Source of the DNA: Niastella koreensis GR20-10
Lineage (GTDB): Bacteria > Bacteroidota > Bacteroidia > Chitinophagales > Chitinophagaceae
NCBI RefSeq assembly: GCF_000246855.1
Contig: NC_016609.1
Location: 6,026,744 to 6,090,743 of the forward strand
Direction of reading: 5' to 3'
Length of the DNA stretch: 64,000 nt
Below are positions 1 through 64,000 of the stretch, in pieces. The notes under the pieces were generated by a model. The model saw only the letters and a list, made by a program, of their open reading frames with translations, made no database searches and had not been told where the DNA came from. The translations under genes were made by a program, and so were the position numbers. Every line of letters starts with the position of its first letter. Within the stretch, counting starts at the first letter, position 1.

Positions 1-37
1 CAGGTTAGAAAACATAAGATAGATATCCTATTAAACG

Positions 38-72
38 AAGGTGTCTCAAAAGTAATTTTGAGGCACCTTTTC
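38..72. terminator. Intrinsic terminator hairpin
   Basis: A 12-bp stem with one G-T pair (GGTGTCTCAAAA against TTTTGAGGCACC) closes on a 4-nt loop and is followed by TTTT. It could end transcription of a gene to the left of the window. The DinB gene (minus strand) also ends to its right, so it may serve both directions. Confidence 0.75.
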
Positions 73-314
73 ATTTTCAGTTTTTAGGGGCGGTTTATCC
101 CCAAAAGCATTGTATAACTAAACACATTGGTGGTTTAGTAATAAGCTTTCGTCGTGTTGTTTTTAAGGGTATGGCAAGAGGCAAAACATTAACAGTTGTA
201 TTTATAAGCAACTTCCAATAGCCTTTGATGGAAGTTGGAAGTCTATAAACATTCCCATTTCATTTAAATCATGATCAATTATTCCTGTCGATCATATTTC
301 AGCGGATTTTAGCC
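73..314. other. Gap with no recognisable gene
   Basis: About 240 bp without a supported gene. A short open stretch begins with an ATG near 170 but stops after about 17 codons, and I do not recognise it. It may be degraded coding DNA like the broken genes further right. Confidence 0.4.
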
Positions 315-818
315 TCAGATTTGATTCAACTGAAAAAAAGTCGCCATATCAATGGAAGATAGGTTAAAAAAGCCAGCCTGGCGCAGCAACGTTACCAATT
401 GACCCCGATGGTAAGTAGAATGATTTATGGCATGTGCTACAGTTTGCCAAAACGCCATTTGACCTGTACGGCTGCTTTTAGGGTATTTGAAGCTGACAGT
501 TTGTAAATAATTACTTTCCGGGTAACTGTCAACTATAATCTTGATATCGGCAGATGACTTATTCCAAATTTCAAGTAATTTATTTTTTGTTCCTGCGAAT
601 TCTGCAGCTAGAAATACCGGTTTCGGAATATTTGTCCAATGATCGACCCAATACTTTTCTGCGCTGACGATGTGAATCGCTGTTTGCCTTATACTGCTGA
701 AGCTACTGGGGATCACTTGCTCCCATCGTTCATCGCTGATTTGATGCAGCCATTCCATTACTTTGCTATCCGCCCAATGATTGTAATTCCCTATTTGCAT
801 GAGATAATTCCTGTTCAT
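315..818 (-). CDS. DinB family protein
   Basis: A 167-residue protein with the DinB/YfiT-like four-helix-bundle fold. The family's metal-binding histidine triad is visible: His49 in the second helix, and His133 and His137 in the C-terminal NHSTYHRGQ stretch. DinB proteins in this size range are putative metal-dependent enzymes, some of them thiol S-transferases; the substrate here cannot be told. The length is normal and both ends look complete. It is a single gene, minus strand, about 95 bp from the AraC regulator gene whose 3' end faces its start. No operon partner is evident. Confidence 0.85.
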   Translation of the reverse strand: MNRNYLMQIGNYNHWADSKVMEWLHQISDERWEQVIPSSFSSIRQTAIHIVSAEKYWVDHWTNIPKPVFLAAEFAGTKNKLLEIWNKSSADIKIIVDSYPESNYLQTVSFKYPKSSRTGQMAFWQTVAHAINHSTYHRGQLVTLLRQAGFFNLSSIDMATFFQLNQI

Positions 819-912
819 AATTTCTTCTTTTTTGTTTTAATGATGGATCAAAATTAGTTGAGAAGAAACGGCAGGATCAATAGATAGTCGTTCAAAAAGT
901 GTAGCTACACGT

Positions 913-1773
913 TCAAATAGATAATTGGTACTGTTTAGGCGTTACTCCATAAATTTGCTTGAAGGACTGAATAAAACTTGATAAATTCTCATAGCCAAGT
1001 TCAGAATATATCTCACTAGCCTTACGGTCGTTCCTGCGCAACATTTCTGCCGCCCTTTCCATTCTTTTTTCCAGCAGCCATCTGTTTGGACTGTTGCCAT
1101 AAAGGCGGCCAAACCGGCGCTTGAAAGTAGACAGGCTCATGTTGCATAAAAAGGCAAGTTCTTCAACAGTTATGCTATTAGTGATATGTGATGTCACTGC
1201 TTCACGTATCAACCGATCATCATTTGCTTCATAGTGCATATTCCGGATTCGTTGAACCTGTCCTGGAAATTGCACGGCAAGGTATACGAGCAATTCATCC
1301 AGTTTGATCTTTTGCAACTGAGGATGAACAGGTTTATCACCAATAAGCATACAATCAAGAGAACGGGTAAAATTGATTAGGAATTCATCCTTTTCAAACA
1401 ACAGGAATGGATGTTGATCAGAAGTTTTTGCGTGTCCGTTGATTAAGGAAGCATACCGGTCAAAAAAATCGGACAGAAATTTATTGTTGAAGAAAATAAG
1501 AATGCTATGGTAACCAACTCCAAGTGAGGCAATCTTTTCGCTCATTAAGCAATTTCCGGCAGCCAACATTACAAATTGATGAGGTTTTACATTGACCTGC
1601 GCACCCGCAAAATGAACCGTTTTTTCGCCGTCGAGCAGGAAGGTAATCAGGTTTCTCGGCAGTGTTATCATTGCTCTGGGAGCAGGTATTCCTGAGCGAT
1701 AACGAATGATGGAAATTTCATCATCATCCTGATTAGACAACTGCGAATTAGCGGGTGAAGAATTTACGTCCAT
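913..1773 (-). CDS. AraC family transcriptional regulator
   Basis: A 286-residue regulator with a cupin-like N-terminal sensing half (about residues 20-180) and a C-terminal AraC double helix-turn-helix (about 190-285). The first helix-turn-helix lies around EELAFLCNMSLSTFKRRF, and the second ends in the family signature GVTPKQY. A TAnnTTTG element lies 17 bp upstream of the ATG. The neighbouring genes to the right are mostly broken, so its target may be lost or elsewhere. The effector is unknown. Confidence 0.88.
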   Translation of the reverse strand: MDVNSSPANSQLSNQDDDEISIIRYRSGIPAPRAMITLPRNLITFLLDGEKTVHFAGAQVNVKPHQFVMLAAGNCLMSEKIASLGVGYHSILIFFNNKFLSDFFDRYASLINGHAKTSDQHPFLLFEKDEFLINFTRSLDCMLIGDKPVHPQLQKIKLDELLVYLAVQFPGQVQRIRNMHYEANDDRLIREAVTSHITNSITVEELAFLCNMSLSTFKRRFGRLYGNSPNRWLLEKRMERAAEMLRRNDRKASEIYSELGYENLSSFIQSFKQIYGVTPKQYQLSI

Positions 1774-1789
1774 TGGAAGGCCAATTGAA

Positions 1790-1797
1790 CAAAGATA
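1790..1797 (-). promoter_or_regulatory. Bacteroidota -7 promoter element (TATCTTTG)
   Basis: TATCTTTG on the minus strand matches the Bacteroidota TAnnTTTG -7 consensus and lies 17 bp upstream of the AraC gene start at 1773. A TTTG lies 14 bp further upstream, closer than the usual -33 spacing, so only the -7 element is firmly seen. Confidence 0.55.
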
Positions 1798-1823
1798 GAA
1801 TAATATTTATTCAAATTAAAAAA

Positions 1824-1845
1824 CCTTCAAATTCAACGATTTGAA
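1824..1845. repeat. Small inverted repeat sharing a 16-mer with 14645-14660
   Basis: TTCAAAT and ATTTGAA flank a 6-nt loop. The 16 bases CCTTCAAATTCAACGA recur exactly in the loop-proximal part of a larger hairpin at 14638-14675. It lies upstream of the AraC gene at 913-1773. It could be a regulatory hairpin or a dispersed repeat; function unknown. Confidence 0.45.
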
Positions 1846-1998
1846 ATGTGACTAAAATATATTATTACAAATTTTGACAGTAAAACTGCACAAACTTAGA
1901 CTGTGCTCCTTCTGAATGCTTCCAATCTTTCATTTCCATTGAATTATTGGCTTTTTTGCCGTTCGTAACAGACCCCCAAGATTCACAATGGAAATGAA

Positions 1999-2033
1999 AA
2001 AAGGCTTATAAACCGCTGGAGTTATAAGCCTTT
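1999..2033. terminator. Hairpin, probable terminator
   Basis: A 12-bp perfect stem (AAAGGCTTATAA against TTATAAGCCTTT) with an 8-nt loop, followed on the minus strand by an A/T-rich run. It lies about 165 bp past the 3' end of the cupin remnant, which is transcribed toward it. The rest of 1846-2196 shows no gene. Confidence 0.6.
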
Positions 2034-2196
2034 GAGATGCTTTTTATCATCCGTTTAGTTGGGACAACAGAACATGTTACTCCAACAAATAAAAGAATTG
2101 TGGGCGTTTGTAAGCCTCAATCCTGATTTTATTCACTAAAGGCTATGTTAATTTCTTTTTCCATACTTGCGCATTTCTTTAAAACGAAAAAGTCGT

Positions 2197-2546
2197 TTAT
2201 TTGTCCAGATAATTAGGGGGATATACTACCAGACCGTATTTTTCAGCAATTGCCATTAGTTTTTTCAACTCCTTTTCATCTGGATGCAGCGGTGGCAAAA
2301 ACTCTCCGGGCTGAACCGGAGTTCCAATTTCCTTAAAAAATTCGTCTAACCCTGCCGGTATAACAGTACATAACAAGTGAGCAACTGCATGGCTGGTATT
2401 TTTAAAACTATGTATTGCACCTCCTTTCGGAATATTTATCAAATCACCCCTTTTGGCTACATATTTCCCGGCCTCCGTTTTAAATTCGACCTCGCCATCA
2501 ACGACATAAAAAGATTCGTGGAATGACGCATGTGCATGGGGTGGCG
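2197..2546 (-). pseudogene. Cupin-domain protein, 5'-truncated remnant
   Basis: Translation of the minus strand reads as a cupin core: a PPPHAHASFHE metal-binding motif, then a VVDGEVEF strand, a GDLINIPKGGAIHSF second cupin box, and an intact C-terminus. The frame is closed by a stop (2550-2552) immediately before the PPPHAH motif, so the usual N-terminal 30-40 residues are missing. An ATG in another frame lies about 17 bp further upstream and may be the original start, separated by a deletion. The ATG at 2440-2442 would give an 81-residue protein lacking the first cupin box, so a working product is unlikely. Confidence 0.7.
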
Positions 2547-2647
2547 GCTTTTATATTGTCACTCATAATTTTGTTTTATAATCAGATTTTTATTAAAAAT
2601 GATAAAAAGTTCCTGCACCAAAAAATGCAGGAACAATCACCAGGTTA

Positions 2648-2899
2648 TTAAAACATGATCCCACCGCTAACTTCAATGCGTTGTGCATTGAGGTATCGAC
2701 TGTCATCAGATAAAAGTGATGCAACAAAATAACCTATATCTTCGGCTTCTCCCAAACGACCCAAGGCTATTGCCGCAGCAATTTGCTGACGGTGGGCTTC
2801 ATCACCCTTTCCTCCACCGAACTCCGTATCAATAGCCCCCGGTGCTACGATCAAATCACCACAACGAATTATTAATAAATCGTATGTATATCGCAGCAA
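2648..2899 (-). pseudogene. SDR family oxidoreductase, C-terminal remnant
   Basis: The open frame codes for the C-terminal third of a short-chain dehydrogenase/reductase: a VAPGAIDTEFGGG loop, the helix before GRLGEAEDIG, and a final strand ending RIEVSGGIMF. The Rossmann nucleotide-binding TGxxxGxG motif and the catalytic YxxxK are absent. The first dozen codons look unrelated to SDRs, so the reading start is fortuitous. This is one of a run of truncated metabolic genes between 2197 and 5891. Confidence 0.75.
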
Positions 2900-2953
2900 A
2901 CAAGGTATTAGAATGCCAGAGTGTTTTTAGCCTGGAAGAAATATCTAGCTCAA

Positions 2954-2978
2954 CTGACACTTTTTTTATCAGTGTCAG
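2954..2978. repeat. Inverted repeat CTGACACT/AGTGTCAG
   Basis: An 8-bp perfect inverted repeat with a 9-nt A/T loop in the gap between the SDR remnant and the DUF4267 gene. It could be an operator or a terminator remnant. No other feature is supported in 2900-3010. Confidence 0.4.
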
Positions 2979-3010
2979 CAACATTGGTCAGTTTGATGGA
3001 ACCCTGTGTT

Positions 3011-3403
3011 TTATTTTTTGGGGGCGGAAGATTTATTCATTAGCAAAATAGTACCAAATAAGGAACAAACGATAATGGCAGATATATGAGGCATTGCCTG
3101 GGCTATACCATTATATTCTTTCCCCAAAACAATTAGCATGTCTGCAATCGGGATAATTGTTCCTGTTACCAGGATTATGCCTAATGCTTTTATTTGCTTA
3201 CCCAGTATGAGAACACATATAATTATACCTGAAAAGAGGTCACGGATACCTTTTATGTAATGAAAAGAGTAGTTCCCCTGTTCGTTGAAGTGAATGCCAT
3301 AACCAGCCTCGGCTATGTCTGGAGAAAGGAGAAATCTTGATCCAATAAAAATCATTCCTAAACCTGTCAGGAAGGCGATGGCGATAGATATTTTTCTTGT
3401 CAT
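3011..3403 (-). CDS. DUF4267-like small membrane protein
   Basis: A 130-residue protein with four predicted membrane helices (about 5-25, 50-70, 72-95 and 105-125). The GMIFIGSRFLLSP start and the central GIRDLFSG motif resemble the DUF4267 family of unknown function. The length is normal. It is followed downstream only by broken genes. The Crp-type regulator gene starts upstream on the same strand, with about 70 bp between them, so co-transcription is possible. Confidence 0.65.
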   Translation of the reverse strand: MTRKISIAIAFLTGLGMIFIGSRFLLSPDIAEAGYGIHFNEQGNYSFHYIKGIRDLFSGIIICVLILGKQIKALGIILVTGTIIPIADMLIVLGKEYNGIAQAMPHISAIIVCSLFGTILLMNKSSAPKK

Positions 3404-3475
3404 AATTTTAATGTTTTAATTATGACTCAAATTTCTACAACCTGCATTCTGCATTCATGCACCTGGGTTAATTAA

Positions 3476-4054
3476 TTAAATTTGAGTGGAAATCCTTTTG
3501 CGAATTCGGCTAAGAGATTGCGGTTTTACCCCCACATACGACGCAATATGATATTGGGAAATCCTTTGCTGTAGGCCTGGATGCTTTTTTAAGAATTTTT
3601 CATACCTGTATTCAGGGGTATCAATATAAAATGAAGTAAGGCCTTGCAGTGTCTGTATAAAAACCTGTTCAATAACAAGCCTTCCCAACTTTTCGCCCTC
3701 CCTAATATTTCTGTAAAGTATTTGCAGGTCGTCAAAAGAAATTTGCAAAATTTCGCAGTCTTCCAAGGCCTGAATGATTTTTGTTGAAGGTGCTTTAGGT
3801 ATAAAACTTTCATAGTTGCAGATAAAACTATTTTCCTGTGCAAAATCGTATGTTCTATCCTCCCCTTCGTGATTGATATAATATCGCATTATACCTTTTA
3901 CTATAAAACCAACGTACTTACATGTCTGTCCCTCTGCTAAGAAGAAATCGCCTTTTTTGACAGATCTTTCTTTAAAAAGCTCTTTTAAAATATCTATCTC
4001 TTTTAAATCTAATTCAATAAAGAATTGTATACTGGTTATAAGTTGATCTATCAT
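3476..4054 (-). CDS. Crp/Fnr family transcriptional regulator
   Basis: About 192 residues from the preferred start. It has a cyclic-nucleotide-binding-like beta roll (about 20-120, including VKKGDFFLAEGQ and a glycine-rich turn) and a C-terminal winged helix ending in YVGVKPQSLSRIRKR, the recognition-helix pattern of Bacteroidota Crp-like regulators. An in-frame ATG at 4096 would add 14 residues; 4054 is chosen because families of this type start directly with the first helix. The arginine/serine pair that binds cAMP in CRP is not evident, so the ligand is unknown. It sits between a membrane protein and an AraC regulator, all on the minus strand. Confidence 0.85.
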   Translation of the reverse strand: MIDQLITSIQFFIELDLKEIDILKELFKERSVKKGDFFLAEGQTCKYVGFIVKGIMRYYINHEGEDRTYDFAQENSFICNYESFIPKAPSTKIIQALEDCEILQISFDDLQILYRNIREGEKLGRLVIEQVFIQTLQGLTSFYIDTPEYRYEKFLKKHPGLQQRISQYHIASYVGVKPQSLSRIRKRISTQI

Positions 4055-4117
4055 GCTTATAGTGTGTTGGGTATAATTATCCCTCCCAGCGTTCATGCAA
4101 TGTGAGGTATTTTCGGT

Positions 4118-4855
4118 TCAATAAACCTGTATTAAATCACTGTTATATTTTAGAGCTTTGGGTGGCATGCCAAACATTTCATACATGTACTTATTCAGTT
4201 GGGGCAGGTCATAAAACCCTGTATCATAAGCAATATCAGTGAGGCTTCTATCTTTTTCAGTAAGCGCAAGATATATGACTTGGCGCAACCTTGTCCACAG
4301 TAAATATTTTGACAAACTACTGCCTGTTTGTTCTTTGAACAAAGAAGCCAATCGGGATGGAGAAAGGAAAACCAAATCAGCAAATGTTTGTGGTGTTATG
4401 TCTTGTTTAAAAAAATTATCCTTTATGTATTCAACAATTTTTGATATCCTTTCATCATAATTAAGGGTGGGCAATTTTGCAAGCAAAGCATTGATGATTG
4501 TGTAAATATCAAAAGTGTCCTTCTCTGTTTGAAAAAAAGTACTTGTTTCTGTTGGTGAGTTAAAAATGATATAATCTTGATCGGCATTGAACCTGCTTGA
4601 AAGCTCCAGGCCAATATTTGAATATGGCTCAATGTTTAAAACATTCAGGGTTCCTTTTTCTGCCACGCAAAAGTGTGGAACCTGGGGTTTAATCAAAAAG
4701 CCGTGAATGCGTTCACACAACTGGCCATTAATAGTTGAAGTGAAAGGAGTATCATTTGATAATACAATTTGATATGCAGAATGGTGATGAATTTCTACCG
4801 TAAGATTACGAGCTCTAATAGCAAGGATAAAAGGGTTGTTTATTTGCTTTTTCAT
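4118..4855 (-). CDS. AraC family transcriptional regulator
   Basis: A 245-residue protein with a short cupin-like N-terminal domain (about 15-120) and an AraC helix-turn-helix pair at about 140-240 (LVFLSPSRLASLFKEQTG, then LTDIAYDTGFYDLPQLNKY, ending FGMPPKALK). It is located 20 bp or more upstream of the Crp-type gene on the same strand. The length is slightly short but complete for this class. Ligand and targets are unknown. Confidence 0.87.
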   Translation of the reverse strand: MKKQINNPFILAIRARNLTVEIHHHSAYQIVLSNDTPFTSTINGQLCERIHGFLIKPQVPHFCVAEKGTLNVLNIEPYSNIGLELSSRFNADQDYIIFNSPTETSTFFQTEKDTFDIYTIINALLAKLPTLNYDERISKIVEYIKDNFFKQDITPQTFADLVFLSPSRLASLFKEQTGSSLSKYLLWTRLRQVIYLALTEKDRSLTDIAYDTGFYDLPQLNKYMYEMFGMPPKALKYNSDLIQVY

Positions 4856-5023
4856 TTTGTTTATTGCTTTAACAGATATCTGGACGATAACGATATTTAT
4901 CAGGTGTTGATGGTTTCTTTCCTATTTGATAAAGGAGTATAATAAGAAATGGTGTGTGTGTCTTTCCTTTCCTTATAAAAAAGTAAGTTTTGCCTACTTA
5001 ATCCTTTTCAAAAATTCTATACA
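4856..5023. other. Gap, no gene seen
   Basis: A 168-bp A/T-rich stretch upstream of the AraC gene. It probably holds that gene's promoter, but no TAnnTTTG element at a convincing distance could be picked out. Confidence 0.35.
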
Positions 5024-5306
5024 TCAGAGGTATTTAATAGTTGCTTTACCTAGATAGAATACAATCTTTATTTTAACAGCCGCTTCTTCATTAAAATTCC
5101 TAATGGCCTCCACCGGCACCTTTAACGTTTTCGCTATCTGCTCTAATGTTTCCGGTCAATCGTTTCTTCGTTTGCAGTAGAGAAACACTTTGCTGACTAA
5201 CGCCAAGTTCGCCCGCTAGTGTTTCCTACTTTACCTGTAATATTTCCTTTATATGCTTTACGGCCCTTTCTTGATGTACTTTTTCAGGCATATTGATAGT
5301 TATCAT
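5024..5306 (-). pseudogene. XRE-type helix-turn-helix regulator, disrupted
   Basis: From the ATG at 5304-5306 the minus strand reads as the start of a common Bacteroidota XRE regulator (MITINMPEKVHQ, then KHIKEILQVK). It then meets an in-frame TAG where a glutamine codon is expected before ETLAGELGVSQQSVSLL. After a frameshift the rest of the protein continues as ETLEQIAKTLKVPVEAI, then FNEEAAVKI, to a stop at 5024. One nonsense and one frameshift mutation make it a clear pseudogene. An 18-bp perfect palindrome lies 37 bp upstream, where an autoregulatory operator would be expected. Confidence 0.8.
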
Positions 5307-5342
5307 GTTTCAAATGTATGGAATTTAATGTATTGCTTATCC

Positions 5343-5360
5343 ACTATCCACGTGGATAGT
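5343..5360. promoter_or_regulatory. Perfect 18-bp palindrome, candidate operator
   Basis: ACTATCCACGTGGATAGT is perfectly self-complementary and lies 37 bp upstream of the start of the disrupted XRE gene. Helix-turn-helix dimers usually bind such palindromes in their own promoters, so an autoregulatory operator is the natural inference. Confidence 0.6.
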
Positions 5361-5421
5361 TAAAAGAAAAAAAGTAGCAAAAAAAAGAAAAGGTAATAAT
5401 AGTAGTAATTGTAAATCAAGC

Positions 5422-5643
5422 TTAAATACATCCAGGTCGTGTCCTACGGACAGGCTCCATTAATCCTTCACCAACGCCCCTTTCATTCCCGTATGCCTGG
5501 GCAGTATCAATATGGCGGTAGCCAATTATTGCAGCATCCTTCACTGCCTGTGCTACATCTTTATCATTTATAAACCAGGTTCCAAGACCAAGTTTTGGAA
5601 TTTCAACACCATTAGATAATGTATAACTTTCTTCTAAAATCAT
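5422..5643 (-). pseudogene. Aldo/keto reductase, N-terminal remnant
   Basis: The first about 60 residues are a textbook aldo/keto reductase N-terminus: a NGVEIPKLGLGTW strand, the Gly-Tyr-Arg-His-Ile-Asp-Thr-Ala stretch with the catalytic Asp, and the catalytic Tyr in AQAYGNERGVGEG. The reading then switches to about 13 unrelated residues and stops, whereas a full enzyme needs roughly 270-330. The catalytic Lys and His and the cofactor site are missing. It lies at the end of the minus-strand hydrolase-cupin cluster. Confidence 0.8.
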
Positions 5644-5660
5644 AATTAAACCTATTTTAA

Positions 5661-5891
5661 TTAAACTGGAATTATTTTAACTGTAGCTGCACGGGCACGA
5701 CTACTAACCATAGGTAACAAATACGAGCTACTGATATATTTCTTCTTATAGGCTTCATCAATAACAGACATCATGTCTTCTTGCACTTGTTCAAATCTCA
5801 CAACCCTGATCATGCCTGCAGCAATAATCCGTCCCGCTTTTTGCTGCATTGCGGCTTTATTCATAGATATTGTTCTGAAATTAAAGTTCAA
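5661..5891 (-). pseudogene. DUF2255-like protein, C-terminal remnant
   Basis: A 76-residue frame. Its second half resembles the C-terminus of DUF2255 proteins: VRFEQVQEDM, then IDEAYKKKY, and SSYLLPMVSSRARAATVKI. The N-terminal half of that family, roughly 60 residues, is not present, and the start region has several nearby ATGs. It follows the cupin gene by 6 bp on the same strand, so it was probably the third gene of that operon. Treat it as a remnant; a functional short form cannot be excluded. Confidence 0.55.
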
Positions 5892-5897
5892 TACCTT

Positions 5898-6311
5898 TTA
5901 CTTTTTGTTGTACTCTTCATCCGTTACCGCCTTCAACCAATTCACCACACCTTTTTCTGTATTTACATTGATAGCAATATGGGTGAAGCGGCTTGTAGGT
6001 GAAGCTCCATGCCAATGCTCTACACCAGGTGGTATTCTCACAACATCCCCTACATAAAGTTTTTGAATAGGTTTTCCCTTTTCCTGATAATATCCTGTTC
6101 CTTCGGTACAAATAAGGATTTGACCAGCGGGATGCGTATGCCAATGGTTTCTTGCACCTGGTTCAAATACAACATTGCTGATTATCGTTGTTAAGGTATC
6201 GTCATTGGCCACAAGAGTCTTTACCCATGCAGCTCCTGCAAAATATTCCGGTGAAGCCTTATCACCTATTGGAAAAATGCTTCCCGTATCCTTGTTTTTA
6301 TTTTCGTTCAT
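5898..6311 (-). CDS. Cupin-domain protein, (R)-mandelonitrile-lyase-like
   Basis: A 137-residue single-domain cupin. The first metal-binding box is RNHWHTHPAGQILI (His at about 56, 58 and 60) and the second is PPGVEHWHGASP. This is the pattern of the small manganese cupins related to (R)-mandelonitrile lyase, often found with carboxymuconolactone decarboxylases or oxidoreductases. Its start overlaps the end of the alpha/beta hydrolase gene by 4 bp, indicating translational coupling. Two truncated genes follow. The actual substrate is unknown. Confidence 0.82.
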   Translation of the reverse strand: MNENKNKDTGSIFPIGDKASPEYFAGAAWVKTLVANDDTLTTIISNVVFEPGARNHWHTHPAGQILICTEGTGYYQEKGKPIQKLYVGDVVRIPPGVEHWHGASPTSRFTHIAINVNTEKGVVNWLKAVTDEEYNKK

Positions 6312-7282
6312 GGTTTTTTCAGGTTTTTGATAAAAAAGTCTACCAATTTGTCAAATGGAATATCTTCTTCCTTATCGTATAAATCAGTGTGAACGGCATT
6401 AGGTATAATCATTAATTCTTTTGGCTCTGCTGCCTCTTTATAAGCATCTTCACTGAAATAACGTGAGTGGGCTTTTTCACCGGCAATCAACAAGACAGGA
6501 CGGGGTGATATTTCCTTGATATACGTCAGGATGGGCATATTCATCAATGATATAGAACTGGTCATTGTCCATGCACCGTTTGAGTTAATAGATCTTGGGT
6601 GAAATCCCCGTGGCGTTTTGTAATAATCAAAATAGTCCTTCACAAATTGCGGTTCATTGCCCTGTAATTTTTGGGGCAAATTTGCTGTAGAGGGAGCTGG
6701 TGTTCCTTGCTGAGCATCCTGCCAACGCTGCTGAGATAATTGCTCCAGGGTTTTGGAGCGTTGCTCCGGTGTCACGATGTCGTTGTATCCCTTTGAGGTC
6801 ACGCGACACATATCATACATGCTTGTGGTAGCAACCGCTTTTACTCTTTTATCAACAGCGGTAGCATTCAATGCAAAGCCGGCAAACCCACAAATGCCTA
6901 TGATGCCAATACGCTCTCTGTCAACATTTTTTTGCAAACCTAAAAAATCCACTGCTGCACTAAAGTCTTCAGTGTTGATGTCAGGCGAAGCAACGTTCCG
7001 TGGCTCTCCACTGCTTTCACCTGTATAAGATGGATCAAAAGCAAGGGTAACAAATCCACGTTCTGCCATTTGATTAGCGTATAGTCCCGAAGATTGTTCT
7101 TTCACAGCACCAAAAGGGCCACTGATGGCGAGTGCCGCTAAATTTTTACCACTACTATCTTTGGGAAGATATAAATCACCCGCCAATGTAATTCCATAAC
7201 GATTTTTGAATGTTACTTTCTGTCTTGTTACCTTATCGTTTAGCTGAAATGTGTAATGTTCTGATTGCGCTGTTTGATTCAT
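6308..7282 (-). CDS. Alpha/beta hydrolase (dienelactone-hydrolase-like), signal peptide out of frame
   Basis: A 324-residue alpha/beta hydrolase. The nucleophile elbow reads GICGFAG, with Cys in place of Ser as in dienelactone hydrolases. An acid lies in the PVLLIAGEKAHSRYFSED region, and a catalytic His in PNAVHTDLYD. Upstream of the ATG at 7282 the same frame continues as a convincing signal peptide (ITVLAIVSVLLLGQAFAQ), but no start codon is in frame. The ATG at 7360-7362 would be in frame if the AAAA tract complementary to 7356-7359 had one more A. The protein is therefore probably an exported enzyme that has become cytosolic, or carries a sequencing indel. First gene of the cluster with the cupin. 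Confidence 0.82.
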   Translation of the reverse strand: MNQTAQSEHYTFQLNDKVTRQKVTFKNRYGITLAGDLYLPKDSSGKNLAALAISGPFGAVKEQSSGLYANQMAERGFVTLAFDPSYTGESSGEPRNVASPDINTEDFSAAVDFLGLQKNVDRERIGIIGICGFAGFALNATAVDKRVKAVATTSMYDMCRVTSKGYNDIVTPEQRSKTLEQLSQQRWQDAQQGTPAPSTANLPQKLQGNEPQFVKDYFDYYKTPRGFHPRSINSNGAWTMTSSISLMNMPILTYIKEISPRPVLLIAGEKAHSRYFSEDAYKEAAEPKELMIIPNAVHTDLYDKEEDIPFDKLVDFFIKNLKKP

Positions 7283-7380
7283 TTTACTTAGTTTTTTTGT
7301 TTGGGCAAAAGCCTGTCCTAAAAGAAGTACGGATACAATTGCTAAAACTGTTATCTTTTCATTTGTCTAATTATTCACGG

Positions 7381-7956
7381 TTACTCAATTGTTTTAATAA
7401 TTTTTGCAGGCACACCGCCTACGACTGAATTGGCAGGTACTTCTTTCGATACAACTGCACCCGCCGCTACAATAGCATTTTCACCTATAGTAACAACCGG
7501 CAGTATCGTTGCACCTGCACCGATCCATGCATTTTTCCTGATGTGAATGTGTCCGGGAACGAGTGAGTGCCTATTGTTAGGGGAAACCGGGTGTCCTTCG
7601 GATAGTAAACTGACTTTGGGGGCTATCAATACATTGTCTTCGATGGTTATTCCTCCTAAATCAAGGAAAACGCAGTCAAAATTTATAAAGACGTTTTTAC
7701 CGATTTTGGTGTGCTTACCATAATTGATATACAGCGGGGTAAATATGTCAACGCTGTTATCAATTTCTGAGCTGGTGATTTTGCTTAGTAAGTCTCTGAT
7801 CTCCGCCGGCTCGGCAGCGTTATTTAGTTGAACCAATAGCTTCTTCGTAAGGAAAGAAGCTTCCTTCATTTTGTAGGCTTCCGGGTCGTTTGCGGTTATT
7901 ATTTCCCCATTCCGTAACCTCTTAAAAATATCTTCAGTATGTTGATTTGATAACAT
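7381..7956 (-). CDS. Sugar O-acetyltransferase, hexapeptide-repeat (Maa/LacA/NodL-like)
   Basis: A 191-residue acetyl-CoA-dependent transferase. An N-terminal helical cap (about 1-60) includes RLRNGEIITANDPE, which matches the maltose acetyltransferase cap. A left-handed beta-helix of hexapeptide repeats follows (about 75-185): GGITIEDNVLIAPKVSL, then a GHPV loop with the likely catalytic His, and GAGATILPVVTIGENAIVAAGAVV in separate turns. The length is typical. It is separated by about 100 bp from the hydrolase gene on the same strand. Confidence 0.88.
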   Translation of the reverse strand: MLSNQHTEDIFKRLRNGEIITANDPEAYKMKEASFLTKKLLVQLNNAAEPAEIRDLLSKITSSEIDNSVDIFTPLYINYGKHTKIGKNVFINFDCVFLDLGGITIEDNVLIAPKVSLLSEGHPVSPNNRHSLVPGHIHIRKNAWIGAGATILPVVTIGENAIVAAGAVVSKEVPANSVVGGVPAKIIKTIE

Positions 7957-8020
7957 ACCGCAAAGGTCTTACAGTAAAGGCCCCTGGAGGTAACGATAAT
8001 CAAACCAATCATTAAGAATT

Positions 8021-8899
8021 TCAAACCGCTTGCATTCGCAGTGTCTTGGGGTTGGTTCCTGTTAGTTTTTTGAAGAAGTTGTTAAAGTAAGTAACATATT
8101 CAAAGCCAAGTGCATAGGCAATATCGGCAATATTCCAGGCAGTGTGCTGTAGCAGCGCTTTGGCTTCGCTAACAATGCGTTCTGTTATGTGGGTTGTAGT
8201 TGATTTGCCGGTTACTTCCTTCACTGCACGGTTCAGGTAGTTTACATGAACATGCAATGCATTTGCATAGTCCTGTGCAGTTTTAAGGCGCAAAGGGTTA
8301 TCTGCACTCTCAATAGGGAACTGCCTTTCAAGAAGTTCAAGGAAAACGGCTGTGAGGCGTGAAGCAGCATTTTTGTGCTGGTCGTAAAGCTCTGAAGGCT
8401 GAAGTTTCAGGGCTTCGTGGATGATGAGGTTGATGTAGTTGCGTATAAGATCATCTTTGAAGGCATAATCACTCTTCTGTTCCTCTATCATACGTTGAAA
8501 GATGGTATTGAGAAATAACCTTTGCTTTTCATCGATCTTTAACACCGGGGTACCGCCTATCTTGAACAAAGGAGAATTTTGCAGGCTTTCCGAACGATCA
8601 GATGCTTTAAAAAAGTCCTCGGAAAAAAGAACCGTGTAGCCCAAATAAGTGGTGGAAATAGTCTCCCAGGAATAGGGTATGTGCGGATTGCCAAAGAACA
8701 AAATAGTGCCTTCCTGTTCAAAACTTCTATCCGCATAATGGATTTTACTTTTTCCTGTGGTCAGGCATATTTTATAAAAATCCTTTCTGCTATACGTCCT
8801 GGTGGCGCTACCATCTGCTTCTATCTGAAATACATTAAAGCCTTTCAACTTCAGTTCGTTGTTGAACTCTGAAACCTGCCGCACGATTTTCTTTTCCAT
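8021..8899 (-). CDS. AraC family transcriptional regulator
   Basis: A 292-residue regulator with an N-terminal cupin-like domain (about 15-160) and a C-terminal AraC domain (about 190-290). The AraC domain contains ALHVHVNYLNRAVKEVTGKS and a second helix-turn-helix IADIAYALGFEYVTYFNNFF ending in GTNPKTLR. A TAACTTTG element (8904-8911, minus strand) lies only 5 bp before the ATG, which would imply a leaderless message or a different promoter. It probably regulates the adjacent acetyltransferase/hydrolase genes, but this is inference. Confidence 0.88.
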   Translation of the reverse strand: MEKKIVRQVSEFNNELKLKGFNVFQIEADGSATRTYSRKDFYKICLTTGKSKIHYADRSFEQEGTILFFGNPHIPYSWETISTTYLGYTVLFSEDFFKASDRSESLQNSPLFKIGGTPVLKIDEKQRLFLNTIFQRMIEEQKSDYAFKDDLIRNYINLIIHEALKLQPSELYDQHKNAASRLTAVFLELLERQFPIESADNPLRLKTAQDYANALHVHVNYLNRAVKEVTGKSTTTHITERIVSEAKALLQHTAWNIADIAYALGFEYVTYFNNFFKKLTGTNPKTLRMQAV

Positions 8900-9190
8900 A
8901 TAGCAAAGTTAAGAAAATCAAAGATTAACCGGAGCGCTCACTGAATGGCACGCGGAAAGTTGCATACAGCTTATCCGCTATAATAAAATTAAAGGGCTCT
9001 AACAAATTGCAAATTAAAATATTATAAATTCAACGGCTACTCAGTACGAGTCATTGTCAGGTGTACCAAGAATTGATTGGAATCAATAATTAAATTGTTG
9101 TCAAAATGATAGTAGTTAGTGAATTTATTGATATGGGCTTGGGCCAACATCTTGTAAGCAACACCGGCTGTGCTAATTAAGTTAGTTTAT
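8900..9190. other. Gap, no gene seen
   Basis: A 290-bp A/T-rich region between two minus-strand units. No gene, hairpin terminator or RNA could be supported. TAnnTTTG-like elements near 8904-8927 may belong to the AraC gene at 8899. Confidence 0.4.
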
Positions 9191-9985
9191 TTAAAAGCCG
9201 GTATGCTTTTGCACCAGATTTTTCTTCATGGTAGCGCCGGAAAGAATAATGGCAGATGAATCAGAAACATCTGCCTTAATTGTATCAATAGATGCATGAC
9301 CCACATCTACGAAAGATGTTCCTTTTATGGTAGTCTTAAGGGTCTTTATATGAAAGGCATCCCAGCCTTTTACATCGGGAGCTGCTTCACCCTCATTTAG
9401 ATTTAATCCTGTTGAAGCGATTTTTTTTAGTGTGGGTGAAATTTCAAAAACGATTTGGGTTGTATCGACCGCTTTGATCGAAATATTGTTAAAATCATAG
9501 ATCAGGCTTTCTACTTCAAAACTTGAATTCCCTGAAATATTAACGGTTAGATCCTTTTGCTTTAGCTTTAATAATTTCAGGTTGGTGTTTGTGCCGGTTA
9601 CGGATTTTAACCCGGGAGAAAAAATTCGAACTATATCAGTGTGCCTGAGCTGCATCTTCTCATTAATATCCTTGTATTCAGGCGGAAAATTCACGTATAG
9701 CGTATCATTTTGCACAATTGTAGTTATCCTTTTCTCCTTATACCCGTTCCATCGTTTAAACACACGCACCGAAGGATTGGCAGCCGGCTCGTAAACAACA
9801 GTTGAAATGTTTCCTCCATTTATCACCAAGTGGCTGAAGGCCTGATCATTAATGGTGCCATAAAGGAAATACAACTCCCCTTTACCCTTTCTATTGTACT
9901 CATTCTTAAACATCGTTGCTGAAAACACAACGCCAAAGGAAAGTAACAATAACAAACCAATGAGTATCTTTTGCGTTAGTTTCAT
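9191..9985 (-). CDS. GIN-domain (DUF2807-like) membrane-anchored protein
   Basis: A 264-residue protein with one N-terminal hydrophobic helix or signal anchor (about 5-23) followed by a beta-rich domain of repeating short strands (about 120-255) typical of DUF2807/GIN putative adhesin-head proteins. It is the last gene of a four-gene minus-strand operon with ABC ATPase, permease and GntR regulator, and its start overlaps the GntR stop by 4 bp. DUF2807 proteins are commonly found with small ABC or regulator genes in Bacteroidota; the molecular role is not established. Confidence 0.65.
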   Translation of the reverse strand: MKLTQKILIGLLLLLSFGVVFSATMFKNEYNRKGKGELYFLYGTINDQAFSHLVINGGNISTVVYEPAANPSVRVFKRWNGYKEKRITTIVQNDTLYVNFPPEYKDINEKMQLRHTDIVRIFSPGLKSVTGTNTNLKLLKLKQKDLTVNISGNSSFEVESLIYDFNNISIKAVDTTQIVFEISPTLKKIASTGLNLNEGEAAPDVKGWDAFHIKTLKTTIKGTSFVDVGHASIDTIKADVSDSSAIILSGATMKKNLVQKHTGF

Positions 9986-10365
9986 TTCTTTTTATTTAAA
10001 AAGTTATCTTTTACAAATCGCTCGTATAAATCATTCACTTTTTTCATGTCGATCTTTAGCAAATACAGGTTTCGTAACATTTCAGGTAACTCATTTTCCA
10101 TAAATTGTTCCCGGCGAAAAGAAAGGATGTTTTCTTCTGCATCAGGGCCAACAAAAAAGCCGATTCCCCGCTTATTGACGATAATATTTTTTTGTTGCAA
10201 AAAATCATATGCCCGTTGCACGGTATTGGGACTTATTTCAATTAATTCGCCCAAATCGCGAATGCTCATAATTTTTTCTTCAGCCTTCCATTTCTTTAGC
10301 AGGATCTGCTCACAGATATACAGGGCAATCTGAATATATATAGCTGGACTATCTTTAAAAACCAT
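9982..10365 (-). CDS. GntR family regulator, YtrA subfamily
   Basis: A 127-residue protein. The N-terminal GntR winged helix is clear (IQIALYICEQILLKKW, then IRDLGELIEISPNTVQRAY and the wing GIGFFVG), and only a short helical C-terminal tail (about 75-120) follows. This small architecture defines the YtrA subfamily, which represses ABC transporter operons. It lies 9 bp downstream of the permease gene and overlaps the GIN-domain gene by 4 bp. A YtrA-type inverted repeat at the operon's front supports autoregulation. Confidence 0.9.
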   Translation of the reverse strand: MVFKDSPAIYIQIALYICEQILLKKWKAEEKIMSIRDLGELIEISPNTVQRAYDFLQQKNIIVNKRGIGFFVGPDAEENILSFRREQFMENELPEMLRNLYLLKIDMKKVNDLYERFVKDNFLNKKK

Positions 10366-10374
10366 TCGAATGTT

Positions 10375-11169
10375 TTAAAATTCTTTCTCTTTTAATCTGA
10401 GTAAAGAAAGACTCCAAAGTATAGCAGGAAGCACAAACCTGAAAATAATTTTTATTTTATCTGCGGTTTCGGGAGAAAGTTCAATGGGCGCCCGGTATTT
10501 TCCTACCCATATCCATACAATACTGAATGGAAAAGCCGTTTGCGTATTTTTAATCAACAGGCTTATCACCAATAAATTCAATAAAAAAGTCCCTACTATA
10601 ACCACACAGATTACCAGTGCTGTTTTAACAAAGGCCGCTTTATTAAAAAACAATGAGCCCAGCATCATGATGCCCGCGAAATTAAAAAACATTGCATAGT
10701 TTCCCCAGGCCGTAAAATCTGAAAAGGACAACAAATACACGGCTTCATATTGTTCCTTATAATAAGGAGCATGGTGATCGAGGTTATGATGATATTGCAA
10801 AACAAAAGAAAGATCTATCAACCGGAAGAAAGCCAGAAAAAGAAGAAAATAAAGCACGCCTACAATCAAAATGCCCGACAACCATTTTTCCAGCAAAGAA
10901 GCCGGCAGGGTTATAAAAGACACACCCACGGCGTTATTGTTGAAATAACTGAAAACAATAGAAGCCATGAGTGATCCTCCAAGCGTCAGCCCTACCAGAA
11001 AGGCTGCATTTTGTGCCTCCTCTATTCCCAGCAGCAGCCGTGTCATGAAATACACTATAAAAGTAACGGTAAAGCATAGCAACAGGGTGCCTAATACCTG
11101 CATCGTTCTTTCAAGGAAGATCTTTCGCATAAGCCATCCAAAACGGCGTAAACTAAATACATCGTTCAT
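10375..11169 (-). CDS. ABC transporter permease-like membrane protein
   Basis: A 264-residue integral membrane protein with about six helices (near 22-42, 55-75, 95-115, 150-170, 178-200 and 235-255). No motif identifies the substrate. It lies between the ATPase and GntR genes and is the natural membrane partner of the ATPase. The cap-less size resembles ABC-2 type permeases of GntR-linked transporters. Confidence 0.75.
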   Translation of the reverse strand: MNDVFSLRRFGWLMRKIFLERTMQVLGTLLLCFTVTFIVYFMTRLLLGIEEAQNAAFLVGLTLGGSLMASIVFSYFNNNAVGVSFITLPASLLEKWLSGILIVGVLYFLLFLAFFRLIDLSFVLQYHHNLDHHAPYYKEQYEAVYLLSFSDFTAWGNYAMFFNFAGIMMLGSLFFNKAAFVKTALVICVVIVGTFLLNLLVISLLIKNTQTAFPFSIVWIWVGKYRAPIELSPETADKIKIIFRFVLPAILWSLSLLRLKEKEF

Positions 11170-11184
11170 GATTACTAAAATAAG

Positions 11185-12021
11185 CTAGTTGTTAAAAATG
11201 GTTTTCACTATAGCGGGGCTTTCGGTAGCTGCATTAAAGAGTTGTTCAAAATTGATCTTCGCTTCTACTCCGTCCATATTTTTTGTTATAACAGCGCGCC
11301 CCTGCAGCACTTCTTCTTCGTAAAGAACCGGTTGATCCTTATAATCCTCCGACACTATTTTAAACGATAGTTTATGACCTATCACCTCAACAGGTGCATT
11401 TAACAACAGCTCGCCATTGTCTATAATGATCACCTGGTCTATTAGATTTTCAAGATCGCGCGTTTGGTGAGTGGATATAAAGATGATCCTATCTTCATGC
11501 ATGGCAGAAGATATCAGTTTGCGAAATCTTTTCTTGGAAGGAATATCAAGCCCATTTGTTGGCTCATCCATGATCAATACACTGGTATTGCAAGCCAGCG
11601 CAAACGCAATAATGAATTTTTTTTGCTGGCCAAAGGATAGTTTGTTCAGCTTTTCATTTGTATGTACGTCCAGCTTATCCAGGTAACCATTCAGCTTAGC
11701 GCGATCAAATAAAGGATAAAACGGAGCAAAGAGCACCACATAACTGTCTATTGTCAATGCCGGTACATACACTTCCTCGGGAATAAAATAGATGGTTTTT
11801 AAAAAAGACGGCTTGCGGTGGAAAGGATTAAAACCATTTATGGAAATAGTGCCTGACGACGGATAAAGCAGACCAATCAAGCTTTTTAGCAATGTAGACT
11901 TACCGGCCCCATTTTTACCCAGCAACCCATAGATCTTTCCTGTTTGAAGGGTAAGTTGCAGGTCGCGATATAATAGCTTATTTGCTTTGTAGCCAAAACA
12001 AAATTTGTCAAAACGTATCAT
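11185..12021 (-). CDS. ABC transporter ATP-binding protein
   Basis: A 278-residue ABC ATPase with Walker A GKNGAGKST (about residues 35-43), Q-loop region, signature LSFGQQ (about 128-133), Walker B VLIMDEPTNGLD (about 148-159) and H-loop ISTHQ (about 183-187). A C-terminal extension of about 60 residues follows the core, as in ABC-2 type exporters. It is the first gene of the ATPase-permease-GntR-GIN operon. A candidate GntR operator sits directly against its start codon, between it and a -7 element. Confidence 0.9.
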   Translation of the reverse strand: MIRFDKFCFGYKANKLLYRDLQLTLQTGKIYGLLGKNGAGKSTLLKSLIGLLYPSSGTISINGFNPFHRKPSFLKTIYFIPEEVYVPALTIDSYVVLFAPFYPLFDRAKLNGYLDKLDVHTNEKLNKLSFGQQKKFIIAFALACNTSVLIMDEPTNGLDIPSKKRFRKLISSAMHEDRIIFISTHQTRDLENLIDQVIIIDNGELLLNAPVEVIGHKLSFKIVSEDYKDQPVLYEEEVLQGRAVITKNMDGVEAKINFEQLFNAATESPAIVKTIFNN

Positions 12022-12045
12022 AGTGTATTAGATAAGTTGTACACC
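12022..12045. promoter_or_regulatory. Candidate GntR/YtrA operator (AGTGTA-N12-TACACC)
   Basis: An inverted repeat AGTGTA and TACACC separated by 12 bp lies between the start codon of the ABC ATPase gene and a TATTTTTG -7 element (12045-12052, minus strand). From memory it is close to the AGTGTA-N13-TACACT operator reported for Bacillus subtilis YtrA. Its position over the transcription start fits repression by the operon's own GntR protein. Confidence 0.6.
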
Positions 12046-12052
12046 AAAAATA
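12045..12052 (-). promoter_or_regulatory. -7 promoter element of the GntR/ABC operon (TATTTTTG)
   Basis: TATTTTTG on the minus strand matches TAnnTTTG and lies 24 bp upstream of the ABC ATPase start, immediately before the inverted repeat. Confidence 0.5.
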
Positions 12053-12189
12053 CATTCTTTTCTTTTCCTTCCAAATTTTATTTCATTGTGCATTCATTCC
12101 CGTTATTATTCTTTCAGCAGTCGACCACACAACCATGATTAGGATAGCCTAAAGGCTGGCGCTTTAAAACATTATCAAAAACTAATACC

Positions 12190-12291
12190 CGGTGTGCGCA
12201 GCAACTCAATCTTTCTACCAATTATTTCGGTGATTTAATAAAAAAAGAAACGGGTAAAACGGCTTTAGAATATATCCAACTGAAGATTATG
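12190..12291 (+). pseudogene. AraC regulator, C-terminal helix-turn-helix scrap
   Basis: The plus strand reads CAQQLNLSTNYFGDLIKKE and then TGKTALEYIQLKI, the second half of an AraC DNA-binding domain. It has no start and no upstream continuation, and runs into unrelated sequence. About 34 codons survive. It sits directly before a fragment of a different gene (SSB). Confidence 0.7.
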
Positions 12292-12310
12292 GCTTGGCTA
12301 TTGCCTGTAG

Positions 12311-12505
12311 TTCCGATATACCACCACCTGGCATAACGTGATTGCCTGGGGTAAACTGGCAGATCTTGCCGCAGCCCGCTTTGTCAAAGGCAGCCGCATT
12401 ATGGTGCGTGGTTCTATTTGTTACCGCAGTTTTAACACCAAAAAAGGCTGTGTTCGTCACCTCGCAGAGATAAAAGCTGGATTCCTGCAAAACCTGGATC
12501 GCTAA
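12311..12505 (+). pseudogene. Single-stranded DNA-binding protein, internal/C-terminal scrap
   Basis: The plus strand reads TTTWHNVIAWGKLADLAA, then FVKGSRIMVRGSI, then a strand ending EIKAGFLQNLD and a TAA. This is the middle of an SSB OB-fold (the WHNVVAWGK and KGxxVxVxG pattern). The N-terminal strands are missing, a TAG precedes it in frame, and the acidic C-terminal tail is absent. SSB copies of this type are usual on mobile elements, so it probably marks decayed element DNA. Confidence 0.65.
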
Positions 12506-12538
12506 TCCTTTAAAATCCTCTTTTAAGTGGGCAACCAA

Positions 12539-13855
12539 TCAATAAATCTCCCTGCCCTCAATTGTGCTCATATGCAACGAATCCACCTCGCAAAGCCCGT
12601 TTGACATAAAACCAATACCAGTTATAAGCCCGCATGAGTTTTTATAGTTAATATAAAATACCCTTTTACCATTTATGCTGATAGTAGCATTTTTGTTAAC
12701 TACTTTAAATTCCAGATCCTGCCAATTTCTGGGGTCATTTCCTAAAGCTGAAAGATCATTCATTTTCCCGTTTATCTCCTTTTCTCCAAACTGGGTCACT
12801 AGCTCACTAGTGCAACCTCTTGGAATAGTCATAAAATACAGGGCCGGGCGCTGGCTAAAAACCTCGACTAACAAATATGGACATGGATCATTTTTCAACT
12901 CATCCACCTTTATGCGGCACCTGAGAACAAAATTATCACTGCTGCTTTCAATGTGGGACGGGAAAAAGGCATTGATAAATATATTTTCCTTTTGAACATC
13001 GATCCCGCTTTTTACCAGATCATCTTTGGTTAACTTAAAAGACCGGCTTTTTGCATCGTTTGCATGAATATAATATGGCTGTCCCTTAGCGATGCCTTCC
13101 TTACCATAAAACACCCACCGGTCAGTGGGTATGCTGACATCCACTGTTTTTATTATTTTATCATTGGCAATCAGCCTGGCTACATGATAGCCGGGCTCAT
13201 AATAGATATCTGTTAAGGTGTGATTGTGCTTAAATACCCTTACACGACGGTTTTTATCCCATGATTGCTGGATAAAAAAGCTATCCGCTTTCACTGAATC
13301 AACATTGTAGTTGAAGACTACTGTGTTAGGAATATCATTACCGGTAACCTTACCTGCAGAGAAAGTTGCCTTGCTAACCATTTCCAAGCCAGGTTTCCGG
13401 TCTGCCATTCTGAGACCAAGATAAATTAGGGCAAACAATATAAATGCCCCTGCCAGGATTATGCGAATATTAGTGCCTGCGACGATCAGGGCACGTAAAG
13501 CACCAGACTTTTCTTCTTTCGTTACCCGGCTTCGACTAACTTCCTGGTTTTTACTGGTCTTAAAGTTTTGCCAGGTTTGATATCCGGCGGCAGCAGCAAT
13601 CGCGTCAAGAGTTGCTATTTGAGGCAGGCGTGAAAATTGCCCGTTCATCAATCTTTTTATTGTGGACAAGCTAATAGGCAAACCCGTCTCTGACTCAATC
13701 CTATCACTTAAAAAAACAAGGTCACGCTGAACAAGATTGGTTGTGTCCTCAAGCCCTGCTTTTTTACACAATTCATTCATGCAAATACTTACCAGAAGTT
13801 GGTCTGTATGTCCTTTTGATTGCGTTTTGACTTGTATTGAACGGCTTTTGAACAT
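12539..13855 (-). CDS. Membrane protein with N-terminal DNA-binding-like domain and periplasmic beta domains
   Basis: A 438-residue protein in three parts. An N-terminal cytoplasmic region (about 25-100) includes a helix-turn-helix-like stretch LPISLSTIKRLMNGQ and AIAAAAGYQTWQNF. One transmembrane helix lies at about 132-152. The rest is a large extracytoplasmic region (about 160-438), first PKD-like strands and then a jelly-roll-like C-terminus. Proteins of this layout are seen in Bacteroidota without known function. A possible alternative start is Met26. The family name is not certain; the domain order is visible. Confidence 0.6.
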   Translation of the reverse strand: MFKSRSIQVKTQSKGHTDQLLVSICMNELCKKAGLEDTTNLVQRDLVFLSDRIESETGLPISLSTIKRLMNGQFSRLPQIATLDAIAAAAGYQTWQNFKTSKNQEVSRSRVTKEEKSGALRALIVAGTNIRIILAGAFILFALIYLGLRMADRKPGLEMVSKATFSAGKVTGNDIPNTVVFNYNVDSVKADSFFIQQSWDKNRRVRVFKHNHTLTDIYYEPGYHVARLIANDKIIKTVDVSIPTDRWVFYGKEGIAKGQPYYIHANDAKSRSFKLTKDDLVKSGIDVQKENIFINAFFPSHIESSSDNFVLRCRIKVDELKNDPCPYLLVEVFSQRPALYFMTIPRGCTSELVTQFGEKEINGKMNDLSALGNDPRNWQDLEFKVVNKNATISINGKRVFYINYKNSCGLITGIGFMSNGLCEVDSLHMSTIEGREIY

Positions 13856-13915
13856 GATTTGGAATTGTTGTCAGGTATGTTTGTCTAAGGAAAACGGAGG
13901 CTGTAGCGATCAAGG

Positions 13916-13923
13916 CAAATATA
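13916..13923 (-). promoter_or_regulatory. -7 promoter element (TATATTTG)
   Basis: TATATTTG on the minus strand, 60 bp upstream of the ATG at 13855, in the 91-bp divergent region between that gene and the plus-strand membrane protein at 13947. Confidence 0.45.
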
Positions 13924-13946
13924 AAAAAAACTTAAAAACGATTACC

Positions 13947-14417
13947 ATGACTAAGTTCTTGAAGGCTGTACATTTAACAGCTTTGTTTGTGGGGACAACA
14001 GACATTGTCTCCGCCTTTATTACCGTTTATATTAAGTCGGGAAAATTTCCTGAGAAAATGTTCAATTATATTGCTGCAGGCCTACTAGGCATACCTGCTG
14101 CCATAAATAGAGGCACAACCATACAATTGCTGGGCTTACTTATCCATTATTTCATTGCTTTTTCATTTACGCTTCTTTTCTTCCTTGTATTTAGAAAAAT
14201 AAAATTCTTGGCGTTTAATAAATACCTGGTTGGCATGCTTTACGCTGTTTTTGTCAATCTGGCAATGGATTTTATCTTGAAGCTGACCCCACTTCCGTCG
14301 CGCAAATTCAAACTTGCAGAATCATTTATAGATTGGATTATTCTAGGAGTCATATTTGGAATTCCTATAGTCTATAATACCTATAAATATTATGGAGTTC
14401 AAAAAACACCGGTCTGA
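13947..14417 (+). CDS. Small integral membrane protein, four helices
   Basis: About 156 residues from the ATG at 13947, chosen because the longer open frame upstream runs antisense through the divergent gene and has no membrane features. Four helices are predicted (about 10-28, 62-85, 92-112 and 125-145), with short charged loops. The INRGTTIQLLG loop resembles DUF1440/YagU-type or related small membrane proteins, but this is not firm. It is divergent from the DNA-binding-like membrane protein. Confidence 0.6.
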   Translation: MTKFLKAVHLTALFVGTTDIVSAFITVYIKSGKFPEKMFNYIAAGLLGIPAAINRGTTIQLLGLLIHYFIAFSFTLLFFLVFRKIKFLAFNKYLVGMLYAVFVNLAMDFILKLTPLPSRKFKLAESFIDWIILGVIFGIPIVYNTYKYYGVQKTPV

Positions 14418-14957
14418 CCATCTATTCAAAAGACCTATGCATCTGTTTTACTGAACTAATGCTTTAAAACGTTAAGGTAATAATGCCTCGCCATGGCCAT
14501 ACTCCACCGTTTTATAAGCACACCACCGGATCAACCAAATTGAAGCGATTTAAATTAACTAAATAAATCATATAAAATACCTACTCACCGGCTATGCATT
14601 GCCTTTGTGGCAAGGTAAAAAGGCAACTGGTGGCCCTACAAGCCCCTTCAAATTCAACGACTTGAAGGGGCTTGTAAATTTCAGTCGGGTCGGCAGGACA
14701 ATTGTCGAACTCCTGGATCGAAGATTTGCTAAAATTTAAAAATTATCATTGCATGTTTACACCAGGTTCCAGTGAAAACAAGGCGATGCTCATATAAGTT
14801 GTATTTATATGTTGTATTGTTTTCCTACCTAAGGTCTCGGAAAATGTACCAAATCAAGTAATTTCAAACTATACACTCCTCATTCGAGTGTCGGTATTAG
14901 TTCAACCTGGACATGGGGAGTATAACTTTAACCATCCACCTAAAAAGAAATATTTGC
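14418..14957. other. Gap with hairpin and no gene
   Basis: About 540 bp. It contains the strong hairpin at 14638-14675, a plausible 5' leader of the M23 gene, and nothing else I can support. An upstream in-frame ATG at 14913 exists but gives no signal peptide. Confidence 0.4.
14638..14675. terminator. Strong hairpin, terminator-like, shares a 16-mer with 1824-1839
   Basis: A 14-bp perfect stem (ACAAGCCCCTTCAA against TTGAAGGGGCTTGT) with a 10-nt loop. It is followed on the plus strand by AAATTT rather than a long T-run. CCTTCAAATTCAACGA inside it is repeated exactly at 1824-1839. Confidence 0.55.
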
Positions 14958-15773
14958 ATGAAAGTATTTTTCTGTAGTCTTTTCCTGTGTGTTAACCTGG
15001 TTTTCAGCGGCATGGCTCAAACGACAAAAGTATTTTACGAAAAAAAGGAACAGGAATTTGTGATCTATGCCGACAATAATGAGTTGTGCCCTGTATCCCT
15101 TATTATAAACCTGGATTTGTCAAATCTGGCTTTCTCTGATAAGGATAAAAAAGTTTTTGTAATCCCACCCAAAACTGAACGATTCAGAATTGGTAAACTG
15201 ACACCAGTGAATAAAAACGATGGAACAAAATTCAGTTACAATTACAAAACTGCGCTGGGCGATATAACGGTAAAAAAATACGATACATCGTTTGTATATG
15301 ATCTACCATTTCAAAAAGGTAACTTATTCAGGGTTCATCAGGGATACAACGGTATATTTTCCCATCAAAATGAAAAAGCCATTGACTTTACAATGCCCGA
15401 AGGCACTGAAATATTAGCGGCCAGGGAAGGCAGAGTTGTTCAAATTGTACAAAATAACACCGAATCGTGTCCAAACGAAGAATGCAAAAAATATAATAAC
15501 CATATTATAATCATGCATGCTGATGGTACTTTTGGATGCTATGCTCACATAAAATACAACGGATCAAAAGTGAAACCGGGAGACTACATACAGAAAGGGA
15601 GTGTTATTGGGTACAGTGGAAATGTTGGGTGGTCAAGCGGACCGCATTTACATTTTGCTTGTTTTCTGCCAGCATTTGACAAATGGCAAACACTGGAAAC
15701 CAAATTCAGGATTGACAACGGAGAGAATGTTGTACTCCTAATGGAAGGGAAAGAGTACAAGAGGGATTATTAA
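14958..15773 (+). CDS. M23 family metallopeptidase, secreted
   Basis: About 271 residues from the ATG at 14958, which directly begins a signal peptide (MKVFFCSLFLCVNLVFSGMA). An N-terminal beta region precedes a LytM/M23 domain (about 130-255). The zinc-binding motifs are HQNEKAIDFTMPEGT, the ITIMHADG region, and the terminal GPHLHF. The ILAAREGRVV and GDYIQKGSVIGYSGNVG strands fit lysostaphin-type endopeptidases, which cut peptidoglycan cross-links in the periplasm. The cysteine-rich insert CPNEECKKYNNH is common in Bacteroidota members. Confidence 0.88.
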   Translation: MKVFFCSLFLCVNLVFSGMAQTTKVFYEKKEQEFVIYADNNELCPVSLIINLDLSNLAFSDKDKKVFVIPPKTERFRIGKLTPVNKNDGTKFSYNYKTALGDITVKKYDTSFVYDLPFQKGNLFRVHQGYNGIFSHQNEKAIDFTMPEGTEILAAREGRVVQIVQNNTESCPNEECKKYNNHIIIMHADGTFGCYAHIKYNGSKVKPGDYIQKGSVIGYSGNVGWSSGPHLHFACFLPAFDKWQTLETKFRIDNGENVVLLMEGKEYKRDY

Positions 15774-15895
15774 TCTGCGGCAAAAACTTGACAGTGGAGA
15801 TTTCCGCCCGTTTTATACTTTTACTTTAAAAGACTTGAAATAAAATTGCGGCACAAATACTTGTACAAAATGTATTAGTGACTGCTGATAGGAAT

Positions 15896-16237
15896 TTAAA
15901 TGTGTTGAGGAATAAACCAGTCAAGATTATCTTTTATTTCCTTCAGTGGTTGCAATGGGTTTGAATGCGGAAACCTCAAAATGGGGCAATCACCATCTAA
16001 AAATAAAAATGCTTTATGCCACTCAATAAAGTTTTTAGGAAATATAACATTAATCTGTTGCGCCAGTTTTAGATATTCACTTTCACTTATCCTTCCATCT
16101 ATTAATTGCCATTCGAACCAGCCATCTATATCAACGCTCGATTGCATCATTTCTTTAGGCGTATCTATTGTAAATACTGCTTTAGGGCGAAAAATCTTCA
16201 AATACGACTTGAAAAATTGGATTATCAGGTCTGTCAT
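15896..16237 (-). CDS. SMI1/KNR4-like (SUKH-type) small protein
   Basis: A 113-residue protein with no signal or membrane segment. FPKNFIEWHKAFLFLDGDC and the hydrophobic strands around it resemble short SUKH-superfamily (SMI1/KNR4) proteins, many of which are toxin-immunity proteins, but no toxin gene is adjacent. A terminator-like hairpin lies upstream. Recognition is tentative. Confidence 0.45.
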   Translation of the reverse strand: MTDLIIQFFKSYLKIFRPKAVFTIDTPKEMMQSSVDIDGWFEWQLIDGRISESEYLKLAQQINVIFPKNFIEWHKAFLFLDGDCPILRFPHSNPLQPLKEIKDNLDWFIPQHI

Positions 16238-16293
16238 ATTTAAATTTCGAGAGTAACCGATTTTAAATTACTGTTGTACAACAATCGAAAATA

Positions 16294-16323
16294 ACAAAAA
16301 GCCAGGTAACCCGGCCTTTTTAA
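16294..16323. terminator. Terminator-like hairpin
   Basis: AAAAAGCCAGG and CCCGGCCTTTTT form a stem with one mismatch and one bulge over a 3-nt loop, ending in a T-run on the plus strand. No plus-strand gene immediately precedes it, so it may be left from a lost gene. Confidence 0.5.
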
Positions 16324-16420
16324 TACAAAACAGTTATCTATTTATTTTGAGACTTTTTAAAAGATTCAGGCACCCCCACTTTCTTCAGAACCCAATTATG
16401 TTTAGCTGTGTATCAGTACT

Positions 16421-16455
16421 TTTTAATTTGGCAGTCGTTAACTGCCAAATTAAAA
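16421..16455. repeat. Long A/T-rich palindrome, 15-bp arms, 5-nt loop
   Basis: TTTTAATTTGGCAGT and its exact complement ACTGCCAAATTAAAA flank CGTTA. A related palindrome of the same size is at 26075-26109. Each lies on the 3' side of an integrase gene. It could be a bidirectional terminator or an element-end structure. Confidence 0.55.
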
Positions 16456-16502
16456 GCACTATTATTAATCTTTATTAGAAACAACTTCCTCACCTTCCTG
16501 TA

Positions 16503-16547
16503 CTAACCACATCCATCTCTCTTTATCCACAACTCTTTAATCTTACT
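16503..16547 (-). pseudogene. Third integrase, C-terminal scrap
   Basis: The minus strand reads SKIKELWIKRDGCG and a TAG. This matches the last residues of the two integrases in this window (NKIKELWIKRDGMR), with 17 identical consecutive bases to the 17091 copy. Nothing upstream in this frame continues the gene. It is the trace of a third related integrase and marks an older integration event. Confidence 0.6.
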
Positions 16548-16621
16548 ATTTTTTTATGGAATGCCTTTAATTGCGCATCCATATAGTAAAACAAGAAATA
16601 ATCCCTACACTTTATCATACT

Positions 16622-17068
16622 ATGAAACAACTTATATCCATCATCTTAACGTTGATGATATTTTCAAGTTGCGGGAAATTTGATTCAGAGAAACGGACTT
16701 CACCCGTCGAAATCAAGGGTGATACAGTTACTGAAAACGAAAATAATGATGCATTTATTTGTGAGTTTCCCATTCCCGCTGAATTTCCAGGTGGAAATGT
16801 TGCCTGGCTTAAGTTTCTGAAACGAAACCTTGTTTACCCTGAAATTGCAATAGATCAAAACATTCAGGGAACTGTAATCGTACAATTCAAAGTTTGTACC
16901 GACGGTACCCTTTGTGATATAGAAGCCATTAGCGGACCGAATGAACTAAAGGAAAGTGCAGTTAAGGTTATTAAAAAGTCGCCGAAATGGACTCCAACTT
17001 CCCTTAATGGGTGTAATGTCATTGATTATAAAAGGCAACCCATAATTTTTCATATGGAGTATGAATAA
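16622..17068 (+). CDS. TonB C-terminal-domain lipoprotein
   Basis: About 148 residues from the ATG at 16622. A lipoprotein signal (MKQLISIILTLMIFSSC, acylated Cys in FSSC) leads into about 40 linker residues and a TonB C-terminal domain (about 58-148). Visible are the Bacteroidota hallmark EFPGGNVAWLKFLKRNLVYP and then IQGTVIVQFKV, SGPNELKESAVKVIKKSPKW and a final QPIIF strand. It lacks the transmembrane anchor and proline-rich periplasmic arm of a real TonB, so it is an orphan TonB-like lipoprotein. It sits between the scrap of one integrase and the end of another. Confidence 0.8.
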   Translation: MKQLISIILTLMIFSSCGKFDSEKRTSPVEIKGDTVTENENNDAFICEFPIPAEFPGGNVAWLKFLKRNLVYPEIAIDQNIQGTVIVQFKVCTDGTLCDIEAISGPNELKESAVKVIKKSPKWTPTSLNGCNVIDYKRQPIIFHMEYE

Positions 17069-17090
17069 TGCAATTTACTCCCAGTTCAAA

Positions 17091-18411
17091 TCAACCATTA
17101 ATCAACCGCATCCCATCCCTCTTTATCCACAACTCCTTAATTTTATTAGCCGCCTCTTCCGATGAAATGCGGATATACTTATAAAAATCCTTTGTTCGTT
17201 TATGCCCACTAATCTTTATGATCAACTCAACGGGTGTGCCGGCAAGGAATTCATTGGTGCAAAAGGAGCGGCGGGCAGTATGCGAAGTGATCCAGTCGTA
17301 TTTTGGTTTAACGACCTCAATACTTTTGTTTCCTTTTTTGTAGGAGAATTTAATGGAGCGGTTCAGTCCAGCTAGTTTGCCAATGGTTTTAATGTGCCGG
17401 TTAAATTCTGGATTGGTGAGTGCGGGTATGCGCTCGCGGAATTGACGAGTGAAAATGTGATTTGCTTCCACGCGCAAAGGGATAATAACCCAGTGATCTG
17501 ATTTCTCCTGCTTTTTATACAGCATATCCCGTTGCAGATCTTCAGGCTTTAAAGTGGAGAAGTCGGAGAAGCGCAAGCCAGTCAAGCAGGCCAGGACAAA
17601 CAGGTCTCGGTATTCGATCAGGTGAGGATGATCAGAAAGATTAGCCTGGTAAATGGCTATTATTTCCTGATGGGTTAAATAGATGGCATCGCTTTCTTCT
17701 TCGGGTATTTTGAAATCCGTGAGGTCGATGGGTGCAATGATCTTTCTTTTCACCCGGTCTTTTAAAAAGCCGCGCAGGTGTTTGATGGTTTTACCAATGG
17801 TGTTCAGCTTTAAGCCCGTTAATGCCTCCCGGCGGCGCATATGCACGTGCTCAAAAGTGAGGTAGTCAATAAAGTCGTGATAGAAATTAAAATCAAAACT
17901 GGCGAAGGTGATCTTTTCCTGCCTATACTTTTCAAATGCCTGCAAATGCCCCTTAACGTTTGAATAAACAGTCAGCGTAGCCTTGCTTACTTTTTCTCTC
18001 CTTGGTTTTGATATACTCATCAAACTGGTAATAGATATCATGCTTCGCTTCTTTCTTTGCCGTTTCCTGTTTGGCAACCGTAGTTATTCGTTCATCCAGA
18101 GATTGTAAATCGAGAGTGGGGGTAAAAGCCTTTTTTACAAAAGCTCCTTTATCGGCTATCTGTTTTCTGGCTGCTTCTACAACCAGGTCTTCCACCAATC
18201 GCTTTTGACGAAGTAATTCATCATTCAATTTTACCGGGCTACCATATTCAGCTGGTAGCTGCGGTGATACACGTAATTGTTTGGGATGCCAGTACTGCAG
18301 TGGGATGTAAATGCCGGTGTTTAATAGTGTACGATTTGTTGCACTAAAACAGTACTGTAAAAAAATCGGCGCAGTTCCATCTTTTCGAACTCTCTTTGTT
18401 CTGCAAATCGC
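17091..18411 (-). pseudogene. Tyrosine recombinase/integrase, frameshifted copy
   Basis: It is near-identical to the intact integrase at 26952-28325. One extra T in the 17991-17995 run shifts the frame between KTKER and KVSKATLT, splitting the gene into two open segments. The 5' end is also altered: homology starts at the AICRTKR region (about 18411), and the first about five codons including the start are replaced. The catalytic part (Arg in GLRFSD, His-x-x-Arg in SHTARR, His in SGHKR, Tyr in FYKY) is still intact, so decay is recent. A copy of the tRNA-Asp 3' end follows at 18501-18516, as expected for a tRNA-targeting integrase. Confidence 0.9.
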
Positions 18412-18500
18412 CGCGCTGTTATGAATATCTGAAAATCAACCGCCTAAAAGTAAAGATGGGTAAAAAGCAAAAAGGTCCACCATAGCTGATGAACCTCTTT

Positions 18501-18516
18501 TGCGGACCGGACGGGA
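18501..18516. other. attachment site, distal copy (tRNA-Asp 3' end repeat)
   Basis: TGCGGACCGGACGGGA is identical to 28486-28501, which is the 3' end of the tRNA-Asp gene. Sequence left of both copies is also similar (both next to integrase 5' flanks), while sequence to the right differs completely. This is the expected att repeat bounding an element of about 10 kb. Confidence 0.85.
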
Positions 18517-18850
18517 TATGTGCGGCCGTTATATCTTCAGGAAAATCAGCTATTTAATTTTTCGGTCGATTTTTTGGTCGATTCAATGAGCTGGAGAAGC
18601 TTATTCTTACCTGGGTTGGTTCAGGTAGACGTTAAGGGGCAAAGTTAGAAATTTATTTTGCAAATTTTTATGCCCCATTGCTTATCTCGTTTGCAATTGG
18701 GTAAGACGTGGCACAGAAAAAGTGTACACGTAACGCATTTAAGATTTTGAACATATTGATGAAAGAACCTTTGGTGAATAGCGAAAAGGTAATTAAATAA
18801 GTTGTGGGTTAATTAAGCTACCTTTATAAGTACTAACGCACAAATGCCAT
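18517..18850. promoter_or_regulatory. Left end of island: candidate integrase arm sites, no gene
   Basis: Just inside the att copy is a pair of GGTCGATT units 12 bp apart (18564-18586), matching an AGTCGATT pair at 28332-28354 near the other end. TTCAGGTAGAC at 18620-18630 is the inverse of GTCTACCTGAA at 28361-28371. Such shared short sites at both ends fit arm-type recombinase or directionality-factor binding. The remainder should hold the promoter for the methyltransferase gene; no other feature is seen. Confidence 0.6.
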
Positions 18851-20350
18851 ATGCCCAAAAACCGTTCTCCCAAAAACGATACGCAAAAATCTGCCGATAT
18901 CGTTGAAGCACTTGGTCGGCCGGAACCACCACAAGATCGCGAAGGAAAAAATGGCGACCCACAACTAGCAGCCCTTACATCTTTTTTATTAGGTTTAAAA
19001 ACCAATAATACAGTAAGCGAAAAACGCGTATTAGTAGATTTTGGATGTGGGAATGGTGTACTGCCAAATTTGCTTGAAAGCATTTATAATGACGCTCCAG
19101 ATTCGCTTCCCTTTTTATGGGCAGTTGACTTACCGGAACCATTGTCTCGGCTTGCTTTACCGTTAGAAATACATAATCGTTCAGAGAAGTGTACATTAGA
19201 AATGTTTTATAACAATAAACTAATAAACAATAGCAAAGAAATTACCGAGATAGTTATCCGCAACGTTTTGCATGAAATGACCATCAAAGAGACAGCAGAA
19301 CTATTTGACCGCCTAATAAAATACCTGCCAGTACACACAAATATTTACATCCAGGATATGGCCCGCTTACCAAAACAAGAACGAGGCAATGCGGCATGGA
19401 GTTTCGAACTATTGAAACAATGTCTTGAAGAAATGGGGTTCACTGTATCAGGCCACCAGCTTTACAGTCATTCAGGTATTCCCTGGTTTTCAATGAACTG
19501 TCAACTACCAACCTCGAAGAAGGATGCCAACATGCTTGACATCATTGCAAAATATCGCAGTAAGCAACTTACCGACATCCGGAACAAAGGAAAAGAGCTT
19601 ACTAAAGTGTTCGAGAATACCTCTGAGATAATCAGCCTTAGCCTTGACTGTCTAGCATTAGATGTACAATTAGATGAAATTGGATGGTTTAACGATTCAC
19701 CCACTGTTTCGTTAAAAGATCTTAATATACCACTTACAGCACTAAGCAAGTCTCCAACTGAATATGCAGCTATGACTAATGCGGAGATTGCAAGCCCTTC
19801 AGGATTAGTAGCCATGCTTTCGACAAAAAACATGCTCGATTTTCCAACCTTGATTAAGAATGCTAAAGAAGAAATTTCGTTTGGCGGTTATTCGAACCGG
19901 CCCCTATTCTTAAAGATAGAAAATAAAACAGCGCTCAAAGAAGCAATAGGCAAAGGAATTAAAGTAAAAGTTTTGGTGGTAAATCCACAATCGACTGCGG
20001 CCCAATTAAGAGCTAACGAGCCATTGTATAAAGACCCTAAGAATTTAATCGAGTCAATTAATAACACTATAGAACAAGGCAAAAACTATTTTCGAGAACT
20101 TCAACTTCATTATGGAGAATTTATAGCTTCAAAATATTATGATTTACGCGCTTCGTCACGTATACCGAAATGGTCTTACTTTATCATTGATGATAAGTGT
20201 TATCTAAGTTTTTATTCGATGAGCTATTCAGGAAGCTCTGGTCCCTGTTTTGTCTTTCAAAATGTAGGGGAATCCCTGCATAATTATTACCATGTTGTTA
20301 GACAGGAATTTTTGACATTGTTTGAAGAAAGCAATAATCTATTAACATGA
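18851..20350 (+). CDS. SAM methyltransferase fused to PLD-like domain
   Basis: A 499-residue fusion. A class I SAM methyltransferase fold occupies about 40-215, with motif I VDFGCGNG (62-69) and an O-methyltransferase-like IRNVLHEM stretch (136-143). A helical linker (about 225-270) follows. The C-terminal part (about 315-485) resembles DUF5919 or phospholipase-D-like domains (EISFGGYSNRP, then GIKVKVLVVNPQS and WSYFIIDDKCYLSF), but no HKD catalytic motif is present, so this half may bind rather than cut. Its stop overlaps the start of the next gene, implying translational coupling. No target nucleic-acid recognition domain is evident. The function is unknown; I infer a defence or modification role from the island context. 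Confidence 0.65.
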   Translation: MPKNRSPKNDTQKSADIVEALGRPEPPQDREGKNGDPQLAALTSFLLGLKTNNTVSEKRVLVDFGCGNGVLPNLLESIYNDAPDSLPFLWAVDLPEPLSRLALPLEIHNRSEKCTLEMFYNNKLINNSKEITEIVIRNVLHEMTIKETAELFDRLIKYLPVHTNIYIQDMARLPKQERGNAAWSFELLKQCLEEMGFTVSGHQLYSHSGIPWFSMNCQLPTSKKDANMLDIIAKYRSKQLTDIRNKGKELTKVFENTSEIISLSLDCLALDVQLDEIGWFNDSPTVSLKDLNIPLTALSKSPTEYAAMTNAEIASPSGLVAMLSTKNMLDFPTLIKNAKEEISFGGYSNRPLFLKIENKTALKEAIGKGIKVKVLVVNPQSTAAQLRANEPLYKDPKNLIESINNTIEQGKNYFRELQLHYGEFIASKYYDLRASSRIPKWSYFIIDDKCYLSFYSMSYSGSSGPCFVFQNVGESLHNYYHVVRQEFLTLFEESNNLLT

Positions 20351-20961
20351 GTGAAATAAAATCATTTATTGCAGCAGGTGGTTCGGGCAGTCGATTATCA
20401 CTGGGGTATCCTAAAGCAGGTTTAAAATACCACGGTCATACATTGCTTTACTGGTCAGTTGTTAATATGCTAGATGCAGGTTTAGAGTTTATACAGATAT
20501 TTGTAAATCATCCGGATTGGCTATCAAGGTTCCAAGAAGAAATGAACCAATTACCACATTTACATTTTATGCTCGATAAAGGGTTTAACAACACATTCCA
20601 ATTGTTCAAAATATATAGCTCAACTCAAGGAGGACGACATTTTTTTACATATGGCCATAGCCCTCGACCTGTAAAGTGCTATAAAAGATTTGCAGCTTCC
20701 AATACCCTCCTTGGCATCTCTTTGGTTCCTACAACCTCCAAGGCTGAAAAAATCGAATATTCGCCATTTCAATTTATTGAACCCCCTTACTTGTTGAATT
20801 GCGATCAGTTAAATCTTGAAGCTAACAGCTGGAAACATTTTTTTTACAATAATTGTAAGTTCATCTCACCCATTATAAATCATCTAATTCCAGAATTTAA
20901 CTTTAGGCATGAATGGCTGCAGTACCGTTATTACTTGCATACACAACGGATTGCAGTATAG
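20347..20961 (+). CDS. Nucleotidyltransferase-like protein (GlmU/MobA fold)
   Basis: A 204-residue protein that begins with the NTP-transferase signature AAGGSGSRLSLGYPKAG (residues 9-25), followed by GHTLLYWSV, as in sugar-nucleotide pyrophosphorylases. Where that family normally has a metal-binding Gly-Asp-x-Pro, it has YGHSPRP (102-108), with His in place of Asp. It is also shorter than the about 230-residue norm. The ATG overlaps the preceding stop in ATGA, so the two proteins are made together. It may be a divergent or regulatory nucleotidyltransferase; catalysis is not assured. Confidence 0.6.
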   Translation: MSEIKSFIAAGGSGSRLSLGYPKAGLKYHGHTLLYWSVVNMLDAGLEFIQIFVNHPDWLSRFQEEMNQLPHLHFMLDKGFNNTFQLFKIYSSTQGGRHFFTYGHSPRPVKCYKRFAASNTLLGISLVPTTSKAEKIEYSPFQFIEPPYLLNCDQLNLEANSWKHFFYNNCKFISPIINHLIPEFNFRHEWLQYRYYLHTQRIAV

Positions 20962-21057
20962 ATACACAATTAAAGATACTTTGTATTTTTTTTGAATTTG
21001 TCAGTAAATGAGATTATTCATAAATAATATGCCTCTCCTATTCACATCTACAAAAAA

Positions 21058-22008
21058 TTAATTTATTATTCCAAGCTCTCTTCCGATATCCTGATAAAGC
21101 TTCGCAAGCGGCCGCTTATGAACATCATCTGCACGAGAGTAATTTCCAAGTATTAATCGATCAATCTCAAAATCGTCAATCTTTAATCCACTGTAAGATT
21201 TTAAATATTTTCTATAAGCTTTTGTATAACGGCCTTTGCTCTTAATTATTAGTTCTAATACATGATCACCATGCTGTTGATATAATTTTTCCAATTTAAA
21301 CACTCTATTATGATCATGCAGCATTGATTTAAAAAAGACTTTCACACCAAATTTATTCGTTAATGGACTTAATATACTCACATTAGCTGCATCATACGAA
21401 AACATAAAGGAGCTAATTTCACTAAACAGATACGGATTTATTAGCCCCTCCTCGATAGGATCTAATTGCCCTTTTGCCTCTATACCATTACAAGTGGAAC
21501 AACTTGGTATTAGATTATAGAATGAAATAGCTAAATATGGATACTTACCCTTAGGGTAGAAATGATCGATTTCGGGTTTTATTGGAGCTGCATCCTGACC
21601 TGAAAGATAATATATATAATTACGGTTACAATAAGCACATGTATCTAATTTAATCCGTTTGATAAAATCAAGCTTATTGAAATATGCAAAAGAATCATAC
21701 AAACTAATTACAAAAAGATTGTACAGAATAGCCATATCATTAGCCCTATGATCAGCACTAATATATACCCTTTCATAAAGCTGAATTATACCTGGCATAT
21801 CTTCAGCCTTAACATTAACCAGCTGTTTAATATTAGTATCAACCAACATACTATCTAAAAAAAGATTCAATTCGTCACTGGGCATTATTCTCACACCATT
21901 TTCGACAACTCCATTATCTAGAATCCTCTCAGCACGACTTTTAATTCTTTCCTTTACAGATATGAAATGTTGTTCTACCGCTTTAGGATTCAATTTTAAC
22001 TTAATCAT
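21058..22008 (-). CDS. HNH endonuclease, PtuB-like
   Basis: A 316-residue protein with a zinc-supported HNH module. CAYCNRNY (Cys124, Cys127) and CSTCN (Cys170, Cys173) bracket the catalytic PEIDHFYPKGKYPYLA (Asp148-His149), with Asn165 between. N- and C-terminal regions of about 110-120 residues are helical. The start overlaps the ATPase stop by 8 bp, so they form one operon, ATPase first. ATPase plus HNH with this zinc pattern is the composition of Septu-type anti-phage systems (PtuA/PtuB) and of retron-linked effectors. No reverse transcriptase is present here. Confidence 0.75.
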   Translation of the reverse strand: MIKLKLNPKAVEQHFISVKERIKSRAERILDNGVVENGVRIMPSDELNLFLDSMLVDTNIKQLVNVKAEDMPGIIQLYERVYISADHRANDMAILYNLFVISLYDSFAYFNKLDFIKRIKLDTCAYCNRNYIYYLSGQDAAPIKPEIDHFYPKGKYPYLAISFYNLIPSCSTCNGIEAKGQLDPIEEGLINPYLFSEISSFMFSYDAANVSILSPLTNKFGVKVFFKSMLHDHNRVFKLEKLYQQHGDHVLELIIKSKGRYTKAYRKYLKSYSGLKIDDFEIDRLILGNYSRADDVHKRPLAKLYQDIGRELGIIN

Positions 22009-22900
22009 TGTTTTGTTCCCGTTTTAACATTTTCAACCTATCTTCCAGAAGCTTAATCTCCTCTTTACGAGTTATAGGTATAGTCTTTCTATTTAACATT
22101 TCAATTAATTTTTCTCGAAGAAAATCTTCACCTATGAGAGAAATTGTTTTTAACAACTCAGTATACTCCTCCGTCTGAACCGGATCTGATTCTTTCTGTA
22201 ATCTCTCTATAATTGTATTTATTTTGTATTGAGAATATTCGCCCACAAGCCCGTCATTAAGAAAAAAACCTTTAGCTAGTAGTTCATGGATATTACCTCC
22301 GAAAGTCAAGCCAATATCATCGGCTGGTATTGGCCCCCCTTTATTTAAAAATAATATATTCTTACTTGGAATATCTGAAAGAACAAATGGAGAATGCGTT
22401 ACCATTATTATTTGAATATGTTCAATATTATGCAATTTTAGTTGACGAATTGACTCAATAATATGTTGAACAAATCTCTTCTGCATCTCTGGATGGAAAT
22501 ACAATTCAATTTCCTCAAGTATAATCAATACACGATTATAATAATTCAAACCATGATTACTCCTTCTAATAGAATCCAAATTATTTAAATGATACAAAAC
22601 TGTACTTATGCAATAGTTCCACTGTTTCTCACCAGAGCTTAATTCACCCAAAGTAACAGCTGCACCAGTATCAATATTAGTCATTTGAATTTGCGTAGAG
22701 AATATTGGAGGCGGCAGCAATTCAATTAACTCTTTGATATTCCGTTTATTCTTTTCAGACATCAAGTCATAAACCGTTTTACCAAAGCTATCTAAATCTA
22801 AAATCTTAGCATCATGATCAATATGTCCGAAGCGGATAAAATTTATTGCCTGTTTGAATTTAAATGCTATGTGACTAGGATCAAAATCCAAGCTCGACAA
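22001..22900 (-). pseudogene. ABC-type defence ATPase (PtuA-like), N-terminally truncated
   Basis: A 299-residue frame carrying the C-terminal half of an OLD/SMC-like ABC ATPase: signature ELSSGEK (86-92), Walker B VLIILEEIE (124-132), and H-loop VTHSPF (167-172). The Walker A P-loop and the N-terminal lobe, normally 150-250 residues upstream, are missing. The frame stays open only to a TGA at 22937-22939, where a different truncated gene begins on the other strand. Without Walker A it cannot bind ATP in the usual way, so the system is probably dead unless another ATPase supplies the lobe. Confidence 0.75.
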
Positions 22901-22927
22901 GTATTCATTTAAAAAATTATTATTTAA

Positions 22928-23359
22928 TACCAGGATTCAAACATCTTCGAAGTAGACAGGAAATATTTATATAAACAATTTCCCAGTCATCTATTTAATG
23001 GATTTTATAATCAGTTAGAATCCGTAAACAGCTGCATGATCATAAAAGATGAAAATGGGAATGAGGCCATGGAAAAATATGAAGCAAGAATAATTATCGG
23101 AAAATTGCCTGTCAAAGATATCAATATCAGGAATATACTAAATGGAATTGGAAATACTGAAATGGGAATTGATTCCGGCATTGACCAAAGTATATACTTT
23201 TTTGACCCACTAACCGACAAAGGATTTCATATGTATGACGACAGGGGCTGCTATGTATGGAGTAATAGTGCAGATAAAATCCGCGACATTTATATTAATA
23301 GAAATAATTGGATAGTCGATTACCATAGGCCGGAAATTGATAAATACTTTAATAAATGA
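22928..23359 (+). pseudogene. DUF3885-like protein, 5'-truncated
   Basis: The plus frame opens right after a TAA at 22925 and reads FEVDRKYLYKQFPSHLF, then an MEKYEAR stretch. It ends with YFFDPLTDK, MYDDRGCYVW and a tail NWIVDYHRPEIDKYF. The MYDDRG plus W-x2-DY-x-R pattern resembles DUF3885 proteins. The first ATG is at 23036, so the present translated product would be 107 residues. The N-terminus is cut at the junction with the truncated ATPase. Confidence 0.6.
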
Positions 23360-23412
23360 TAAGTAAAGAAATAGATGAAAAATTGGGTATTAATATTTAT
23401 GCTACCCGTATT

Positions 23413-23433
23413 GGTTGCAGGTTGCAGGTTGCA
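23413..23433 (+). repeat. Three tandem GGTTGCA heptamers in a signal-peptide coding region
   Basis: GGTTGCA is repeated three times without interruption. With two copies, the ATG at 23375 would read straight through a lipoprotein signal (LPVLVAGC) into the downstream frame. With three, it is out of frame. Slippage here would switch expression on or off. Confidence 0.75.
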
Positions 23434-24128
23434 AAACGGACAAAAAAGATACATCTAAACTGAATATAGTTCTTTACGGCTACGATTCTATCGCCTGTTA
23501 TTATGGGAATAGTATTGAATTGACGGATTTGAGATATGGAAAAATAACCGACTCACAATTCATGGATACGATTTTAACTAATGCAAGAGACCGAAAACCG
23601 GGTCTGATTGTGTTAAAGCCTGGAGATGGAGCCTCAGTCCTTGGAAATTGGGAACAACTGGATACACTATTTAAAATAAATAATTTTGAGAACAGAAAAA
23701 TAGACACGCTTGACGAAAAAGAACAGAAATTCTTTAATACTACATCGATAATTCCCTGGCTGAAAGAACATGAAAAGCCATTGAACCTTTTTTTACCAAA
23801 GGAAGAAAATGAGCATATTGTTGTTCCAACAGACAAAACACTGGTAGTTCTTATTCTTAATGAGCAGGAAGCATACGCCTATAATGGAGCTGTAATGAAA
23901 AATGGAAGAAAATACTCCTATGAAGAACTGGGATTATACCTGAGAATAAAGAAATCACGTTCTGGCTTTCTTGTTGTACTCAAGCCTGGCGAAAAATGTT
24001 CTTACAAAAGTACTGTAGATATGCTAGACTTAATGACGCTCCATAAGGTAAAGAATTATAAAATGGAATCCCCTACTAAAGAGGAACAGACTCTTATTGA
24101 TGAACTGTTAGAAACAAAAGTTGAATAA
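23415..24128 (+). CDS. Tandem ExbD/TolR-like domain lipoprotein, start region frameshifted by a 7-bp repeat
   Basis: The open frame (237 codons from a TTG) holds two copies of the periplasmic ExbD/TolR fold. Copy A is at about 15-110 (IVLYGYDSIACYYGN, then LIVLKPGDGAS). Copy B is at about 140-230 (LVVLILNEQEAYAYNG, then FLVVLKPGEKCSYKSTVDMLD and a PTKEEQ end). There is no ExbD membrane helix. The natural start is probably the ATG at 23375, which begins MKNWVLIFMLPVLVAGC, a lipoprotein signal, but a third GGTTGCA copy shifts it out of frame. The domain call is from pattern resemblance. Confidence 0.6.
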   Translation: MQVAGCKTDKKDTSKLNIVLYGYDSIACYYGNSIELTDLRYGKITDSQFMDTILTNARDRKPGLIVLKPGDGASVLGNWEQLDTLFKINNFENRKIDTLDEKEQKFFNTTSIIPWLKEHEKPLNLFLPKEENEHIVVPTDKTLVVLILNEQEAYAYNGAVMKNGRKYSYEELGLYLRIKKSRSGFLVVLKPGEKCSYKSTVDMLDLMTLHKVKNYKMESPTKEEQTLIDELLETKVE

Positions 24129-24139
24129 GCTGATATACT

Positions 24140-24875
24140 ATGAGTACCTATGTCATCGGAGATCTACATGGACAATATCAATCTCTTAAACAGTGCCTGG
24201 CCAGATGCAATTTTGATTATAATCAGGATACGCTTATCCAGTTAGGTGATGTAGTTGATGGCGGAGACGAAGTTTTTGATTGTGTGGAAGAGCTTTTAAA
24301 TATAAAAAATCTTGTAACACTAAAAGGCAATCACGATGATTGGTTCCTGGATTTTATCAAGACAGGGTTCCATCCGGCAGCCTGGGCTTATGGGGGCGTT
24401 AGTACTATTAATTCGTATGCAACAAAGGCGGGAAAAGTTCCGGTTACCAGAAAAACACGTCAGGGATACAAAACATCATTCAATCCTGAGGACATTCCAA
24501 TAGCACACAGACAATTTTTTGAAAGCCAAAGACTCAATCATATTGTCAAAAACAACAACTGTTTTGTCCATGCTGGTTTTAATCCTTTTCAGCCTTTTCA
24601 TGAGCAACCTGCCACAATTTTTTACTGGGATAGAATCCTATGGCAATCTGCAATGAATTGGCAAACAAAAGCAAATCAAAACAGCGAGATTGAACCATTT
24701 GGGGATAGTTACAAAATTCAATAATATATTTATTGGGCATACTAACACAATGCTATGGGGAATAGACAAGCCATTAAAGGCTGCTAATATTTATAATATT
24801 GATACCGGAGCCTCCAAAGGCGGAAAATTAACGATCATGAATGTTGACAGTAAGCATTTTTGGCAATCTGAGTAA
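24140..24875 (+). pseudogene. Metallophosphoesterase (serine/threonine phosphatase type), frameshifted
   Basis: Reads as a PPP-family phosphatase: GDLHGQ (7-12), GDVVDGGDE in place of GDxxDRG, GNHDD (64-68) and FVHAGF (149-154). The frame breaks in the AAAA tract at 24713-24716. With one fewer A the protein continues as FNNIFIGHTNT, with the last metal-binding His in IGHT, and ends at 24875 with about 244 residues. The truncated 194-residue product lacks that His and the final strands. It starts 11 bp after the ExbD-like gene, so it was probably co-transcribed. Either a real mutation or a homopolymer sequencing error. Confidence 0.8.
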
Positions 24876-24906
24876 TTTGCTACTAGATATTTAAAGTCTT
24901 GTAATA

Positions 24907-25383
24907 ATGACCACGAAAAACTCAAAGCTTTATCATCTGTTTTTAGTTTTAGCTATTCTTAATTTCGCCGCATTTTATTTATTAGCCGGCAAATCTGTAC
25001 TTACTATACATTCCGAAAATAAAGGTACTTGGGATGACAAAATTTTCAATTATTATATCAGTATATCCATACTTATTTTGTTGATATGGTTATCATACTG
25101 GATTGTTAGAAAGAAACCAACTTCACGGAATCTGACCTTGCTACACATATTTATAACATTTATCACTGCCTTTATCCTGCCAGAAGTAATAAATAATTTT
25201 TTTAATCCAATGCCAAGACGATATTTAGACTATGGCAACGGTTTTAAATTTTCAGACTTATATGGCGAAATGACGTTAACGTTTTGGATTGTTGGAATTT
25301 TATTATTGACAAGTGAATTACTGTTAATCACAAATCTCCAACAGCAAGCCAAGAAAACTGCCCTCCTTAATATGGAGTTTTAA
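24907..25383 (+). CDS. Hypothetical membrane protein, four helices
   Basis: A 158-residue protein with hydrophobic helices at about 10-30, 48-67, 78-96 and 122-142, and a lysine-rich C-terminus. I do not recognise a family. It lies 31 bp after the phosphatase pseudogene and 22 bp before the GNAT gene, all plus strand. Base composition matches the rest of the island (A/T-rich). Confidence 0.55.
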   Translation: MTTKNSKLYHLFLVLAILNFAAFYLLAGKSVLTIHSENKGTWDDKIFNYYISISILILLIWLSYWIVRKKPTSRNLTLLHIFITFITAFILPEVINNFFNPMPRRYLDYGNGFKFSDLYGEMTLTFWIVGILLLTSELLLITNLQQQAKKTALLNMEF

Positions 25384-25405
25384 AATGCTTTAATACCACA
25401 ATTAT

Positions 25406-25885
25406 ATGATCGTTCCATGCAATACCGGCGACTTTTCAACTATCTACGATATTATCAATGACGGCGCCAGCGCCTACAAAGGCATTATTCCGGCTGACCG
25501 CTGGCATGAACCCTATATGTCGATCACAGAACTTCAAACACAAATCGGGGAAGGCGTGCAATTCTGGTGCTATAAAACTGAGGAAATAATTGAAGGCGTG
25601 ATGGGCATCCAGTTCAAAGAGGATGTAACATTGATACGCCATGCTTATGTCAGAACAGCAAAAAGAAACAATGGGATTGGAGGCAAGCTATTAGCTCATT
25701 TGCGTAGTATCGCGAATACACGGATTTTGATTGGGACTTGGGCGGATGCAAAGTGGGCAATCGCGTTTTATGAAAAACATGGGTTTCGTCTAGTCACCGA
25801 GCAAGATAAGAATTCATTATTGCGCCGGTATTGGAACATCCCGGAACGTCAGGTGGAAACTTCAGTGGTTCTTACAAGCGTTTAA
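25406..25885 (+). CDS. GNAT family N-acetyltransferase
   Basis: A 159-residue acetyltransferase. Motif A RTAKRNNGIGGKLLAHL binds acetyl-CoA (about 84-100), and the C-terminal AIAFYEKHGFRLV is motif B. The N-terminal strand reads IVPCNTGDFSTIYDIINDGA. Family members acetylate amines on small molecules or proteins; the substrate is unknown. Its 3' end overlaps the 3' end of a small minus-strand gene by 14 bp. Confidence 0.85.
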   Translation: MIVPCNTGDFSTIYDIINDGASAYKGIIPADRWHEPYMSITELQTQIGEGVQFWCYKTEEIIEGVMGIQFKEDVTLIRHAYVRTAKRNNGIGGKLLAHLRSIANTRILIGTWADAKWAIAFYEKHGFRLVTEQDKNSLLRRYWNIPERQVETSVVLTSV

Positions 25886-26033
25886 ATGACTCTGGCAAAC
25901 CTGCTTTCTTTAGAAACTCCGATGCCATATCTCTTTTCTTAACGAAATAGGGATCATTAGCATAGTTATTTGCAGCCTTAGTATCTACTTTTTTAGCTAT
26001 ACTTTTTTGCTTCCCTTTCTTGATGTTCTTCAT
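25872..26033 (-). CDS. Small basic hypothetical protein (53 aa)
   Basis: ATG at 26031-26033, stop TAA at 25872. The 53 residues are very basic at the start (KNIKKGKQKSIAKKV), then KAANNYANDPYFVKKRDMA and a helical EFLKKAGLPESF tail. I have a weak impression of similar small proteins in Bacteroidota, with no known function. It converges with the GNAT gene, overlapping it tail to tail. Confidence 0.5.
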   Translation of the reverse strand: MKNIKKGKQKSIAKKVDTKAANNYANDPYFVKKRDMASEFLKKAGLPESFKRL

Positions 26034-26074
26034 AATCAAAATTCATAATTAAAAATAGACTGAACAAAACTGCA

Positions 26075-26109
26075 ATATAATTGGCCAGTTGGAGACTGGC
26101 CAATTATAT
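26075..26109. repeat. Long A/T-rich palindrome, 15-bp arms, 5-nt loop
   Basis: ATATAATTGGCCAGT and its exact complement flank TGGAG. It is built like the palindrome at 16421-16455. It could terminate transcription in both directions between the small protein gene and the ORF6N gene. Confidence 0.55.
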
Positions 26110-26200
26110 TATGCTCATTACCTGCCTTTTATAATTCGCCGTCAACGACAGCCAAATTGTAGCTCATTATCAATTGGGCCGTTATCACAATGGCACAACT

Positions 26201-26755
26201 CTACCTTTTAAATCCTATTCTATCCCTATCTTCCCATTTCCTTTGTTCCGCTTTCTCATCCAGCAAGTTTTCCAGGGCATCATAAATTTGGTTGAGTTGG
26301 ACATCATGTTCGCCTAAGCGCTCTTTAATTTGTTTTAATTGTTCTACCAGGTCGTTTTCCTTATAAACAACCCGCCTTATTTGAATAAAAGCTCTCATGA
26401 TAGCAATGTTCATGTTTATTGCCCGATCACTATTTAGTATACCGCTGAGCATAGCAACGCCCTGTTCAGTAAAAGCATAGGGCAACGCACTATTGGGGCG
26501 CCTACTTGGGTATGTCATCACAAATTGTGATGACATACTTTTCTGTGAACTCTCCATCTGCAATCTTATACTTTCCCACTCGTCTCTTGTTAGTTGAAAC
26601 ATAAAATCGGCAGGGAAACGCTTTCCATTCCGCTTAACAGACTGGTTAAATATTCTTGTTTCTACATCGTAAAGGGCAGCCAGATCTCTGTCAAGCATCA
26701 CCCTTTCGCCTCTTATTTCATAAATTCTATTTTGAATACTTTGAATAATTTCCAT
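26201..26755 (-). CDS. ORF6N domain protein
   Basis: A 184-residue protein with an ORF6N domain (about 5-95: IYEIRGERVMLDRDLAALYDV, then NQSVKRNGKRFPADFMFQLT) and a C-terminal helical region (about 120-175, charged, likely coiled coil). ORF6N is a DNA-binding domain of phage and mobile-element regulators. TEQGVAMLSGIL is the conserved end of the domain. The position next to an integrase fits a role in the element. Complete. Confidence 0.85.
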   Translation of the reverse strand: MEIIQSIQNRIYEIRGERVMLDRDLAALYDVETRIFNQSVKRNGKRFPADFMFQLTRDEWESIRLQMESSQKSMSSQFVMTYPSRRPNSALPYAFTEQGVAMLSGILNSDRAINMNIAIMRAFIQIRRVVYKENDLVEQLKQIKERLGEHDVQLNQIYDALENLLDEKAEQRKWEDRDRIGFKR

Positions 26756-26951
26756 TTTACTATATTTAAACTGTAAAAAGTTTCTGTCAGCTCAGGCAAC
26801 GATCGACCAAGTCAGTTGTCAAGCCGTCCTTGACAACTGAAATCTAATTGCTCATGATTAACCATCCGAGCAACCACATATCGGCTTTTCGTGATGCTTG
26901 ATTTAATGTCCAGCAAAACTGGTATAATGGTGATTCTGCATAGTTTATTGA

Positions 26952-28325
26952 TTAATGGTTAATGTCCTTATTTAAAACAATTGAAGTATCGGTTTGTACC
27001 AACCGCATCCCATCCCTCTTTATCCACAGTTCCTTTATTTTATTTGCCGCCTCTTCCGGTGAAATTCGGATGTACTTATAAAAATCCTTCGTGCGCTTAT
27101 GTCCGCTGATCTTCATGATCAGCTCAACAGGTGTACCAGCCAGGAATTCATTGGTACAAAACGATCGACGGGCAGTATGCGAAGTGATCCAATCGTATTT
27201 GGGTTTAACGACCTCGATGTTTTTATTTCCTTTTTTGTAGGAGAATTTAATGGAGCGGTTTAGTCCAGCCAGCTTGCCAATGGTTTTTATATGGCGGTTA
27301 AATTCTGGATTGGTAAGTGCTGGTATCTTTTCTTTAAACTGCCGGGTGAAGATGTGCTTGGCTTCTTCCCGTAAGGGAATAATTACCCAGTGATCTGATT
27401 TCTCCTGCTTCTTATAAAGCATATCCCGCTGCAGGTCTTCTGGCTTTAAAGTGGAAAAGTCGGAGAAGCGTAAACCAGTTAAACAGGCTAAAACAAACAG
27501 ATCCCGGTATTCAACCAGGTGGGGATGGGCCGATAAATCAGTTTGGTAAATGGCTATTATTTCCTGATGGGTTAAATAAATGGCATCGCTTTCTTCTTCC
27601 GGTATCTTGAAATCGGTAAGATCGATTGGCGCAATAATCTTTCTTTTCACCCGGTCTTTTAAAAAGCCGCGCAGGTGTTTAATGGTTTTACCAATGGTAT
27701 TCAACTTTAAGCCAGTTAATACTTCCTGGCGGCGCATATGCACATGTTCAAAGGTGAGGTAGTCAATAAAGTCGTGGTAGAAATTAAAATCAAAGCTGGC
27801 GAAGCTGATCTTTTCTTGCCGATACTTTTCAAATGCCTGCAAATGCCCTTTAACGTTTGAATAAACGGTCAGCGTTGCCTTGCTTACTTTTCGCTCCTTG
27901 GTTTTGATATACTCGTCAAACTGGTAATAAATATCATGCTTCGCTTCTTTTTTGGCAAGCTCCTGCTTGGCAACTGTGGTTACCCGTTCGTCGAGAGATT
28001 GTAAATTGAGAGTCGGGGTGAATGCCTTTTTTACAAATGCTCCTTTGTCGGTGATCTGTTTTCGGGTTGCTTCAGCAACCAGGTCTTCCACCAGACGCTT
28101 TAATCTTAATAATTCATCATTTAGCTTTACCGCATCACCAAACTGATTCGGAAGCTCTGCTGTAATCTTTTGCTGCTTCGATTGCCAGTACGCAGGTGGG
28201 ATAAAAATACTGGTGTTAAGAAGTGTGCGCTTTTCTCTGCTATAGCAATACTGCAGAAAAATTGGCGCGGTACCATCTCTTCGAGTCCACTTTTCTTTAC
28301 AAATTGCTCTAATCGGTAACAACAT
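26952..28325 (-). CDS. Tyrosine recombinase (phage integrase family)
   Basis: A 457-residue Bacteroidota-type integrase: an N-terminal arm-binding domain (about 1-60), a coiled linker, a SAM-like core-binding domain (about 130-235) and a catalytic domain (about 245-435). Catalytic residues visible are Arg286 (TGLRFSD), His383-x-x-Arg386 (SHTARR), His409 (SGHKR) and nucleophile Tyr418 (FYKYIR). It is transcribed away from the tRNA-Asp gene 160 bp to its right and has a 16-bp repeat of the tRNA 3' end about 10 kb away. It is therefore the likely integrase of the 18517-28485 island. Confidence 0.93.
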   Translation of the reverse strand: MLLPIRAICKEKWTRRDGTAPIFLQYCYSREKRTLLNTSIFIPPAYWQSKQQKITAELPNQFGDAVKLNDELLRLKRLVEDLVAEATRKQITDKGAFVKKAFTPTLNLQSLDERVTTVAKQELAKKEAKHDIYYQFDEYIKTKERKVSKATLTVYSNVKGHLQAFEKYRQEKISFASFDFNFYHDFIDYLTFEHVHMRRQEVLTGLKLNTIGKTIKHLRGFLKDRVKRKIIAPIDLTDFKIPEEESDAIYLTHQEIIAIYQTDLSAHPHLVEYRDLFVLACLTGLRFSDFSTLKPEDLQRDMLYKKQEKSDHWVIIPLREEAKHIFTRQFKEKIPALTNPEFNRHIKTIGKLAGLNRSIKFSYKKGNKNIEVVKPKYDWITSHTARRSFCTNEFLAGTPVELIMKISGHKRTKDFYKYIRISPEEAANKIKELWIKRDGMRLVQTDTSIVLNKDINH

Positions 28326-28331
28326 AATTTT

Positions 28332-28371
28332 AGTCGATTTTTTAGTCGATTCAACAATGTGTCTACCTGAA
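28332..28371. promoter_or_regulatory. Right-end candidate integrase arm sites
   Basis: Two AGTCGATT units 12 bp apart (28332-28354), then GTCTACCTGAA (28361-28371). Counterparts occur just inside the other end of the island: a GGTCGATT pair at 18564-18586, and the inverse TTCAGGTAGAC at 18620-18630. They lie between the integrase start and the tRNA. The region may also hold the integrase promoter. Confidence 0.6.
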
Positions 28372-28485
28372 TTAAAGATCGGAAGAATAAAAACTGCCCG
28401 CTGTTATGAATACCTGAAAATCAACCGGCTAGAAGTAAAGATGGGTAAAAAGCAAAAAGGTCCATCATTGCTGATGAACCTTTTT

Positions 28486-28501
28486 TGCGGACCGGACGGG
28501 A
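28486..28501. other. attachment site, tRNA-proximal copy
   Basis: TGCGGACCGGACGGGA, the 3' end of tRNA-Asp on the minus strand plus two bases, is identical to 18501-18516. Integration here keeps the tRNA intact. Confidence 0.85.
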
Positions 28502-28561
28502 CTCGAACCCGCGACCTCCGCCGTGACAGGGCGGCATTCTAACCAACTGAACTACCGATCC
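28488..28561 (-). tRNA. tRNA-Asp (anticodon GTC)
   Basis: A 74-nt cloverleaf on the minus strand. The acceptor stem is GGATCGG with CCGGTCC (one T-G pair) and a G discriminator. The D-arm is GTTCAGTTGGTTAGAAT, the anticodon loop is CTGTCAC with anticodon GTC at 28525-28527, and the T-arm contains GGGTTCGAGTCCC. The CCA is not encoded. Its 3' end is the attachment target of the adjacent integrase. Confidence 0.97.
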
Positions 28562-28608
28562 TTTTCCTTTTCAACGTTTTCGCCGGATGGCTTATCGTTT
28601 TTGGGATT

Positions 28609-28617
28609 GCAAAGATA
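28609..28617 (-). promoter_or_regulatory. tRNA-Asp promoter -7 element (TATCTTTGC)
   Basis: TATCTTTG on the minus strand matches TAnnTTTG and lies about 50 bp upstream of the tRNA 5' end. TTTTGG about 20 bp further upstream could be the -33 element. The rest of 28618-28789 shows no feature. Confidence 0.6.
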
Positions 28618-28789
28618 GGAGTTTTGAGATTCAACCAAAAAAAAGTTTCGATTATTTTGAAAGATTTTTTCGACGGCCCTTGCTCTTCTCTCTTATCAAT
28701 CCTTTCGGCAAATGTAGGGGTTTACGAAGAAACTTGTTAAGATTACTATTCATAAATTCTACCTATAATTGCTATTGAACACCTTGCTT

Positions 28790-29551
28790 ATGAAATTACA
28801 TTTCCTGCTTCTTGTTTTTATATGCCTCCTCTCCCACTTCAATGCAATCTCCCAAACCTGGCAACTGGTATGGCAGGATGAATTCACCAATGGCATTGGG
28901 CCCGACTGGGTATTTGAAACAGGCAATGGCGGCAATGGCTGGGGCAATAAAGAACTGCAGTACTACCAATCGAAAAATGCTACAGTTGAAAACGGAGAAC
29001 TGATCATCACAGCCCGTATTGACAGCGTGGGTGGTTTTAACTACACCTCAACCCGCATGAAAACCCAGGGCCGCAAATCATGGAAATATGGCAAAGTAGA
29101 AGCGCGCATAGCCATGCCGCGTTTTCAGGGCATCTGGCCGGCATTCTGGATGCTGGGCGACAATATCAGTTCTGTTGGCTGGCCTGCCTGCGGAGAGATT
29201 GATATCATGGAGCATATCAATACCGAAAACCTGAACCACGGTACCATTCACTGGAAAAAGAATAGTCAACACGCATCCAATGGCGATACCACCTCAACAA
29301 ACGTTACAGATTACCATGTATATGCCATAGAGTGGACGCCGGCAACTATTAAATGGCTGGTGGATGGTGTTCCTTTTCATGAAGCGAATATTGCCAATGG
29401 CGTGAATGACACGGAGGAATTCCACAACAACTTCTTTATCCTCCTGAATATGGCTGTTGGTGGCAACTGGCCCGGCTTTTCGATCGATAAAACTGCCTTT
29501 CCTGCCAAAATGAAAGTTGATTATGTGCGCGTGTACCAACAGAAAAACTAA
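28790..29551 (+). CDS. Glycoside hydrolase family 16 (beta-glucanase-like)
   Basis: About 253 residues from the ATG at 28790, which starts a signal peptide (KLHFLLLVFICLLSHFNAIS). A single GH16 beta-jelly-roll follows. WQDEFTNG opens the domain, and the catalytic motif is GEIDIMEHIN (two Glu, one Asp, the E-x-D-x-x-E of laminarinase-type members). VYAIEWTPATIKWLVDG and a final MKVDYVRVYQ close the fold. It probably cleaves beta-1,3 or mixed-linkage glucans outside the cytoplasm. No carbohydrate-binding or sorting domain is attached. It converges with the lipoprotein gene, 4 bp apart. Confidence 0.92.
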   Translation: MKLHFLLLVFICLLSHFNAISQTWQLVWQDEFTNGIGPDWVFETGNGGNGWGNKELQYYQSKNATVENGELIITARIDSVGGFNYTSTRMKTQGRKSWKYGKVEARIAMPRFQGIWPAFWMLGDNISSVGWPACGEIDIMEHINTENLNHGTIHWKKNSQHASNGDTTSTNVTDYHVYAIEWTPATIKWLVDGVPFHEANIANGVNDTEEFHNNFFILLNMAVGGNWPGFSIDKTAFPAKMKVDYVRVYQQKN

Positions 29552-29555
29552 CAGG

Positions 29556-30251
29556 CTATTCGCGATCCGGAGAATCTTTCATTGCTAACAGCTTTGCCAA
29601 TTCTGTTGATTTTTCCCTGTATGTTTTATTAAAATCAAAGTGCGTGTTCTCCTTTGCCTTTACACCCCGTAAGGTAAAATCGAAGTGATATATATCTTTC
29701 GTTATGGCAGTCCGGGTTGTAACAGTTGGTATTTTATCCTGATAATGGTAAACAATCTCTTCCACCTTCGATTCTGTACCGGTATTGTTTACGGTAAAAT
29801 TTCTGGCGTATACCAGGCTGTCTTTATGTAAAAGGAACTGGTCATTTGAAAAACCATATTCACCTCCATCTCCCTTAAAAAGATAAAGCGCCGTATTTTC
29901 CTGCTTATTGATAATCGTCTTCCACGACTCACAGTTGTCTCCTATGCAAACGTCTAAGGTGTAGTCCACATCTCTTAGTCCGGGTTTTGCATACAACGCA
30001 TGCACACTGTCGATAAAAGGATCACCCAATTTGATGTCGAAGTTATTTATATCCCTGAAGGGATCAGGAGCAGCAGCTTTGGGGGAATTATCCTTTACAG
30101 CGCTGTCTTTAACGGGTGCCGTGGAACTACTGTCTTTAACCTGCACCGTAGCACTATTGCTGATATTATTATTGATCGGACTGCCGGTTTGCGGGTTATT
30201 ACAACCAGCTAAAAGAAATGCACCAAGGAATATAATCGGTATTTGCTTCAT
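29556..30251 (-). CDS. Hypothetical lipoprotein
   Basis: About 231 residues from the ATG at 30251. A lipoprotein signal (MKQIPIIFLGAFLLAGC) is followed by a Ser/Thr/Lys-rich linker (about 20-60) and a compact domain (about 65-225). FRDINNFDIKLGDPFIDSV and later beta strands give no family I can name. A further in-frame ATG at 30266 would place five residues before the signal. It is transcribed in line with the PiT transporter gene, about 17 bp downstream of it. Confidence 0.7.
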   Translation of the reverse strand: MKQIPIIFLGAFLLAGCNNPQTGSPINNNISNSATVQVKDSSSTAPVKDSAVKDNSPKAAAPDPFRDINNFDIKLGDPFIDSVHALYAKPGLRDVDYTLDVCIGDNCESWKTIINKQENTALYLFKGDGGEYGFSNDQFLLHKDSLVYARNFTVNNTGTESKVEEIVYHYQDKIPTVTTRTAITKDIYHFDFTLRGVKAKENTHFDFNKTYREKSTELAKLLAMKDSPDRE

Positions 30252-30268
30252 TAAGATTACATACAAAG

Positions 30269-31273
30269 TTAAAAAAGCAAACTAAAAATCCAATAGAGCA
30301 CCATGGCAAAGAGCGCGCTCAACGGAATGGTAAGCACCCAGGCCCAGATCAAATTGAAGGTTACGCCCCAACGCACGGCACTAAACCGTTTGGTAGACCC
30401 TACCCCGATAATGGCCCCGGTAATTGTATGCGTTGTACTCACAGGAATGCCTAATAGAATTGTCAGAAAAAGGGTTAAAGCCCCCGCTCCTTCCGCACAC
30501 ACGCCTTCCAGCGGCGTTACTTTGGTAATGCGGGTACCCATTGTTTTTACAATTTTCCAGCCACCGGCCGTAGTTCCCAATGCAATGGCAGTATAACAGG
30601 CCAGCGGCAACCAACCGGGCATTTTGAACTTTTCCAACGGCATGTTATTGCCATGCAGGTTTGAATAAAACCAGATGACGGTAAAAATAAGGCCCATCGT
30701 TTTTTGAGAATCGCCGCCACCATGCGAAAGGCTTAAAGCTGCTGAAGATAATAATTGCAGCCGCTTGAAGGTCCGTTCCGCCTTCCGCACCCCGGTGTTT
30801 TTGCTAAGGTGAACGACTATTATAGTTACAAAGGCGCCCAGCACCATGCCTATTACCGGCGACAGCACCATAAAGATGAGCGCTTTTACCACGGGTTCGC
30901 TATTAACGCCCCTGAACCCGCCCGCTGCTATGGCCGCCCCTACCAGCCCGCCAATAAGCGTATGGGAAGAACTGGAAGGTATCCCATAATGCCAGGTGAG
31001 CAGGTTCCAGGAAATGGCCGCAATGGTGGCCGCCAGAATTAGATGGTAATTTATAAGATGAGATGATACTATCCCCGCAATGGTGCCAGCCACTTTGTGT
31101 TCCCGGAAAACGAAAAAAGCAATAAAATTGAATGCAGCTGCCCATATTACGGCCTGAAAACGGGTAAGCACTTTGGTGGAGACTATCGTTGCAATCGAAT
31201 TGGCGGCGTCATGAAAGCCATTCGTAAAATCAAAAATCAGCGCCAGCCCTACAATAATGATTAGTAGTACCAT
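30269..31273 (-). CDS. PiT family inorganic phosphate transporter
   Basis: A 334-residue membrane protein with about ten helices. The PHO-4 signature appears in the N-terminal half (FDFTNGFHDAANSIAT, about 14-29). A second copy of the repeat is near the C-terminus (PVSTTHTITGAIIGVG) after EGVCAEGAGA. The GIPSSSSHTLIGGL loop is the usual first-half partner. Members take up phosphate as metal-phosphate with proton. A PhoU-like partner usually precedes such genes in Bacteroidota, but none is seen here. Confidence 0.93.
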   Translation of the reverse strand: MVLLIIIVGLALIFDFTNGFHDAANSIATIVSTKVLTRFQAVIWAAAFNFIAFFVFREHKVAGTIAGIVSSHLINYHLILAATIAAISWNLLTWHYGIPSSSSHTLIGGLVGAAIAAGGFRGVNSEPVVKALIFMVLSPVIGMVLGAFVTIIVVHLSKNTGVRKAERTFKRLQLLSSAALSLSHGGGDSQKTMGLIFTVIWFYSNLHGNNMPLEKFKMPGWLPLACYTAIALGTTAGGWKIVKTMGTRITKVTPLEGVCAEGAGALTLFLTILLGIPVSTTHTITGAIIGVGSTKRFSAVRWGVTFNLIWAWVLTIPLSALFAMVLYWIFSLLF

Positions 31274-31668
31274 AGTCCGTAAATGATTGCTTGCAACAAA
31301 TATGATTAAAATCGCGATCCGGTTTGCCCGGTAACAATAAAATAATCAGACCACGATCATTAAACCGCCATTAAAATGGGACAGGATATCTCAGATATTT
31401 GGTCTAACTATGCCAAAAATTAAGGCCTTTACGGTAATACCAGCCTATGCAACCCTGCGTCCTGGAATCGAGCCATAAAAAGATTGGTCTTGAATGCATC
31501 ACCTCCACATCGCTTACGCAGCTGAATAGCTCTACATATACAAGCTTCATTAAAATCTTATCCCTGGCTGAAAACGCATCCCTCACGATCGATTATAATT
31601 AATTTACTACGGCAACAAACAGCCTGTTCTATATTAACAGCAACCAGCATTTTCAAATCCATAGTGTA
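31274..31668. other. Gap with possible decayed coding DNA
   Basis: About 395 bp. A plus-strand frame near 31445-31602 codes for about 51 residues (MQPCVLESSHKKIGLE onward) with coding-like composition, but I recognise no family. Given the broken hydrolase that follows, decayed DNA is likely. The left part should contain the promoter of the PiT gene. Confidence 0.35.
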
Positions 31669-32277
31669 GTGGCAGACTCCGGGGTTATGATTTTTTACAA
31701 CTGGGATTTCTACTGCGTACAGATCCACGACAATGAGGTTTCCTTCATTGAAGAAGCTGAAAAAACAATAACCCAGGATGGCATCTCTGTAAAGATCCAT
31801 ATTGTAAAACCTGTTGGCGCTAAAAAAGATCTTCCTGTATTTATGTTCTTCCATGGTGGCGGCTGGGTGCTGGGCGACAATCCTACACACCGTCGTTTTG
31901 TGCGGGACCTCGTTGTTGAAAGCGGCTTGGTGGCTGTATTCCCCGACTATACGCCTTCACCCGAAGCACACTTCCCGGTTGCTATTAACCAGGCTTATGC
32001 GGCCACCCAATGGGTATCGTTGCATGGTGATGAAATAGGTGTGAATGGGAAAAAACCGGCAGTTGCCGGTAACAGTGTGGGTGGCAATATGACCACTGTA
32101 GTTGCCCTGATGGCTAAAGAGAAAAAAGGTCCGGAAATAAAACAACAGGTATTGTTCTGGCCGGTAACCGACGCCAGCTTTGAAACCGGTTCTTACTGAA
32201 CCCGCTCGCCAAATTACCCCTCAACCAGGTCATCGATGCTGCAAGCCGCTGCTGAATTAAAGAACGCGCTTAAATAG
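31669..32277 (+). pseudogene. Alpha/beta hydrolase (hormone-sensitive-lipase-like), internal deletion
   Basis: The frame reads an esterase core: FMFFHGGGWVLGD oxyanion motif, PDYTPSPEAHFP, and the nucleophile elbow VAGNSVGGN. It then ends at FETGSY and a TGA at 32197-32199. In the same frame after the stop, MLQAAAELKNALK matches a typical C-terminal helix of this family, so about 110-120 internal residues carrying the catalytic Asp and His are deleted. The start is a GTG in unrelated-looking sequence. Inactive. Confidence 0.8.
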
Positions 32278-32292
32278 TTTGTTTAGGGAACG

Positions 32293-32332
32293 AAAATAAA
32301 GGGACCAGCTGCGAAGTTGGTCCCTTTATTTT
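32293..32332. terminator. Bidirectional terminator
   Basis: An 18-bp stem with one mismatch-type pair (AAAATAAAGGGACCAGCT against AGTTGGTCCCTTTATTTT) over GCGA. It lies between the convergent hydrolase and lyase-like remnants. Confidence 0.85.
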
Positions 32333-32816
32333 AATAGTGGGTATGGTTAACCACACTGTTCTTTAAATACAAAAGATCCTTCTTTTCATCTTTATTGGAA
32401 TAATGCGCCTGTTTAGCGCCATATACCCGAAGATATCCCTGGCTTAATGTAATTACTTCCTCGGCGCCCTTTCCCATAAAATCGAACATATGATATACCG
32501 GATCGGGAAAATATAGTTCCCCTTTTCCCTGGTCATTGATCTTAAACTTATACCAGAACAATTGCTCCTTATTCCTTCCATCCCAATTACCTTTTACAAA
32601 ATCAGGGTTGCCATTTAATGGGGCGCCAGGCCATTTGAACAGCATATTCCCTTTGTTATCGAACCAAAATAACTGGCTGAATAAATAAGGCTCATTGATC
32701 TTACGATTGCCATACGTTCTGCCGCCTACTACCACTTGCGGACCACTGACAGCTTTTAAAAAATTCCCCACTTGTATTTGCTGGCTATGTTCGGTTAAAC
32801 TGTAACCGTTTGACAA
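32331..32816 (-). pseudogene. Rhamnogalacturonan-lyase-like protein, C-terminal remnant
   Basis: 161 codons from a TTG. GNWDGRNKEQLFWYKF, HMFDFMGKGAEEVITL and a terminal KNSVVNHTHY look like the end of large secreted PL11-type or related beta-propeller polysaccharide lyases (usually over 600 residues). The N-terminal three quarters and signal are missing. The frame starts inside the T-run of the terminator of the ThuA gene, so it has no promoter of its own. The family call is from resemblance only. Confidence 0.6.
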
Positions 32817-32850
32817 AAAAATGGGTCCCCCGAAACCGGGAGACCCATGC
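32817..32850 (-). terminator. Terminator of the ThuA gene
   Basis: On the minus strand ATGGGTCTCCCG and CGGGGGACCCAT pair over GTTT and are followed by seven T. It lies 20 bp after the stop of the ThuA gene. Confidence 0.85.
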
Positions 32851-32870
32851 TTATTTTAAACAATTACAAT

Positions 32871-34772
32871 TTATTTATCCTTCTGCACTTTCATTCTCTT
32901 GTGGAAATCACCGCTTGAAATATCGAGGATGTACAAACCTTTTGGCAGTCTGCTTCCATCGAGGGTATATGTACCCAGGCGATTATTTACGTTGTAGTGC
33001 AGGATCTGTTTACCTGAGAAATCATACACCGTTACTGTATGCGTGCTGTATTTTTCAGGCACGGTGTAATGCAAACTTGTAGTGAACGGATTGGGGAATG
33101 CCTCCTTCTCCGTAGGTGTTGCAATAATGCTTTGTGCAGCGAGTACTCTTGCACCGCTTACAATTGCAAAATTGAATTTCTCCCAGCCTGATGCAGTTGG
33201 GCGATTGCAGGTCATGGCCTCTTCGCCATTTTCAGAACTTACGAAGAAACCATTGTTACCACGCAGTGAAATGCTTCCATCTGTATTCACGATCCAGTCA
33301 AAAGCTTCCCAACCTTGTGGCGCAGGGCGGTTACAAGTGATGGCTTTGGTGCCGTTTTCTGATGACACGTATTGGCCCATGCTGCGCAGGTTCACTTTTC
33401 CGTTACCGGCATCCAATACAGTAAACTGCTCCCATGCCTGTGGTGCAGTTCTGGTACAGGTCATGGCCTTGGCGCCATTTTCACCACTTACATAGAACCC
33501 ATTATTACCTTTCAGGGTAATAACCTGACCAATCGGCGCCGGGTTATTTGGATTGTTTGGTGTAGCTACAGCAAAAGTGATCCAGTTGAGATTGTAGCCG
33601 CCAACGGGAACAGCAACTCTTAATGTTTGTGTGCCGGCAGCCAGTACCACAGTATCGGTAATGGTTGTCCAGGTTTGCCAGGCACCGGTAGCTGGTACAG
33701 CAGTGGTTGCCAGGATGGTTGCTGTTGAATCTTTCAATTGAATGCTGCCGCCACCGTTTTGGCTGGCCACGCGGTATTGTACTGCATACTTACCGGCCGT
33801 TTGTACATTCACTTTGTAATCGATGTAGTCGCCTGCATCGATATAACCTACATCCAGACCGCCACCTGTATCGGTAGTAGTTTCAGTTTGAACGCCACTC
33901 ATGTTGGTGTAGTTCTCTGCCTGGATAGTACCTGGAATTGGTGCTGCGGGAGCAGGTCCCGAAGGCTGTCCACCCAACCACATAATTGCGTCGATGATGA
34001 AATTGTCCTGGGTTTGGCTGGCGAATGTTGATGACAACCCAACATTGGTAGAATAATTCATAGCGTTATGCCCGAAGTTGGCATACACCATTTTATAATT
34101 CTTGTTCGTCCAGATGATGGGGTAATAACCGCTGGTCCATTGCTGGCTGGTACCCAAAGGAAAACTGGAAGGGTCAACCGAGCAAAGTACTTTAATGTTG
34201 GCGTTTTTGCGCAGGTCGTTGCTCCAACTGTACCACTCGCTCACTGCTGAAGTAAAAGTGGTGGGCAGGCGCAGGGTGCTTGGTTGTGTGCGGTCTTCAC
34301 ATTTCAAAACAGCCGTGGTAGGTTCCCAGGTATTGCTTACGAAATTTCCGGTACCCAGGAAGGTGTTGTGATACCAGCTCCATTCACCGGCGTCGGTGGT
34401 AAAGGCACTAACGTGAAAGCCCATCCAGCCACCGCCATTTTCCATGTATGTCTGGAACGCGGCGCGTTGAGCGGCACTGTAAGGTGCATCATCCAAAAAG
34501 AACACTACCTGAACATCCTTCAGAAAGTTTGCATTCAGATTGTCCCAGTTGTTGGTGGCCGAGAAGGAAAATCCATACTGAGCTCCCAGGTTGGTAAACC
34601 ACGGAATGGCTTCGTGAACAAAGTTAATGTGGGCTGCATCGTAAGTGCCGTTGTAAAAGGCTACTACCTTGAACTTCGGTGTTTGTGCGGTTGCACTAAT
34701 TACTGTTGCAAGTAACAGCATAAGAATAGACATAAAAAGCAATAGCTGCTTTCGAAGTGTGTAGAACTTCAT
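32871..34772 (-). CDS. Secreted ThuA-CBM6 protein with fascin-like repeats and T9SS sorting domain
   Basis: A 633-residue multidomain secreted protein. After the signal peptide (about 1-30) comes a ThuA-like domain (about 34-270: [28 protein letters not shown]). A CBM6-type carbohydrate-binding module follows (about 280-405: [35 protein letters not shown]). Three fascin-like repeats of about 45 residues come next ([31 protein letters not shown]; each with a CTR or CNR-P motif). The type IX sorting domain is at the end (about 560-633, [14 protein letters not shown] and [10 protein letters not shown]). It is probably a surface or secreted carbohydrate-active protein. Complete, with its own terminator. 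Confidence 0.9.
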
Positions 34773-35109
34773 GAGGGCACGAGTTTTTAATAGTTAAACA
34801 AGTCTAATTAGCGCGCGTAAATTAGATAAATAAGACCTATGTGGCATAAATGTGAACAATTTGTCAAAGCACCTATTTCTACAATATAACACCTGTTACA
34901 TTTCTTTCGGTTATATATTACGTAAAGGTTCTACCCGTTTGGAATTTCAATGTTTCATCTCCCCGATCGCCGCTGTATTGAAGCCGGACATTACAGTGTA
35001 TCAAAACCGGACGCCACCAGCCTTTCATCCCCTGTAACCTCCTTATTTTTATACGGTTATAAACTGGCACTTATTTCGTACTTCGCTAAACAATACCGAA
35101 ACCAAGACT
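34773..35109. other. Divergent promoter region, no gene
   Basis: 337 bp between the divergent ThuA and ABC permease genes. It should hold both promoters, but no element fits TAnnTTTG well enough to call. Small open frames here overlap and look accidental. Confidence 0.4.
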
Positions 35110-37491
35110 ATGTTCACCAACTATTTAAAAACCGCCTGGCGTAATCTTTTCAAGAATAAGATCTCGTCCATTATCAATATCAGCGGCCTGGCTGTTGGTA
35201 TGGCTGTAACCATCCTCATTGCGCTTTGGGTGTACGATGAAGTAAGTTTTGATAAATATCATAAGAACTACGACCGCATTGTACAGGTAATGCAACACCA
35301 GCTTTATAATGGCAAATATGAAACCCAGGTTGCCAACCCGGCCGTAATGGCGGAGGAAATAAGGCGGGTGTATGGCAATGGGTTTAAATATGTGCTGCAG
35401 TCTTCCTGGAACTTCGACCATGGTCTTGCCTACGGCGATAAGATAATTTTAAAACCCGGCAGCTACTTTGAACCAGAGGTGATTGAAATGCTGAGCCTGA
35501 AGATCCTGGCCGGGTCAAAAGAAGGGTTAAGAGAAATGAACTCCATCGTTCTTTCACAATCTACCGCTACTGCGCTCTTTGGAAAGGAAGATCCTATTGG
35601 TAAAATGATCCGTGCTGATAATAAAACGAATGTAAAGGTTACAGCAGTATATGAAGACCTGCCCGACAATACCAGCTTTAAAGATCTGACCCTCATTCTA
35701 CCCTGGCAATTGTACCTGAGCCAGAACCAATGGATAAAAAAAATGGAAACACCCTGGGGAAGTAACTTCACCCAAACTTTTGCCCAGGTAGCCGATAATG
35801 CAGACATAGAAAAATTGTCGGCCCGCATCCGCGATGTAAAGCTCAACAGAACAGCCCCTGAAGATAAGCGGTATAAACCGATCGTATTCCTGCAACCCAT
35901 GCGCAAATGGCACCTGTATGACGAATGGAAGGAGGACATCAATATCGGTGGCCGCATTCAAACTGTATGGCTGTTTGGCATCATCGGCATTTTTGTTTTA
36001 CTCCTCGCCTGCATCAACTTTATGAACCTGAGCACGGCCCGCTCCGAAAAAAGAGCCAAGGAGGTAGGCGTTAGAAAAACCATCGGCTCCAACAGAAAGC
36101 AACTGGTCGTACAGTTTTTCAGTGAGTCGGTATTAACTGCGGTGATCGCTTTTGTATTCTCCATTTTACTGGCAAGCCTTATTATGCCGTTCTTTAATTC
36201 TGTTGCCGACAAAAAGATGTCTATTCCCTGGGGGAATGCCATTTTCTGGCTGATAGGCATTTGCCTGAGCGTACTCACCGGTTTGCTGGCTGGTTTATAT
36301 CCTGCCTTGTTTCTTTCTTCCTTTCAACCGGTAAAAGTGCTGAAAGGAACTTACCGCGTTGGCCGTTTTGCTTCATTACCAAGAAAAATACTGGTAGTAG
36401 CCCAGTTCACCATTTCCATTGTACTGATCATTGGAACTATTATAGTTTACAAACAGATCAATATGGGTATGAAACGGCCCATAGGCTATGTGCGTGATGG
36501 ATTGGTTACCCATAACGTTTCTGATGAAATGCACAAGCATTATGAGGCATTACGTACCGAGCTGAAAAGCTCCGGCGCCATTGTGGAGATGACAGAATCC
36601 GGCAGCCCTACTACGGGTGTATGGAATACCAATGGCGGCTTCGATTGGGAAGGGAAAGATCCCAACTTTGCGGTTGACTTTCCCAACAATGCCACTACCT
36701 GGGAATATGGAAAAACAATAGGCTGGAAAATTAAACAGGGCCGCGATTTTTCCCGGGAGTTTGCCTCCGATTCGGCTGCCTTTATTTTAAACGAATCGGC
36801 CGTAGCATTTATGGGTTTGAAGGACCCCATAGGCAAAACCATTCACTGGGACCATAAGCCTTATCAAATTATTGGGGTAGTAGAAGATATGCTGGTGCAA
36901 TCACCTTATAAACCGGTGCGGGCTGCGCTTTGGCATATTTCAACCGACCAGGAGAATATCTTCATTATGAAAATGAACCCTACCTGGAGTGTTAGCAGGG
37001 CGCTGGCGAAAATAGAAAGCACTTTTAAAAAATACGATCCGTCCTCACCATTTAAAGCTGAATTCGCCGATGAACAGTTTGCCAACAAATTTGACAACGA
37101 AAAACGTATTGGGAAACTGTCTACTTTCTTTGCCATCCTTGCTGTGTTTATCTCCTGTCTTGGATTGTTTGGCTTAACCTCGTTCATGGCGGAACAACGC
37201 GTAAAGGAAATCGGGATCCGCAATGTATTGGGCGCCTCGGTGCTGAACATCTGGCAATTGCTCTCCAAAGATTTCATTCTGCTGGTGTTGCTTTCGTGTC
37301 TGATAGCCATCCCCATTGCCTTTTACTATATGCATACCTGGCTGCAGAAATATGATTTCAGAACAGATATCTCGTGGTGGGTATTTGCGGTGTCCGCTAT
37401 TGGTGCGCTGGCCATTACCCTGATCACTGTAAGTTTTCAGGCTATTAAAGCAGCCCTGGCCAACCCGGTTAAAAGTTTACGTACGGAGTAA
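35110..37491 (+). CDS. ABC transporter permease, MacB/FtsX type
   Basis: A 793-residue two-module permease common in Bacteroidota. It begins with the family signature NYLKTAWRNLFKNKISSIIN. Helix 1 and a MacB periplasmic core are followed by an FtsX domain (about 290-420: RSEKRAKEVGVRKTIGSNRK). A second periplasmic core and a second FtsX domain follow (about 670-793: EQRVKEIGIRNVLGAS). No ATPase gene is adjacent, so it must use an ATPase encoded elsewhere. These systems export peptides, antibiotics or lipoproteins; the substrate is unknown. Confidence 0.92.
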   Translation: MFTNYLKTAWRNLFKNKISSIINISGLAVGMAVTILIALWVYDEVSFDKYHKNYDRIVQVMQHQLYNGKYETQVANPAVMAEEIRRVYGNGFKYVLQSSWNFDHGLAYGDKIILKPGSYFEPEVIEMLSLKILAGSKEGLREMNSIVLSQSTATALFGKEDPIGKMIRADNKTNVKVTAVYEDLPDNTSFKDLTLILPWQLYLSQNQWIKKMETPWGSNFTQTFAQVADNADIEKLSARIRDVKLNRTAPEDKRYKPIVFLQPMRKWHLYDEWKEDINIGGRIQTVWLFGIIGIFVLLLACINFMNLSTARSEKRAKEVGVRKTIGSNRKQLVVQFFSESVLTAVIAFVFSILLASLIMPFFNSVADKKMSIPWGNAIFWLIGICLSVLTGLLAGLYPALFLSSFQPVKVLKGTYRVGRFASLPRKILVVAQFTISIVLIIGTIIVYKQINMGMKRPIGYVRDGLVTHNVSDEMHKHYEALRTELKSSGAIVEMTESGSPTTGVWNTNGGFDWEGKDPNFAVDFPNNATTWEYGKTIGWKIKQGRDFSREFASDSAAFILNESAVAFMGLKDPIGKTIHWDHKPYQIIGVVEDMLVQSPYKPVRAALWHISTDQENIFIMKMNPTWSVSRALAKIESTFKKYDPSSPFKAEFADEQFANKFDNEKRIGKLSTFFAILAVFISCLGLFGLTSFMAEQRVKEIGIRNVLGASVLNIWQLLSKDFILLVLLSCLIAIPIAFYYMHTWLQKYDFRTDISWWVFAVSAIGALAITLITVSFQAIKAALANPVKSLRTE

Positions 37492-37508
37492 TATTAAAAC
37501 ACAGCCCG

Positions 37509-37955
37509 TCATTTCTCTATTCGGAAAACGATGGGCTGTGTTTTATAGCCTTTTACCCGGTGGCCATTTTGCACGGCAGGATTCCATTTAGGAGATTTTT
37601 TAATTACATTCATAGCCGCTTGCTTCAGTTCCCCTGGCCCGCTCACCGTTTTTATATTGGTTACATTTCCATCAAGGTCTACTACAAATTGAACAACCAC
37701 TGTACCCTGAATATTTGCTTTTACAGCAGCAGCCGGATACTTAAGGTTTCTCCGAATGAATGATATCCATGCACCCATTCCGCCAGGAAAATCAGGCTCA
37801 ATAAATTCAGGAAAAAAACAATAAATGTCTACCTCTTCGCCTGTACTATCAACCTTATCATTTTTAACTGGCCCATGTGATTGACCCTTTGCAGTAAAAG
37901 CCACTGAACTGATCACAAAAAACAAAAACAAAAAAGCAGGTATACATTTCTTCAT
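37509..37955 (-). CDS. TonB C-terminal-domain protein, secreted
   Basis: About 148 residues from the ATG at 37955. It has a signal peptide (KKCIPAFLFLFFVISSVAFT), about 35 linker residues, and a TonB C-terminal domain with DFPGGMGAWISFIRRNLKYP, then IQGTVVVQFVV, SGPGELKQAAMNVIKKSPKW and QPIVF. It is a clear paralogue of the lipoprotein at 16622-17068, but here the signal ends AKG-Q rather than in a lipobox Cys. There is no TonB membrane anchor. It converges with the ABC permease gene. Confidence 0.8.
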   Translation of the reverse strand: MKKCIPAFLFLFFVISSVAFTAKGQSHGPVKNDKVDSTGEEVDIYCFFPEFIEPDFPGGMGAWISFIRRNLKYPAAAVKANIQGTVVVQFVVDLDGNVTNIKTVSGPGELKQAAMNVIKKSPKWNPAVQNGHRVKGYKTQPIVFRIEK

Positions 37956-37990
37956 ATGCTTAAGATGCATAAGAGCCATTATTCCATACC

Positions 37991-38042
37991 TGTTAACCTG
38001 TTAACTTGTCAACCCTGTCAACTCTATCAACCCTATCAACCC
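37991..38042. repeat. Tandem 8/9-bp repeat tract
   Basis: Units TGTTAACC, TGTTAACT, TGTCAACCC, TGTCAACTC, TATCAACCC, TATCAACCC follow one another directly, between the divergent starts of the TonB-like and AraC genes. A shorter related tract is at 39134-39168. Confidence 0.75.
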
Positions 38043-38081
38043 GCCTTCCTTAATTACCAATATATTTCCTACTTTCGACCC

Positions 38082-39014
38082 ATGCCATCAAAAAACCTTT
38101 TAGTTAAGGACCTTAACGAATTGTATGATCTCATGGGCATTTCGCATGAAACAATCGATCAATCGTCGGGGTTTTCAATCCTGTACCTGCAGGATGTGTT
38201 CAAAGAATATCCTGTTACCTCCATTCCCTACCGGCCCAATTTCTTCAGCTTTCTTTTTATCAAAGATGCGTTTGGCAATTATACCATCGATGACCTGAGT
38301 TTTCCGATGGTACCCGGTACTGTATATTTCACCAACCCCAGCAACTTCCGCAAATTTGAATGGCATAACATCACCGATACCTGTCTGGTTGTTTTTACTG
38401 AATCCTATTTAAAGGAACAGGTACATCAGGATATCTACCGCGAATTCTCCTTTCTGCTTACCGAAACGGTAGAGCCCCGGGTATTGAAACCCGATCAGTT
38501 TGCGATCATTGAAGAATTATACCAATTCATCTACCGCGAATACCAGGGCGATTCACCCTATAAAAGCAAGATCATTGGCAGCGCCATGGTTACGCTTTTA
38601 TTAAAGATCAAGGAATATTTCTTCCAGGCTTACAACCCTATTTATGAAGGCAACCGCAGCTCGCAGATCGTAAAAACCTTCAAGCAAAACCTGGAACAAC
38701 ATTTCCGGGACCTGGCAAACGGCAAAACCGACACCCAGCTGCGGGTTCAGGATTATGCCGATAAACAATTCCTGCACGTAAACTACCTCTCCAGCGTAAT
38801 TACCAGTAAAACCGGTAAACCCATCACCGCCTGGATCGCCGATAAAACCATTGCCGAAGCCAAAGTGATGCTGCAGGATAAACAAATGAATATTAAGGAA
38901 ATCGCCGGCAGGTTAGGTTTCCTGGAAGCCTCCCACTTCAGTAATTATTTTAAAAAACACACCAGCCAAAGCCCGGCCGACTACCGTAAACAATACCCCC
39001 TCAACAGGCAATAG
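38082..39014 (+). CDS. AraC family transcriptional regulator
   Basis: About 310 residues from the ATG at 38082, chosen because the longer frame upstream reads through the repeat tract as low-complexity Cys/Pro/Tyr. A cupin-like N-terminal half is followed by an AraC domain (about 205-305) with FLHVNYLSSVITSKTGKP and IKEIAGRLGFLEASHFSNYF ending SPADYRK. It is followed on the same strand by an SDR gene, a common regulator-target pair in Bacteroidota. The stop codon lies at the junction of two 7-bp repeat units. Confidence 0.9.
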   Translation: MPSKNLLVKDLNELYDLMGISHETIDQSSGFSILYLQDVFKEYPVTSIPYRPNFFSFLFIKDAFGNYTIDDLSFPMVPGTVYFTNPSNFRKFEWHNITDTCLVVFTESYLKEQVHQDIYREFSFLLTETVEPRVLKPDQFAIIEELYQFIYREYQGDSPYKSKIIGSAMVTLLLKIKEYFFQAYNPIYEGNRSSQIVKTFKQNLEQHFRDLANGKTDTQLRVQDYADKQFLHVNYLSSVITSKTGKPITAWIADKTIAEAKVMLQDKQMNIKEIAGRLGFLEASHFSNYFKKHTSQSPADYRKQYPLNRQ

Positions 39015-39033
39015 GCAATTGACAATAGGCAAT
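39006..39033. repeat. Heptad repeat over the AraC stop codon
   Basis: AGGCAAT, AGGCAAT, TGACAAT, AGGCAAT in direct succession. The TAG stop of the AraC gene (39012-39014) spans the first junction. Confidence 0.75.
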
Positions 39034-39041
39034 CCCTGGTT

Positions 39042-39069
39042 GTGAAACGTCAAACGTCAAACGTGAAAG
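39042..39069. repeat. Heptad repeat
   Basis: GTGAAAC, GTCAAAC, GTCAAAC, GTGAAAG, four direct 7-bp units just after the AGGCAAT tract. A further 9/10-bp tract (TATCAACCC-like) lies at 39134-39168. Confidence 0.7.
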
Positions 39070-39194
39070 GACTCGCGACAAGGCAACATTCCTCACCAAT
39101 TTCATCTCTCACACTTTATTCCCTTTTCCCCTTTATCAACCCTATCAACTTGTCAACTCAATTAACCAACCTGAGATTTTTGTAACTATTAATT

Positions 39195-39203
39195 TAATCT
39201 TTG
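39195..39203 (+). promoter_or_regulatory. -7-like promoter element (TAATCTTTG)
   Basis: TAATCTTTG resembles TAnnTTTG with one extra spacer base, 65 bp upstream of the SDR start. The spacing to a possible -33 TTTG is short. Possible promoter controlled by the upstream AraC regulator. Confidence 0.4.
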
Positions 39204-39268
39204 TACGTTTCAGGCCCTGTTCATGAGCCATCTTTGTGTCATCAAATCAAACAAAAAACAAAGAAATC

Positions 39269-40009
39269 ATGAACAGGTTAAATAACAAAGTAGTATTGAT
39301 TACCGGCGCTTCAAGAGGTATTGGCGCTGCAACAGCTAAAATGATCGCCAGCGAAGGTGCAAAAGTGATCGTTAATTATGCCGGCAGCCAGGCCGAAGCC
39401 GATAAAACCGTACAGGAAATAAAAGACGCCGGCGGCGATGCCATTGCACTGAAAGCCGACGTTAGTAAAGTGAATGAAGTAACTGCCTTGTTCGATGCCG
39501 CTATTGCCCATTATGGCAGAATTGATGTGCTGATCAACAATGCCGGTATCATGATCACCAAAATGTTGAAAGATACCACCGATGAAGATTTTACCCGCCA
39601 GTTTGAAATAAACGTGCGTGGCACCTTTAATACCCTGCGCGAAGCCGCTACCAAACTGGCCGATAATGGTACTATCATCAGCACCTCTACTACGTTAACC
39701 CGCGTTATGGTGCCCACCTACGGAACGTATGCAGCCACAAAAGCAGCTGTTGAACAAATGACCCGCGTATTTGCCAAAGAAATGGGTGCAAGGGGCATAA
39801 CAGTAAATGCGGTAGCGCCTGGCCCAACCAGCACCGAATTATACCTCAAAGGCAAATCAGCCGAAGTGATCGCCCGTCAGGCCGCATTAAATGCATTCAA
39901 CCGTTTAGGAGAAGTAGATGAGATTGCGAAAGTGATCGTTTTCCTGGCCAGCGACGATGCCAAATGGATCAGCGGACAAATTATTGGCGTAAACGGTGCT
40001 ATGGCGTAA
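39269..40009 (+). CDS. SDR family oxidoreductase (FabG-like)
   Basis: About 246 residues from the ATG at 39269. A classical short-chain dehydrogenase: TGASRGIG (nucleotide binding, about 12-19), NNAG (about 90-93), catalytic Ser in ISTSTT, and YAATK with Tyr and Lys (about 154-158), then the VNAVAPGPTSTEL loop. The C-terminal ASDDAKWISGQIIGVNGA is standard. A basic residue after the second strand (NYAGSQAEAD) suggests NADP(H) is possible. Complete and probably functional. It is followed 21 bp later by a SnoaL-like secreted protein, likely the same operon. Confidence 0.92.
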   Translation: MNRLNNKVVLITGASRGIGAATAKMIASEGAKVIVNYAGSQAEADKTVQEIKDAGGDAIALKADVSKVNEVTALFDAAIAHYGRIDVLINNAGIMITKMLKDTTDEDFTRQFEINVRGTFNTLREAATKLADNGTIISTSTTLTRVMVPTYGTYAATKAAVEQMTRVFAKEMGARGITVNAVAPGPTSTELYLKGKSAEVIARQAALNAFNRLGEVDEIAKVIVFLASDDAKWISGQIIGVNGAMA

Positions 40010-40030
40010 CCCCTTCTAAAATTTCAGCTC

Positions 40031-40456
40031 ATGCATAGCTCAACTATATTGGTTGCCGTTGTGTTGCTCACCGGTTGTATGGGCGCAGCGGCACAAAAGG
40101 AGAAAAACAATAATAACTCAAATATTATAAGTATGGATACCAGCAAGCTCACCAACCCTACCGTAAAAGCGGCCTTCCAGGCCTGGCAGGCAGGTGATTC
40201 AAAATTATGGCTCTCTTATTTTACCGCCGATGCGCAATTGCTGGATGATGGTCATCCCCGGAACTTCGCCAATTTTTCTACCGAGGCCATTGGTCACGAA
40301 CGGTTTACCAGCATTGACATTGTGAAAGACAGCGGCCGTTCTATTTATGGACAATTTCACAGCGATACGTGGGGTAATTTCAAAACCTATTTCAAATTTC
40401 ACCTGGATGCCTATAATAAGATCTACAAACTCGAAATAGGACAGGCTGAATATTAA
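40031..40456 (+). CDS. SnoaL/NTF2-like lipoprotein
   Basis: A 141-residue protein. An N-terminal lipoprotein signal (VAVVLLTGC) leads into an Asn-rich linker and a SnoaL-like cone fold (about 35-141: LTNPTVKAAFQAWQAGD, WLSYFTADAQLLDDG, FTSIDIVKD, FHLDAYNKIYKLEI). It follows the SDR gene by 21 bp. Family members range from polyketide cyclases to binding proteins; the role here is not known. Confidence 0.75.
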   Translation: MHSSTILVAVVLLTGCMGAAAQKEKNNNNSNIISMDTSKLTNPTVKAAFQAWQAGDSKLWLSYFTADAQLLDDGHPRNFANFSTEAIGHERFTSIDIVKDSGRSIYGQFHSDTWGNFKTYFKFHLDAYNKIYKLEIGQAEY

Positions 40457-40609
40457 TTCGTAACATATAGCACCTATGGAAGACTAATAGAACAAACCGT
40501 TCGCGCAAGGGAGACTTATCGCTGGTAAGGCTCTTCCTGCGTTTGGAGAAAGCACGAATGAATTTGCAAATAAGGTCCCATCATTTTATATTTGGAGTAC
40601 ATCCTTATT

Positions 40610-41038
40610 ATGAAACGTAACAAGGTATTTTTATATTCATTGGCCATTCAGGTTGCATTGTCGCAATTGCTGCTTTTTATTTTCGTTCCTGATGCAGATT
40701 TATTCAGCTGCATTAAAGCTATACTGGTAACATGCGCCCTATGGGCGCTCGGACTGTTCTTTGGCGTTACATTTTCAATAATTGTTAGAAAGCCCAATAT
40801 TGAAACCTGGTTGTACATCTGCGGACAGCTTTTGGTCTACACGCTGTTATCTGCATATATTAGCATAAACCAGGATGACTTCAAAAAGCACGGAGGTATT
40901 TTAAAACCAGAGTGGCATTTAATACCGGATTCACGCAGGGAAAAAAAAGAAGAGATCGATACGTTTCTTGATTCAATACCCGATTTGCCCGATGCGCTGA
41001 AGCAACAAATTAGAGATTCCATATTTAAGGACAAATAA
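40610..41038 (+). CDS. Hypothetical membrane protein
   Basis: About 142 residues from the ATG at 40610, which begins a basic residue run then three or four hydrophobic helices (about 8-28, 38-62 and 75-95). The tail is charged and soluble (about 100-142) and ends LPDALKQQIRDSIFK. No family recognised. A terminator hairpin follows. Confidence 0.55.
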   Translation: MKRNKVFLYSLAIQVALSQLLLFIFVPDADLFSCIKAILVTCALWALGLFFGVTFSIIVRKPNIETWLYICGQLLVYTLLSAYISINQDDFKKHGGILKPEWHLIPDSRREKKEEIDTFLDSIPDLPDALKQQIRDSIFKDK

Positions 41039-41052
41039 GTTTTTTAAGAAAA

Positions 41053-41086
41053 GCTAAAAGGGACCCGCTGCATCCGGATCCCTTTC
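41053..41086. terminator. Terminator
   Basis: AAAGGGACCCG and CGGATCCCTTT form a stem with one mismatch over a CTGCATC loop. It lies 15 bp after the membrane protein gene and could also serve the convergent gene at 41170. Confidence 0.65.
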
Positions 41087-41169
41087 GTTTGAAGGCGGAA
41101 ACACTATGACTTACAAAAAACAAGTACTGTACGGATTACTGATTGCAGCGCCTTAGGTTTTTCATAGTA

Positions 41170-41673
41170 CTAATTTTCAGCTCTTACCTTCTCTATCTTT
41201 TCACGTAACTGATGAGCTTCCTTTTCAAAATCGGCAATATGGTATACGTTGTGCTCGAGGTGATCGTAAAACTTAAGGAACTTCTCATCGTCAACCTTTC
41301 GGAACTTAAGTTCAACACCTATCCTGGTAGTAATGTGTTCCTTTTTCTGTTCCTTCCCCTCTATTGTAAACGGCTGCTTAACATTCACCACCATGTTTCC
41401 GCTGACTGCATCGAGCGGAAACACTTCAAATGAGTAAATGCCATTGTGTTCAACGATCAGCAGCTTACGGGCTTTTTCATCGATGATCACAGTTTGATGC
41501 ACCAGCTGTTTACGATAATAATTGGTAATACCGGTTTGCCGGGTGGCTTCCGTTATATAGGCGTTTATCTTTTGCTGTGCTTTTTTTCTACGCCTTTTAC
41601 TGGCGTTATTCAAGACGATAATTACAACTACTATTGGTACTAATAGCATTAGTACTATCACTACATCTGACAT
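41170..41673 (-). CDS. Hypothetical protein with N-terminal membrane helix
   Basis: 167 residues. One N-terminal transmembrane helix (about 3-24, VVIVLMLLVPIVVVIIVL) is followed by a basic stretch (ASKRRRKKAQQK) and a soluble cytoplasmic beta domain that ends in a charged helix (about 130-165). KARKLLIVEHNGIYSF and then IEGKEQKKEHITTRIGVELKF suggest a beta-sandwich. I do not recognise the family. Confidence 0.55.
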   Translation of the reverse strand: MSDVVIVLMLLVPIVVVIIVLNNASKRRRKKAQQKINAYITEATRQTGITNYYRKQLVHQTVIIDEKARKLLIVEHNGIYSFEVFPLDAVSGNMVVNVKQPFTIEGKEQKKEHITTRIGVELKFRKVDDEKFLKFYDHLEHNVYHIADFEKEAHQLREKIEKVRAEN

Positions 41674-41703
41674 AATTCAATAAGTTTAGGTAATACAATT
41701 CCG

Positions 41704-41726
41704 TTAATGATCATTGAGATCATTAA
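41704..41726. repeat. Inverted repeat TTAATGATC/GATCATTAA
   Basis: A 9-bp perfect inverted repeat with a 5-nt loop in the gap between two minus-strand genes. It could be an operator for the gene at 41673 or a weak terminator. Confidence 0.45.
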
Positions 41727-41759
41727 ACACCAGGGTTCTGTTTTAAAAAACAAAACTGC

Positions 41760-42125
41760 TTACCAGAAGTAGTGATTGGGAAAGAGCAGTAACCGGATGA
41801 ACGAAGACCAATGCGGTGTGGGAAAAGCGTTGATGCGTTTACGCAGGTTGCCTGAAATATAATTGCTAAGACGGCCCACCATTACAGAAGCATCTGTATC
41901 CCGGTGGTCTCTTACATTAAACGCAACGCAATTAAACTGAAAAGAAGTGGCTGCTTCACCTAAATGATTGGGTGAAAAATCATTAGCCAGGATTGAAGTA
42001 TTCTTTTCGTGAGATATATTATTTGATGGCAACGTGGTTCCTGCATCGGCAGTAAATCCCGTTACCAGTTGAACAAATAATAGTAATAATGTAAATAAAT
42101 ACCTCACGCGGCAAATGTAGCCCAA
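41760..42125 (-). CDS. Hypothetical exported protein
   Basis: 121 residues with an N-terminal signal peptide (RYLFTLLLLFVQLVTGFTADA). A polar middle follows, then FNCVAFNVRDHRDTDASVMV and an aromatic C-terminus. The first few residues before the signal may not be translated. No family recognised. Confidence 0.45.
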   Translation of the reverse strand: MGYICRVRYLFTLLLLFVQLVTGFTADAGTTLPSNNISHEKNTSILANDFSPNHLGEAATSFQFNCVAFNVRDHRDTDASVMVGRLSNYISGNLRKRINAFPTPHWSSFIRLLLFPNHYFW

Positions 42126-42169
42126 TATATGCGCAAATCAAAGCAAATGCGCGGATAAACAAGTCATCG

Positions 42170-42583
42170 TCATAATATTAACACAATTGTTCCGGCTATT
42201 ATCAGTAATGCGCCAATAGCAGCTTTTAAAGAAAGTGCTTCCCCTAATATTACAACAGACAATACAATAGTCAATGCTACACTTAGTTTATCAACCGGTG
42301 CTACCTGCGATACTTTACCAACCTGTAATGCTTTGAAATAAAATACCCAGGATAAACCAGTTGCAACTCCGGAAATGATAAGGAAGATCCAGTTTTGTTT
42401 TGACAAAGCAGGCAAACCTTTTTCTTCACCTCTTGCCAAAACAATACCCCAGGCAACCAGCAGTATTATAATAGCACGTATGGCAGTTGCCAGGTTTGAA
42501 TTGACACCTGTTATTCCAATTTTTGCAAAAATGGCTGTTAACGAAGCAAACAGCGCAGATAGTAATGCATAGATCCACCACAT
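42170..42583 (-). CDS. EamA-type single-domain transporter
   Basis: A 137-residue protein with five predicted helices. It is one EamA module: WWIYALLSALFASLTAIFAK, then IRAIIILLVAWGIV, and GLSWVFYFKALQVGKVSQV near the end of helix 4. Full DMT transporters carry two modules (about 290 residues); half-size members like this work as dimers. The substrate is unknown. It lies 27 bp downstream of the PAP2 gene on the same strand. Confidence 0.85.
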   Translation of the reverse strand: MWWIYALLSALFASLTAIFAKIGITGVNSNLATAIRAIIILLVAWGIVLARGEEKGLPALSKQNWIFLIISGVATGLSWVFYFKALQVGKVSQVAPVDKLSVALTIVLSVVILGEALSLKAAIGALLIIAGTIVLIL

Positions 42584-42610
42584 ATTTCCAATTTAATAAA
42601 AAAGCACCAA

Positions 42611-43495
42611 CTACAACATAGCTAAAGGATGGGGCTTTTTCTTTTGGTGCCGCATACAGGAGATCTTCCCTGAAATATAACCCAGTGCCAATGCAAGCGG
42701 ATAATCGCCTACCCAATGCACTTCTGTATTTGCCATTGCCCATCCTGTTAATCCAATGAGGCTGTAACCGAGATAACCAATCCATTTCTTTTCGGGATAA
42801 TTGGTGGTAAGCACTGTAACTGTCGCCATCATGGTTGCCAGATGGCCTGATGGAAAGGCATCGTAATTACTGGTATTAACCTGGAAATCTTTAAACGAAG
42901 GGAATGGATGCCAGGCGCCACCGGGTTTTGTACGCACAAACGGACTTTCCCTGCCCGTCATGCGTTTTAACACCTGCGTACCAATGCCCATGGTAAAAAA
43001 TGTTTCTGTAATATCACTGGCTGTTTGCAGGGCCCGGTTGTCTTTAGCTATTTTTCCAAACACAAATAGTCCACCACCTACCAGCATGCTGGTTCCCCCT
43101 TCACCCAATTGGTACAACGCCGAATTCCAATTCTGCGGAATTTTGAGGAGTTTGGTGTCGCCAATTTTTATAGGAACACTGTACTCAGTTTCCGGTTGCA
43201 GGTGAATATGCGTGGAGGCACGTTTAATAGCATCGCTAATGGGTTGATCGTATGGTATTAAGATGGCTGTAGAAGCAGCTACCACCCCTAAACCCAGCAA
43301 GTTACTTTTTTGAAAAGGTGATTTGGCAATTTGCCACATGTCAGAAGGTACATTGGTGATAAACCCCCATTTTTTAGGGCGGTCAAAATCATCGTACTTC
43401 GCAGGAGCTGTATTCAACAGGGTTGTTGAGTCCTGACCAATTACATTATTACACAAACAAATGATAAAGGCCAGCAGGGTCACTTGATTTTTCAT
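42611..43495 (-). CDS. PAP2 family phosphatase
   Basis: A 294-residue membrane or periplasmic acid phosphatase. An N-terminal signal helix is followed by the three PAP2 motifs: KRMTGRESPF (motif 1, about 190-199), PSGHLA (motif 2, about 225-230) and EVHWVGDYPLA (motif 3, about 265-275). Members dephosphorylate lipid phosphates such as undecaprenyl pyrophosphate. The C-terminal hydrophobic helix is about 270-285. It is upstream of the EamA gene. Confidence 0.88.
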   Translation of the reverse strand: MKNQVTLLAFIICLCNNVIGQDSTTLLNTAPAKYDDFDRPKKWGFITNVPSDMWQIAKSPFQKSNLLGLGVVAASTAILIPYDQPISDAIKRASTHIHLQPETEYSVPIKIGDTKLLKIPQNWNSALYQLGEGGTSMLVGGGLFVFGKIAKDNRALQTASDITETFFTMGIGTQVLKRMTGRESPFVRTKPGGAWHPFPSFKDFQVNTSNYDAFPSGHLATMMATVTVLTTNYPEKKWIGYLGYSLIGLTGWAMANTEVHWVGDYPLALALGYISGKISCMRHQKKKPHPLAML

Positions 43496-43784
43496 ATACG
43501 GAATTATTGCATTTTAAAGCTATCGCTATTTTTAGTATGTTTGAGTTAATGACCGGTTATTCCTTACATACTAATGTTACCAGCATTGTCAGGTATATAA
43601 TACTTGAGATCAGCAATAGCGTTACCTGGTCATTCCCCGAGTTTGTTCCATTTTGTCCACGCCTGTACTATTTCTCTACTTTTAAAGACTTTAACAGGGT
43701 TGCCCAGGCCTGATTGTTCAGGGCTTGGGAACATTATTGATAATGATTTAATTATTTCCAATAATTAACCTGTAAACTATTGTC
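43496..43784. other. Gap, no supported gene
   Basis: A 289-bp region between divergent genes. A 68-codon plus-strand frame (43507-43713) is present but has no recognisable domain, and its composition is not convincing. Confidence 0.35.
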
Positions 43785-43940
43785 ATGCGCGGAAAGCAAC
43801 GATCAGTTTCTGTAGGAATACTGTTGCTGGCAAGTGCCATTGCATGCGAACAGGGATTTGTAGTGAATCCCAAATGGTATTTCCTGCTGTTTATCACTGT
43901 TCCTCTATTAATAGCTTATTCTTTTTCTGTCCGGGAATAG
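43785..43940 (+). CDS. Small membrane protein (51 aa)
   Basis: ATG at 43785, stop TAG at 43938-43940. Two hydrophobic segments separated by a short polar turn: SVGILLLASAIACEQGFVV and WYFLLFITVPLLIAYSF. A terminator-like hairpin follows immediately. I do not recognise it, but the codon use and two-helix layout support a real short gene. Confidence 0.5.
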   Translation: MRGKQRSVSVGILLLASAIACEQGFVVNPKWYFLLFITVPLLIAYSFSVRE

Positions 43941-43951
43941 TGCATCCAAAT

Positions 43952-43994
43952 AAAAACGCACTCCATTGGTTTGATCCATTTGTGGGTGCGTTTT
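43952..43994. terminator. Terminator
   Basis: AAACGCAC and GTGCGTTT form a stem over a large loop, with TTTT on the plus strand. It separates the small protein gene from the antiporter gene. Confidence 0.6.
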
Positions 43995-44021
43995 ATTATT
44001 TTTATGCTTAACACCCGATTC

Positions 44022-45638
44022 ATGCAGCATCTTTTTATCCAATATGTTTATCTCATTTTAATTATTCTGGCCCTGGTCATGTTCGCCAACAAGCTGCGGC
44101 TGGCTTACCCCATCGTTTTGGTAGTGGGCGGACTGGCGCTCAGTTTTACAACTACATTTTCAAACATCACCATAGATCCTGAACTGGTATTCTTTATATT
44201 TCTTCCACCCCTGCTGTTCGATTCTGCCTGGCAGGTGTCGTGGAAAGAATTCTGGAAATGGCGGCGGGTGATAACCAGTTTTGCATTTCCCATTGTAATT
44301 CTTACCTCTTCGGTAATTGCCGTTGTATCATGGGCCTGTATCCCGGGCTTTACCCTGGCATTGGGATTTTTATTAGGCGGCATTGTTTCCCCGCCCGATG
44401 CCATTTCGGCCAGCACCATCATGCGGCAGGTAAAAGTGCCAAAGGGTTTGGTGAGTATTGTTGAAGGGGAGAGCCTGCTCAACGACGCCTCTTCACTTAT
44501 CGTTTTCCGGTTTGCTATTGCAGCGGTAATAACCGGACAGTTTCATATGTCGGAAGCAGTGGGTAGCTTTTTCCTGGTAATTATAATGGGTACATTGATC
44601 GGCCTTGCCATCGGATTTATTTTCTATGCCATTCATAAATGGCTGCCAACGACACCCAGCATCGAGATCATTTTGACCCTGGTGGTTCCCTACTGCATGT
44701 ATTACACGGCAGAGCATTATCATTTTTCAGGGGTATTATCTGTTGTAAGTGGAGGCTTATTATTATCTGCGCAGCGGCACCGCATGTTAAGTTACCGCAG
44801 CCGGATTGAAGGGGTGAACGTATGGGCAAACCTGGTGTTTATCCTGAACGGGCTGGTGTTTATGCTGATCGGGTTGCAATTGCCTTCCATAATAAATCAA
44901 TTGGGTGATGATATCAGTGTGGGCAGTGCTATTGGCTATGGGTTAACCATTTCCCTGGCGCTAATCGTTTGCCGGCTGCTTTGCACCCTCGGCGCATCTG
45001 TGTTTACCGTGTTCATCAGCCGGTATATTACAGTGGCAGATAACAGCCCCGGTTGGCGAAATCCGCTTATCATTGGCTGGGCCGGTATGCGTGGTGTGGT
45101 ATCATTGGCAGCGGCCTTGTCAATTCCCCTGCTTGCCAGCAACAACCAGGCTTTTCCCTATCGCAACCTCATACTTTTTATAACTTTTATTGTAATCCTG
45201 GTTACATTGGTATTTCAGGGACTTACCCTGCCCTGGCTCATCAGGAAATTAAAACCAACACCAGTCCACAATACCATCCCGGAAAACATCCAGGAGTTGA
45301 ACATTCAGAAAAAGATTGCCAAATGTTCCATTGAATTTCTGGAGGCCAAAGCCAATGAAGGAAAGAACGTGAGCGAGCATTTGAAGAACCTGCATGAGAG
45401 ATTGAAGATCGATATGAAATTACTGACCGAGCAACTGGATTCATCAGAAAACAACCCGGAAAGAAGTATCCGGAATTTTCAACTCATTTACCTGGAGCTG
45501 TTGGAAAAACAACGCACTACATTGAACAGAGTGAATCACCTGCAGGAATATGATGAAGAACTGATCAGGAAATACATGTCACTGATTGATATCGAAGAAT
45601 ACAAGATCCGGGAAAAAATGGTTGAAGAAAGTGCTTGA
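44022..45638 (+). CDS. Na+/H+ antiporter, CPA1 family
   Basis: About 538 residues from the ATG at 44022. Further in-frame ATGs at 43971 (inside the terminator stem) and 44004 are less likely. About 12 membrane helices occupy the first 420 residues. CPA1 motifs visible are PLLFDSAWQ (helix 4-5), SPPDAISAST (ion-binding Asp) and EGESLLNDASSL. A soluble cytoplasmic tail of about 120 residues, charged and helical, follows the last helix (LPWLIRKLKP). It exchanges Na+ or K+ for protons. The stop codon is the start of an 8-bp repeat tract. Confidence 0.9.
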   Translation: MQHLFIQYVYLILIILALVMFANKLRLAYPIVLVVGGLALSFTTTFSNITIDPELVFFIFLPPLLFDSAWQVSWKEFWKWRRVITSFAFPIVILTSSVIAVVSWACIPGFTLALGFLLGGIVSPPDAISASTIMRQVKVPKGLVSIVEGESLLNDASSLIVFRFAIAAVITGQFHMSEAVGSFFLVIIMGTLIGLAIGFIFYAIHKWLPTTPSIEIILTLVVPYCMYYTAEHYHFSGVLSVVSGGLLLSAQRHRMLSYRSRIEGVNVWANLVFILNGLVFMLIGLQLPSIINQLGDDISVGSAIGYGLTISLALIVCRLLCTLGASVFTVFISRYITVADNSPGWRNPLIIGWAGMRGVVSLAAALSIPLLASNNQAFPYRNLILFITFIVILVTLVFQGLTLPWLIRKLKPTPVHNTIPENIQELNIQKKIAKCSIEFLEAKANEGKNVSEHLKNLHERLKIDMKLLTEQLDSSENNPERSIRNFQLIYLELLEKQRTTLNRVNHLQEYDEELIRKYMSLIDIEEYKIREKMVEESA

Positions 45639-45684
45639 GTTTGTAAGTTATTAAGTTCGTTAGTTCAAGGTTGAAAGTTTAAAG
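45637..45684. repeat. Octad repeat starting at the antiporter stop codon
   Basis: GAGTTTGT, AAGTTATT, AAGTTCGT, TAGTTCAA, GGTTGAAA are successive 8-bp units. The first overlaps the TGA stop (45636-45638). G/C-rich filler follows to 45757. Confidence 0.65.
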
Positions 45685-45757
45685 CTGTTCAGCTGCCTCG
45701 CCAGCAGGCAACATTTGCCGCGACGGGCGTCTGCCGTTTGCAGGCCCGCCGCTGAAT

Positions 45758-45955
45758 TCACGTTATTTTCTTATAAGCAAATCGCTTTTTAATAACGGTA
45801 TTTAGGTAGGTTCCCTTTGACCCCGCCTTCTTCATGGCCTCATAAATAGCGGCCGGCACTTTCAGGTAATCATATATTTCCCCGGAAGTGAAGAGGATCC
45901 GCAGGGTAGATGTTTGTGGGAAATAATTCATATTTGCTACCACCGACGAAGGCAT
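45758..45955 (-). CDS. KTSC domain protein
   Basis: A 65-residue single-domain protein with the KTSC pattern: SSVVANMNYFPQTSTLRILFTSGEIYDYLKVP with YEAMKKAGSKGTYLN (each shown only in part here) and a final KKRFAYKKI. KTSC domains are small lysyl-tRNA-synthetase/phage-associated folds of unknown function. Divergent from ligD, 58 bp apart. Confidence 0.8.
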   Translation of the reverse strand: MPSSVVANMNYFPQTSTLRILFTSGEIYDYLKVPAAIYEAMKKAGSKGTYLNTVIKKRFAYKKIT

Positions 45956-46013
45956 ACCCTACCCGCTAAAAAACCGTGCCCGCCCGCTGGCATAAAAATT
46001 ATTCTTATAGGGC

Positions 46014-48068
46014 ATGGCAGTTACTTCACAAAGGAAGAAAAAGACTGTTGGGGTACGCCGGCGCAAAAGCGCGGCGCCCACCGGTAAAGCAGGGGTAAAA
46101 GCCCCCTTCCCCACCGGCTTCGCCCCCATGCTGGCCACGCTGGTTGATAAACCTTTTGATGCCGATAACTGGTTGTTTGAGGTAAAATGGGATGGCTACC
46201 GGGCTGTGGCGCATTGTGATGGCAAACAGGTGTCGGTTATTTCGCGCAACAATAAATCATTCAACGAAAAATTCTATCCCATTACTGCTGCCCTGGAGGA
46301 ATTAAATCTTCATGCCGTGCTGGATGGGGAGATCATTATTTCCAATAAAGAAGGCGTCTCCAGTTTTGGCGACTTGCAGAACTGGCGCAGCGAAGCTGAT
46401 GGTGAATTGTTGTATTATGTATTTGACCTGTTATGGCTGAATGGGTATTTGCTCATTGACCTGCCATTACAACAACGCAGGGACATCCTGAAAAAAATGC
46501 TGCCGCAGCATCCAACCATACAGCTAAGTCAATCCTTTGAGGCCCCCGGTACTCAATTTTACGAAATGGCCAAAGAGATGAACATGGAAGGCATCATTGC
46601 CAAAAAAGCCGACAGTGTGTACGTGCCGGGTGTTCGCTCAAAAGACTGGCTGAAGATAAAGATCGCAAAGCGGCAGGAAGTAGTGATCGGTGGTTATACC
46701 CACAACGAAGGTTCTTCCAAATTATTCAGCTCGCTGCTGGTGGGTGTTTTTGAAAATGGGGTGTTGCATTACACCGGCAAAATAGGCACCGGTTTTACCG
46801 ATAAAGACCAGCGCGATATGATGGAACAGTTTAAACCACTGGTGCGTAAAAGCTGTCCGTTTGGAACAGAACCCGATTATAACAAGCCATCCCGGTTCCG
46901 CCCTAATCCGCCAAAAGCGACAGCAATCTGGTTAAAACCCCAACTGGTTTGCGAAGTAGCATTTGCCGAGATCACCAGCGATGGCGTTATGCGGCATCCT
47001 TCATTTGAGGGCATGCGCATTGATAAAAAAGCAACCGACGTAAAAGCTGAAAAAGCCAGGCCGCTGAAGATAGTAGCGCCCGAATCCATTCTGCATAAAG
47101 AAAAAATACTCACCCGCCGCTCAGCCGCCGAACGTAAAACCTTATTAAACCCCGGCGAAAAACAACAGGAAAGGTCCATCAACGGATATAAACTAAAATT
47201 CAGCAACCTCAACAAAATCTACTGGCCCAAAGAAAAGATCACCAAGCGCGATTTGCTGAATTATTATTACCAGGTGTCGCCGGTTATTTTACCTTATTTG
47301 AAAGACCGGCCCCAATCGATGAACCGGTTTCCCAATGGCATTGATGGCGAAAGCTTTTACCAGAAAAATGTAACAGGTAAAATTCCAGACTGGATCAACA
47401 CTTTTCCGTATACCGATAAAAGCGTCAAAAAAAGCTTCCTGGTACCGGTGCGGGAAGCAGATGTATTATATATGGCTTCGCTGGGCTGCATTGAAATGAA
47501 CCCCTGGAGCAGCCGGGTGCAAAAACCCGACAATCCCGACTGGTGTATCATTGACCTCGACCCCGATACCAATACGTTCGAGCAGGTAATAAAAACCGCC
47601 CAGGTTACACATGAGCTCCTGGATAGCGCGGGTATTCCCAATTACTGTAAAACATCCGGTTCAACCGGCATTCATATTTATATGCCGCTGGGCGCTAAAT
47701 ATGTGTATGAAGCTTCCCGGGAGTTTGGCCGCCTCATTGCTACCATGGTGCACGAACAGCTACCCCGGTTCACCAGTATTGAACGGCAAACGGCCGATAG
47801 AAAAGGAAAGATCTACATCGACTTTTTACAGAACCGCCCACAAGCCACCCTGGCCTGCGCCTACTCCCTTCGCCCCAAACCCGGGGCTACGGTTTCCATG
47901 CCTTTGCATTGGGAAGAAGTTAAGAAAGGGCTTAAAATGAAAGACTTCACCATTCACAATGCAGTGGCCCGCATTAAAGAACAGGGCGATATTTTTAAGC
48001 CGGTGCTGGGTAAAGGCATTAATATGAAAAAAGCAATCGAATCCCTTCAAAAGCTTTTACATTCCTAG
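46014..48068 (+). CDS. ligD: DNA ligase D, ligase and polymerase domains
   Basis: A 684-residue bacterial NHEJ ligase. An ATP-dependent ligase domain (about 36-340) has the active-site Lys58 in FEVKWDGYR, then GEIIISNKEG and EGIIAKK, and an OB fold after it. An archaeo-eukaryotic-primase-like polymerase domain (about 395-684) has LDPDTNTFEQV, YCKTSGSTGIHIYMPL and SLRPKPGATVSMPLHW. The N-terminal phosphoesterase domain found in Pseudomonas LigD is absent, and no Ku gene is in this window. It probably repairs double-strand breaks with a Ku encoded elsewhere. A remarkable 21-bp repeat array starts at its stop codon. Confidence 0.95.
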   Translation: MAVTSQRKKKTVGVRRRKSAAPTGKAGVKAPFPTGFAPMLATLVDKPFDADNWLFEVKWDGYRAVAHCDGKQVSVISRNNKSFNEKFYPITAALEELNLHAVLDGEIIISNKEGVSSFGDLQNWRSEADGELLYYVFDLLWLNGYLLIDLPLQQRRDILKKMLPQHPTIQLSQSFEAPGTQFYEMAKEMNMEGIIAKKADSVYVPGVRSKDWLKIKIAKRQEVVIGGYTHNEGSSKLFSSLLVGVFENGVLHYTGKIGTGFTDKDQRDMMEQFKPLVRKSCPFGTEPDYNKPSRFRPNPPKATAIWLKPQLVCEVAFAEITSDGVMRHPSFEGMRIDKKATDVKAEKARPLKIVAPESILHKEKILTRRSAAERKTLLNPGEKQQERSINGYKLKFSNLNKIYWPKEKITKRDLLNYYYQVSPVILPYLKDRPQSMNRFPNGIDGESFYQKNVTGKIPDWINTFPYTDKSVKKSFLVPVREADVLYMASLGCIEMNPWSSRVQKPDNPDWCIIDLDPDTNTFEQVIKTAQVTHELLDSAGIPNYCKTSGSTGIHIYMPLGAKYVYEASREFGRLIATMVHEQLPRFTSIERQTADRKGKIYIDFLQNRPQATLACAYSLRPKPGATVSMPLHWEEVKKGLKMKDFTIHNAVARIKEQGDIFKPVLGKGINMKKAIESLQKLLHS

Positions 48069-48248
48069 GATTTTATACTGTTTTCCCAGGATTTCGATAT
48101 GAAATCCCAGGAATTTATATCATTATCCTGGGATTTGATACCATTATCCTGGGATTTCACTATGTTTTCCCAGGATTTCATACCATAATCCTGGGATTTG
48201 ATACCGTTTTCCCATGAAAACTATACGAAATCCCAGGATAATTCCTTC
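48060..48248. repeat. Nine-unit 21-bp tandem quasi-palindrome array
   Basis: Nine contiguous units of exactly 21 bp begin at 48060, 48081, 48102, 48123, 48144, 48165, 48186, 48207 and 48228. Each carries ATCCTGGGAT or its complement ATCCCAGGAT (or a near match) at the same offset, followed by TTNNATAC-like bases. Unit 1 contains the ligD stop codon. 21 bp is two helical turns, so all cores face the same side. It lacks CRISPR-type unique spacers. Confidence 0.85.
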
Positions 48249-48726
48249 ACTGCATCAACTATATCAGCCTATCAAACTATCGATACCAGAAATCAAACCA
48301 AATTGGAACAAAAACGAATCACCTCATAATCAAAATAAAATAGCTTTGAAACAAAACAACGTACGTACATGCTGTTCAAAAGATTGTTGCCAATTTGGAG
48401 TGGGCCAGCAGTTGTTGCTGAATATGCTGAAATAGAAAAGTCAGGTCCCAAAAAAGACAAGTTCTCCCCGTCAGGACGGTACGGCACTAAATATCCCGTT
48501 TTCACACTACATTTGCAGCCTTTAAAAACCGGAAAGTGCATCATAAATCCCCCGGGATTACGTTAATAGATGCTCATTAACAAGGAGTTCTGTAAACGTA
48601 AGCGAAACAGGCCACTGTTTGCCAAAATCCGCGATTTTGCAAATAGTCACGTGAAATGGGGCGTTTGTAGAAAACTTTCTTAAAAAATCCTTCATCCCTT
48701 AATTTTACAGCTTATTATCACTGCCT
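48249..48726. promoter_or_regulatory. Region upstream of accA: promoter-like element and palindrome
   Basis: 478 bp. TACATTTG near 48508-48515 matches TAnnTTTG, and the inverted repeat CAAAATC-CGC-GATTTTG at 48623-48639 lies about 90 bp before accA; both could control accA. An open frame at 48369-48566 (65 codons) has no recognisable domain and is not called. Confidence 0.45.
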
Positions 48727-49704
48727 ATGCCGCAAGATAAAAACCGTCAGTTCCTGGATTTTGAAAAACCGATCAAAGATCTTTTTGATGATATAGAAGG
48801 TTTGAAGCAAAAGGCCGAAAAGAGTAAACTTGATCTGACTGACCCAATTAAGAAACTGGAAGAGCGCGTGCTGGAAACGCGTAAGGCTATAACACAAAGC
48901 CTTACGCCCTGGCAAAAAGTGCAGTTGAGCCGCCACCCCGACCGTCCGTACACCATGAAATATATCTCCAAACTCACTACTGATTTTGTGGAGTTGTTTG
49001 GCGACCGTAATGTTAAAGATGATAAGGCCATGGTGGGTGGTTTTGCCTCCCTCGATGGGCAAACAGTAATGATCATCGGTCAGCAAAAGGGTATCAATAC
49101 CAAGGCGCGTCAATTGCGCAATTTCGGTATGGCCAATCCTGAAGGGTACCGCAAGGCCCTGCGACTGATGAAGCTGGCAGAGAAGTTCGACAAACCTATT
49201 ATAACCCTTATTGATACGCCCGGCGCCTACCCAGGCCTGGAAGCGGAAGAAAGGGGACAGGGTGAAGCTATTGCCCGTAATATTTATGAAATGATGCGGC
49301 TTAAAGTACCGGTTATATGTGTGATCATTGGCGAAGGAGCCTCCGGCGGCGCTATGGGAATTGGCGTTGGCGACAAAGTGTTCATGCTCGAAAACACCTG
49401 GTACACGGTTATTTCGCCCGAAAGCTGCAGTTCTATTCTTTGGCGTAGCTGGGACCAGAAAGAAAAAGCAGCCGAACAGTTAAAACTCACTGCCGACTAT
49501 ATGCATGAATTTGGATTAATTGATGGTATCATTCCAGAGCCTGTGGGTGGCGCACATTGGAATTACGATGAAGCCGCCGGCTTATTAAAACCTTACCTCA
49601 TTAACACCATCAACGAGCTGAAAGCGATGGACCCAGAAGAGCGGGTTCGAAAGCGAATCGATAAGTTTAACAAGATGGGCTTCTGGGACGAATTAGCCTC
49701 CTAG
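48727..49704 (+). CDS. accA: Acetyl-CoA carboxylase carboxyltransferase subunit alpha
   Basis: A 325-residue protein, the usual length. Helical N-terminus with [16 protein letters not shown]. The carboxyltransferase core has [50 protein letters not shown] and [12 protein letters not shown]. It pairs with AccD to transfer carboxyl from biotin to acetyl-CoA, the first step of fatty acid synthesis. Followed 94 bp later by dapA on the same strand. Confidence 0.96.
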
Positions 49705-49798
49705 TTCTTACTTGTAATTACTTATCGTTAAACAGCTTAAAACCAACATTCAAAATTTAAATCGCTCCCGAAAACAATCGGGATTCAACCAAAATATT

Positions 49799-50683
49799 AT
49801 GTCTCTTCGTCAATCATTATATGGTACCGGCGTGGCGCTGGTTACCCCTTTCAAATCCAATACGGATGTAGATCTCGATGCATTAAGCAAAATCATTGAC
49901 CACGTTATTAATGGCGGCGTTGAATATGTGGTGACGCTCGGCACCACCGGCGAAACACCTACCCTCAGCAAAGAAGAAAAGATCGCCATTGTACGCTACA
50001 CCTACGAAAAAGTGAACAACCGCGTTCCGGTTGTTGTAGGCATCGGCGGTAACAATACTGCTGAATTAATAAAAGAACTGGAAACTTTCCCTTTAGATAA
50101 AGCTACTGCTGTTTTAAGCGCCAGCCCCTATTACAACAAACCTTCACAGGAAGGCATCTTCCAGCACTACAAAGCGCTGGCAGCAGCTTCGCCCAAACCT
50201 ATTTTGTTGTATAATGTTCCAGGCCGTACCGGTCGTAACATGACCGCCGCTACTACCCTGCGTTTGGCTAATGAAGTGGCCAATATTGGTGGAATTAAAG
50301 AAGCCAGCGGCGATATGGCCCAGTGCATGCAGATCCTGCGCGACCGCCCCGAAAATTTTCTGGTAGTTAGTGGTGACGACGCCCTGATATTACCACAGGT
50401 TGCCTGTGGCATGGATGGGGTTATCAGCGTAGCCGCCAATGCCTTCCCCAAACAATTCACCCATATGGTGCGCCAGTGTTTGAAAGGCGATTTTAAAGCA
50501 GCCAAATCATTGAACGATGTGCTGATCCTGGCCTACGAATTGATGTTTGCTGAAAACAATCCTGCCGGCGTAAAAGCATTCATGACCGAAATGAACCTGT
50601 TGGAAAACGCCCTGCGTTTACCAATGATGCCGTTGACCGAAGGCTTGCACGAGCAGGTGAAAGCGTTCCTGAAAAACAATTAG
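49799..50683 (+). CDS. dapA: 4-hydroxy-tetrahydrodipicolinate synthase
   Basis: A 294-residue TIM-barrel aldolase of the DHDPS family. GTTGETPTLSKEEK holds the active-site Thr pair, YNVPGRTGRNM the catalytic Tyr, and IGGIKEASGDM the Schiff-base Lys. It condenses pyruvate with aspartate semialdehyde in lysine/diaminopimelate synthesis. Length and ends are normal. A good terminator follows at 50706-50737. Confidence 0.96.
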   Translation: MSLRQSLYGTGVALVTPFKSNTDVDLDALSKIIDHVINGGVEYVVTLGTTGETPTLSKEEKIAIVRYTYEKVNNRVPVVVGIGGNNTAELIKELETFPLDKATAVLSASPYYNKPSQEGIFQHYKALAAASPKPILLYNVPGRTGRNMTAATTLRLANEVANIGGIKEASGDMAQCMQILRDRPENFLVVSGDDALILPQVACGMDGVISVAANAFPKQFTHMVRQCLKGDFKAAKSLNDVLILAYELMFAENNPAGVKAFMTEMNLLENALRLPMMPLTEGLHEQVKAFLKNN

Positions 50684-50705
50684 AAATAACGAACTCCGAA
50701 TAATA

Positions 50706-50737
50706 ATGTCGAATGTTGAGGTACATTCGACATTTTT
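50706..50737 (+). terminator. dapA terminator
   Basis: An 11-bp perfect stem (ATGTCGAATGT against ACATTCGACAT) over a 6-nt loop followed by a T-run. Confidence 0.85.
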
Positions 50738-50756
50738 CATTTAAGTAGGTTTATAC

Positions 50757-50791
50757 TTCAACATTCAATATTCAACATTTGATATTCATCA
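50757..50791. repeat. Heptad repeat ending in the rnz stop codon
   Basis: TTCAACA, TTCAATA, TTCAACA, TTTGATA, TTCATCA, five direct 7-bp units. The last three bases of the last unit are the complement of the rnz TGA stop (50789-50791). Confidence 0.75.
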
Positions 50792-51700
50792 TTTCTGCGG
50801 AGCACGAAACGTAACACCTTCCAATGCCAGGCTGGTATTGGGGAACACCTCGATGGCTTCCTGTTCAAACACCTCCAGCTTATCGTATTTTGAGCTAAAA
50901 TGACCTATGAGCAAACGCCCTACGTTGGCGTTTTTGGCAATCCGGGCAGCCTGTTGGGTAGTGGAGTGAAAACGCATGGCAGCCCTCATTTCCAGGTCTT
51001 TTAAGTAAGTTGTTTCGTGGTATAGCAGGTCAACGCCTTTTACCTTTTCTATCAGTTCTTCATCATAAATGGTATCGGCGCAATAGGCGTATGACAACGG
51101 CTTAACGCCGGGATTGGTCACCAGTTCATTTTCTATCAGTTCCCCGCTTTTGGTAGTATAATCTTCCCCCCATTTAAGGCGGTCGTAAAACGCGGCCGGT
51201 ACGCCATATTCAATCGCCTTTTCAGGATTAACGCGGCGCGGCGCCCGCACCTGGTCGAACCTGAAACCCCAGCAGGGAATGCGGTGCTTGGTGGCAAAAC
51301 AGGTTACTCTGAATTTATCGTTCTGTACAATCACGCCCTCCCCTTCCAACGGATGAAAATACAGGGGGTACGACAATTGATTGGAGGCAGCCTCCAATTG
51401 TAAGTCCAGTATTTGTTTTAAAGGAGCCGGGGCAAATAAATGCAGCTCATTCTCGCGATGCAGCAGCCCCATACTGTGTAGTAAACCCGGTAAACCAAAA
51501 TAGTGGTCGCCATGCAGGTGGGAAATGAAAATATAGTTGATGCGCGACCAGCGGATGCGGTATTTCACCAGTTGCTGCTGGGTGCCTTCGCCACTATCAA
51601 CCAGGAACAAATTATCATCCAGCGTCACTACCTGCGACGTGGGATGCCGGTCGTACGCCGGTAAGGCAGAATTATTTCCCAGTATAGTAACAGCCAGCAT
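50789..51700 (-). CDS. rnz: Ribonuclease Z
   Basis: A 303-residue metallo-beta-lactamase-fold nuclease. The zinc ligands in ISHLHGDHYFGLPGLL (HxHxDH), the motif in AYCADTIYDEEL, YHETTYLKD and the late LLIGHFSSKYDK His are all present. It trims the 3' trailer of tRNA precursors. Divergent from other genes, with its 3' end facing dapA. Confidence 0.93.
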   Translation of the reverse strand: MLAVTILGNNSALPAYDRHPTSQVVTLDDNLFLVDSGEGTQQQLVKYRIRWSRINYIFISHLHGDHYFGLPGLLHSMGLLHRENELHLFAPAPLKQILDLQLEAASNQLSYPLYFHPLEGEGVIVQNDKFRVTCFATKHRIPCWGFRFDQVRAPRRVNPEKAIEYGVPAAFYDRLKWGEDYTTKSGELIENELVTNPGVKPLSYAYCADTIYDEELIEKVKGVDLLYHETTYLKDLEMRAAMRFHSTTQQAARIAKNANVGRLLIGHFSSKYDKLEVFEQEAIEVFPNTSLALEGVTFRAPQK

Positions 51701-51880
51701 TCAATTCATTAAAGGGTGATCATTTTGTTTAAGACGGCTTCATAAGTCATTCTGCTGCATTTCATTGCACAAATTTATGTAATAGCCACCTAACCCGTTA
51801 TCCACTTATTACCTCCTACTCACCATTTATTACATAATACTTGCAATTTTATCCTTCTTCCTTCAAAAATATAACGTAAA

Positions 51881-52744
51881 TCAATACCGCCGGATTGTAT
51901 GCATAATGTCGGCCAGGTAGCTTTTGCCAAATAAATTCAGGTGAATCAGCAATGGGTATAAGTTGCACACTTCCCATTGCTGTCTGTAATTAACAGGCAG
52001 GGGGTAATGATAGTTGTAGCTCTCATAAAACAGGTTGCCGAATCCTCCAAACAAGGTGGTCATAGCCATATCAATACTGCGATGGCCATAATATACCGCC
52101 GGATCGATCAGCACCGGATTTTCCGAAGCATCACATACAAAATTACCACTCCACAGGTCGCCATGTAACAACGCAGCCGGTTCCGGTGCAAACAGATTGC
52201 CCAGCCGCTGATACAGCTTTTCAAATTGCTGTACCTGGGCCGGTTCCAGCAATTGACGGTTAACGGCCAGTTTTACCTGTGGCTGCAGCCTTTGTTGAAT
52301 AAAAAAATCGGTCCAGTTACCGGCAGGTTGATTGCTTTGCGGCAGCGAGCCCATGTAATTGTCAGTGGGCAGGCCAAATTGTTTGCCTTGGATATGATGT
52401 AAAGCAGCCAGTTGTTCGCCAAAGCAGGTCCAGAAAGCATCAGTTTGTAAACCCTGTTCTATCCATTCCAGGATCAGAACCTGGTGCCCGCCGTTTTGGC
52501 CACTGGCAATAACCCGTGGGATCCGGATCACCTGTTGCTGCGCCAGCAGCTCCAGGCCCTGCCGTTCCGTTTCAAACAGATCTGGCATTGCCGCCAGTTC
52601 GTTGATCTTGCAAAAGAAGTTTTCTTTTCCGGCAGTAATCCGGTACGTATGATTGATGGAACCTCCTCCTACCGGAGTATATGTAATGGGGGCTTTACTA
52701 TTTAGTAGTTGCTGAATTAAAGATTGTACTGCAGGCGTGATCAT
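51881..52744 (-). CDS. Fructosamine kinase family protein
   Basis: A 287-residue kinase-like protein: a GGGSINHTYRI N-lobe loop, the ATP-lobe strand NFFCKIN, catalytic LLHGDLWSGNF (HGDxWxxN), and LIDPAVYYGHRSIDMAM holding the metal-binding Asp. This is the fructosamine-3-kinase/ketosamine kinase family, which phosphorylates sugars on glycated proteins. Length normal. It is preceded by an 8-bp repeat/hairpin region and heptose kinase gene. Confidence 0.9.
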   Translation of the reverse strand: MITPAVQSLIQQLLNSKAPITYTPVGGGSINHTYRITAGKENFFCKINELAAMPDLFETERQGLELLAQQQVIRIPRVIASGQNGGHQVLILEWIEQGLQTDAFWTCFGEQLAALHHIQGKQFGLPTDNYMGSLPQSNQPAGNWTDFFIQQRLQPQVKLAVNRQLLEPAQVQQFEKLYQRLGNLFAPEPAALLHGDLWSGNFVCDASENPVLIDPAVYYGHRSIDMAMTTLFGGFGNLFYESYNYHYPLPVNYRQQWEVCNLYPLLIHLNLFGKSYLADIMHTIRRY

Positions 52745-52745
52745 A

Positions 52746-52822
52746 AGTTACAGTTCTTAAGTTATTAAGTTCGTAAGTCCCGGGTTCAACCAAAGAACTT
52801 AATAACTTACGAACTTATAAAC
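52746..52822. repeat. Octad repeats forming an inverted repeat
   Basis: GTTCTTAA, GTTATTAA, GTTCGTAA are consecutive 8-bp units; a complementary set (TTAATAAC, TTACGAAC, TTATAAAC) follows. AAGTTATTAAGTTC and GAACTTAATAACTT give a 14-bp stem, so it may end transcription of the heptose kinase gene. Confidence 0.65.
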
Positions 52823-52826
52823 CGGC

Positions 52827-53825
52827 TCAGGACTTCAACAATAATTTGCACTCGTGTAGTAACCTGTCTTTATTCACAGCCGCGGTTCCCACTTCCTCAC
52901 AAACCAATCCACCCGCAATATTGGCCACTTCGGCCATCAGGTCAATCCGTTTGGTAGCGGCATAGATCAGGGAAGCCACGGCTATTACCGTATCCCCGGC
53001 GCCCGACACATCGGATATATTCCGTAAGTGTGAAGGAATGATTTTGGCATCGCTGTTCTGCTGGTAAAACACACCCTTTTCAGACAGCGTAATAAAGGAG
53101 ATAGCGTGTTGTAATTTCTTTTGTAACTGCTGGTGAATATCGTTCAGAGTTACCAGGTTAACATCATCTATCAGCAGGTTCAACCCGTCTTTTACCTCTT
53201 TCAAATTTGGCTTGAAAATATCAACGCCCTGGTAGCTGAAGAAGTTTTTTCGTTTGGGATCTACCGTGGTTATAACACCATGTTGTTTACACAGGGCTGT
53301 CACTTCTTTTATCACGCGCTCGGTCAATACCCCTTTATTGTAGTCTTCAAAAATGATTACCTGCGGCTTTTCCGTAGCAATATACTGATGCACTTTTTCC
53401 AACAGGGCATTCTCATCATCGGCACTCAGATCTTTGGTGATCTCTGCATCCAGCCGCATCATTTGCTGGTTACGGCTTATAATGCGGGTTTTGGCAGTAG
53501 TAATACGGGAGTTTTGTTTGGCTACCCAGTTGGTATTAATGTGGTGTTCGTTAAACAAATGGGTTAAGGTATGGCCATTTTCATCTTCACCCATTACCGA
53601 GAGTACGGCTACCTGGGAGCCCAGGGCGGCCAGGTTCAACGCCACATTACCGGCTCCACCTATCCGGTGTTCTTTTTTATCCAGCGCAACAACAGGCACC
53701 GGCGCTTCGGGCGATATCCTTTCCACATGTCCCCACCAGTAAATATCCAGCATTACATCACCTATCACCCCGGCTTTGATATTGGAAAAATCAGCAAAAA
53801 GTTGGTCGAAATTAATTGTATCCAT
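52827..53825 (-). CDS. rfaE1: D-glycero-beta-D-manno-heptose-7-phosphate kinase
   Basis: A 332-residue PfkB-family sugar kinase matching the kinase half of HldE: GDVMLDIYWWGHVERISPEAPVPVV (first part of the family signature), GGAGNVALNLAALG, and the catalytic SGAGDTVIAV near the end. It phosphorylates heptose 7-phosphate at C1 in the ADP-heptose pathway for lipopolysaccharide. The cytidylyltransferase half is not fused, so it must be a separate gene, as in many Bacteroidota. Confidence 0.92.
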   Translation of the reverse strand: MDTINFDQLFADFSNIKAGVIGDVMLDIYWWGHVERISPEAPVPVVALDKKEHRIGGAGNVALNLAALGSQVAVLSVMGEDENGHTLTHLFNEHHINTNWVAKQNSRITTAKTRIISRNQQMMRLDAEITKDLSADDENALLEKVHQYIATEKPQVIIFEDYNKGVLTERVIKEVTALCKQHGVITTVDPKRKNFFSYQGVDIFKPNLKEVKDGLNLLIDDVNLVTLNDIHQQLQKKLQHAISFITLSEKGVFYQQNSDAKIIPSHLRNISDVSGAGDTVIAVASLIYAATKRIDLMAEVANIAGGLVCEEVGTAAVNKDRLLHECKLLLKS

Positions 53826-53837
53826 ACTATAAAAATA

Positions 53838-53875
53838 TTACCTGTTTGCAGTTACCGGTAACTGCAAACAGGTAA
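53838..53875. repeat. Perfect 38-bp palindrome
   Basis: TTACCTGTTTGCAGTTACC is followed at once by its exact complement with no loop. The right half continues as heptads GGTAACT, GCAAACA, GGTAACC, GGCAACT, reaching the stop codon of the APC permease (53883-53885). Possible cruciform or terminator between the heptose kinase and permease genes. Confidence 0.8.
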
Positions 53876-53882
53876 CCGGCAA

Positions 53883-55316
53883 CTAAGCTGTTTTCTTATT
53901 TCGCACTGCAAGATAATACAAAGGAACGCCCGCCAAAACAATTCCAAAACCAATACCTGCGTATTTAGGTTTCATTTGAATAAGAAAAACACAAAATGTA
54001 AGGGCAAGAATAATATAAATAATGGGTAATACGGGATAGCCGAATGCTTTATAAGGCCGCTCCGCATCCGGACGCTTTTTGCGCAGGATGAAAATACCCA
54101 GAATGGTAACTGCATAAAAAAGTACGGCAACAAAAGCGATCATATCCAGCAGGTCGCCATAACTACCGCTTAAACACAGAATGCCCGCCATAGCTGCCTG
54201 GATCCACAAAGCAAATTCAGGCACGGCGTTTTTGTTCAGTGTGCCGGTTTTCTTAAAAAACAGGCCGTCCTTGGCCATGGTATAATATACCCGGGCGCCG
54301 GCCAGAATAAGACCGTTATTACAACCAAAGGTGGAAACCATGATCATGACGGCTATTACGTAAGCGCCATTAGGACCAAATATTGACTCCGCTGAAATTA
54401 CCGCTAACCTTCTCGACGGGGCAAATGCGATGTCGTGTAGAGGCAGCACATTCAGGTACATCAGGTTAGCAGCTACATAAATAATGGTTACAATAAGTGT
54501 CCCCAGAAACAGGCTGAGCCCAATGTTTCTTTTAGGGTTTTTTATTTCGCCGGCAATAAAGGTTACGTTGTTCCAGCTATCGCTGCTGAAAATTGAGCCC
54601 GACATGGCTGAGGCGATGGCGCCTATCAACACAATTCCGCTAATGGGTAACCAGGAACCATCATCTGCAGCAGTGCCAGCCGGATTTTTAGTAAAGTGCA
54701 CCGCATTCATGCCCGTTGCCAGGTTTTCGGACCAAAAGCTATGTTTCACCAACAGAAAACCAAGGATGATCAATCCAAACAAAGAAAACAGCTTTACACT
54801 GGTGAATATGGTTTGAATGATCTTTCCCCCTTTAATTCCCCGGGAGTTGGTATAGGTAAGAAATATGATCAGAAAAATGGCCAGTATCTGGGCAGCAGAT
54901 ACTTTGAACGTGCCAATGGTAAGCAGTATAACATCTTCGCCTACCTCTGGTATCAAATACGCCGTAAAACGGCTAAAAGCTACCGCTACAGCCGCAATGG
55001 TGGCGGTTTGTATTACGGCAAAAAAACTCCAGCCATATAAAAAACCGGCTAAAGGATTAAAAGCCTCCCTGAGGTAAACATATTGGCCACCCGCTTTCGG
55101 AAACATGCCACTTAGCTCCCCGTAACTTACAGCAGCTACAATCGTCATAAAACCGGTGATCAGCCATACCGCTATTATCCAGCCGGCACTGCCTACATCC
55201 TTGGCAATATCTGAAGTAACAATAAAGATACCCGAACCAATCATTGAACCGGCTACCACCATGGTAGCGTCTATTAAACTAAGGGATGGTTTAAATGAAG
55301 AAGCGTGTTCTGCCAT
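53883..55316 (-). CDS. APC family amino acid permease
   Basis: A 477-residue protein with 12 membrane helices. The N-terminal helix 1 loop MVVAGSMIGSGIFIV (Gly-rich break of the APC fold), EAFNPLAGFLYGW after helix 2-3, and FSSDSWNNVTFIAGEIKNP after helix 5-6 are typical of the LAT-like amino acid/polyamine transporters. The substrate cannot be assigned. The gene is complete, and its stop lies within a heptad repeat. Confidence 0.92.
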   Translation of the reverse strand: MAEHASSFKPSLSLIDATMVVAGSMIGSGIFIVTSDIAKDVGSAGWIIAVWLITGFMTIVAAVSYGELSGMFPKAGGQYVYLREAFNPLAGFLYGWSFFAVIQTATIAAVAVAFSRFTAYLIPEVGEDVILLTIGTFKVSAAQILAIFLIIFLTYTNSRGIKGGKIIQTIFTSVKLFSLFGLIILGFLLVKHSFWSENLATGMNAVHFTKNPAGTAADDGSWLPISGIVLIGAIASAMSGSIFSSDSWNNVTFIAGEIKNPKRNIGLSLFLGTLIVTIIYVAANLMYLNVLPLHDIAFAPSRRLAVISAESIFGPNGAYVIAVMIMVSTFGCNNGLILAGARVYYTMAKDGLFFKKTGTLNKNAVPEFALWIQAAMAGILCLSGSYGDLLDMIAFVAVLFYAVTILGIFILRKKRPDAERPYKAFGYPVLPIIYIILALTFCVFLIQMKPKYAGIGFGIVLAGVPLYYLAVRNKKTA

Positions 55317-55440
55317 ATTGGGTAGATAATAGTAAGAAAATCAGATTTTAACCCGCTCAAGATAAGGAACTAATCCGAATAGCATCTATCCCCAATTTCC
55401 ACAATCCGGGCAATTATTATCCAGTTTTAACGGCAATAGG

Positions 55441-55519
55441 TAAAAGCCAAAAGCCTAAAGCTTAAAGCAAATACATATTACTTTAAACTTTAGGCTTTTA
55501 CCTTTCAGCTTTAGGGTTA
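55441..55519. repeat. Two heptad tracts; the second ends in the OmpH stop codon
   Basis: TAAAAGC, CAAAAGC, CTAAAGC, TTAAAGC, then, after a 11-bp gap, ACTTTAA, ACTTTAG, GCTTTTA, CCTTTCA, GCTTTAG, GGTTA. The tracts are partly complementary, and the second ends at the complement of the OmpH TAA (55517-55519). Confidence 0.75.
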
Positions 55520-56110
55520 TTTCTTCTTATCCTTATACTGCTGGTTCAACCCGTTGATAAGATCACCGGTAATATTATAAGCAGGATCTTTGTAGTAAAT
55601 AATAAAACCGGGCTCATAAGAAAGGATATATGCGAATCGCTTGTCTTTGTTATAGTCTTTCAAAAACTCTTCTACCTGTTTGCGCAACTCACTCATGCGG
55701 TCAACCTGCAGCTTTTGCATTTCCTGCTCCAGCTCACCCTTACGTTGCTGGATCTGTTGTTGTTGCAAACCAACTTCGCGCTGGGCAGATTCATATTCTG
55801 CCTGGGTAATGCTATTGCCCTTTTCCTGCCATTTACGAACAGTACGTTGGTACTTGTTGGTTAAATCGTTCAATTCAGCATTCATGGCACTTTCTTTCTT
55901 CTTCATGTCGCCTGAAACATCTTTGAAATACTCATAATGTTCCTGCAGGGAATCAATATCAAAGTAAGCTACGGCAAAGCTGGGGGCAGCATTATTATCA
56001 GTTTTTACGGCTACTTTTTTCTGTTGGTCTCCTTTACTAAACTGGAAGTAAAAAAGAACACCTATGAGAACAAGAGCAATAATGGATAATATAGTAGAAA
56101 TATTTTTCAT
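55517..56110 (-). CDS. OmpH/Skp family periplasmic chaperone-like protein
   Basis: A 197-residue protein with an N-terminal membrane anchor or signal (about 5-22, ISTILSIIALVLIGVLFYF). The Skp/OmpH fold follows: FAVAYFDIDSLQEHYEYF (core strand), a long coiled coil (about 70-150, EYESAQREVGLQQQQIQQ), and a terminal beta pair FAYILSYEPGFIIYY. Skp chaperones carry outer-membrane proteins through the periplasm. It is downstream of rpoC on the same strand, separated by a terminator. Confidence 0.88.
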   Translation of the reverse strand: MKNISTILSIIALVLIGVLFYFQFSKGDQQKKVAVKTDNNAAPSFAVAYFDIDSLQEHYEYFKDVSGDMKKKESAMNAELNDLTNKYQRTVRKWQEKGNSITQAEYESAQREVGLQQQQIQQRKGELEQEMQKLQVDRMSELRKQVEEFLKDYNKDKRFAYILSYEPGFIIYYKDPAYNITGDLINGLNQQYKDKKK

Positions 56111-56187
56111 GAACGCCTTTTTTGCAAGATATAAATCTGGTTGTAAAGAGAATTGTTAAAAGTTTTAACAACGGGTTAACCTCTAAT

Positions 56188-56222
56188 AAAAAAGTAGGAA
56201 GTGTTTAGCTTCCTACTTTGTT
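56188..56222 (-). terminator. rpoC terminator
   Basis: AAAGTAGGAAG and CTTCCTACTTT form an 11-bp stem on a 7-nt loop, followed on the minus strand by a T-run. It ends the rpoB-rpoC unit. Confidence 0.88.
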
Positions 56223-56250
56223 TTTATAATCAATGAAGTATTGATCGTGA

Positions 56251-59200
56251 TTACTCTTCGTCATCGAAGCTCATCGCTTCGCGGGTGGTTTGCAGCAATT
56301 CATATTCTTCCTTGCTACCAACGATCATGTTCTCAAAGTCACGCAAACCAGTACCTGCCGGTATCGGGTGACCTGTGATCACATTCTCCTTCAGACCAAG
56401 CATATCGTCGGTTTTACCCTGAATGGCAGCCGATGATAATACTTTGGTTGTTTCCTGGAACGATGCAGCTGAGATCCAGCTTTGCGTACCCAGTGAAGCT
56501 TTGGTGATACCCAACAACACAGGATGTGAAGTGGCAGGCTCAGCATCGCGGTATTCAACCAGCTTTTTGTCGGTACGACGCAGCAGGGAGTTTTCTTCGC
56601 GAATTTCACGCAGACTCACGATTTGACCGGCTTTCAAGCGACTGCTTTCGCCTGGCTCAGAGATAACTTTCTTATCAAAGATCCAGTCGTTTTCTTCGTT
56701 GAATTCAAAACGGTCAACTAGGTCTTCTTCAAGGAAGCGGGTGTCGCCCGGATCCACGATCTCAACCTTTTTCATCATCTGGCGAACGATCACCTCAATG
56801 TGTTTATCGTTGATCTTCACACCTTGTAAGCGGTAAACCTCCTGAATTTCATTCACCACGTACTCCTGTACTGCGAATGGTCCTTTAATAGCCAGGATAT
56901 CGCTTGGTGAAACCTGTCCATCAGACAGTGGCGCACCGGCTTTGTTAAAGTCACCATCCTGAACCAGGATCTGACGGGTCAATGGCACCAGGTATTTCTT
57001 GATAACACCATCTTTAGCTTCCACGATGATCTCGCGGTTACCACGTTTGATGGCGCCAAAAGCAACCACACCGTCAATTTCGCAAACAATGGCAGGATTA
57101 CCCGGGTTACGTGCTTCAAACAACTCAGTTACACGAGGCAGACCCCCGGTGATATCGCGTTGCATCCGCAGTGTACGAGGTATTTTCACCAACACCTGAC
57201 CGGCTTTCACATCTTCGGCTTCATCAACCACAATGTGTGAGCCTACCGGCAGGTTGTATTGTTTTACATCCTTGCCTTCAATGATCAGGGTAGGTATCTT
57301 GGTTTTATCTTTTGTTTCAATTACCACTTTCTCGCGGTGACCGGTTTGTTCATCGGCCTCTTCACGGTAAGTGATACCTTCAATTACATTATCGAATTTC
57401 ACCTGACCTACGATCTCAGCAACGATTACGTTGTTGAACGGATCCCATGTACAAAGTGTATCGCCTTTTTTCACGTTCTGTCCGTCTTTCACAAACAGGG
57501 TTGAACCGTAAGGCACGTTCACTACGTTGAGTAAGCGATCGTTCTTCAGATCCACGTTACGAATTTCACCGGTACGACCGATTACTACCTGAATTGGATC
57601 ACCTTCGTTGTTAACCGAAGCTACAGTACGCAAACCGTCGAACTGAATGGTTCCATCGAATTTGGCAGTGAGTGAAGATTCAACTGAAGCAGATCCGGCA
57701 ACACCACCCACGTGGAAGGTACGCAGGGTCAACTGTGTACCAGGCTCACCGATTGACTGGGCGGCGATGATACCAACCGCATCCCCTTTCTGAGCACGGT
57801 TACCTGTAGCCAGGTTCTTACCATAACATTTAACGCACACACCACGTTTGCTTTCGCAGGTCAGTACAGAGCGGATCTCAACGGTATCGATACCGGCTTC
57901 TTCAATCTGTTTGCCGATCTCTTCATTGATCTCCTGTCCGGCCCCAACGATGAGTTTATCGTTAGTTGGGCTGTATACGTTGTGAAGTGAAGTACGGCCA
58001 ATGATACGATCGTACAGTGGCTCTACTATCTCTTCATTATCTTTAAGTGCGCTGGTAGCAATACCACGCAGCGTACCGCAATCTTCTTCTGTAATTACCA
58101 CGTCCTGTGCTACGTCAACCAAACGACGGGTCAGGTAACCGGCATCAGCCGTTTTAAGGGCCGTATCCGCAAGACCTTTACGGGCACCGTGCGTAGAGAT
58201 GAAGTAATCCAATACGTTCAGACCACCTTTGAAGTTAGAGAGGATCGGGTTTTCGATGATCTCACTTCCTGATGAGCCTGATTTTCTTGGTTTCGCCATC
58301 AGACCTCTGATACCACACAGCTGTTTGATCTGCTGTTTGGAACCACGGGCTCCGGAGTCAAGCATCATGTACACGGAGTTGAAGCCCTGTTTGTCGGTGG
58401 CCAGCTCACGGATCAACGTTTCGGTAATACGTGTATCCACACGTGACCAGATGTCTACGATCTGGTTATACCGCTCGTTGTTGGTGATAAGACCCATGTT
58501 ATAGTTATCCCATACCTCGTCTACTTCACCTTTTGCCTGATCGAGCACATCGCCTTTGATAGACGGGATAATGAGGTCATTGATACTGAACGACAGACCA
58601 CCACGGAAGGCCGTACGGAAACCAAGTTGTTTGATGTCATCGAGGAACTTGGCTGTTTTTGGTACGTTGGTGATGGTAATGATGTCACCGATGATCTCGC
58701 GCAAGCTCTTTTTGGTGAGCAGGGCGTTGATGTAACCCACTTCCTTCGGAACGAATTCGTTGAAGATTACACGACCCACAGTGGTTTCAGTCAGCTTTCT
58801 AACGATATTACCCTCGTTGTTACGAACATCCACTTTCACTTTAATGTGAGCGTGCAGGTCAACACGGTCTTCGTTATAAGCGATGATAACCTCTTCGGTG
58901 CTGTAGAAGGCTTTGCCCTCACCGCGGATCTTTTCGGTTTCAGTTGATTTTTTACCCTTGGTAATGTAGTACAGACCGAGTACCATGTCCTGTGAAGGCA
59001 GGGTCATTGGCGCACCATTCTGCGGGTTCAAAATGTTATGTGAAGAAAGCATCAGCAGCTGGGCTTCCAGAACGGCTGCGTTGCTCAAAGGCACGTGAAC
59101 CGCCATCTGGTCACCGTCAAAGTCGGCGTTGAACGCCGAACACACCAACGGGTGCAGCTGAATAGCTTTACCTTCAATCAGTTTAGGCTGGAAGGCCTGG

Positions 59201-60543
59201 ATTGACAAACGGTGGAGCGTAGGGGCACGGTTTAACATAACCGGGTGACCCTTCAGGATATTTTCAAGGATATCCCAAACCACTGCTTCCTTTCTATCAA
59301 CCAGCTTACGAGCCGATTTTACCGTTTTAACGATACCTCTTTCAATCAGTTTACGGATGATAAACGGTTTGAACAATTCAGCCGCCATATCTTTCGGTAA
59401 ACCACACTCGTGCAACTTCAACTCAGGACCTACCACGATTACAGAACGACCGGAGTAGTCAACACGTTTACCCAACAGGTTCTGACGGAAACGTCCCTGT
59501 TTACCTTTCAGTACATCCGACAGTGATTTCAATGCGCGACCACCTTCGGCTTTTACTGCGTTTGATTTACGGGAGTTATCGAACAGTGAGTCAACCGCTT
59601 CCTGAAGCATACGTTTTTCGTTACGTAAGATCACCTCAGGGGCTTTGATCTCTAACAATCTTTTCAAACGGTTATTACGAATGATCACCCGGCGATACAG
59701 GTCGTTCAGGTCAGAAGAAGCGAAACGACCACCATCCAGGGGAACTAACGGACGCAGTTCTGGCGGAATAACCGGAATGTATTGCATTACCATCCACTCA
59801 GGGCGGTTGGTGATGCGGCTATTGGCCTCGCGGAATGATTCAACCACACTCAAACGCTTCAAAGCATCGGCTTTACGTTGCTGTGAAGTTTCGGTAGCAG
59901 CTGCATTACGCAGGTCGAATGATAAAGTGTCCAGTTCAATTCTTTGCAACAGATCGTGTACCGCTTCGGCACCCATCTTCGCAATAAACTTTTGTGGATC
60001 ATCATCTGGCAGGTACTGGTTCTCCTTAGGCAGGTTCTCCAGTATTTCCAAATATTCTTCTTCAGTTAACAGATCGCCCGATTTCAGGCTGCGATCTTCG
60101 CGAATACCTGGTTGAATTACTACAAAACGTTCGTAGTAAACGATGCTCTCCAGTTTTTTGGAGCTAACACCCAGCAGGTAACCGATTTTATTAGGTAAGC
60201 TTTTGAAATACCAGATGTGTACTACAGGAACCACCAGTTTAATGTGGCCCATACGCTCACGACGTACTTTCTTTTCAGTTACTTCAACACCGCAACGGTC
60301 ACACACGATCCCTTTATAACGGATACGTTTGTATTTTCCGCACGCGCACTCATAATCTTTTACCGGTCCGAAAATACGTTCGCAAAATAAACCATCACGC
60401 TCGGGTTTGTATGTACGATAGTTGATGGTTTCAGGTTTCAACACCTCACCGTAACTGCGTTCCAAAATAGAATCCGGTGAAGCCAGCCCGATAGTGATCT
60501 TAGAAAATGTGGCTCTGGGACGATTATCTTTTTTAATAGCCAT
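56251..60543 (-). CDS. rpoC: DNA-directed RNA polymerase subunit beta'
   Basis: A 1430-residue, full-length beta' subunit. Zinc-ribbon cysteines [20 protein letters not shown] lie at about 66-85, and the catalytic magnesium site [12 protein letters not shown] at about 467-478. A second zinc site ([13 protein letters not shown]) follows, and the trigger-loop region near [18 protein letters not shown] is intact. The C-terminus ends [10 protein letters not shown]. It is transcribed with rpoB upstream on the same strand, 88 bp apart. Confidence 0.98.
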
Positions 60544-60593
60544 ATTTTAATTGTCTTATTTCGTTTAAAATTTCTGAAATCTACTTTGTTCCA

Positions 60594-60630
60594 CTCCTCC
60601 TCCGCCGGCTGGCGGAAGGCCGGGAGGGGG
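60594..60630. repeat. G/C-rich hairpin between rpoB and rpoC
   Basis: TCCGCC-GGCT-GGCGGA (60601-60616) is an inverted repeat flanked by CCTCC and GGGAGGGGG, forming a longer imperfect stem. It stands out against A/T-rich intergenic DNA and resembles REP-type palindromic repeats. It could tune rpoB/rpoC stoichiometry or mRNA stability. Confidence 0.55.
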
Positions 60631-60631
60631 C

Positions 60632-63600
60632 CTATTCGAATTTCAGGTCAAGACCCAATCCTCTCAATTCATGCACCAATACATTGAACGACTCAGGAAT
60701 ACCGGCTCTTGGAATATTATCACCCTTAACAATAGCCTCGTAGGTTTTTGCACGGCCGATAATATCATCCGATTTAAGCGTAAGCAATTCCTGCAGGATG
60801 TTTGAAGCACCGTAAGCTTCCAGTGCCCACACCTCCATTTCACCAAAACGCTGACCACCAAACTGAGCTTTACCACCCAGCGGCTGTTGTGTGATAAGAC
60901 TGTAGGGTCCGATAGAACGGGCGTGCATCTTATCATCAACCATGTGGTGCAGTTTAATCATATAAATAACACCCACGGTAGCTTTCTGGTGGAAACGGTC
61001 ACCGGTTTCACCATCATACAGGTGCGTGTGGCCGTAGCTTGGCAAACCTGCATTATTGATGTTTTGAGCAATTTCGTCAGTAGTAGCACCATCGAAGATC
61101 GGTGTAGCGAACTTCACACCCAATTTCAAACCGGCCCAGCCTAATACAGTTTCATAGATCTGGCCCAGGTTCATACGGGAAGGAACCCCGAGTGGGTTCA
61201 ACACAATGTCAACCGGCGTACCATCTTCCAGGAACGGCATGTCTTCAGCACGCACGATCTTGGCAACGATACCTTTATTACCGTGGCGACCGGCCATTTT
61301 ATCACCTACTTTCAGCTTACGCTTAACAGCCAGATATACTTTAGCCAGTTTCAACACACCGGCAGGTAATTCATCCCCGATTGAAATGTTGAATTTCTCC
61401 CTCTTATATCTACCCAGTTCTTCGTTGTATTTGATGTTGAAGTTGTGCAACAAGGTATTAATAGCATCATCGATAGAAGCGTCACCAGTCCAACCCAGCG
61501 GGTTTACATTCTGATAGTCGATAGAACCCAGGTTCTTTGGATTGAATTTGGCGCCTTTACCGATCTGCACCTCACCGAAGTTGTTGTTTACACCAGCAGA
61601 GGCCTTGTCTTTCAACAGGGTTTGCAGTTTGTTCAACAATTCTTCTTTCAGGTCTTCTTCATTTTTCTCGTGCACTTTTTCCAGCTTTTCCAGGGCAGCC
61701 TTCTCACGGATCTTCGCGTTCTTATCTTTTTTGGCGCGTTGGAAAAGTTTTTTACCGATCACAACACCTTCTACCCCGTTTGGCGCTTTCAAAGAAGCAT
61801 CTTTGGCATCACCGGCTTTATCACCGAAGATGGCGCGTAACAATTTTTCTTCCGGTGTAGGATCGCTTTCTCCTTTTGGAGTGATCTTACCGATCAGGAT
61901 ATCGCCTTCTTTGATGGCGGCACCTAAACGGATGATACCATTTTCATCCAGGTCTTTGGTAGCTTCTTCCGATACGTTTGGAATATCTGGTGTCAGCTCT
62001 TCTTCACCCAGTTTGGTATCACGTACTTCCAGTTCATATTCAGAAATGTGAATAGAAGTGAACAGATCTTCCTTGGCTACTCTTTCGCTGATTACGATGG
62101 CATCCTCGAAGTTGTACCCTTTCCATGGCATGAACGCCACTTTCAGGTTACGGCCTAAAGCCAGTTCACCACCCTGTACCGCATAACCTTCAGTAAGGAA
62201 GTCGCCTTTTTTCATGCGTTGTCCTTTTCTAACTGCAGGTTTGTGGTTGATACAGGTTTCCTGGTTTGTTTTTATGAACTTGGTCAGTTTGTAAACTTTC
62301 AGGTCATCTTCAAAGCTCACCAAACGGTCGGCTTCGGTACGGTCGTAGCGAACGTGAATTTCACTGCCATCAACGTACTCTACCACACCTTCACCTTCAG
62401 ACAGGATCTGTACACGGGCGTCTCGGGCTGCTTTTGCTTCCAAACCTGTACCCACGATGGGGCTTTCAGGACGGATCAGCGGTACAGCCTGGCGTTGCAT
62501 GTTCGATCCCATCAGCGCACGGTTGGCGTCATCATGTTCCAAGAAGGGGATCAGCGAAGCACTCAAACCCACGATCTGGTTTGGCGCTACGTCCATGAAT
62601 TCCACTTCGTTTTGATCAAGGATCGGGAAGTCACCGGTTTGGCGTGAAGTGATCTTTTCTTCCACGAAATGGCCTTTTTCATCGAGCGGTGAACTTGCCT
62701 GGGCGATCTTGGCGTTATCTTCTTCTTCAGCACTCAAGAAGGTGAGCTTTTTCAGGTCAACCTTTCCATTGTCTACTTTATGATAAGGCGTTTCAATAAA
62801 GCCCATTTCGTTGATCTTCGCGTGTACGCAAAGCGTAGAGATCAAACCGATGTTCGGGCCTTCAGGAGTTTCAATGGTACACAAACGGCCATAGTGGCTG
62901 TAGTGTACGTCACGAACCTCGAAACCGGCTCTTTCACGGCTCAAACCACCGGGTCCGAGTGCGGAGATACGACGCTTGTGCGTGATCTCACTCAGCGGGT
63001 TGGTTTGATCGAGGAATTGTGACAACTGAGAAGTACCGAAGAATGAGTTGATCACTGATGACAACGTTCTGGCGTTGATCAGGTCAACCGGGGTGAACAC
63101 CTCATTATCACGTACGTTCATACGCTCGCGGATGGTACGGGCCATACGGGCCAAACCAACACCGAACTGAGCATATAACTGCTCACCTACGGTACGTACA
63201 CGACGGTTGCTCAGGTGATCGATGTCATCGATTTCCGCTTTACCATTGGTTAAACGAACCAGGTATTTGATGATCTCGATGATATCTTCTTTTGTTAAGG
63301 TCTTTTGATCGAGCGGTTGATTCAGCAACAGCTTGCGGTTGATCTTGTAGCGACCTACTTCCCCTAAATCGTAACGTTTGTCGCTGAAGAACAATTTATC
63401 AATGATACCGCGGGCTGTTTCATCATCCGGCGCATCAGCACCGCGCAACTGGCGGTAGATGTGCTGAACGGCTTCCAGCTCACTGTTTGAAGTATCTTTA
63501 TTGAGGGTGTTATAGATGATAGCGTAATCACCGCCAACATCTTCTTTTTGCACGAATACGCTCTTTGCGTCCATATCGGCAATCATGTCAATTGCTTCCT

Positions 63601-64000
63601 CATCCAACACGGTATCGCGCTCCAGCACAACCTCGTTTCTTTCAATAGACACAACCTCACCGGTATCTTCGTCTACGAAATCTTCTACCCAGGTCCTCAA
63701 TACGCGGGCAGCGAGGCGTTTGCCAAGATATTTCTGTAATGATTTTCTGTCGCTTTTCACTTCGTCTGCCATACCGAACAGCTCCAGGATATCTTTATCA
63801 GTTTCGTAACCGATAGAACGCAACAGTGTGGTAACCGGGAATTTCTTCTTACGGTCAATGTACGCATACATTACGTTGTTGATATCGGTAGCGAACTCCA
63901 TCCACGCACCTTTGAAAGGAATTACGCGGGCAGAATAGATCTTGGTACCGTTGGGGTGAATTGACTGACCGAAGAATACACCAGGTGAACGGTGTAATTG
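60632..64000 (-). CDS. rpoB: DNA-directed RNA polymerase subunit beta, 5'-partial
   Basis: The open frame runs off the right edge of the window: 33 further codons upstream of the internal Met at 63901 are in frame ([16 protein letters not shown] and on). About 1,122 residues are visible. Landmarks of the rifampicin-binding region are [19 protein letters not shown] and [19 protein letters not shown], then [10 protein letters not shown] and [13 protein letters not shown]. Further on are [10 protein letters not shown] and a C-terminal [16 protein letters not shown]. The N-terminal about 130-150 residues are outside the window. Complete otherwise. Confidence 0.98.

Follow-up and report, generated by a model that had tools for sequence, protein, structure and literature searches.

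The window, a 64-kb stretch of the Niastella koreensis GR20-10 genome, contains a series of short tandem arrays of degenerate 7-, 8- or 9-bp units (Table 1). Eight of them had been described in a first-pass annotation and all eight are present where it had placed them, although a scan for tracts of period 7, 8 or 9 (score >= 11) picks up only six, the arrays at 45637-45684 and 53857-53884 falling under the threshold yet being legible by eye. The array at 39132-39166 had been overlooked and is also under the scan threshold. The earlier proposal that arrays take in the stop codon of the neighboring gene holds for the five genes named (AraC, antiporter, rnz, permease and OmpH), whose stops are contained in an end unit or extend into one. 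The array at ligD was rightly said to start on a stop codon as it contains the TAG of ligD. This TCCCAGGATTT array is, however, a different repeat with a longer period. At 37991-38042 the genes on either side are divergent and the array has no tie to a stop. The permease array is adjoined by an inverted partner at about 53838-53856 with a predicted stem of 18 bp, and for the pair at OmpH a stem of 23 bp plus 6 is predicted. A search of the window with Rfam at gathering scores returned nothing besides one tRNA.

Table 1. Repeat arrays in the window (unit length in bp in brackets)
Feature	Position	Strand	Context
GTTRACNN (8) + GTTGAYANN (9) array	37991..38042	-	between TonB_C gene and AraC gene
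CAATNGN array (7)	39006..39033	+	contains TAG stop of AraC gene, 39012-39014
GTGAAAC/AAACGTS array (7)	39042..39069	+	behind CAATNGN array 39006..39033
TATCAACNN/GTCAACNN-type array	39132..39166	-	reverse complement of GTTGAYANN/GTTRACNN
GTTNNTAA-type array (8)	45637..45684	+	begins in TGA stop of Na/H antiporter gene, 45636-45638
21/42/63-bp TCCCAGGATTT array	48063..48239		begins in ligD stop codon
ATRTTGA array (7; plus-strand TTCRAYA)	50757..50791	-	includes rnz stop 50789-50791; convergent dapA/rnz gap
GTTNNTAA array (8) + inverted partner	52746..52822		predicted hairpin, PfkB-type gene to fructosamine-kinase-type gene
GTTNCCG-type array (7)	53857..53884	-	begins in TAG stop of amino-acid permease gene, 53883-53885
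AANGCNN array (7) + inverted partner	55441..55519		begins at OmpH TAA stop 55517-55519

A genome-wide class with a preferred period

How common are such arrays in the genome? The scan, which covered 2.06 of 9.03 Mb, found 327 tracts of period 7, 8 or 9, mostly intergenic, as compared to 1, 0 and 3 tracts in three shuffles. Intergenic runs of eight matches number 686 at lag 7, 167 at lag 8 and 52 at lag 9 versus 13, 9 and 9 in dinucleotide shuffles, the autocorrelation excess without which the first-pass annotation would have given up its proposal, while lags 5, 6 and 10 stay near chance (12, 19 and 9 versus 11, 11 and 10) and lags 14, 21 and 16 show block duplication of units. Strict tracts (score >= 14) are distributed between intergenic and genic DNA as 106 to 10 for period 7, 56 to 0 for period 8, 11 to 2 for period 9 and 11 to 0 for period 11, and none is intergenic at periods 5, 6 and 10 (0/1, 0/2 and 0/0). 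Together with the stop bias given below, these counts support a single genome-wide class with a preferred period of 7, 8 or 9 linked to stop codons and confirm that the observation is genome-wide and far beyond chance. Single tracts are weak, and reversed-pattern controls do score in some relatives (54 versus 295 in N. populi, 38 versus 55 in genome G007), which would be compatible with chance or a low-complexity artefact. In N. koreensis, however, the reversed controls reach only 5 versus 76 and, in another count, 0 versus 377, and the lag-run excess and the shuffle tract counts already refute this reading, to which we attach practically no probability.

The units, of 7 or 8 and less often 9 bp, consist of a fixed core and two to three nearly free positions at a fixed phase. 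Eleven families were named, including GTTRACNN, TAATNNGN, GTSAGTN, CAATNGN, AANGCNN and GTTNCNN, and most of them recur at many loci; therefore the earlier statement that a period, not a sequence, is shared is half right, correct for the preferred period but not for the cores. Neighboring units differ at core positions mostly at a rate of 0-0.1, with some half-free positions up to 0.3, in a test that tolerates at most one core change and thus favors the core. The rate is 0.53-0.82 at 17 of the 20 free positions and 0.29, 0.39 and 0.47 at the remaining three. The arrays are thus long simple sequence repeats (LSSR) in the wide sense, with tandem units of 5-11 nt, heptamers as the commonest and an excess between genes; the near-identical units of LSSR are not found, as shown by these 17 free positions.

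Arrays and stop codons

Where do the arrays lie relative to genes, as called with our own simple hexamer model? In the 2.06 Mb, 117 of 365 array-stop pairs fall within -12 to +6 bp versus 54 expected (where a convergent gap is very short, one array may count at both stops), and the bias to stop codons on which the proposal equally depended is therefore real; array-start pairs at starts are rarer than expected (11 versus 31). Arrays of 9-bp units are less frequent at stops (5/33 versus 138/290). Behind stops, the arrays point in the same direction in 125 of 134 cases, which means consistency within nine families rather than nine free choices, since family labels and direction X were picked from the same data. 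On the coding strand, arrays at stops contain more G than C in 109 cases, less in 23 and equal amounts in 11 (n = 143), and the reverse holds in tandem gaps for arrays no more than 60 bp from the following start (13, 35 and 4; n = 52). The G-richer strand is hence usually the coding strand near stops and the opposite strand near starts, as in GGGNATC-type repeats.

The sense strand of arrays behind stops is generally rich in stop triplets, though not in every family. The density of stop triplets in arrays is 0.103 per nt on the sense and 0.057 on the antisense strand, with 0.083 (sd 0.005) in the unit-permuted null. When the period is not divisible by three, a stop triplet repeated along the array comes to lie in each reading frame in turn. 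By unit length, a further stop in every frame within 42 nt is found at 51/57 stops with 8-bp, 27/81 with 7-bp and 0/5 with 9-bp arrays. The exceptions are GTTNCNN (13 arrays at stops) and GGCARAN (6), whose sense strand is nearly devoid of stops, and GTTNNTAA (6), in which the antisense strand carries more stops than the sense strand.

Such numbers could reflect a selected translation fail-safe, in which arrays would be kept because they place a stop in each of the three frames immediately after the natural one, whence periods 7 and 8 and a stop-rich sense strand. In line with it, 555 sense stops are found versus 379 expected from composition, all three frames are covered at 78/143 array-bearing stops versus 244/1532 others, and the natural stop is TAG in 50/119 array-bearing versus 284/1447 other cases. 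Moreover, position R of GTTRACNN, which differs in 47% of neighboring units, yields a stop with either A or G (TGA or TAA), and the sense excess recurs in 26 arrays of related species, 5 of genome G082 and 15 of other genera. Yet antisense stops also exceed composition (309 versus 263), the three exceptional families do not fit, three-frame coverage in related species is not raised (7/26 array stops versus 43/197), 1532 of 1675 called genes manage without an array at the stop, and the inverted arms and the keeping of whole cores would be left without explanation. We therefore regard a selected fail-safe as unlikely.

Inverted partners and transcript ends

Many arrays come with an inverted partner, and the order is X and then inverted X in 113 of 116 cases; in 104 tandem or convergent gaps one orientation lies on one family's sense side. 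Counted family by gap, 89 gaps contain only X, 58 only the inverted arm and 49 both. Single elements fold into long predicted stems, and a perfect stem of at least 12 bp is present in 33% of 183 array gaps versus 11% of 789 array-free gaps. Stem pairing as a constraint was rejected, as the two arms of an element agree at free positions scarcely more often than do arms of different elements, whether aligned from the inside or in best register; the exception is AANGCNN (z 3.2), with GTTNCNN (1.6) and GTTRACNN (1.5) leaning the same way. Since free positions are hardly matched although long stems are more frequent in array gaps, pairing matters at most in part. A covariation alignment of seven orthologous gaps contains many alignment gaps.

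Are the arrays terminators? The hairpin followed by a T run that characterizes intrinsic terminators is rare after array stops, being found in 6/49 convergent gaps of 60-300 bp versus 62/188 array-free ones and in 6/65 tandem gaps of that length versus 94/438, in a comparison uncorrected for the space that the array occupies. With the array elsewhere in the gap terminators are rarer as well, at about 0.16 in convergent and 0.12 in tandem gaps. Folding of arrays is somewhat raised in convergent gaps, but in tandem gaps it does not exceed that of ordinary 3' flanks (35% of arrays versus 38% of flanks with z < -3). Rho-like C-spaced sites were set aside because families such as TAATGTGA contain almost no C.

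Arms in fixed order bring to mind mobile palindromic elements, REP- or MITE-like, that a transposase acting in trans would have landed beside stops. A REP/RAYT element is a palindrome of conserved sequence tied to a Y1 transposase gene. The common middle of about 38 bp between the arms of the GTSAGTN family in N. koreensis (38 bp in 8/11 pairs), presence or absence at orthologous gaps and the patchy distribution among relatives would suit such elements, but unlike copies of an element the arrays vary almost at random at their free positions from unit to unit and from locus to locus, Sediminibacterium elements with the same arms carry a different middle, and one-arm gaps are many. Furthermore, Y1 (RAYT-type) genes number two in N. 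koreensis, with matches in 107/147 genomes of the family, and the one inspected lies in ordinary array-dotted surroundings with no link to arrays seen. Mobile elements hence appear to be an improbable source.

Relatives, known repeats and possible origin

When orthologous stops are compared between related species, the array often belongs to another family or is missing. Three orthologous gaps examined across ten species show a nearly constant position of the stop with or without array, and a stop identity that is mostly kept at two gaps and variable at the third. Thus the notion that the tract supplies the stop codon stands insofar as stops lie in end units, but not in the sense that the stop depends on the array. 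The distribution is patchy; the near relative N. vici has few arrays and Sediminibacterium is array-rich. In eight loci of other genera, selected for having arrays out of 64 non-close loci among the best 80 of 312, arrays at starts (11) and stops (15) are nearly equal. In a separate comparison, hits of loci L211 and L246, being runs of N, were left out. That relatives often show another repeat in the corresponding place indicates that something maintains rhythm and place while the letters change.

Among open-licence PMC papers, no description of such arrays in Chitinophagaceae was found. Cyanobacterial STRR heptamers are sequence-conserved units such as CCCCAGT. The likeness to STRR suggested at first holds in kind but not in sequence, as pairs of CCCCAGT and CCCCTAG, the two STRR units tried, number 0 in 2.06 Mb. 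Among known repeats, the intergenic heptamers of Xanthomonas/Nostoc and those of Beggiatoaceae come closest; they have strand or position rules in common with the arrays but not the sequence. Rehm et al. (2015, PMC4692102) describe G-rich heptamers in Xanthomonas and Nostoc, GGGNATC and GGGGA(C/T)T, that are intergenic and rare between divergent genes, sometimes overlap the stop and vary in length and sequence between species. Less than 50 bp from stops they are found mostly on the coding strand, near starts on the non-coding strand, and inverted copies are mentioned. The 7-bp unit, with a free position in GGGNATC, the intergenic location, the rarity between divergent genes, the stop/start strand rule, the overlap with some stops, the inverted copies and the variation between species are alike; eleven named AT-richer cores, additional 8- and 9-bp units and per-site family changes between species set the present arrays apart. 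Pairs of GGGNATC or GGGGAYT units number 0 in 2.06 Mb, and G-quadruplexes were rejected, the motif being present in 1/327 arrays. MacGregor (2015, PMC4679880) describes TAACTGA direct repeats in Beggiatoaceae, some Cyanobacteria and five Bacteroidetes as exact 7-bp intergenic units, mostly just upstream of starts, that in forward orientation place stops in all frames and partly overlap stop codons. Shared with these are 7-bp intergenic direct repeats, stop overlap and occurrence in Bacteroidetes, whereas the cores here are many and degenerate and the favored place is behind stops; TAACTGA pairs number 0 in 2.06 Mb. PMC4679880, naming Mrazek 2007, gives heptamers as the commonest longer unit of long simple sequence repeats; slippage favored at 7 nt is put forward for heptamers there and in PMC4692102. 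The dominance of heptamers and the G-richer strands behind stops are left open in both papers (PMC4692102, PMC4679880).

How could the arrays arise? Tentatively, with somewhat less than even confidence, we favor fast-replaced degenerate repeats that a copying process advancing by 7-8 nt at a time would produce and that would be retained wherever they form a harmless 3' boundary. Units would be gained and lost by copying with this preferred step, for example slipped-strand copying, and the inverted arm could stem from template switching. The core might be kept for re-annealing or some sequence-specific recognition, with the free positions left to drift. At gene ends arrays may persist for being harmless and acting as 3' boundary, in which case the array would replace the usual 3' flank and terminator. 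This copying view is supported by 1) the period specificity, 2) the place at stops, 3) the orientation in 125/134, 4) the order in 113/116, 5) family replacement at orthologous stops, 6) the low variation of the core next to that of the free positions, 7) the density of sense stop triplets and the three-frame coverage of arrays at stops, 8) the scarcity of 9-bp arrays and of hairpin-plus-T-run terminators there, 9) the block duplication at lags 14, 21 and 16 and 10) the slippage at 7 nt put forward for heptamers in the literature. Against it speak GTTNCNN and GGCARAN with virtually no sense stops, the antisense-richer GTTNNTAA, related species without raised three-frame coverage, arrays almost as frequent near starts in the eight chosen loci of other genera, terminators that are rarer also with the array elsewhere in the gap, the lack of a folding gain in tandem gaps and the failure to find an enzyme. 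Slippage and mutation alone would not be expected to yield, locus after locus, a constant core whose free positions keep the same phase, which leaves the constraint on the core unaccounted for, and as 1532/1675 genes lack an array at the stop, such a boundary is not needed in general.

Many unrelated families in the same positions, N. vici with few arrays and the exchange of families in this genus allow the shared features, namely the 7-8 step, strand, place and core plus free positions, to be separated from sequence. Why the period is not divisible by three finds a concrete and testable explanation in the stop content of the sense strand.

Alternatively, the arrays could be arrays of binding sites, with cores recognized by RNA- or DNA-binding proteins such as Bacteroidota single-RRM proteins and free positions as spacers, for which TRAP or Hfq sites are analogies. 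Kept core, free spacer and fixed orientation on the transcript would agree, and RRM_1 matches are plentiful (12 in N. koreensis). Many proteins would, however, be required to recognize at least eleven cores that are exchanged at a given site, and with 9 matches in N. vici, 8 in each Paraflavitalea and 1 in the array-rich Sediminibacterium, RRM numbers fail to separate array-rich from array-poor genomes, which makes binding sites quite unlikely.

It could finally be imagined, albeit as a very improbable case, that the cell writes the arrays, an enzyme extending the DNA of gene ends by re-annealing on the 4-6-nt core and filling two to three positions almost randomly, like a low-fidelity telomerase or a DRT10-type reverse transcriptase. 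Rhythm and place would then be inherited and sequence families exchanged between species. According to a preprint (PMC12632851), DRT10 telomerase-like reverse transcriptases make tandem-repeat DNA, with a 9-nt unit in one system, through re-annealing on a short template segment that is itself repeated, and the product is cDNA in phage defence. Tandem-repeat DNA is thus the likeness, and a cDNA product serving phage defence the difference. We know of no link of DRT10 to genomic arrays. No enzyme behind the arrays was found among the candidates. Match counts, taken without typing of genes, of Y1 transposase, reverse transcriptase (RVT_1), LigD polymerase and RRM proteins do not follow array abundance. 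LigD polymerase is absent from 3/22 genomes, including the array-rich Sediminibacterium, and present in N. vici and Paraflavitalea/Pseudoflavitalea.

Excess, position and orientation of the arrays

The first-pass annotation had listed at least eight tracts with a period of 7, 8 or 9 bp between 37991 and 55519 of the window, proposing that the period is shared and that the tracts often supply a stop codon. All eight were found in place, five of them containing or running into the stop of an adjacent gene, and both the shared period and the link to stop codons hold in a larger sample. This sample comprises the window (G000:C1:6026744-6090743 of the host genome, a single contig of 9,033,684 bp; gene identities from Pfam) and five 400-kb blocks of the same genome (2.0 Mb), with 1,676 genes called in 2,064,000 bp by a simple hexamer model. 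Tracts of these periods exceed chance. Across 290 kb of intergenic sequence, eight-match runs number 686, 167 and 52 at lags 7, 8 and 9, versus 13, 9 and 9 in dinucleotide shuffles; the multiples are also prominent (lag 14, 823; lag 21, 652; lag 16, 184), and counts at lags 5, 6 and 10 are close to chance. At a score of at least 11 for periods 7, 8 and 9, 327 tracts are mostly intergenic (192, 102 and 33, respectively) and 38 genic, versus 1, 0 and 3 tracts in three rounds of shuffled intergenic DNA. Density is highest in convergent gaps (1.86 per kb), followed by tandem (1.18) and divergent gaps (0.53). Outside the 7/8/9 class, host intergenic DNA has excesses at lags 4 (62 vs 18) and 11 (86 vs 10) and 11 tracts of period 11.

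Measured against random positions inside the same gap, 117 of 365 array-stop pairs lie at -12 to +6 bp from the stop (54 expected), and start codons have 11 arrays versus 31 expected. Among arrays of at least three units in nine families, 125 of the 134 within 15 bp of a stop (tandem and convergent gaps summed) share one direction, X, which like the family labels was taken from the same data. For facing arrays of one family up to 150 bp apart, X comes first and its inverse second in 113 of 116 cases, and in some of the convergent gaps listed the two arms abut both stops. The coding strand has G>C in 109 of 143 arrays at stops (G<C in 23, equal in 11), a bias that is reversed in the 52 tandem-gap arrays near the next start (13, 35 and 4, respectively). 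The same strand rule is reported for GGGNATC repeats (PMC4692102).

Stop triplets, folding and terminators

In arrays at stops the density of stop triplets per nt is 0.103 for the coding strand and 0.057 for the opposite strand, with a null of 0.083 (sd 0.005) from permuting positions inside units; composition alone predicts 379 sense and 263 antisense stops versus 555 and 309 observed. Tandem-gap arrays more than 30 bp from a stop show no strand difference (0.073 vs 0.074). A further stop in all three frames follows within 42 nt of the natural stop at 78 of 143 array stops versus 244 of 1532 others and, as expected, this coverage depends on the period (8-bp, 51/57; 7-bp, 27/81; 9-bp, 0/5 arrays). 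The 9-bp arrays are rarer at stops (5/33 vs 138/290), maybe for the simpler reason that they often follow an 8-bp array. Against the stop-triplet pattern, GTTNCNN and GGCARAN arrays are almost devoid of sense stops, and GTTNNTAA arrays are richer in stops on the opposite strand. TAG is over-represented among stops at host arrays (50/119 vs 284/1447).

The sense bias is kept at 26 array stops of related species (eight plus one extra stretch; 0.088 vs 0.035), where three-frame coverage is not raised (7/26 vs 43/197). Five such arrays in the compared genome G082 give 0.080 versus 0.019, with coverage of 1/5 versus 3/18. In 15 arrays from eight loci of other genera, chosen for their arrays, both features are kept (0.121 vs 0.055; 8/15 vs 23/134). 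Arrays at stops and starts number 26 and 9 in the related species, 5 and 1 in G082, and 15 and 11 at the chosen loci, where the stop preference is therefore weak.

Could RNA base pairing shape the arrays? Strong folding is seen in eight chosen single elements (z from -4.3 to -7.4). Compared with random samples of array-free flanks, arrays at stops fold somewhat better in convergent gaps (z < -3 in 60% of 55 vs 44% of 90) and no better in tandem gaps (35% of 72 vs 38% of 90). The free positions of paired arms match within an element hardly more than between elements; base pairing therefore seems not to be the main constraint. Array stops are less often followed by a hairpin-plus-T-run terminator (convergent, 6/49 vs 62/188; tandem, 6/65 vs 94/438), and such terminators are likewise rarer in gaps where the array sits away from the stop.

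Unit anatomy and turnover

Units keep a core of about 4-6 nt and leave the two or three remaining positions almost free.

Array families and the longer-period array
Feature	Period (bp)	Position	Remark
GTTRACNN, TAATNNGN, GTTNNTAA	8		
GTSAGTN, CAATNGN, AANGCNN, GTTNCNN (with GAACTNN), ATRTTGA, AATGARA, GGCARAN	7		
GTTGAYANN	9		
TCCCAGGATTT array	21/42/63	window 48063-48239	begins inside ligD stop codon

Relative to the preceding unit, the share of cases with a difference is mostly 0-0.1 at core positions and reaches 0.3 at half-free ones. Of the 20 free positions, 17 give 0.53-0.82 and the other three 0.29, 0.39 and 0.47. For some families, the core of the unit that follows two seed units is either intact or lost (GTSAGTN: intact 37, a single change 3, less 30; GTTGAYANN: 39, 4 and 44), and for others one-off changes concentrate at a half-free position or two. 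The second neighbour resembles a unit more closely than the first does in several families, and the lags 14, 21 and 16 show that blocks of two or three units have been duplicated. By inspection, some of the AANGCNN arrays listed (e.g. at host 1118922 and 3160694) begin with predominantly AACGC units, which give way to AAGGC and then to AAAGC as the middle is approached.

Around the permease, gene order and nearly identical stop positions are kept in ten species, and behind the OmpH stop these carry, by eye, AANGCNN-like arrays (three), TAATNNGN (two), a GTTNC-like array (one) or none (four). The convergent dapA/rnz gap holds arrays of four families in eight of nine species, N. vici having none at threshold 9. 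Triplet counts differ a hundredfold inside the genus: 2 to 502 for GTTRACNN, 15 to 1477 for AANGCNN and 0 to 208 for GTSAGTN (nine genomes searched), although reversed controls also give appreciable counts in N. populi and G007.

Beyond the genus, GTTRACNN triplets occur in 2 of 296 phylum genomes, the host and one with a perfect microsatellite, and CAAT triplets in 30 of 147 family genomes. Around rnz, related or other families occur at some Flavihumibacter, Foetidibacter, Sediminibacterium and Terrimonas loci, and no arrays of period 7 or 8 were found at seven Paraflavitalea, Pseudoflavitalea, Flavitalea and Puia loci. Sediminibacterium goheungense is rich in GTSAGTN (254 triplets, control 0), with a middle between the arms unlike the host's. 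Clean microsatellites, unlike the host's degenerate arrays, consist of exact CAATAGT units in G150, G025 and G081 and of GTTGACCA in G204. At a locus of Foetidibacter luteolus, GTGAATGG/GTGAGTGG arrays precede a block of the type GGGGGCATTTCATTCTTC...CCTTGTTCGATATTC repeated in more than one tandem copy.

Origin and known relatives

The period, core-plus-free units, position, strand, arm order and turnover of the arrays are established. They are inferred to be made and remade by copying in steps of 7-8 nt, the core being retained by something that requires it, either re-annealing or recognition; gene ends would tolerate the arrays and perhaps make use of them. No enzyme was identified among Y1 transposase, reverse transcriptase, LigD polymerase and RRM matches, which do not track array abundance in the genomes compared. 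Two adjacent reverse-transcriptase matches (RVT_1) lie at G000:C1:7487833-7490264.

Heptamers of like kind are described for Xanthomonas and Nostoc (PMC4692102), and for the similar TAACTGA repeats of Beggiatoaceae the author already points out stops in all frames (PMC4679880). The host arrays have other unit sequences; pairs of Xanthomonas/Nostoc heptamer units or of TAACTGA number 0 in 2.06 Mb of host DNA. As far as literature searches show, four features are new: the coexistence of many degenerate families in a single genome, units of 8 bp, the exchange of families at orthologous stops and a measured stop content for the sense strand. Stretches of CCTGGGATTT, similar to the TCCCAGGATTT array, come after arrays at host 108811 and 1169103, and the array at the ligD stop may thus be a dispersed longer-period repeat.
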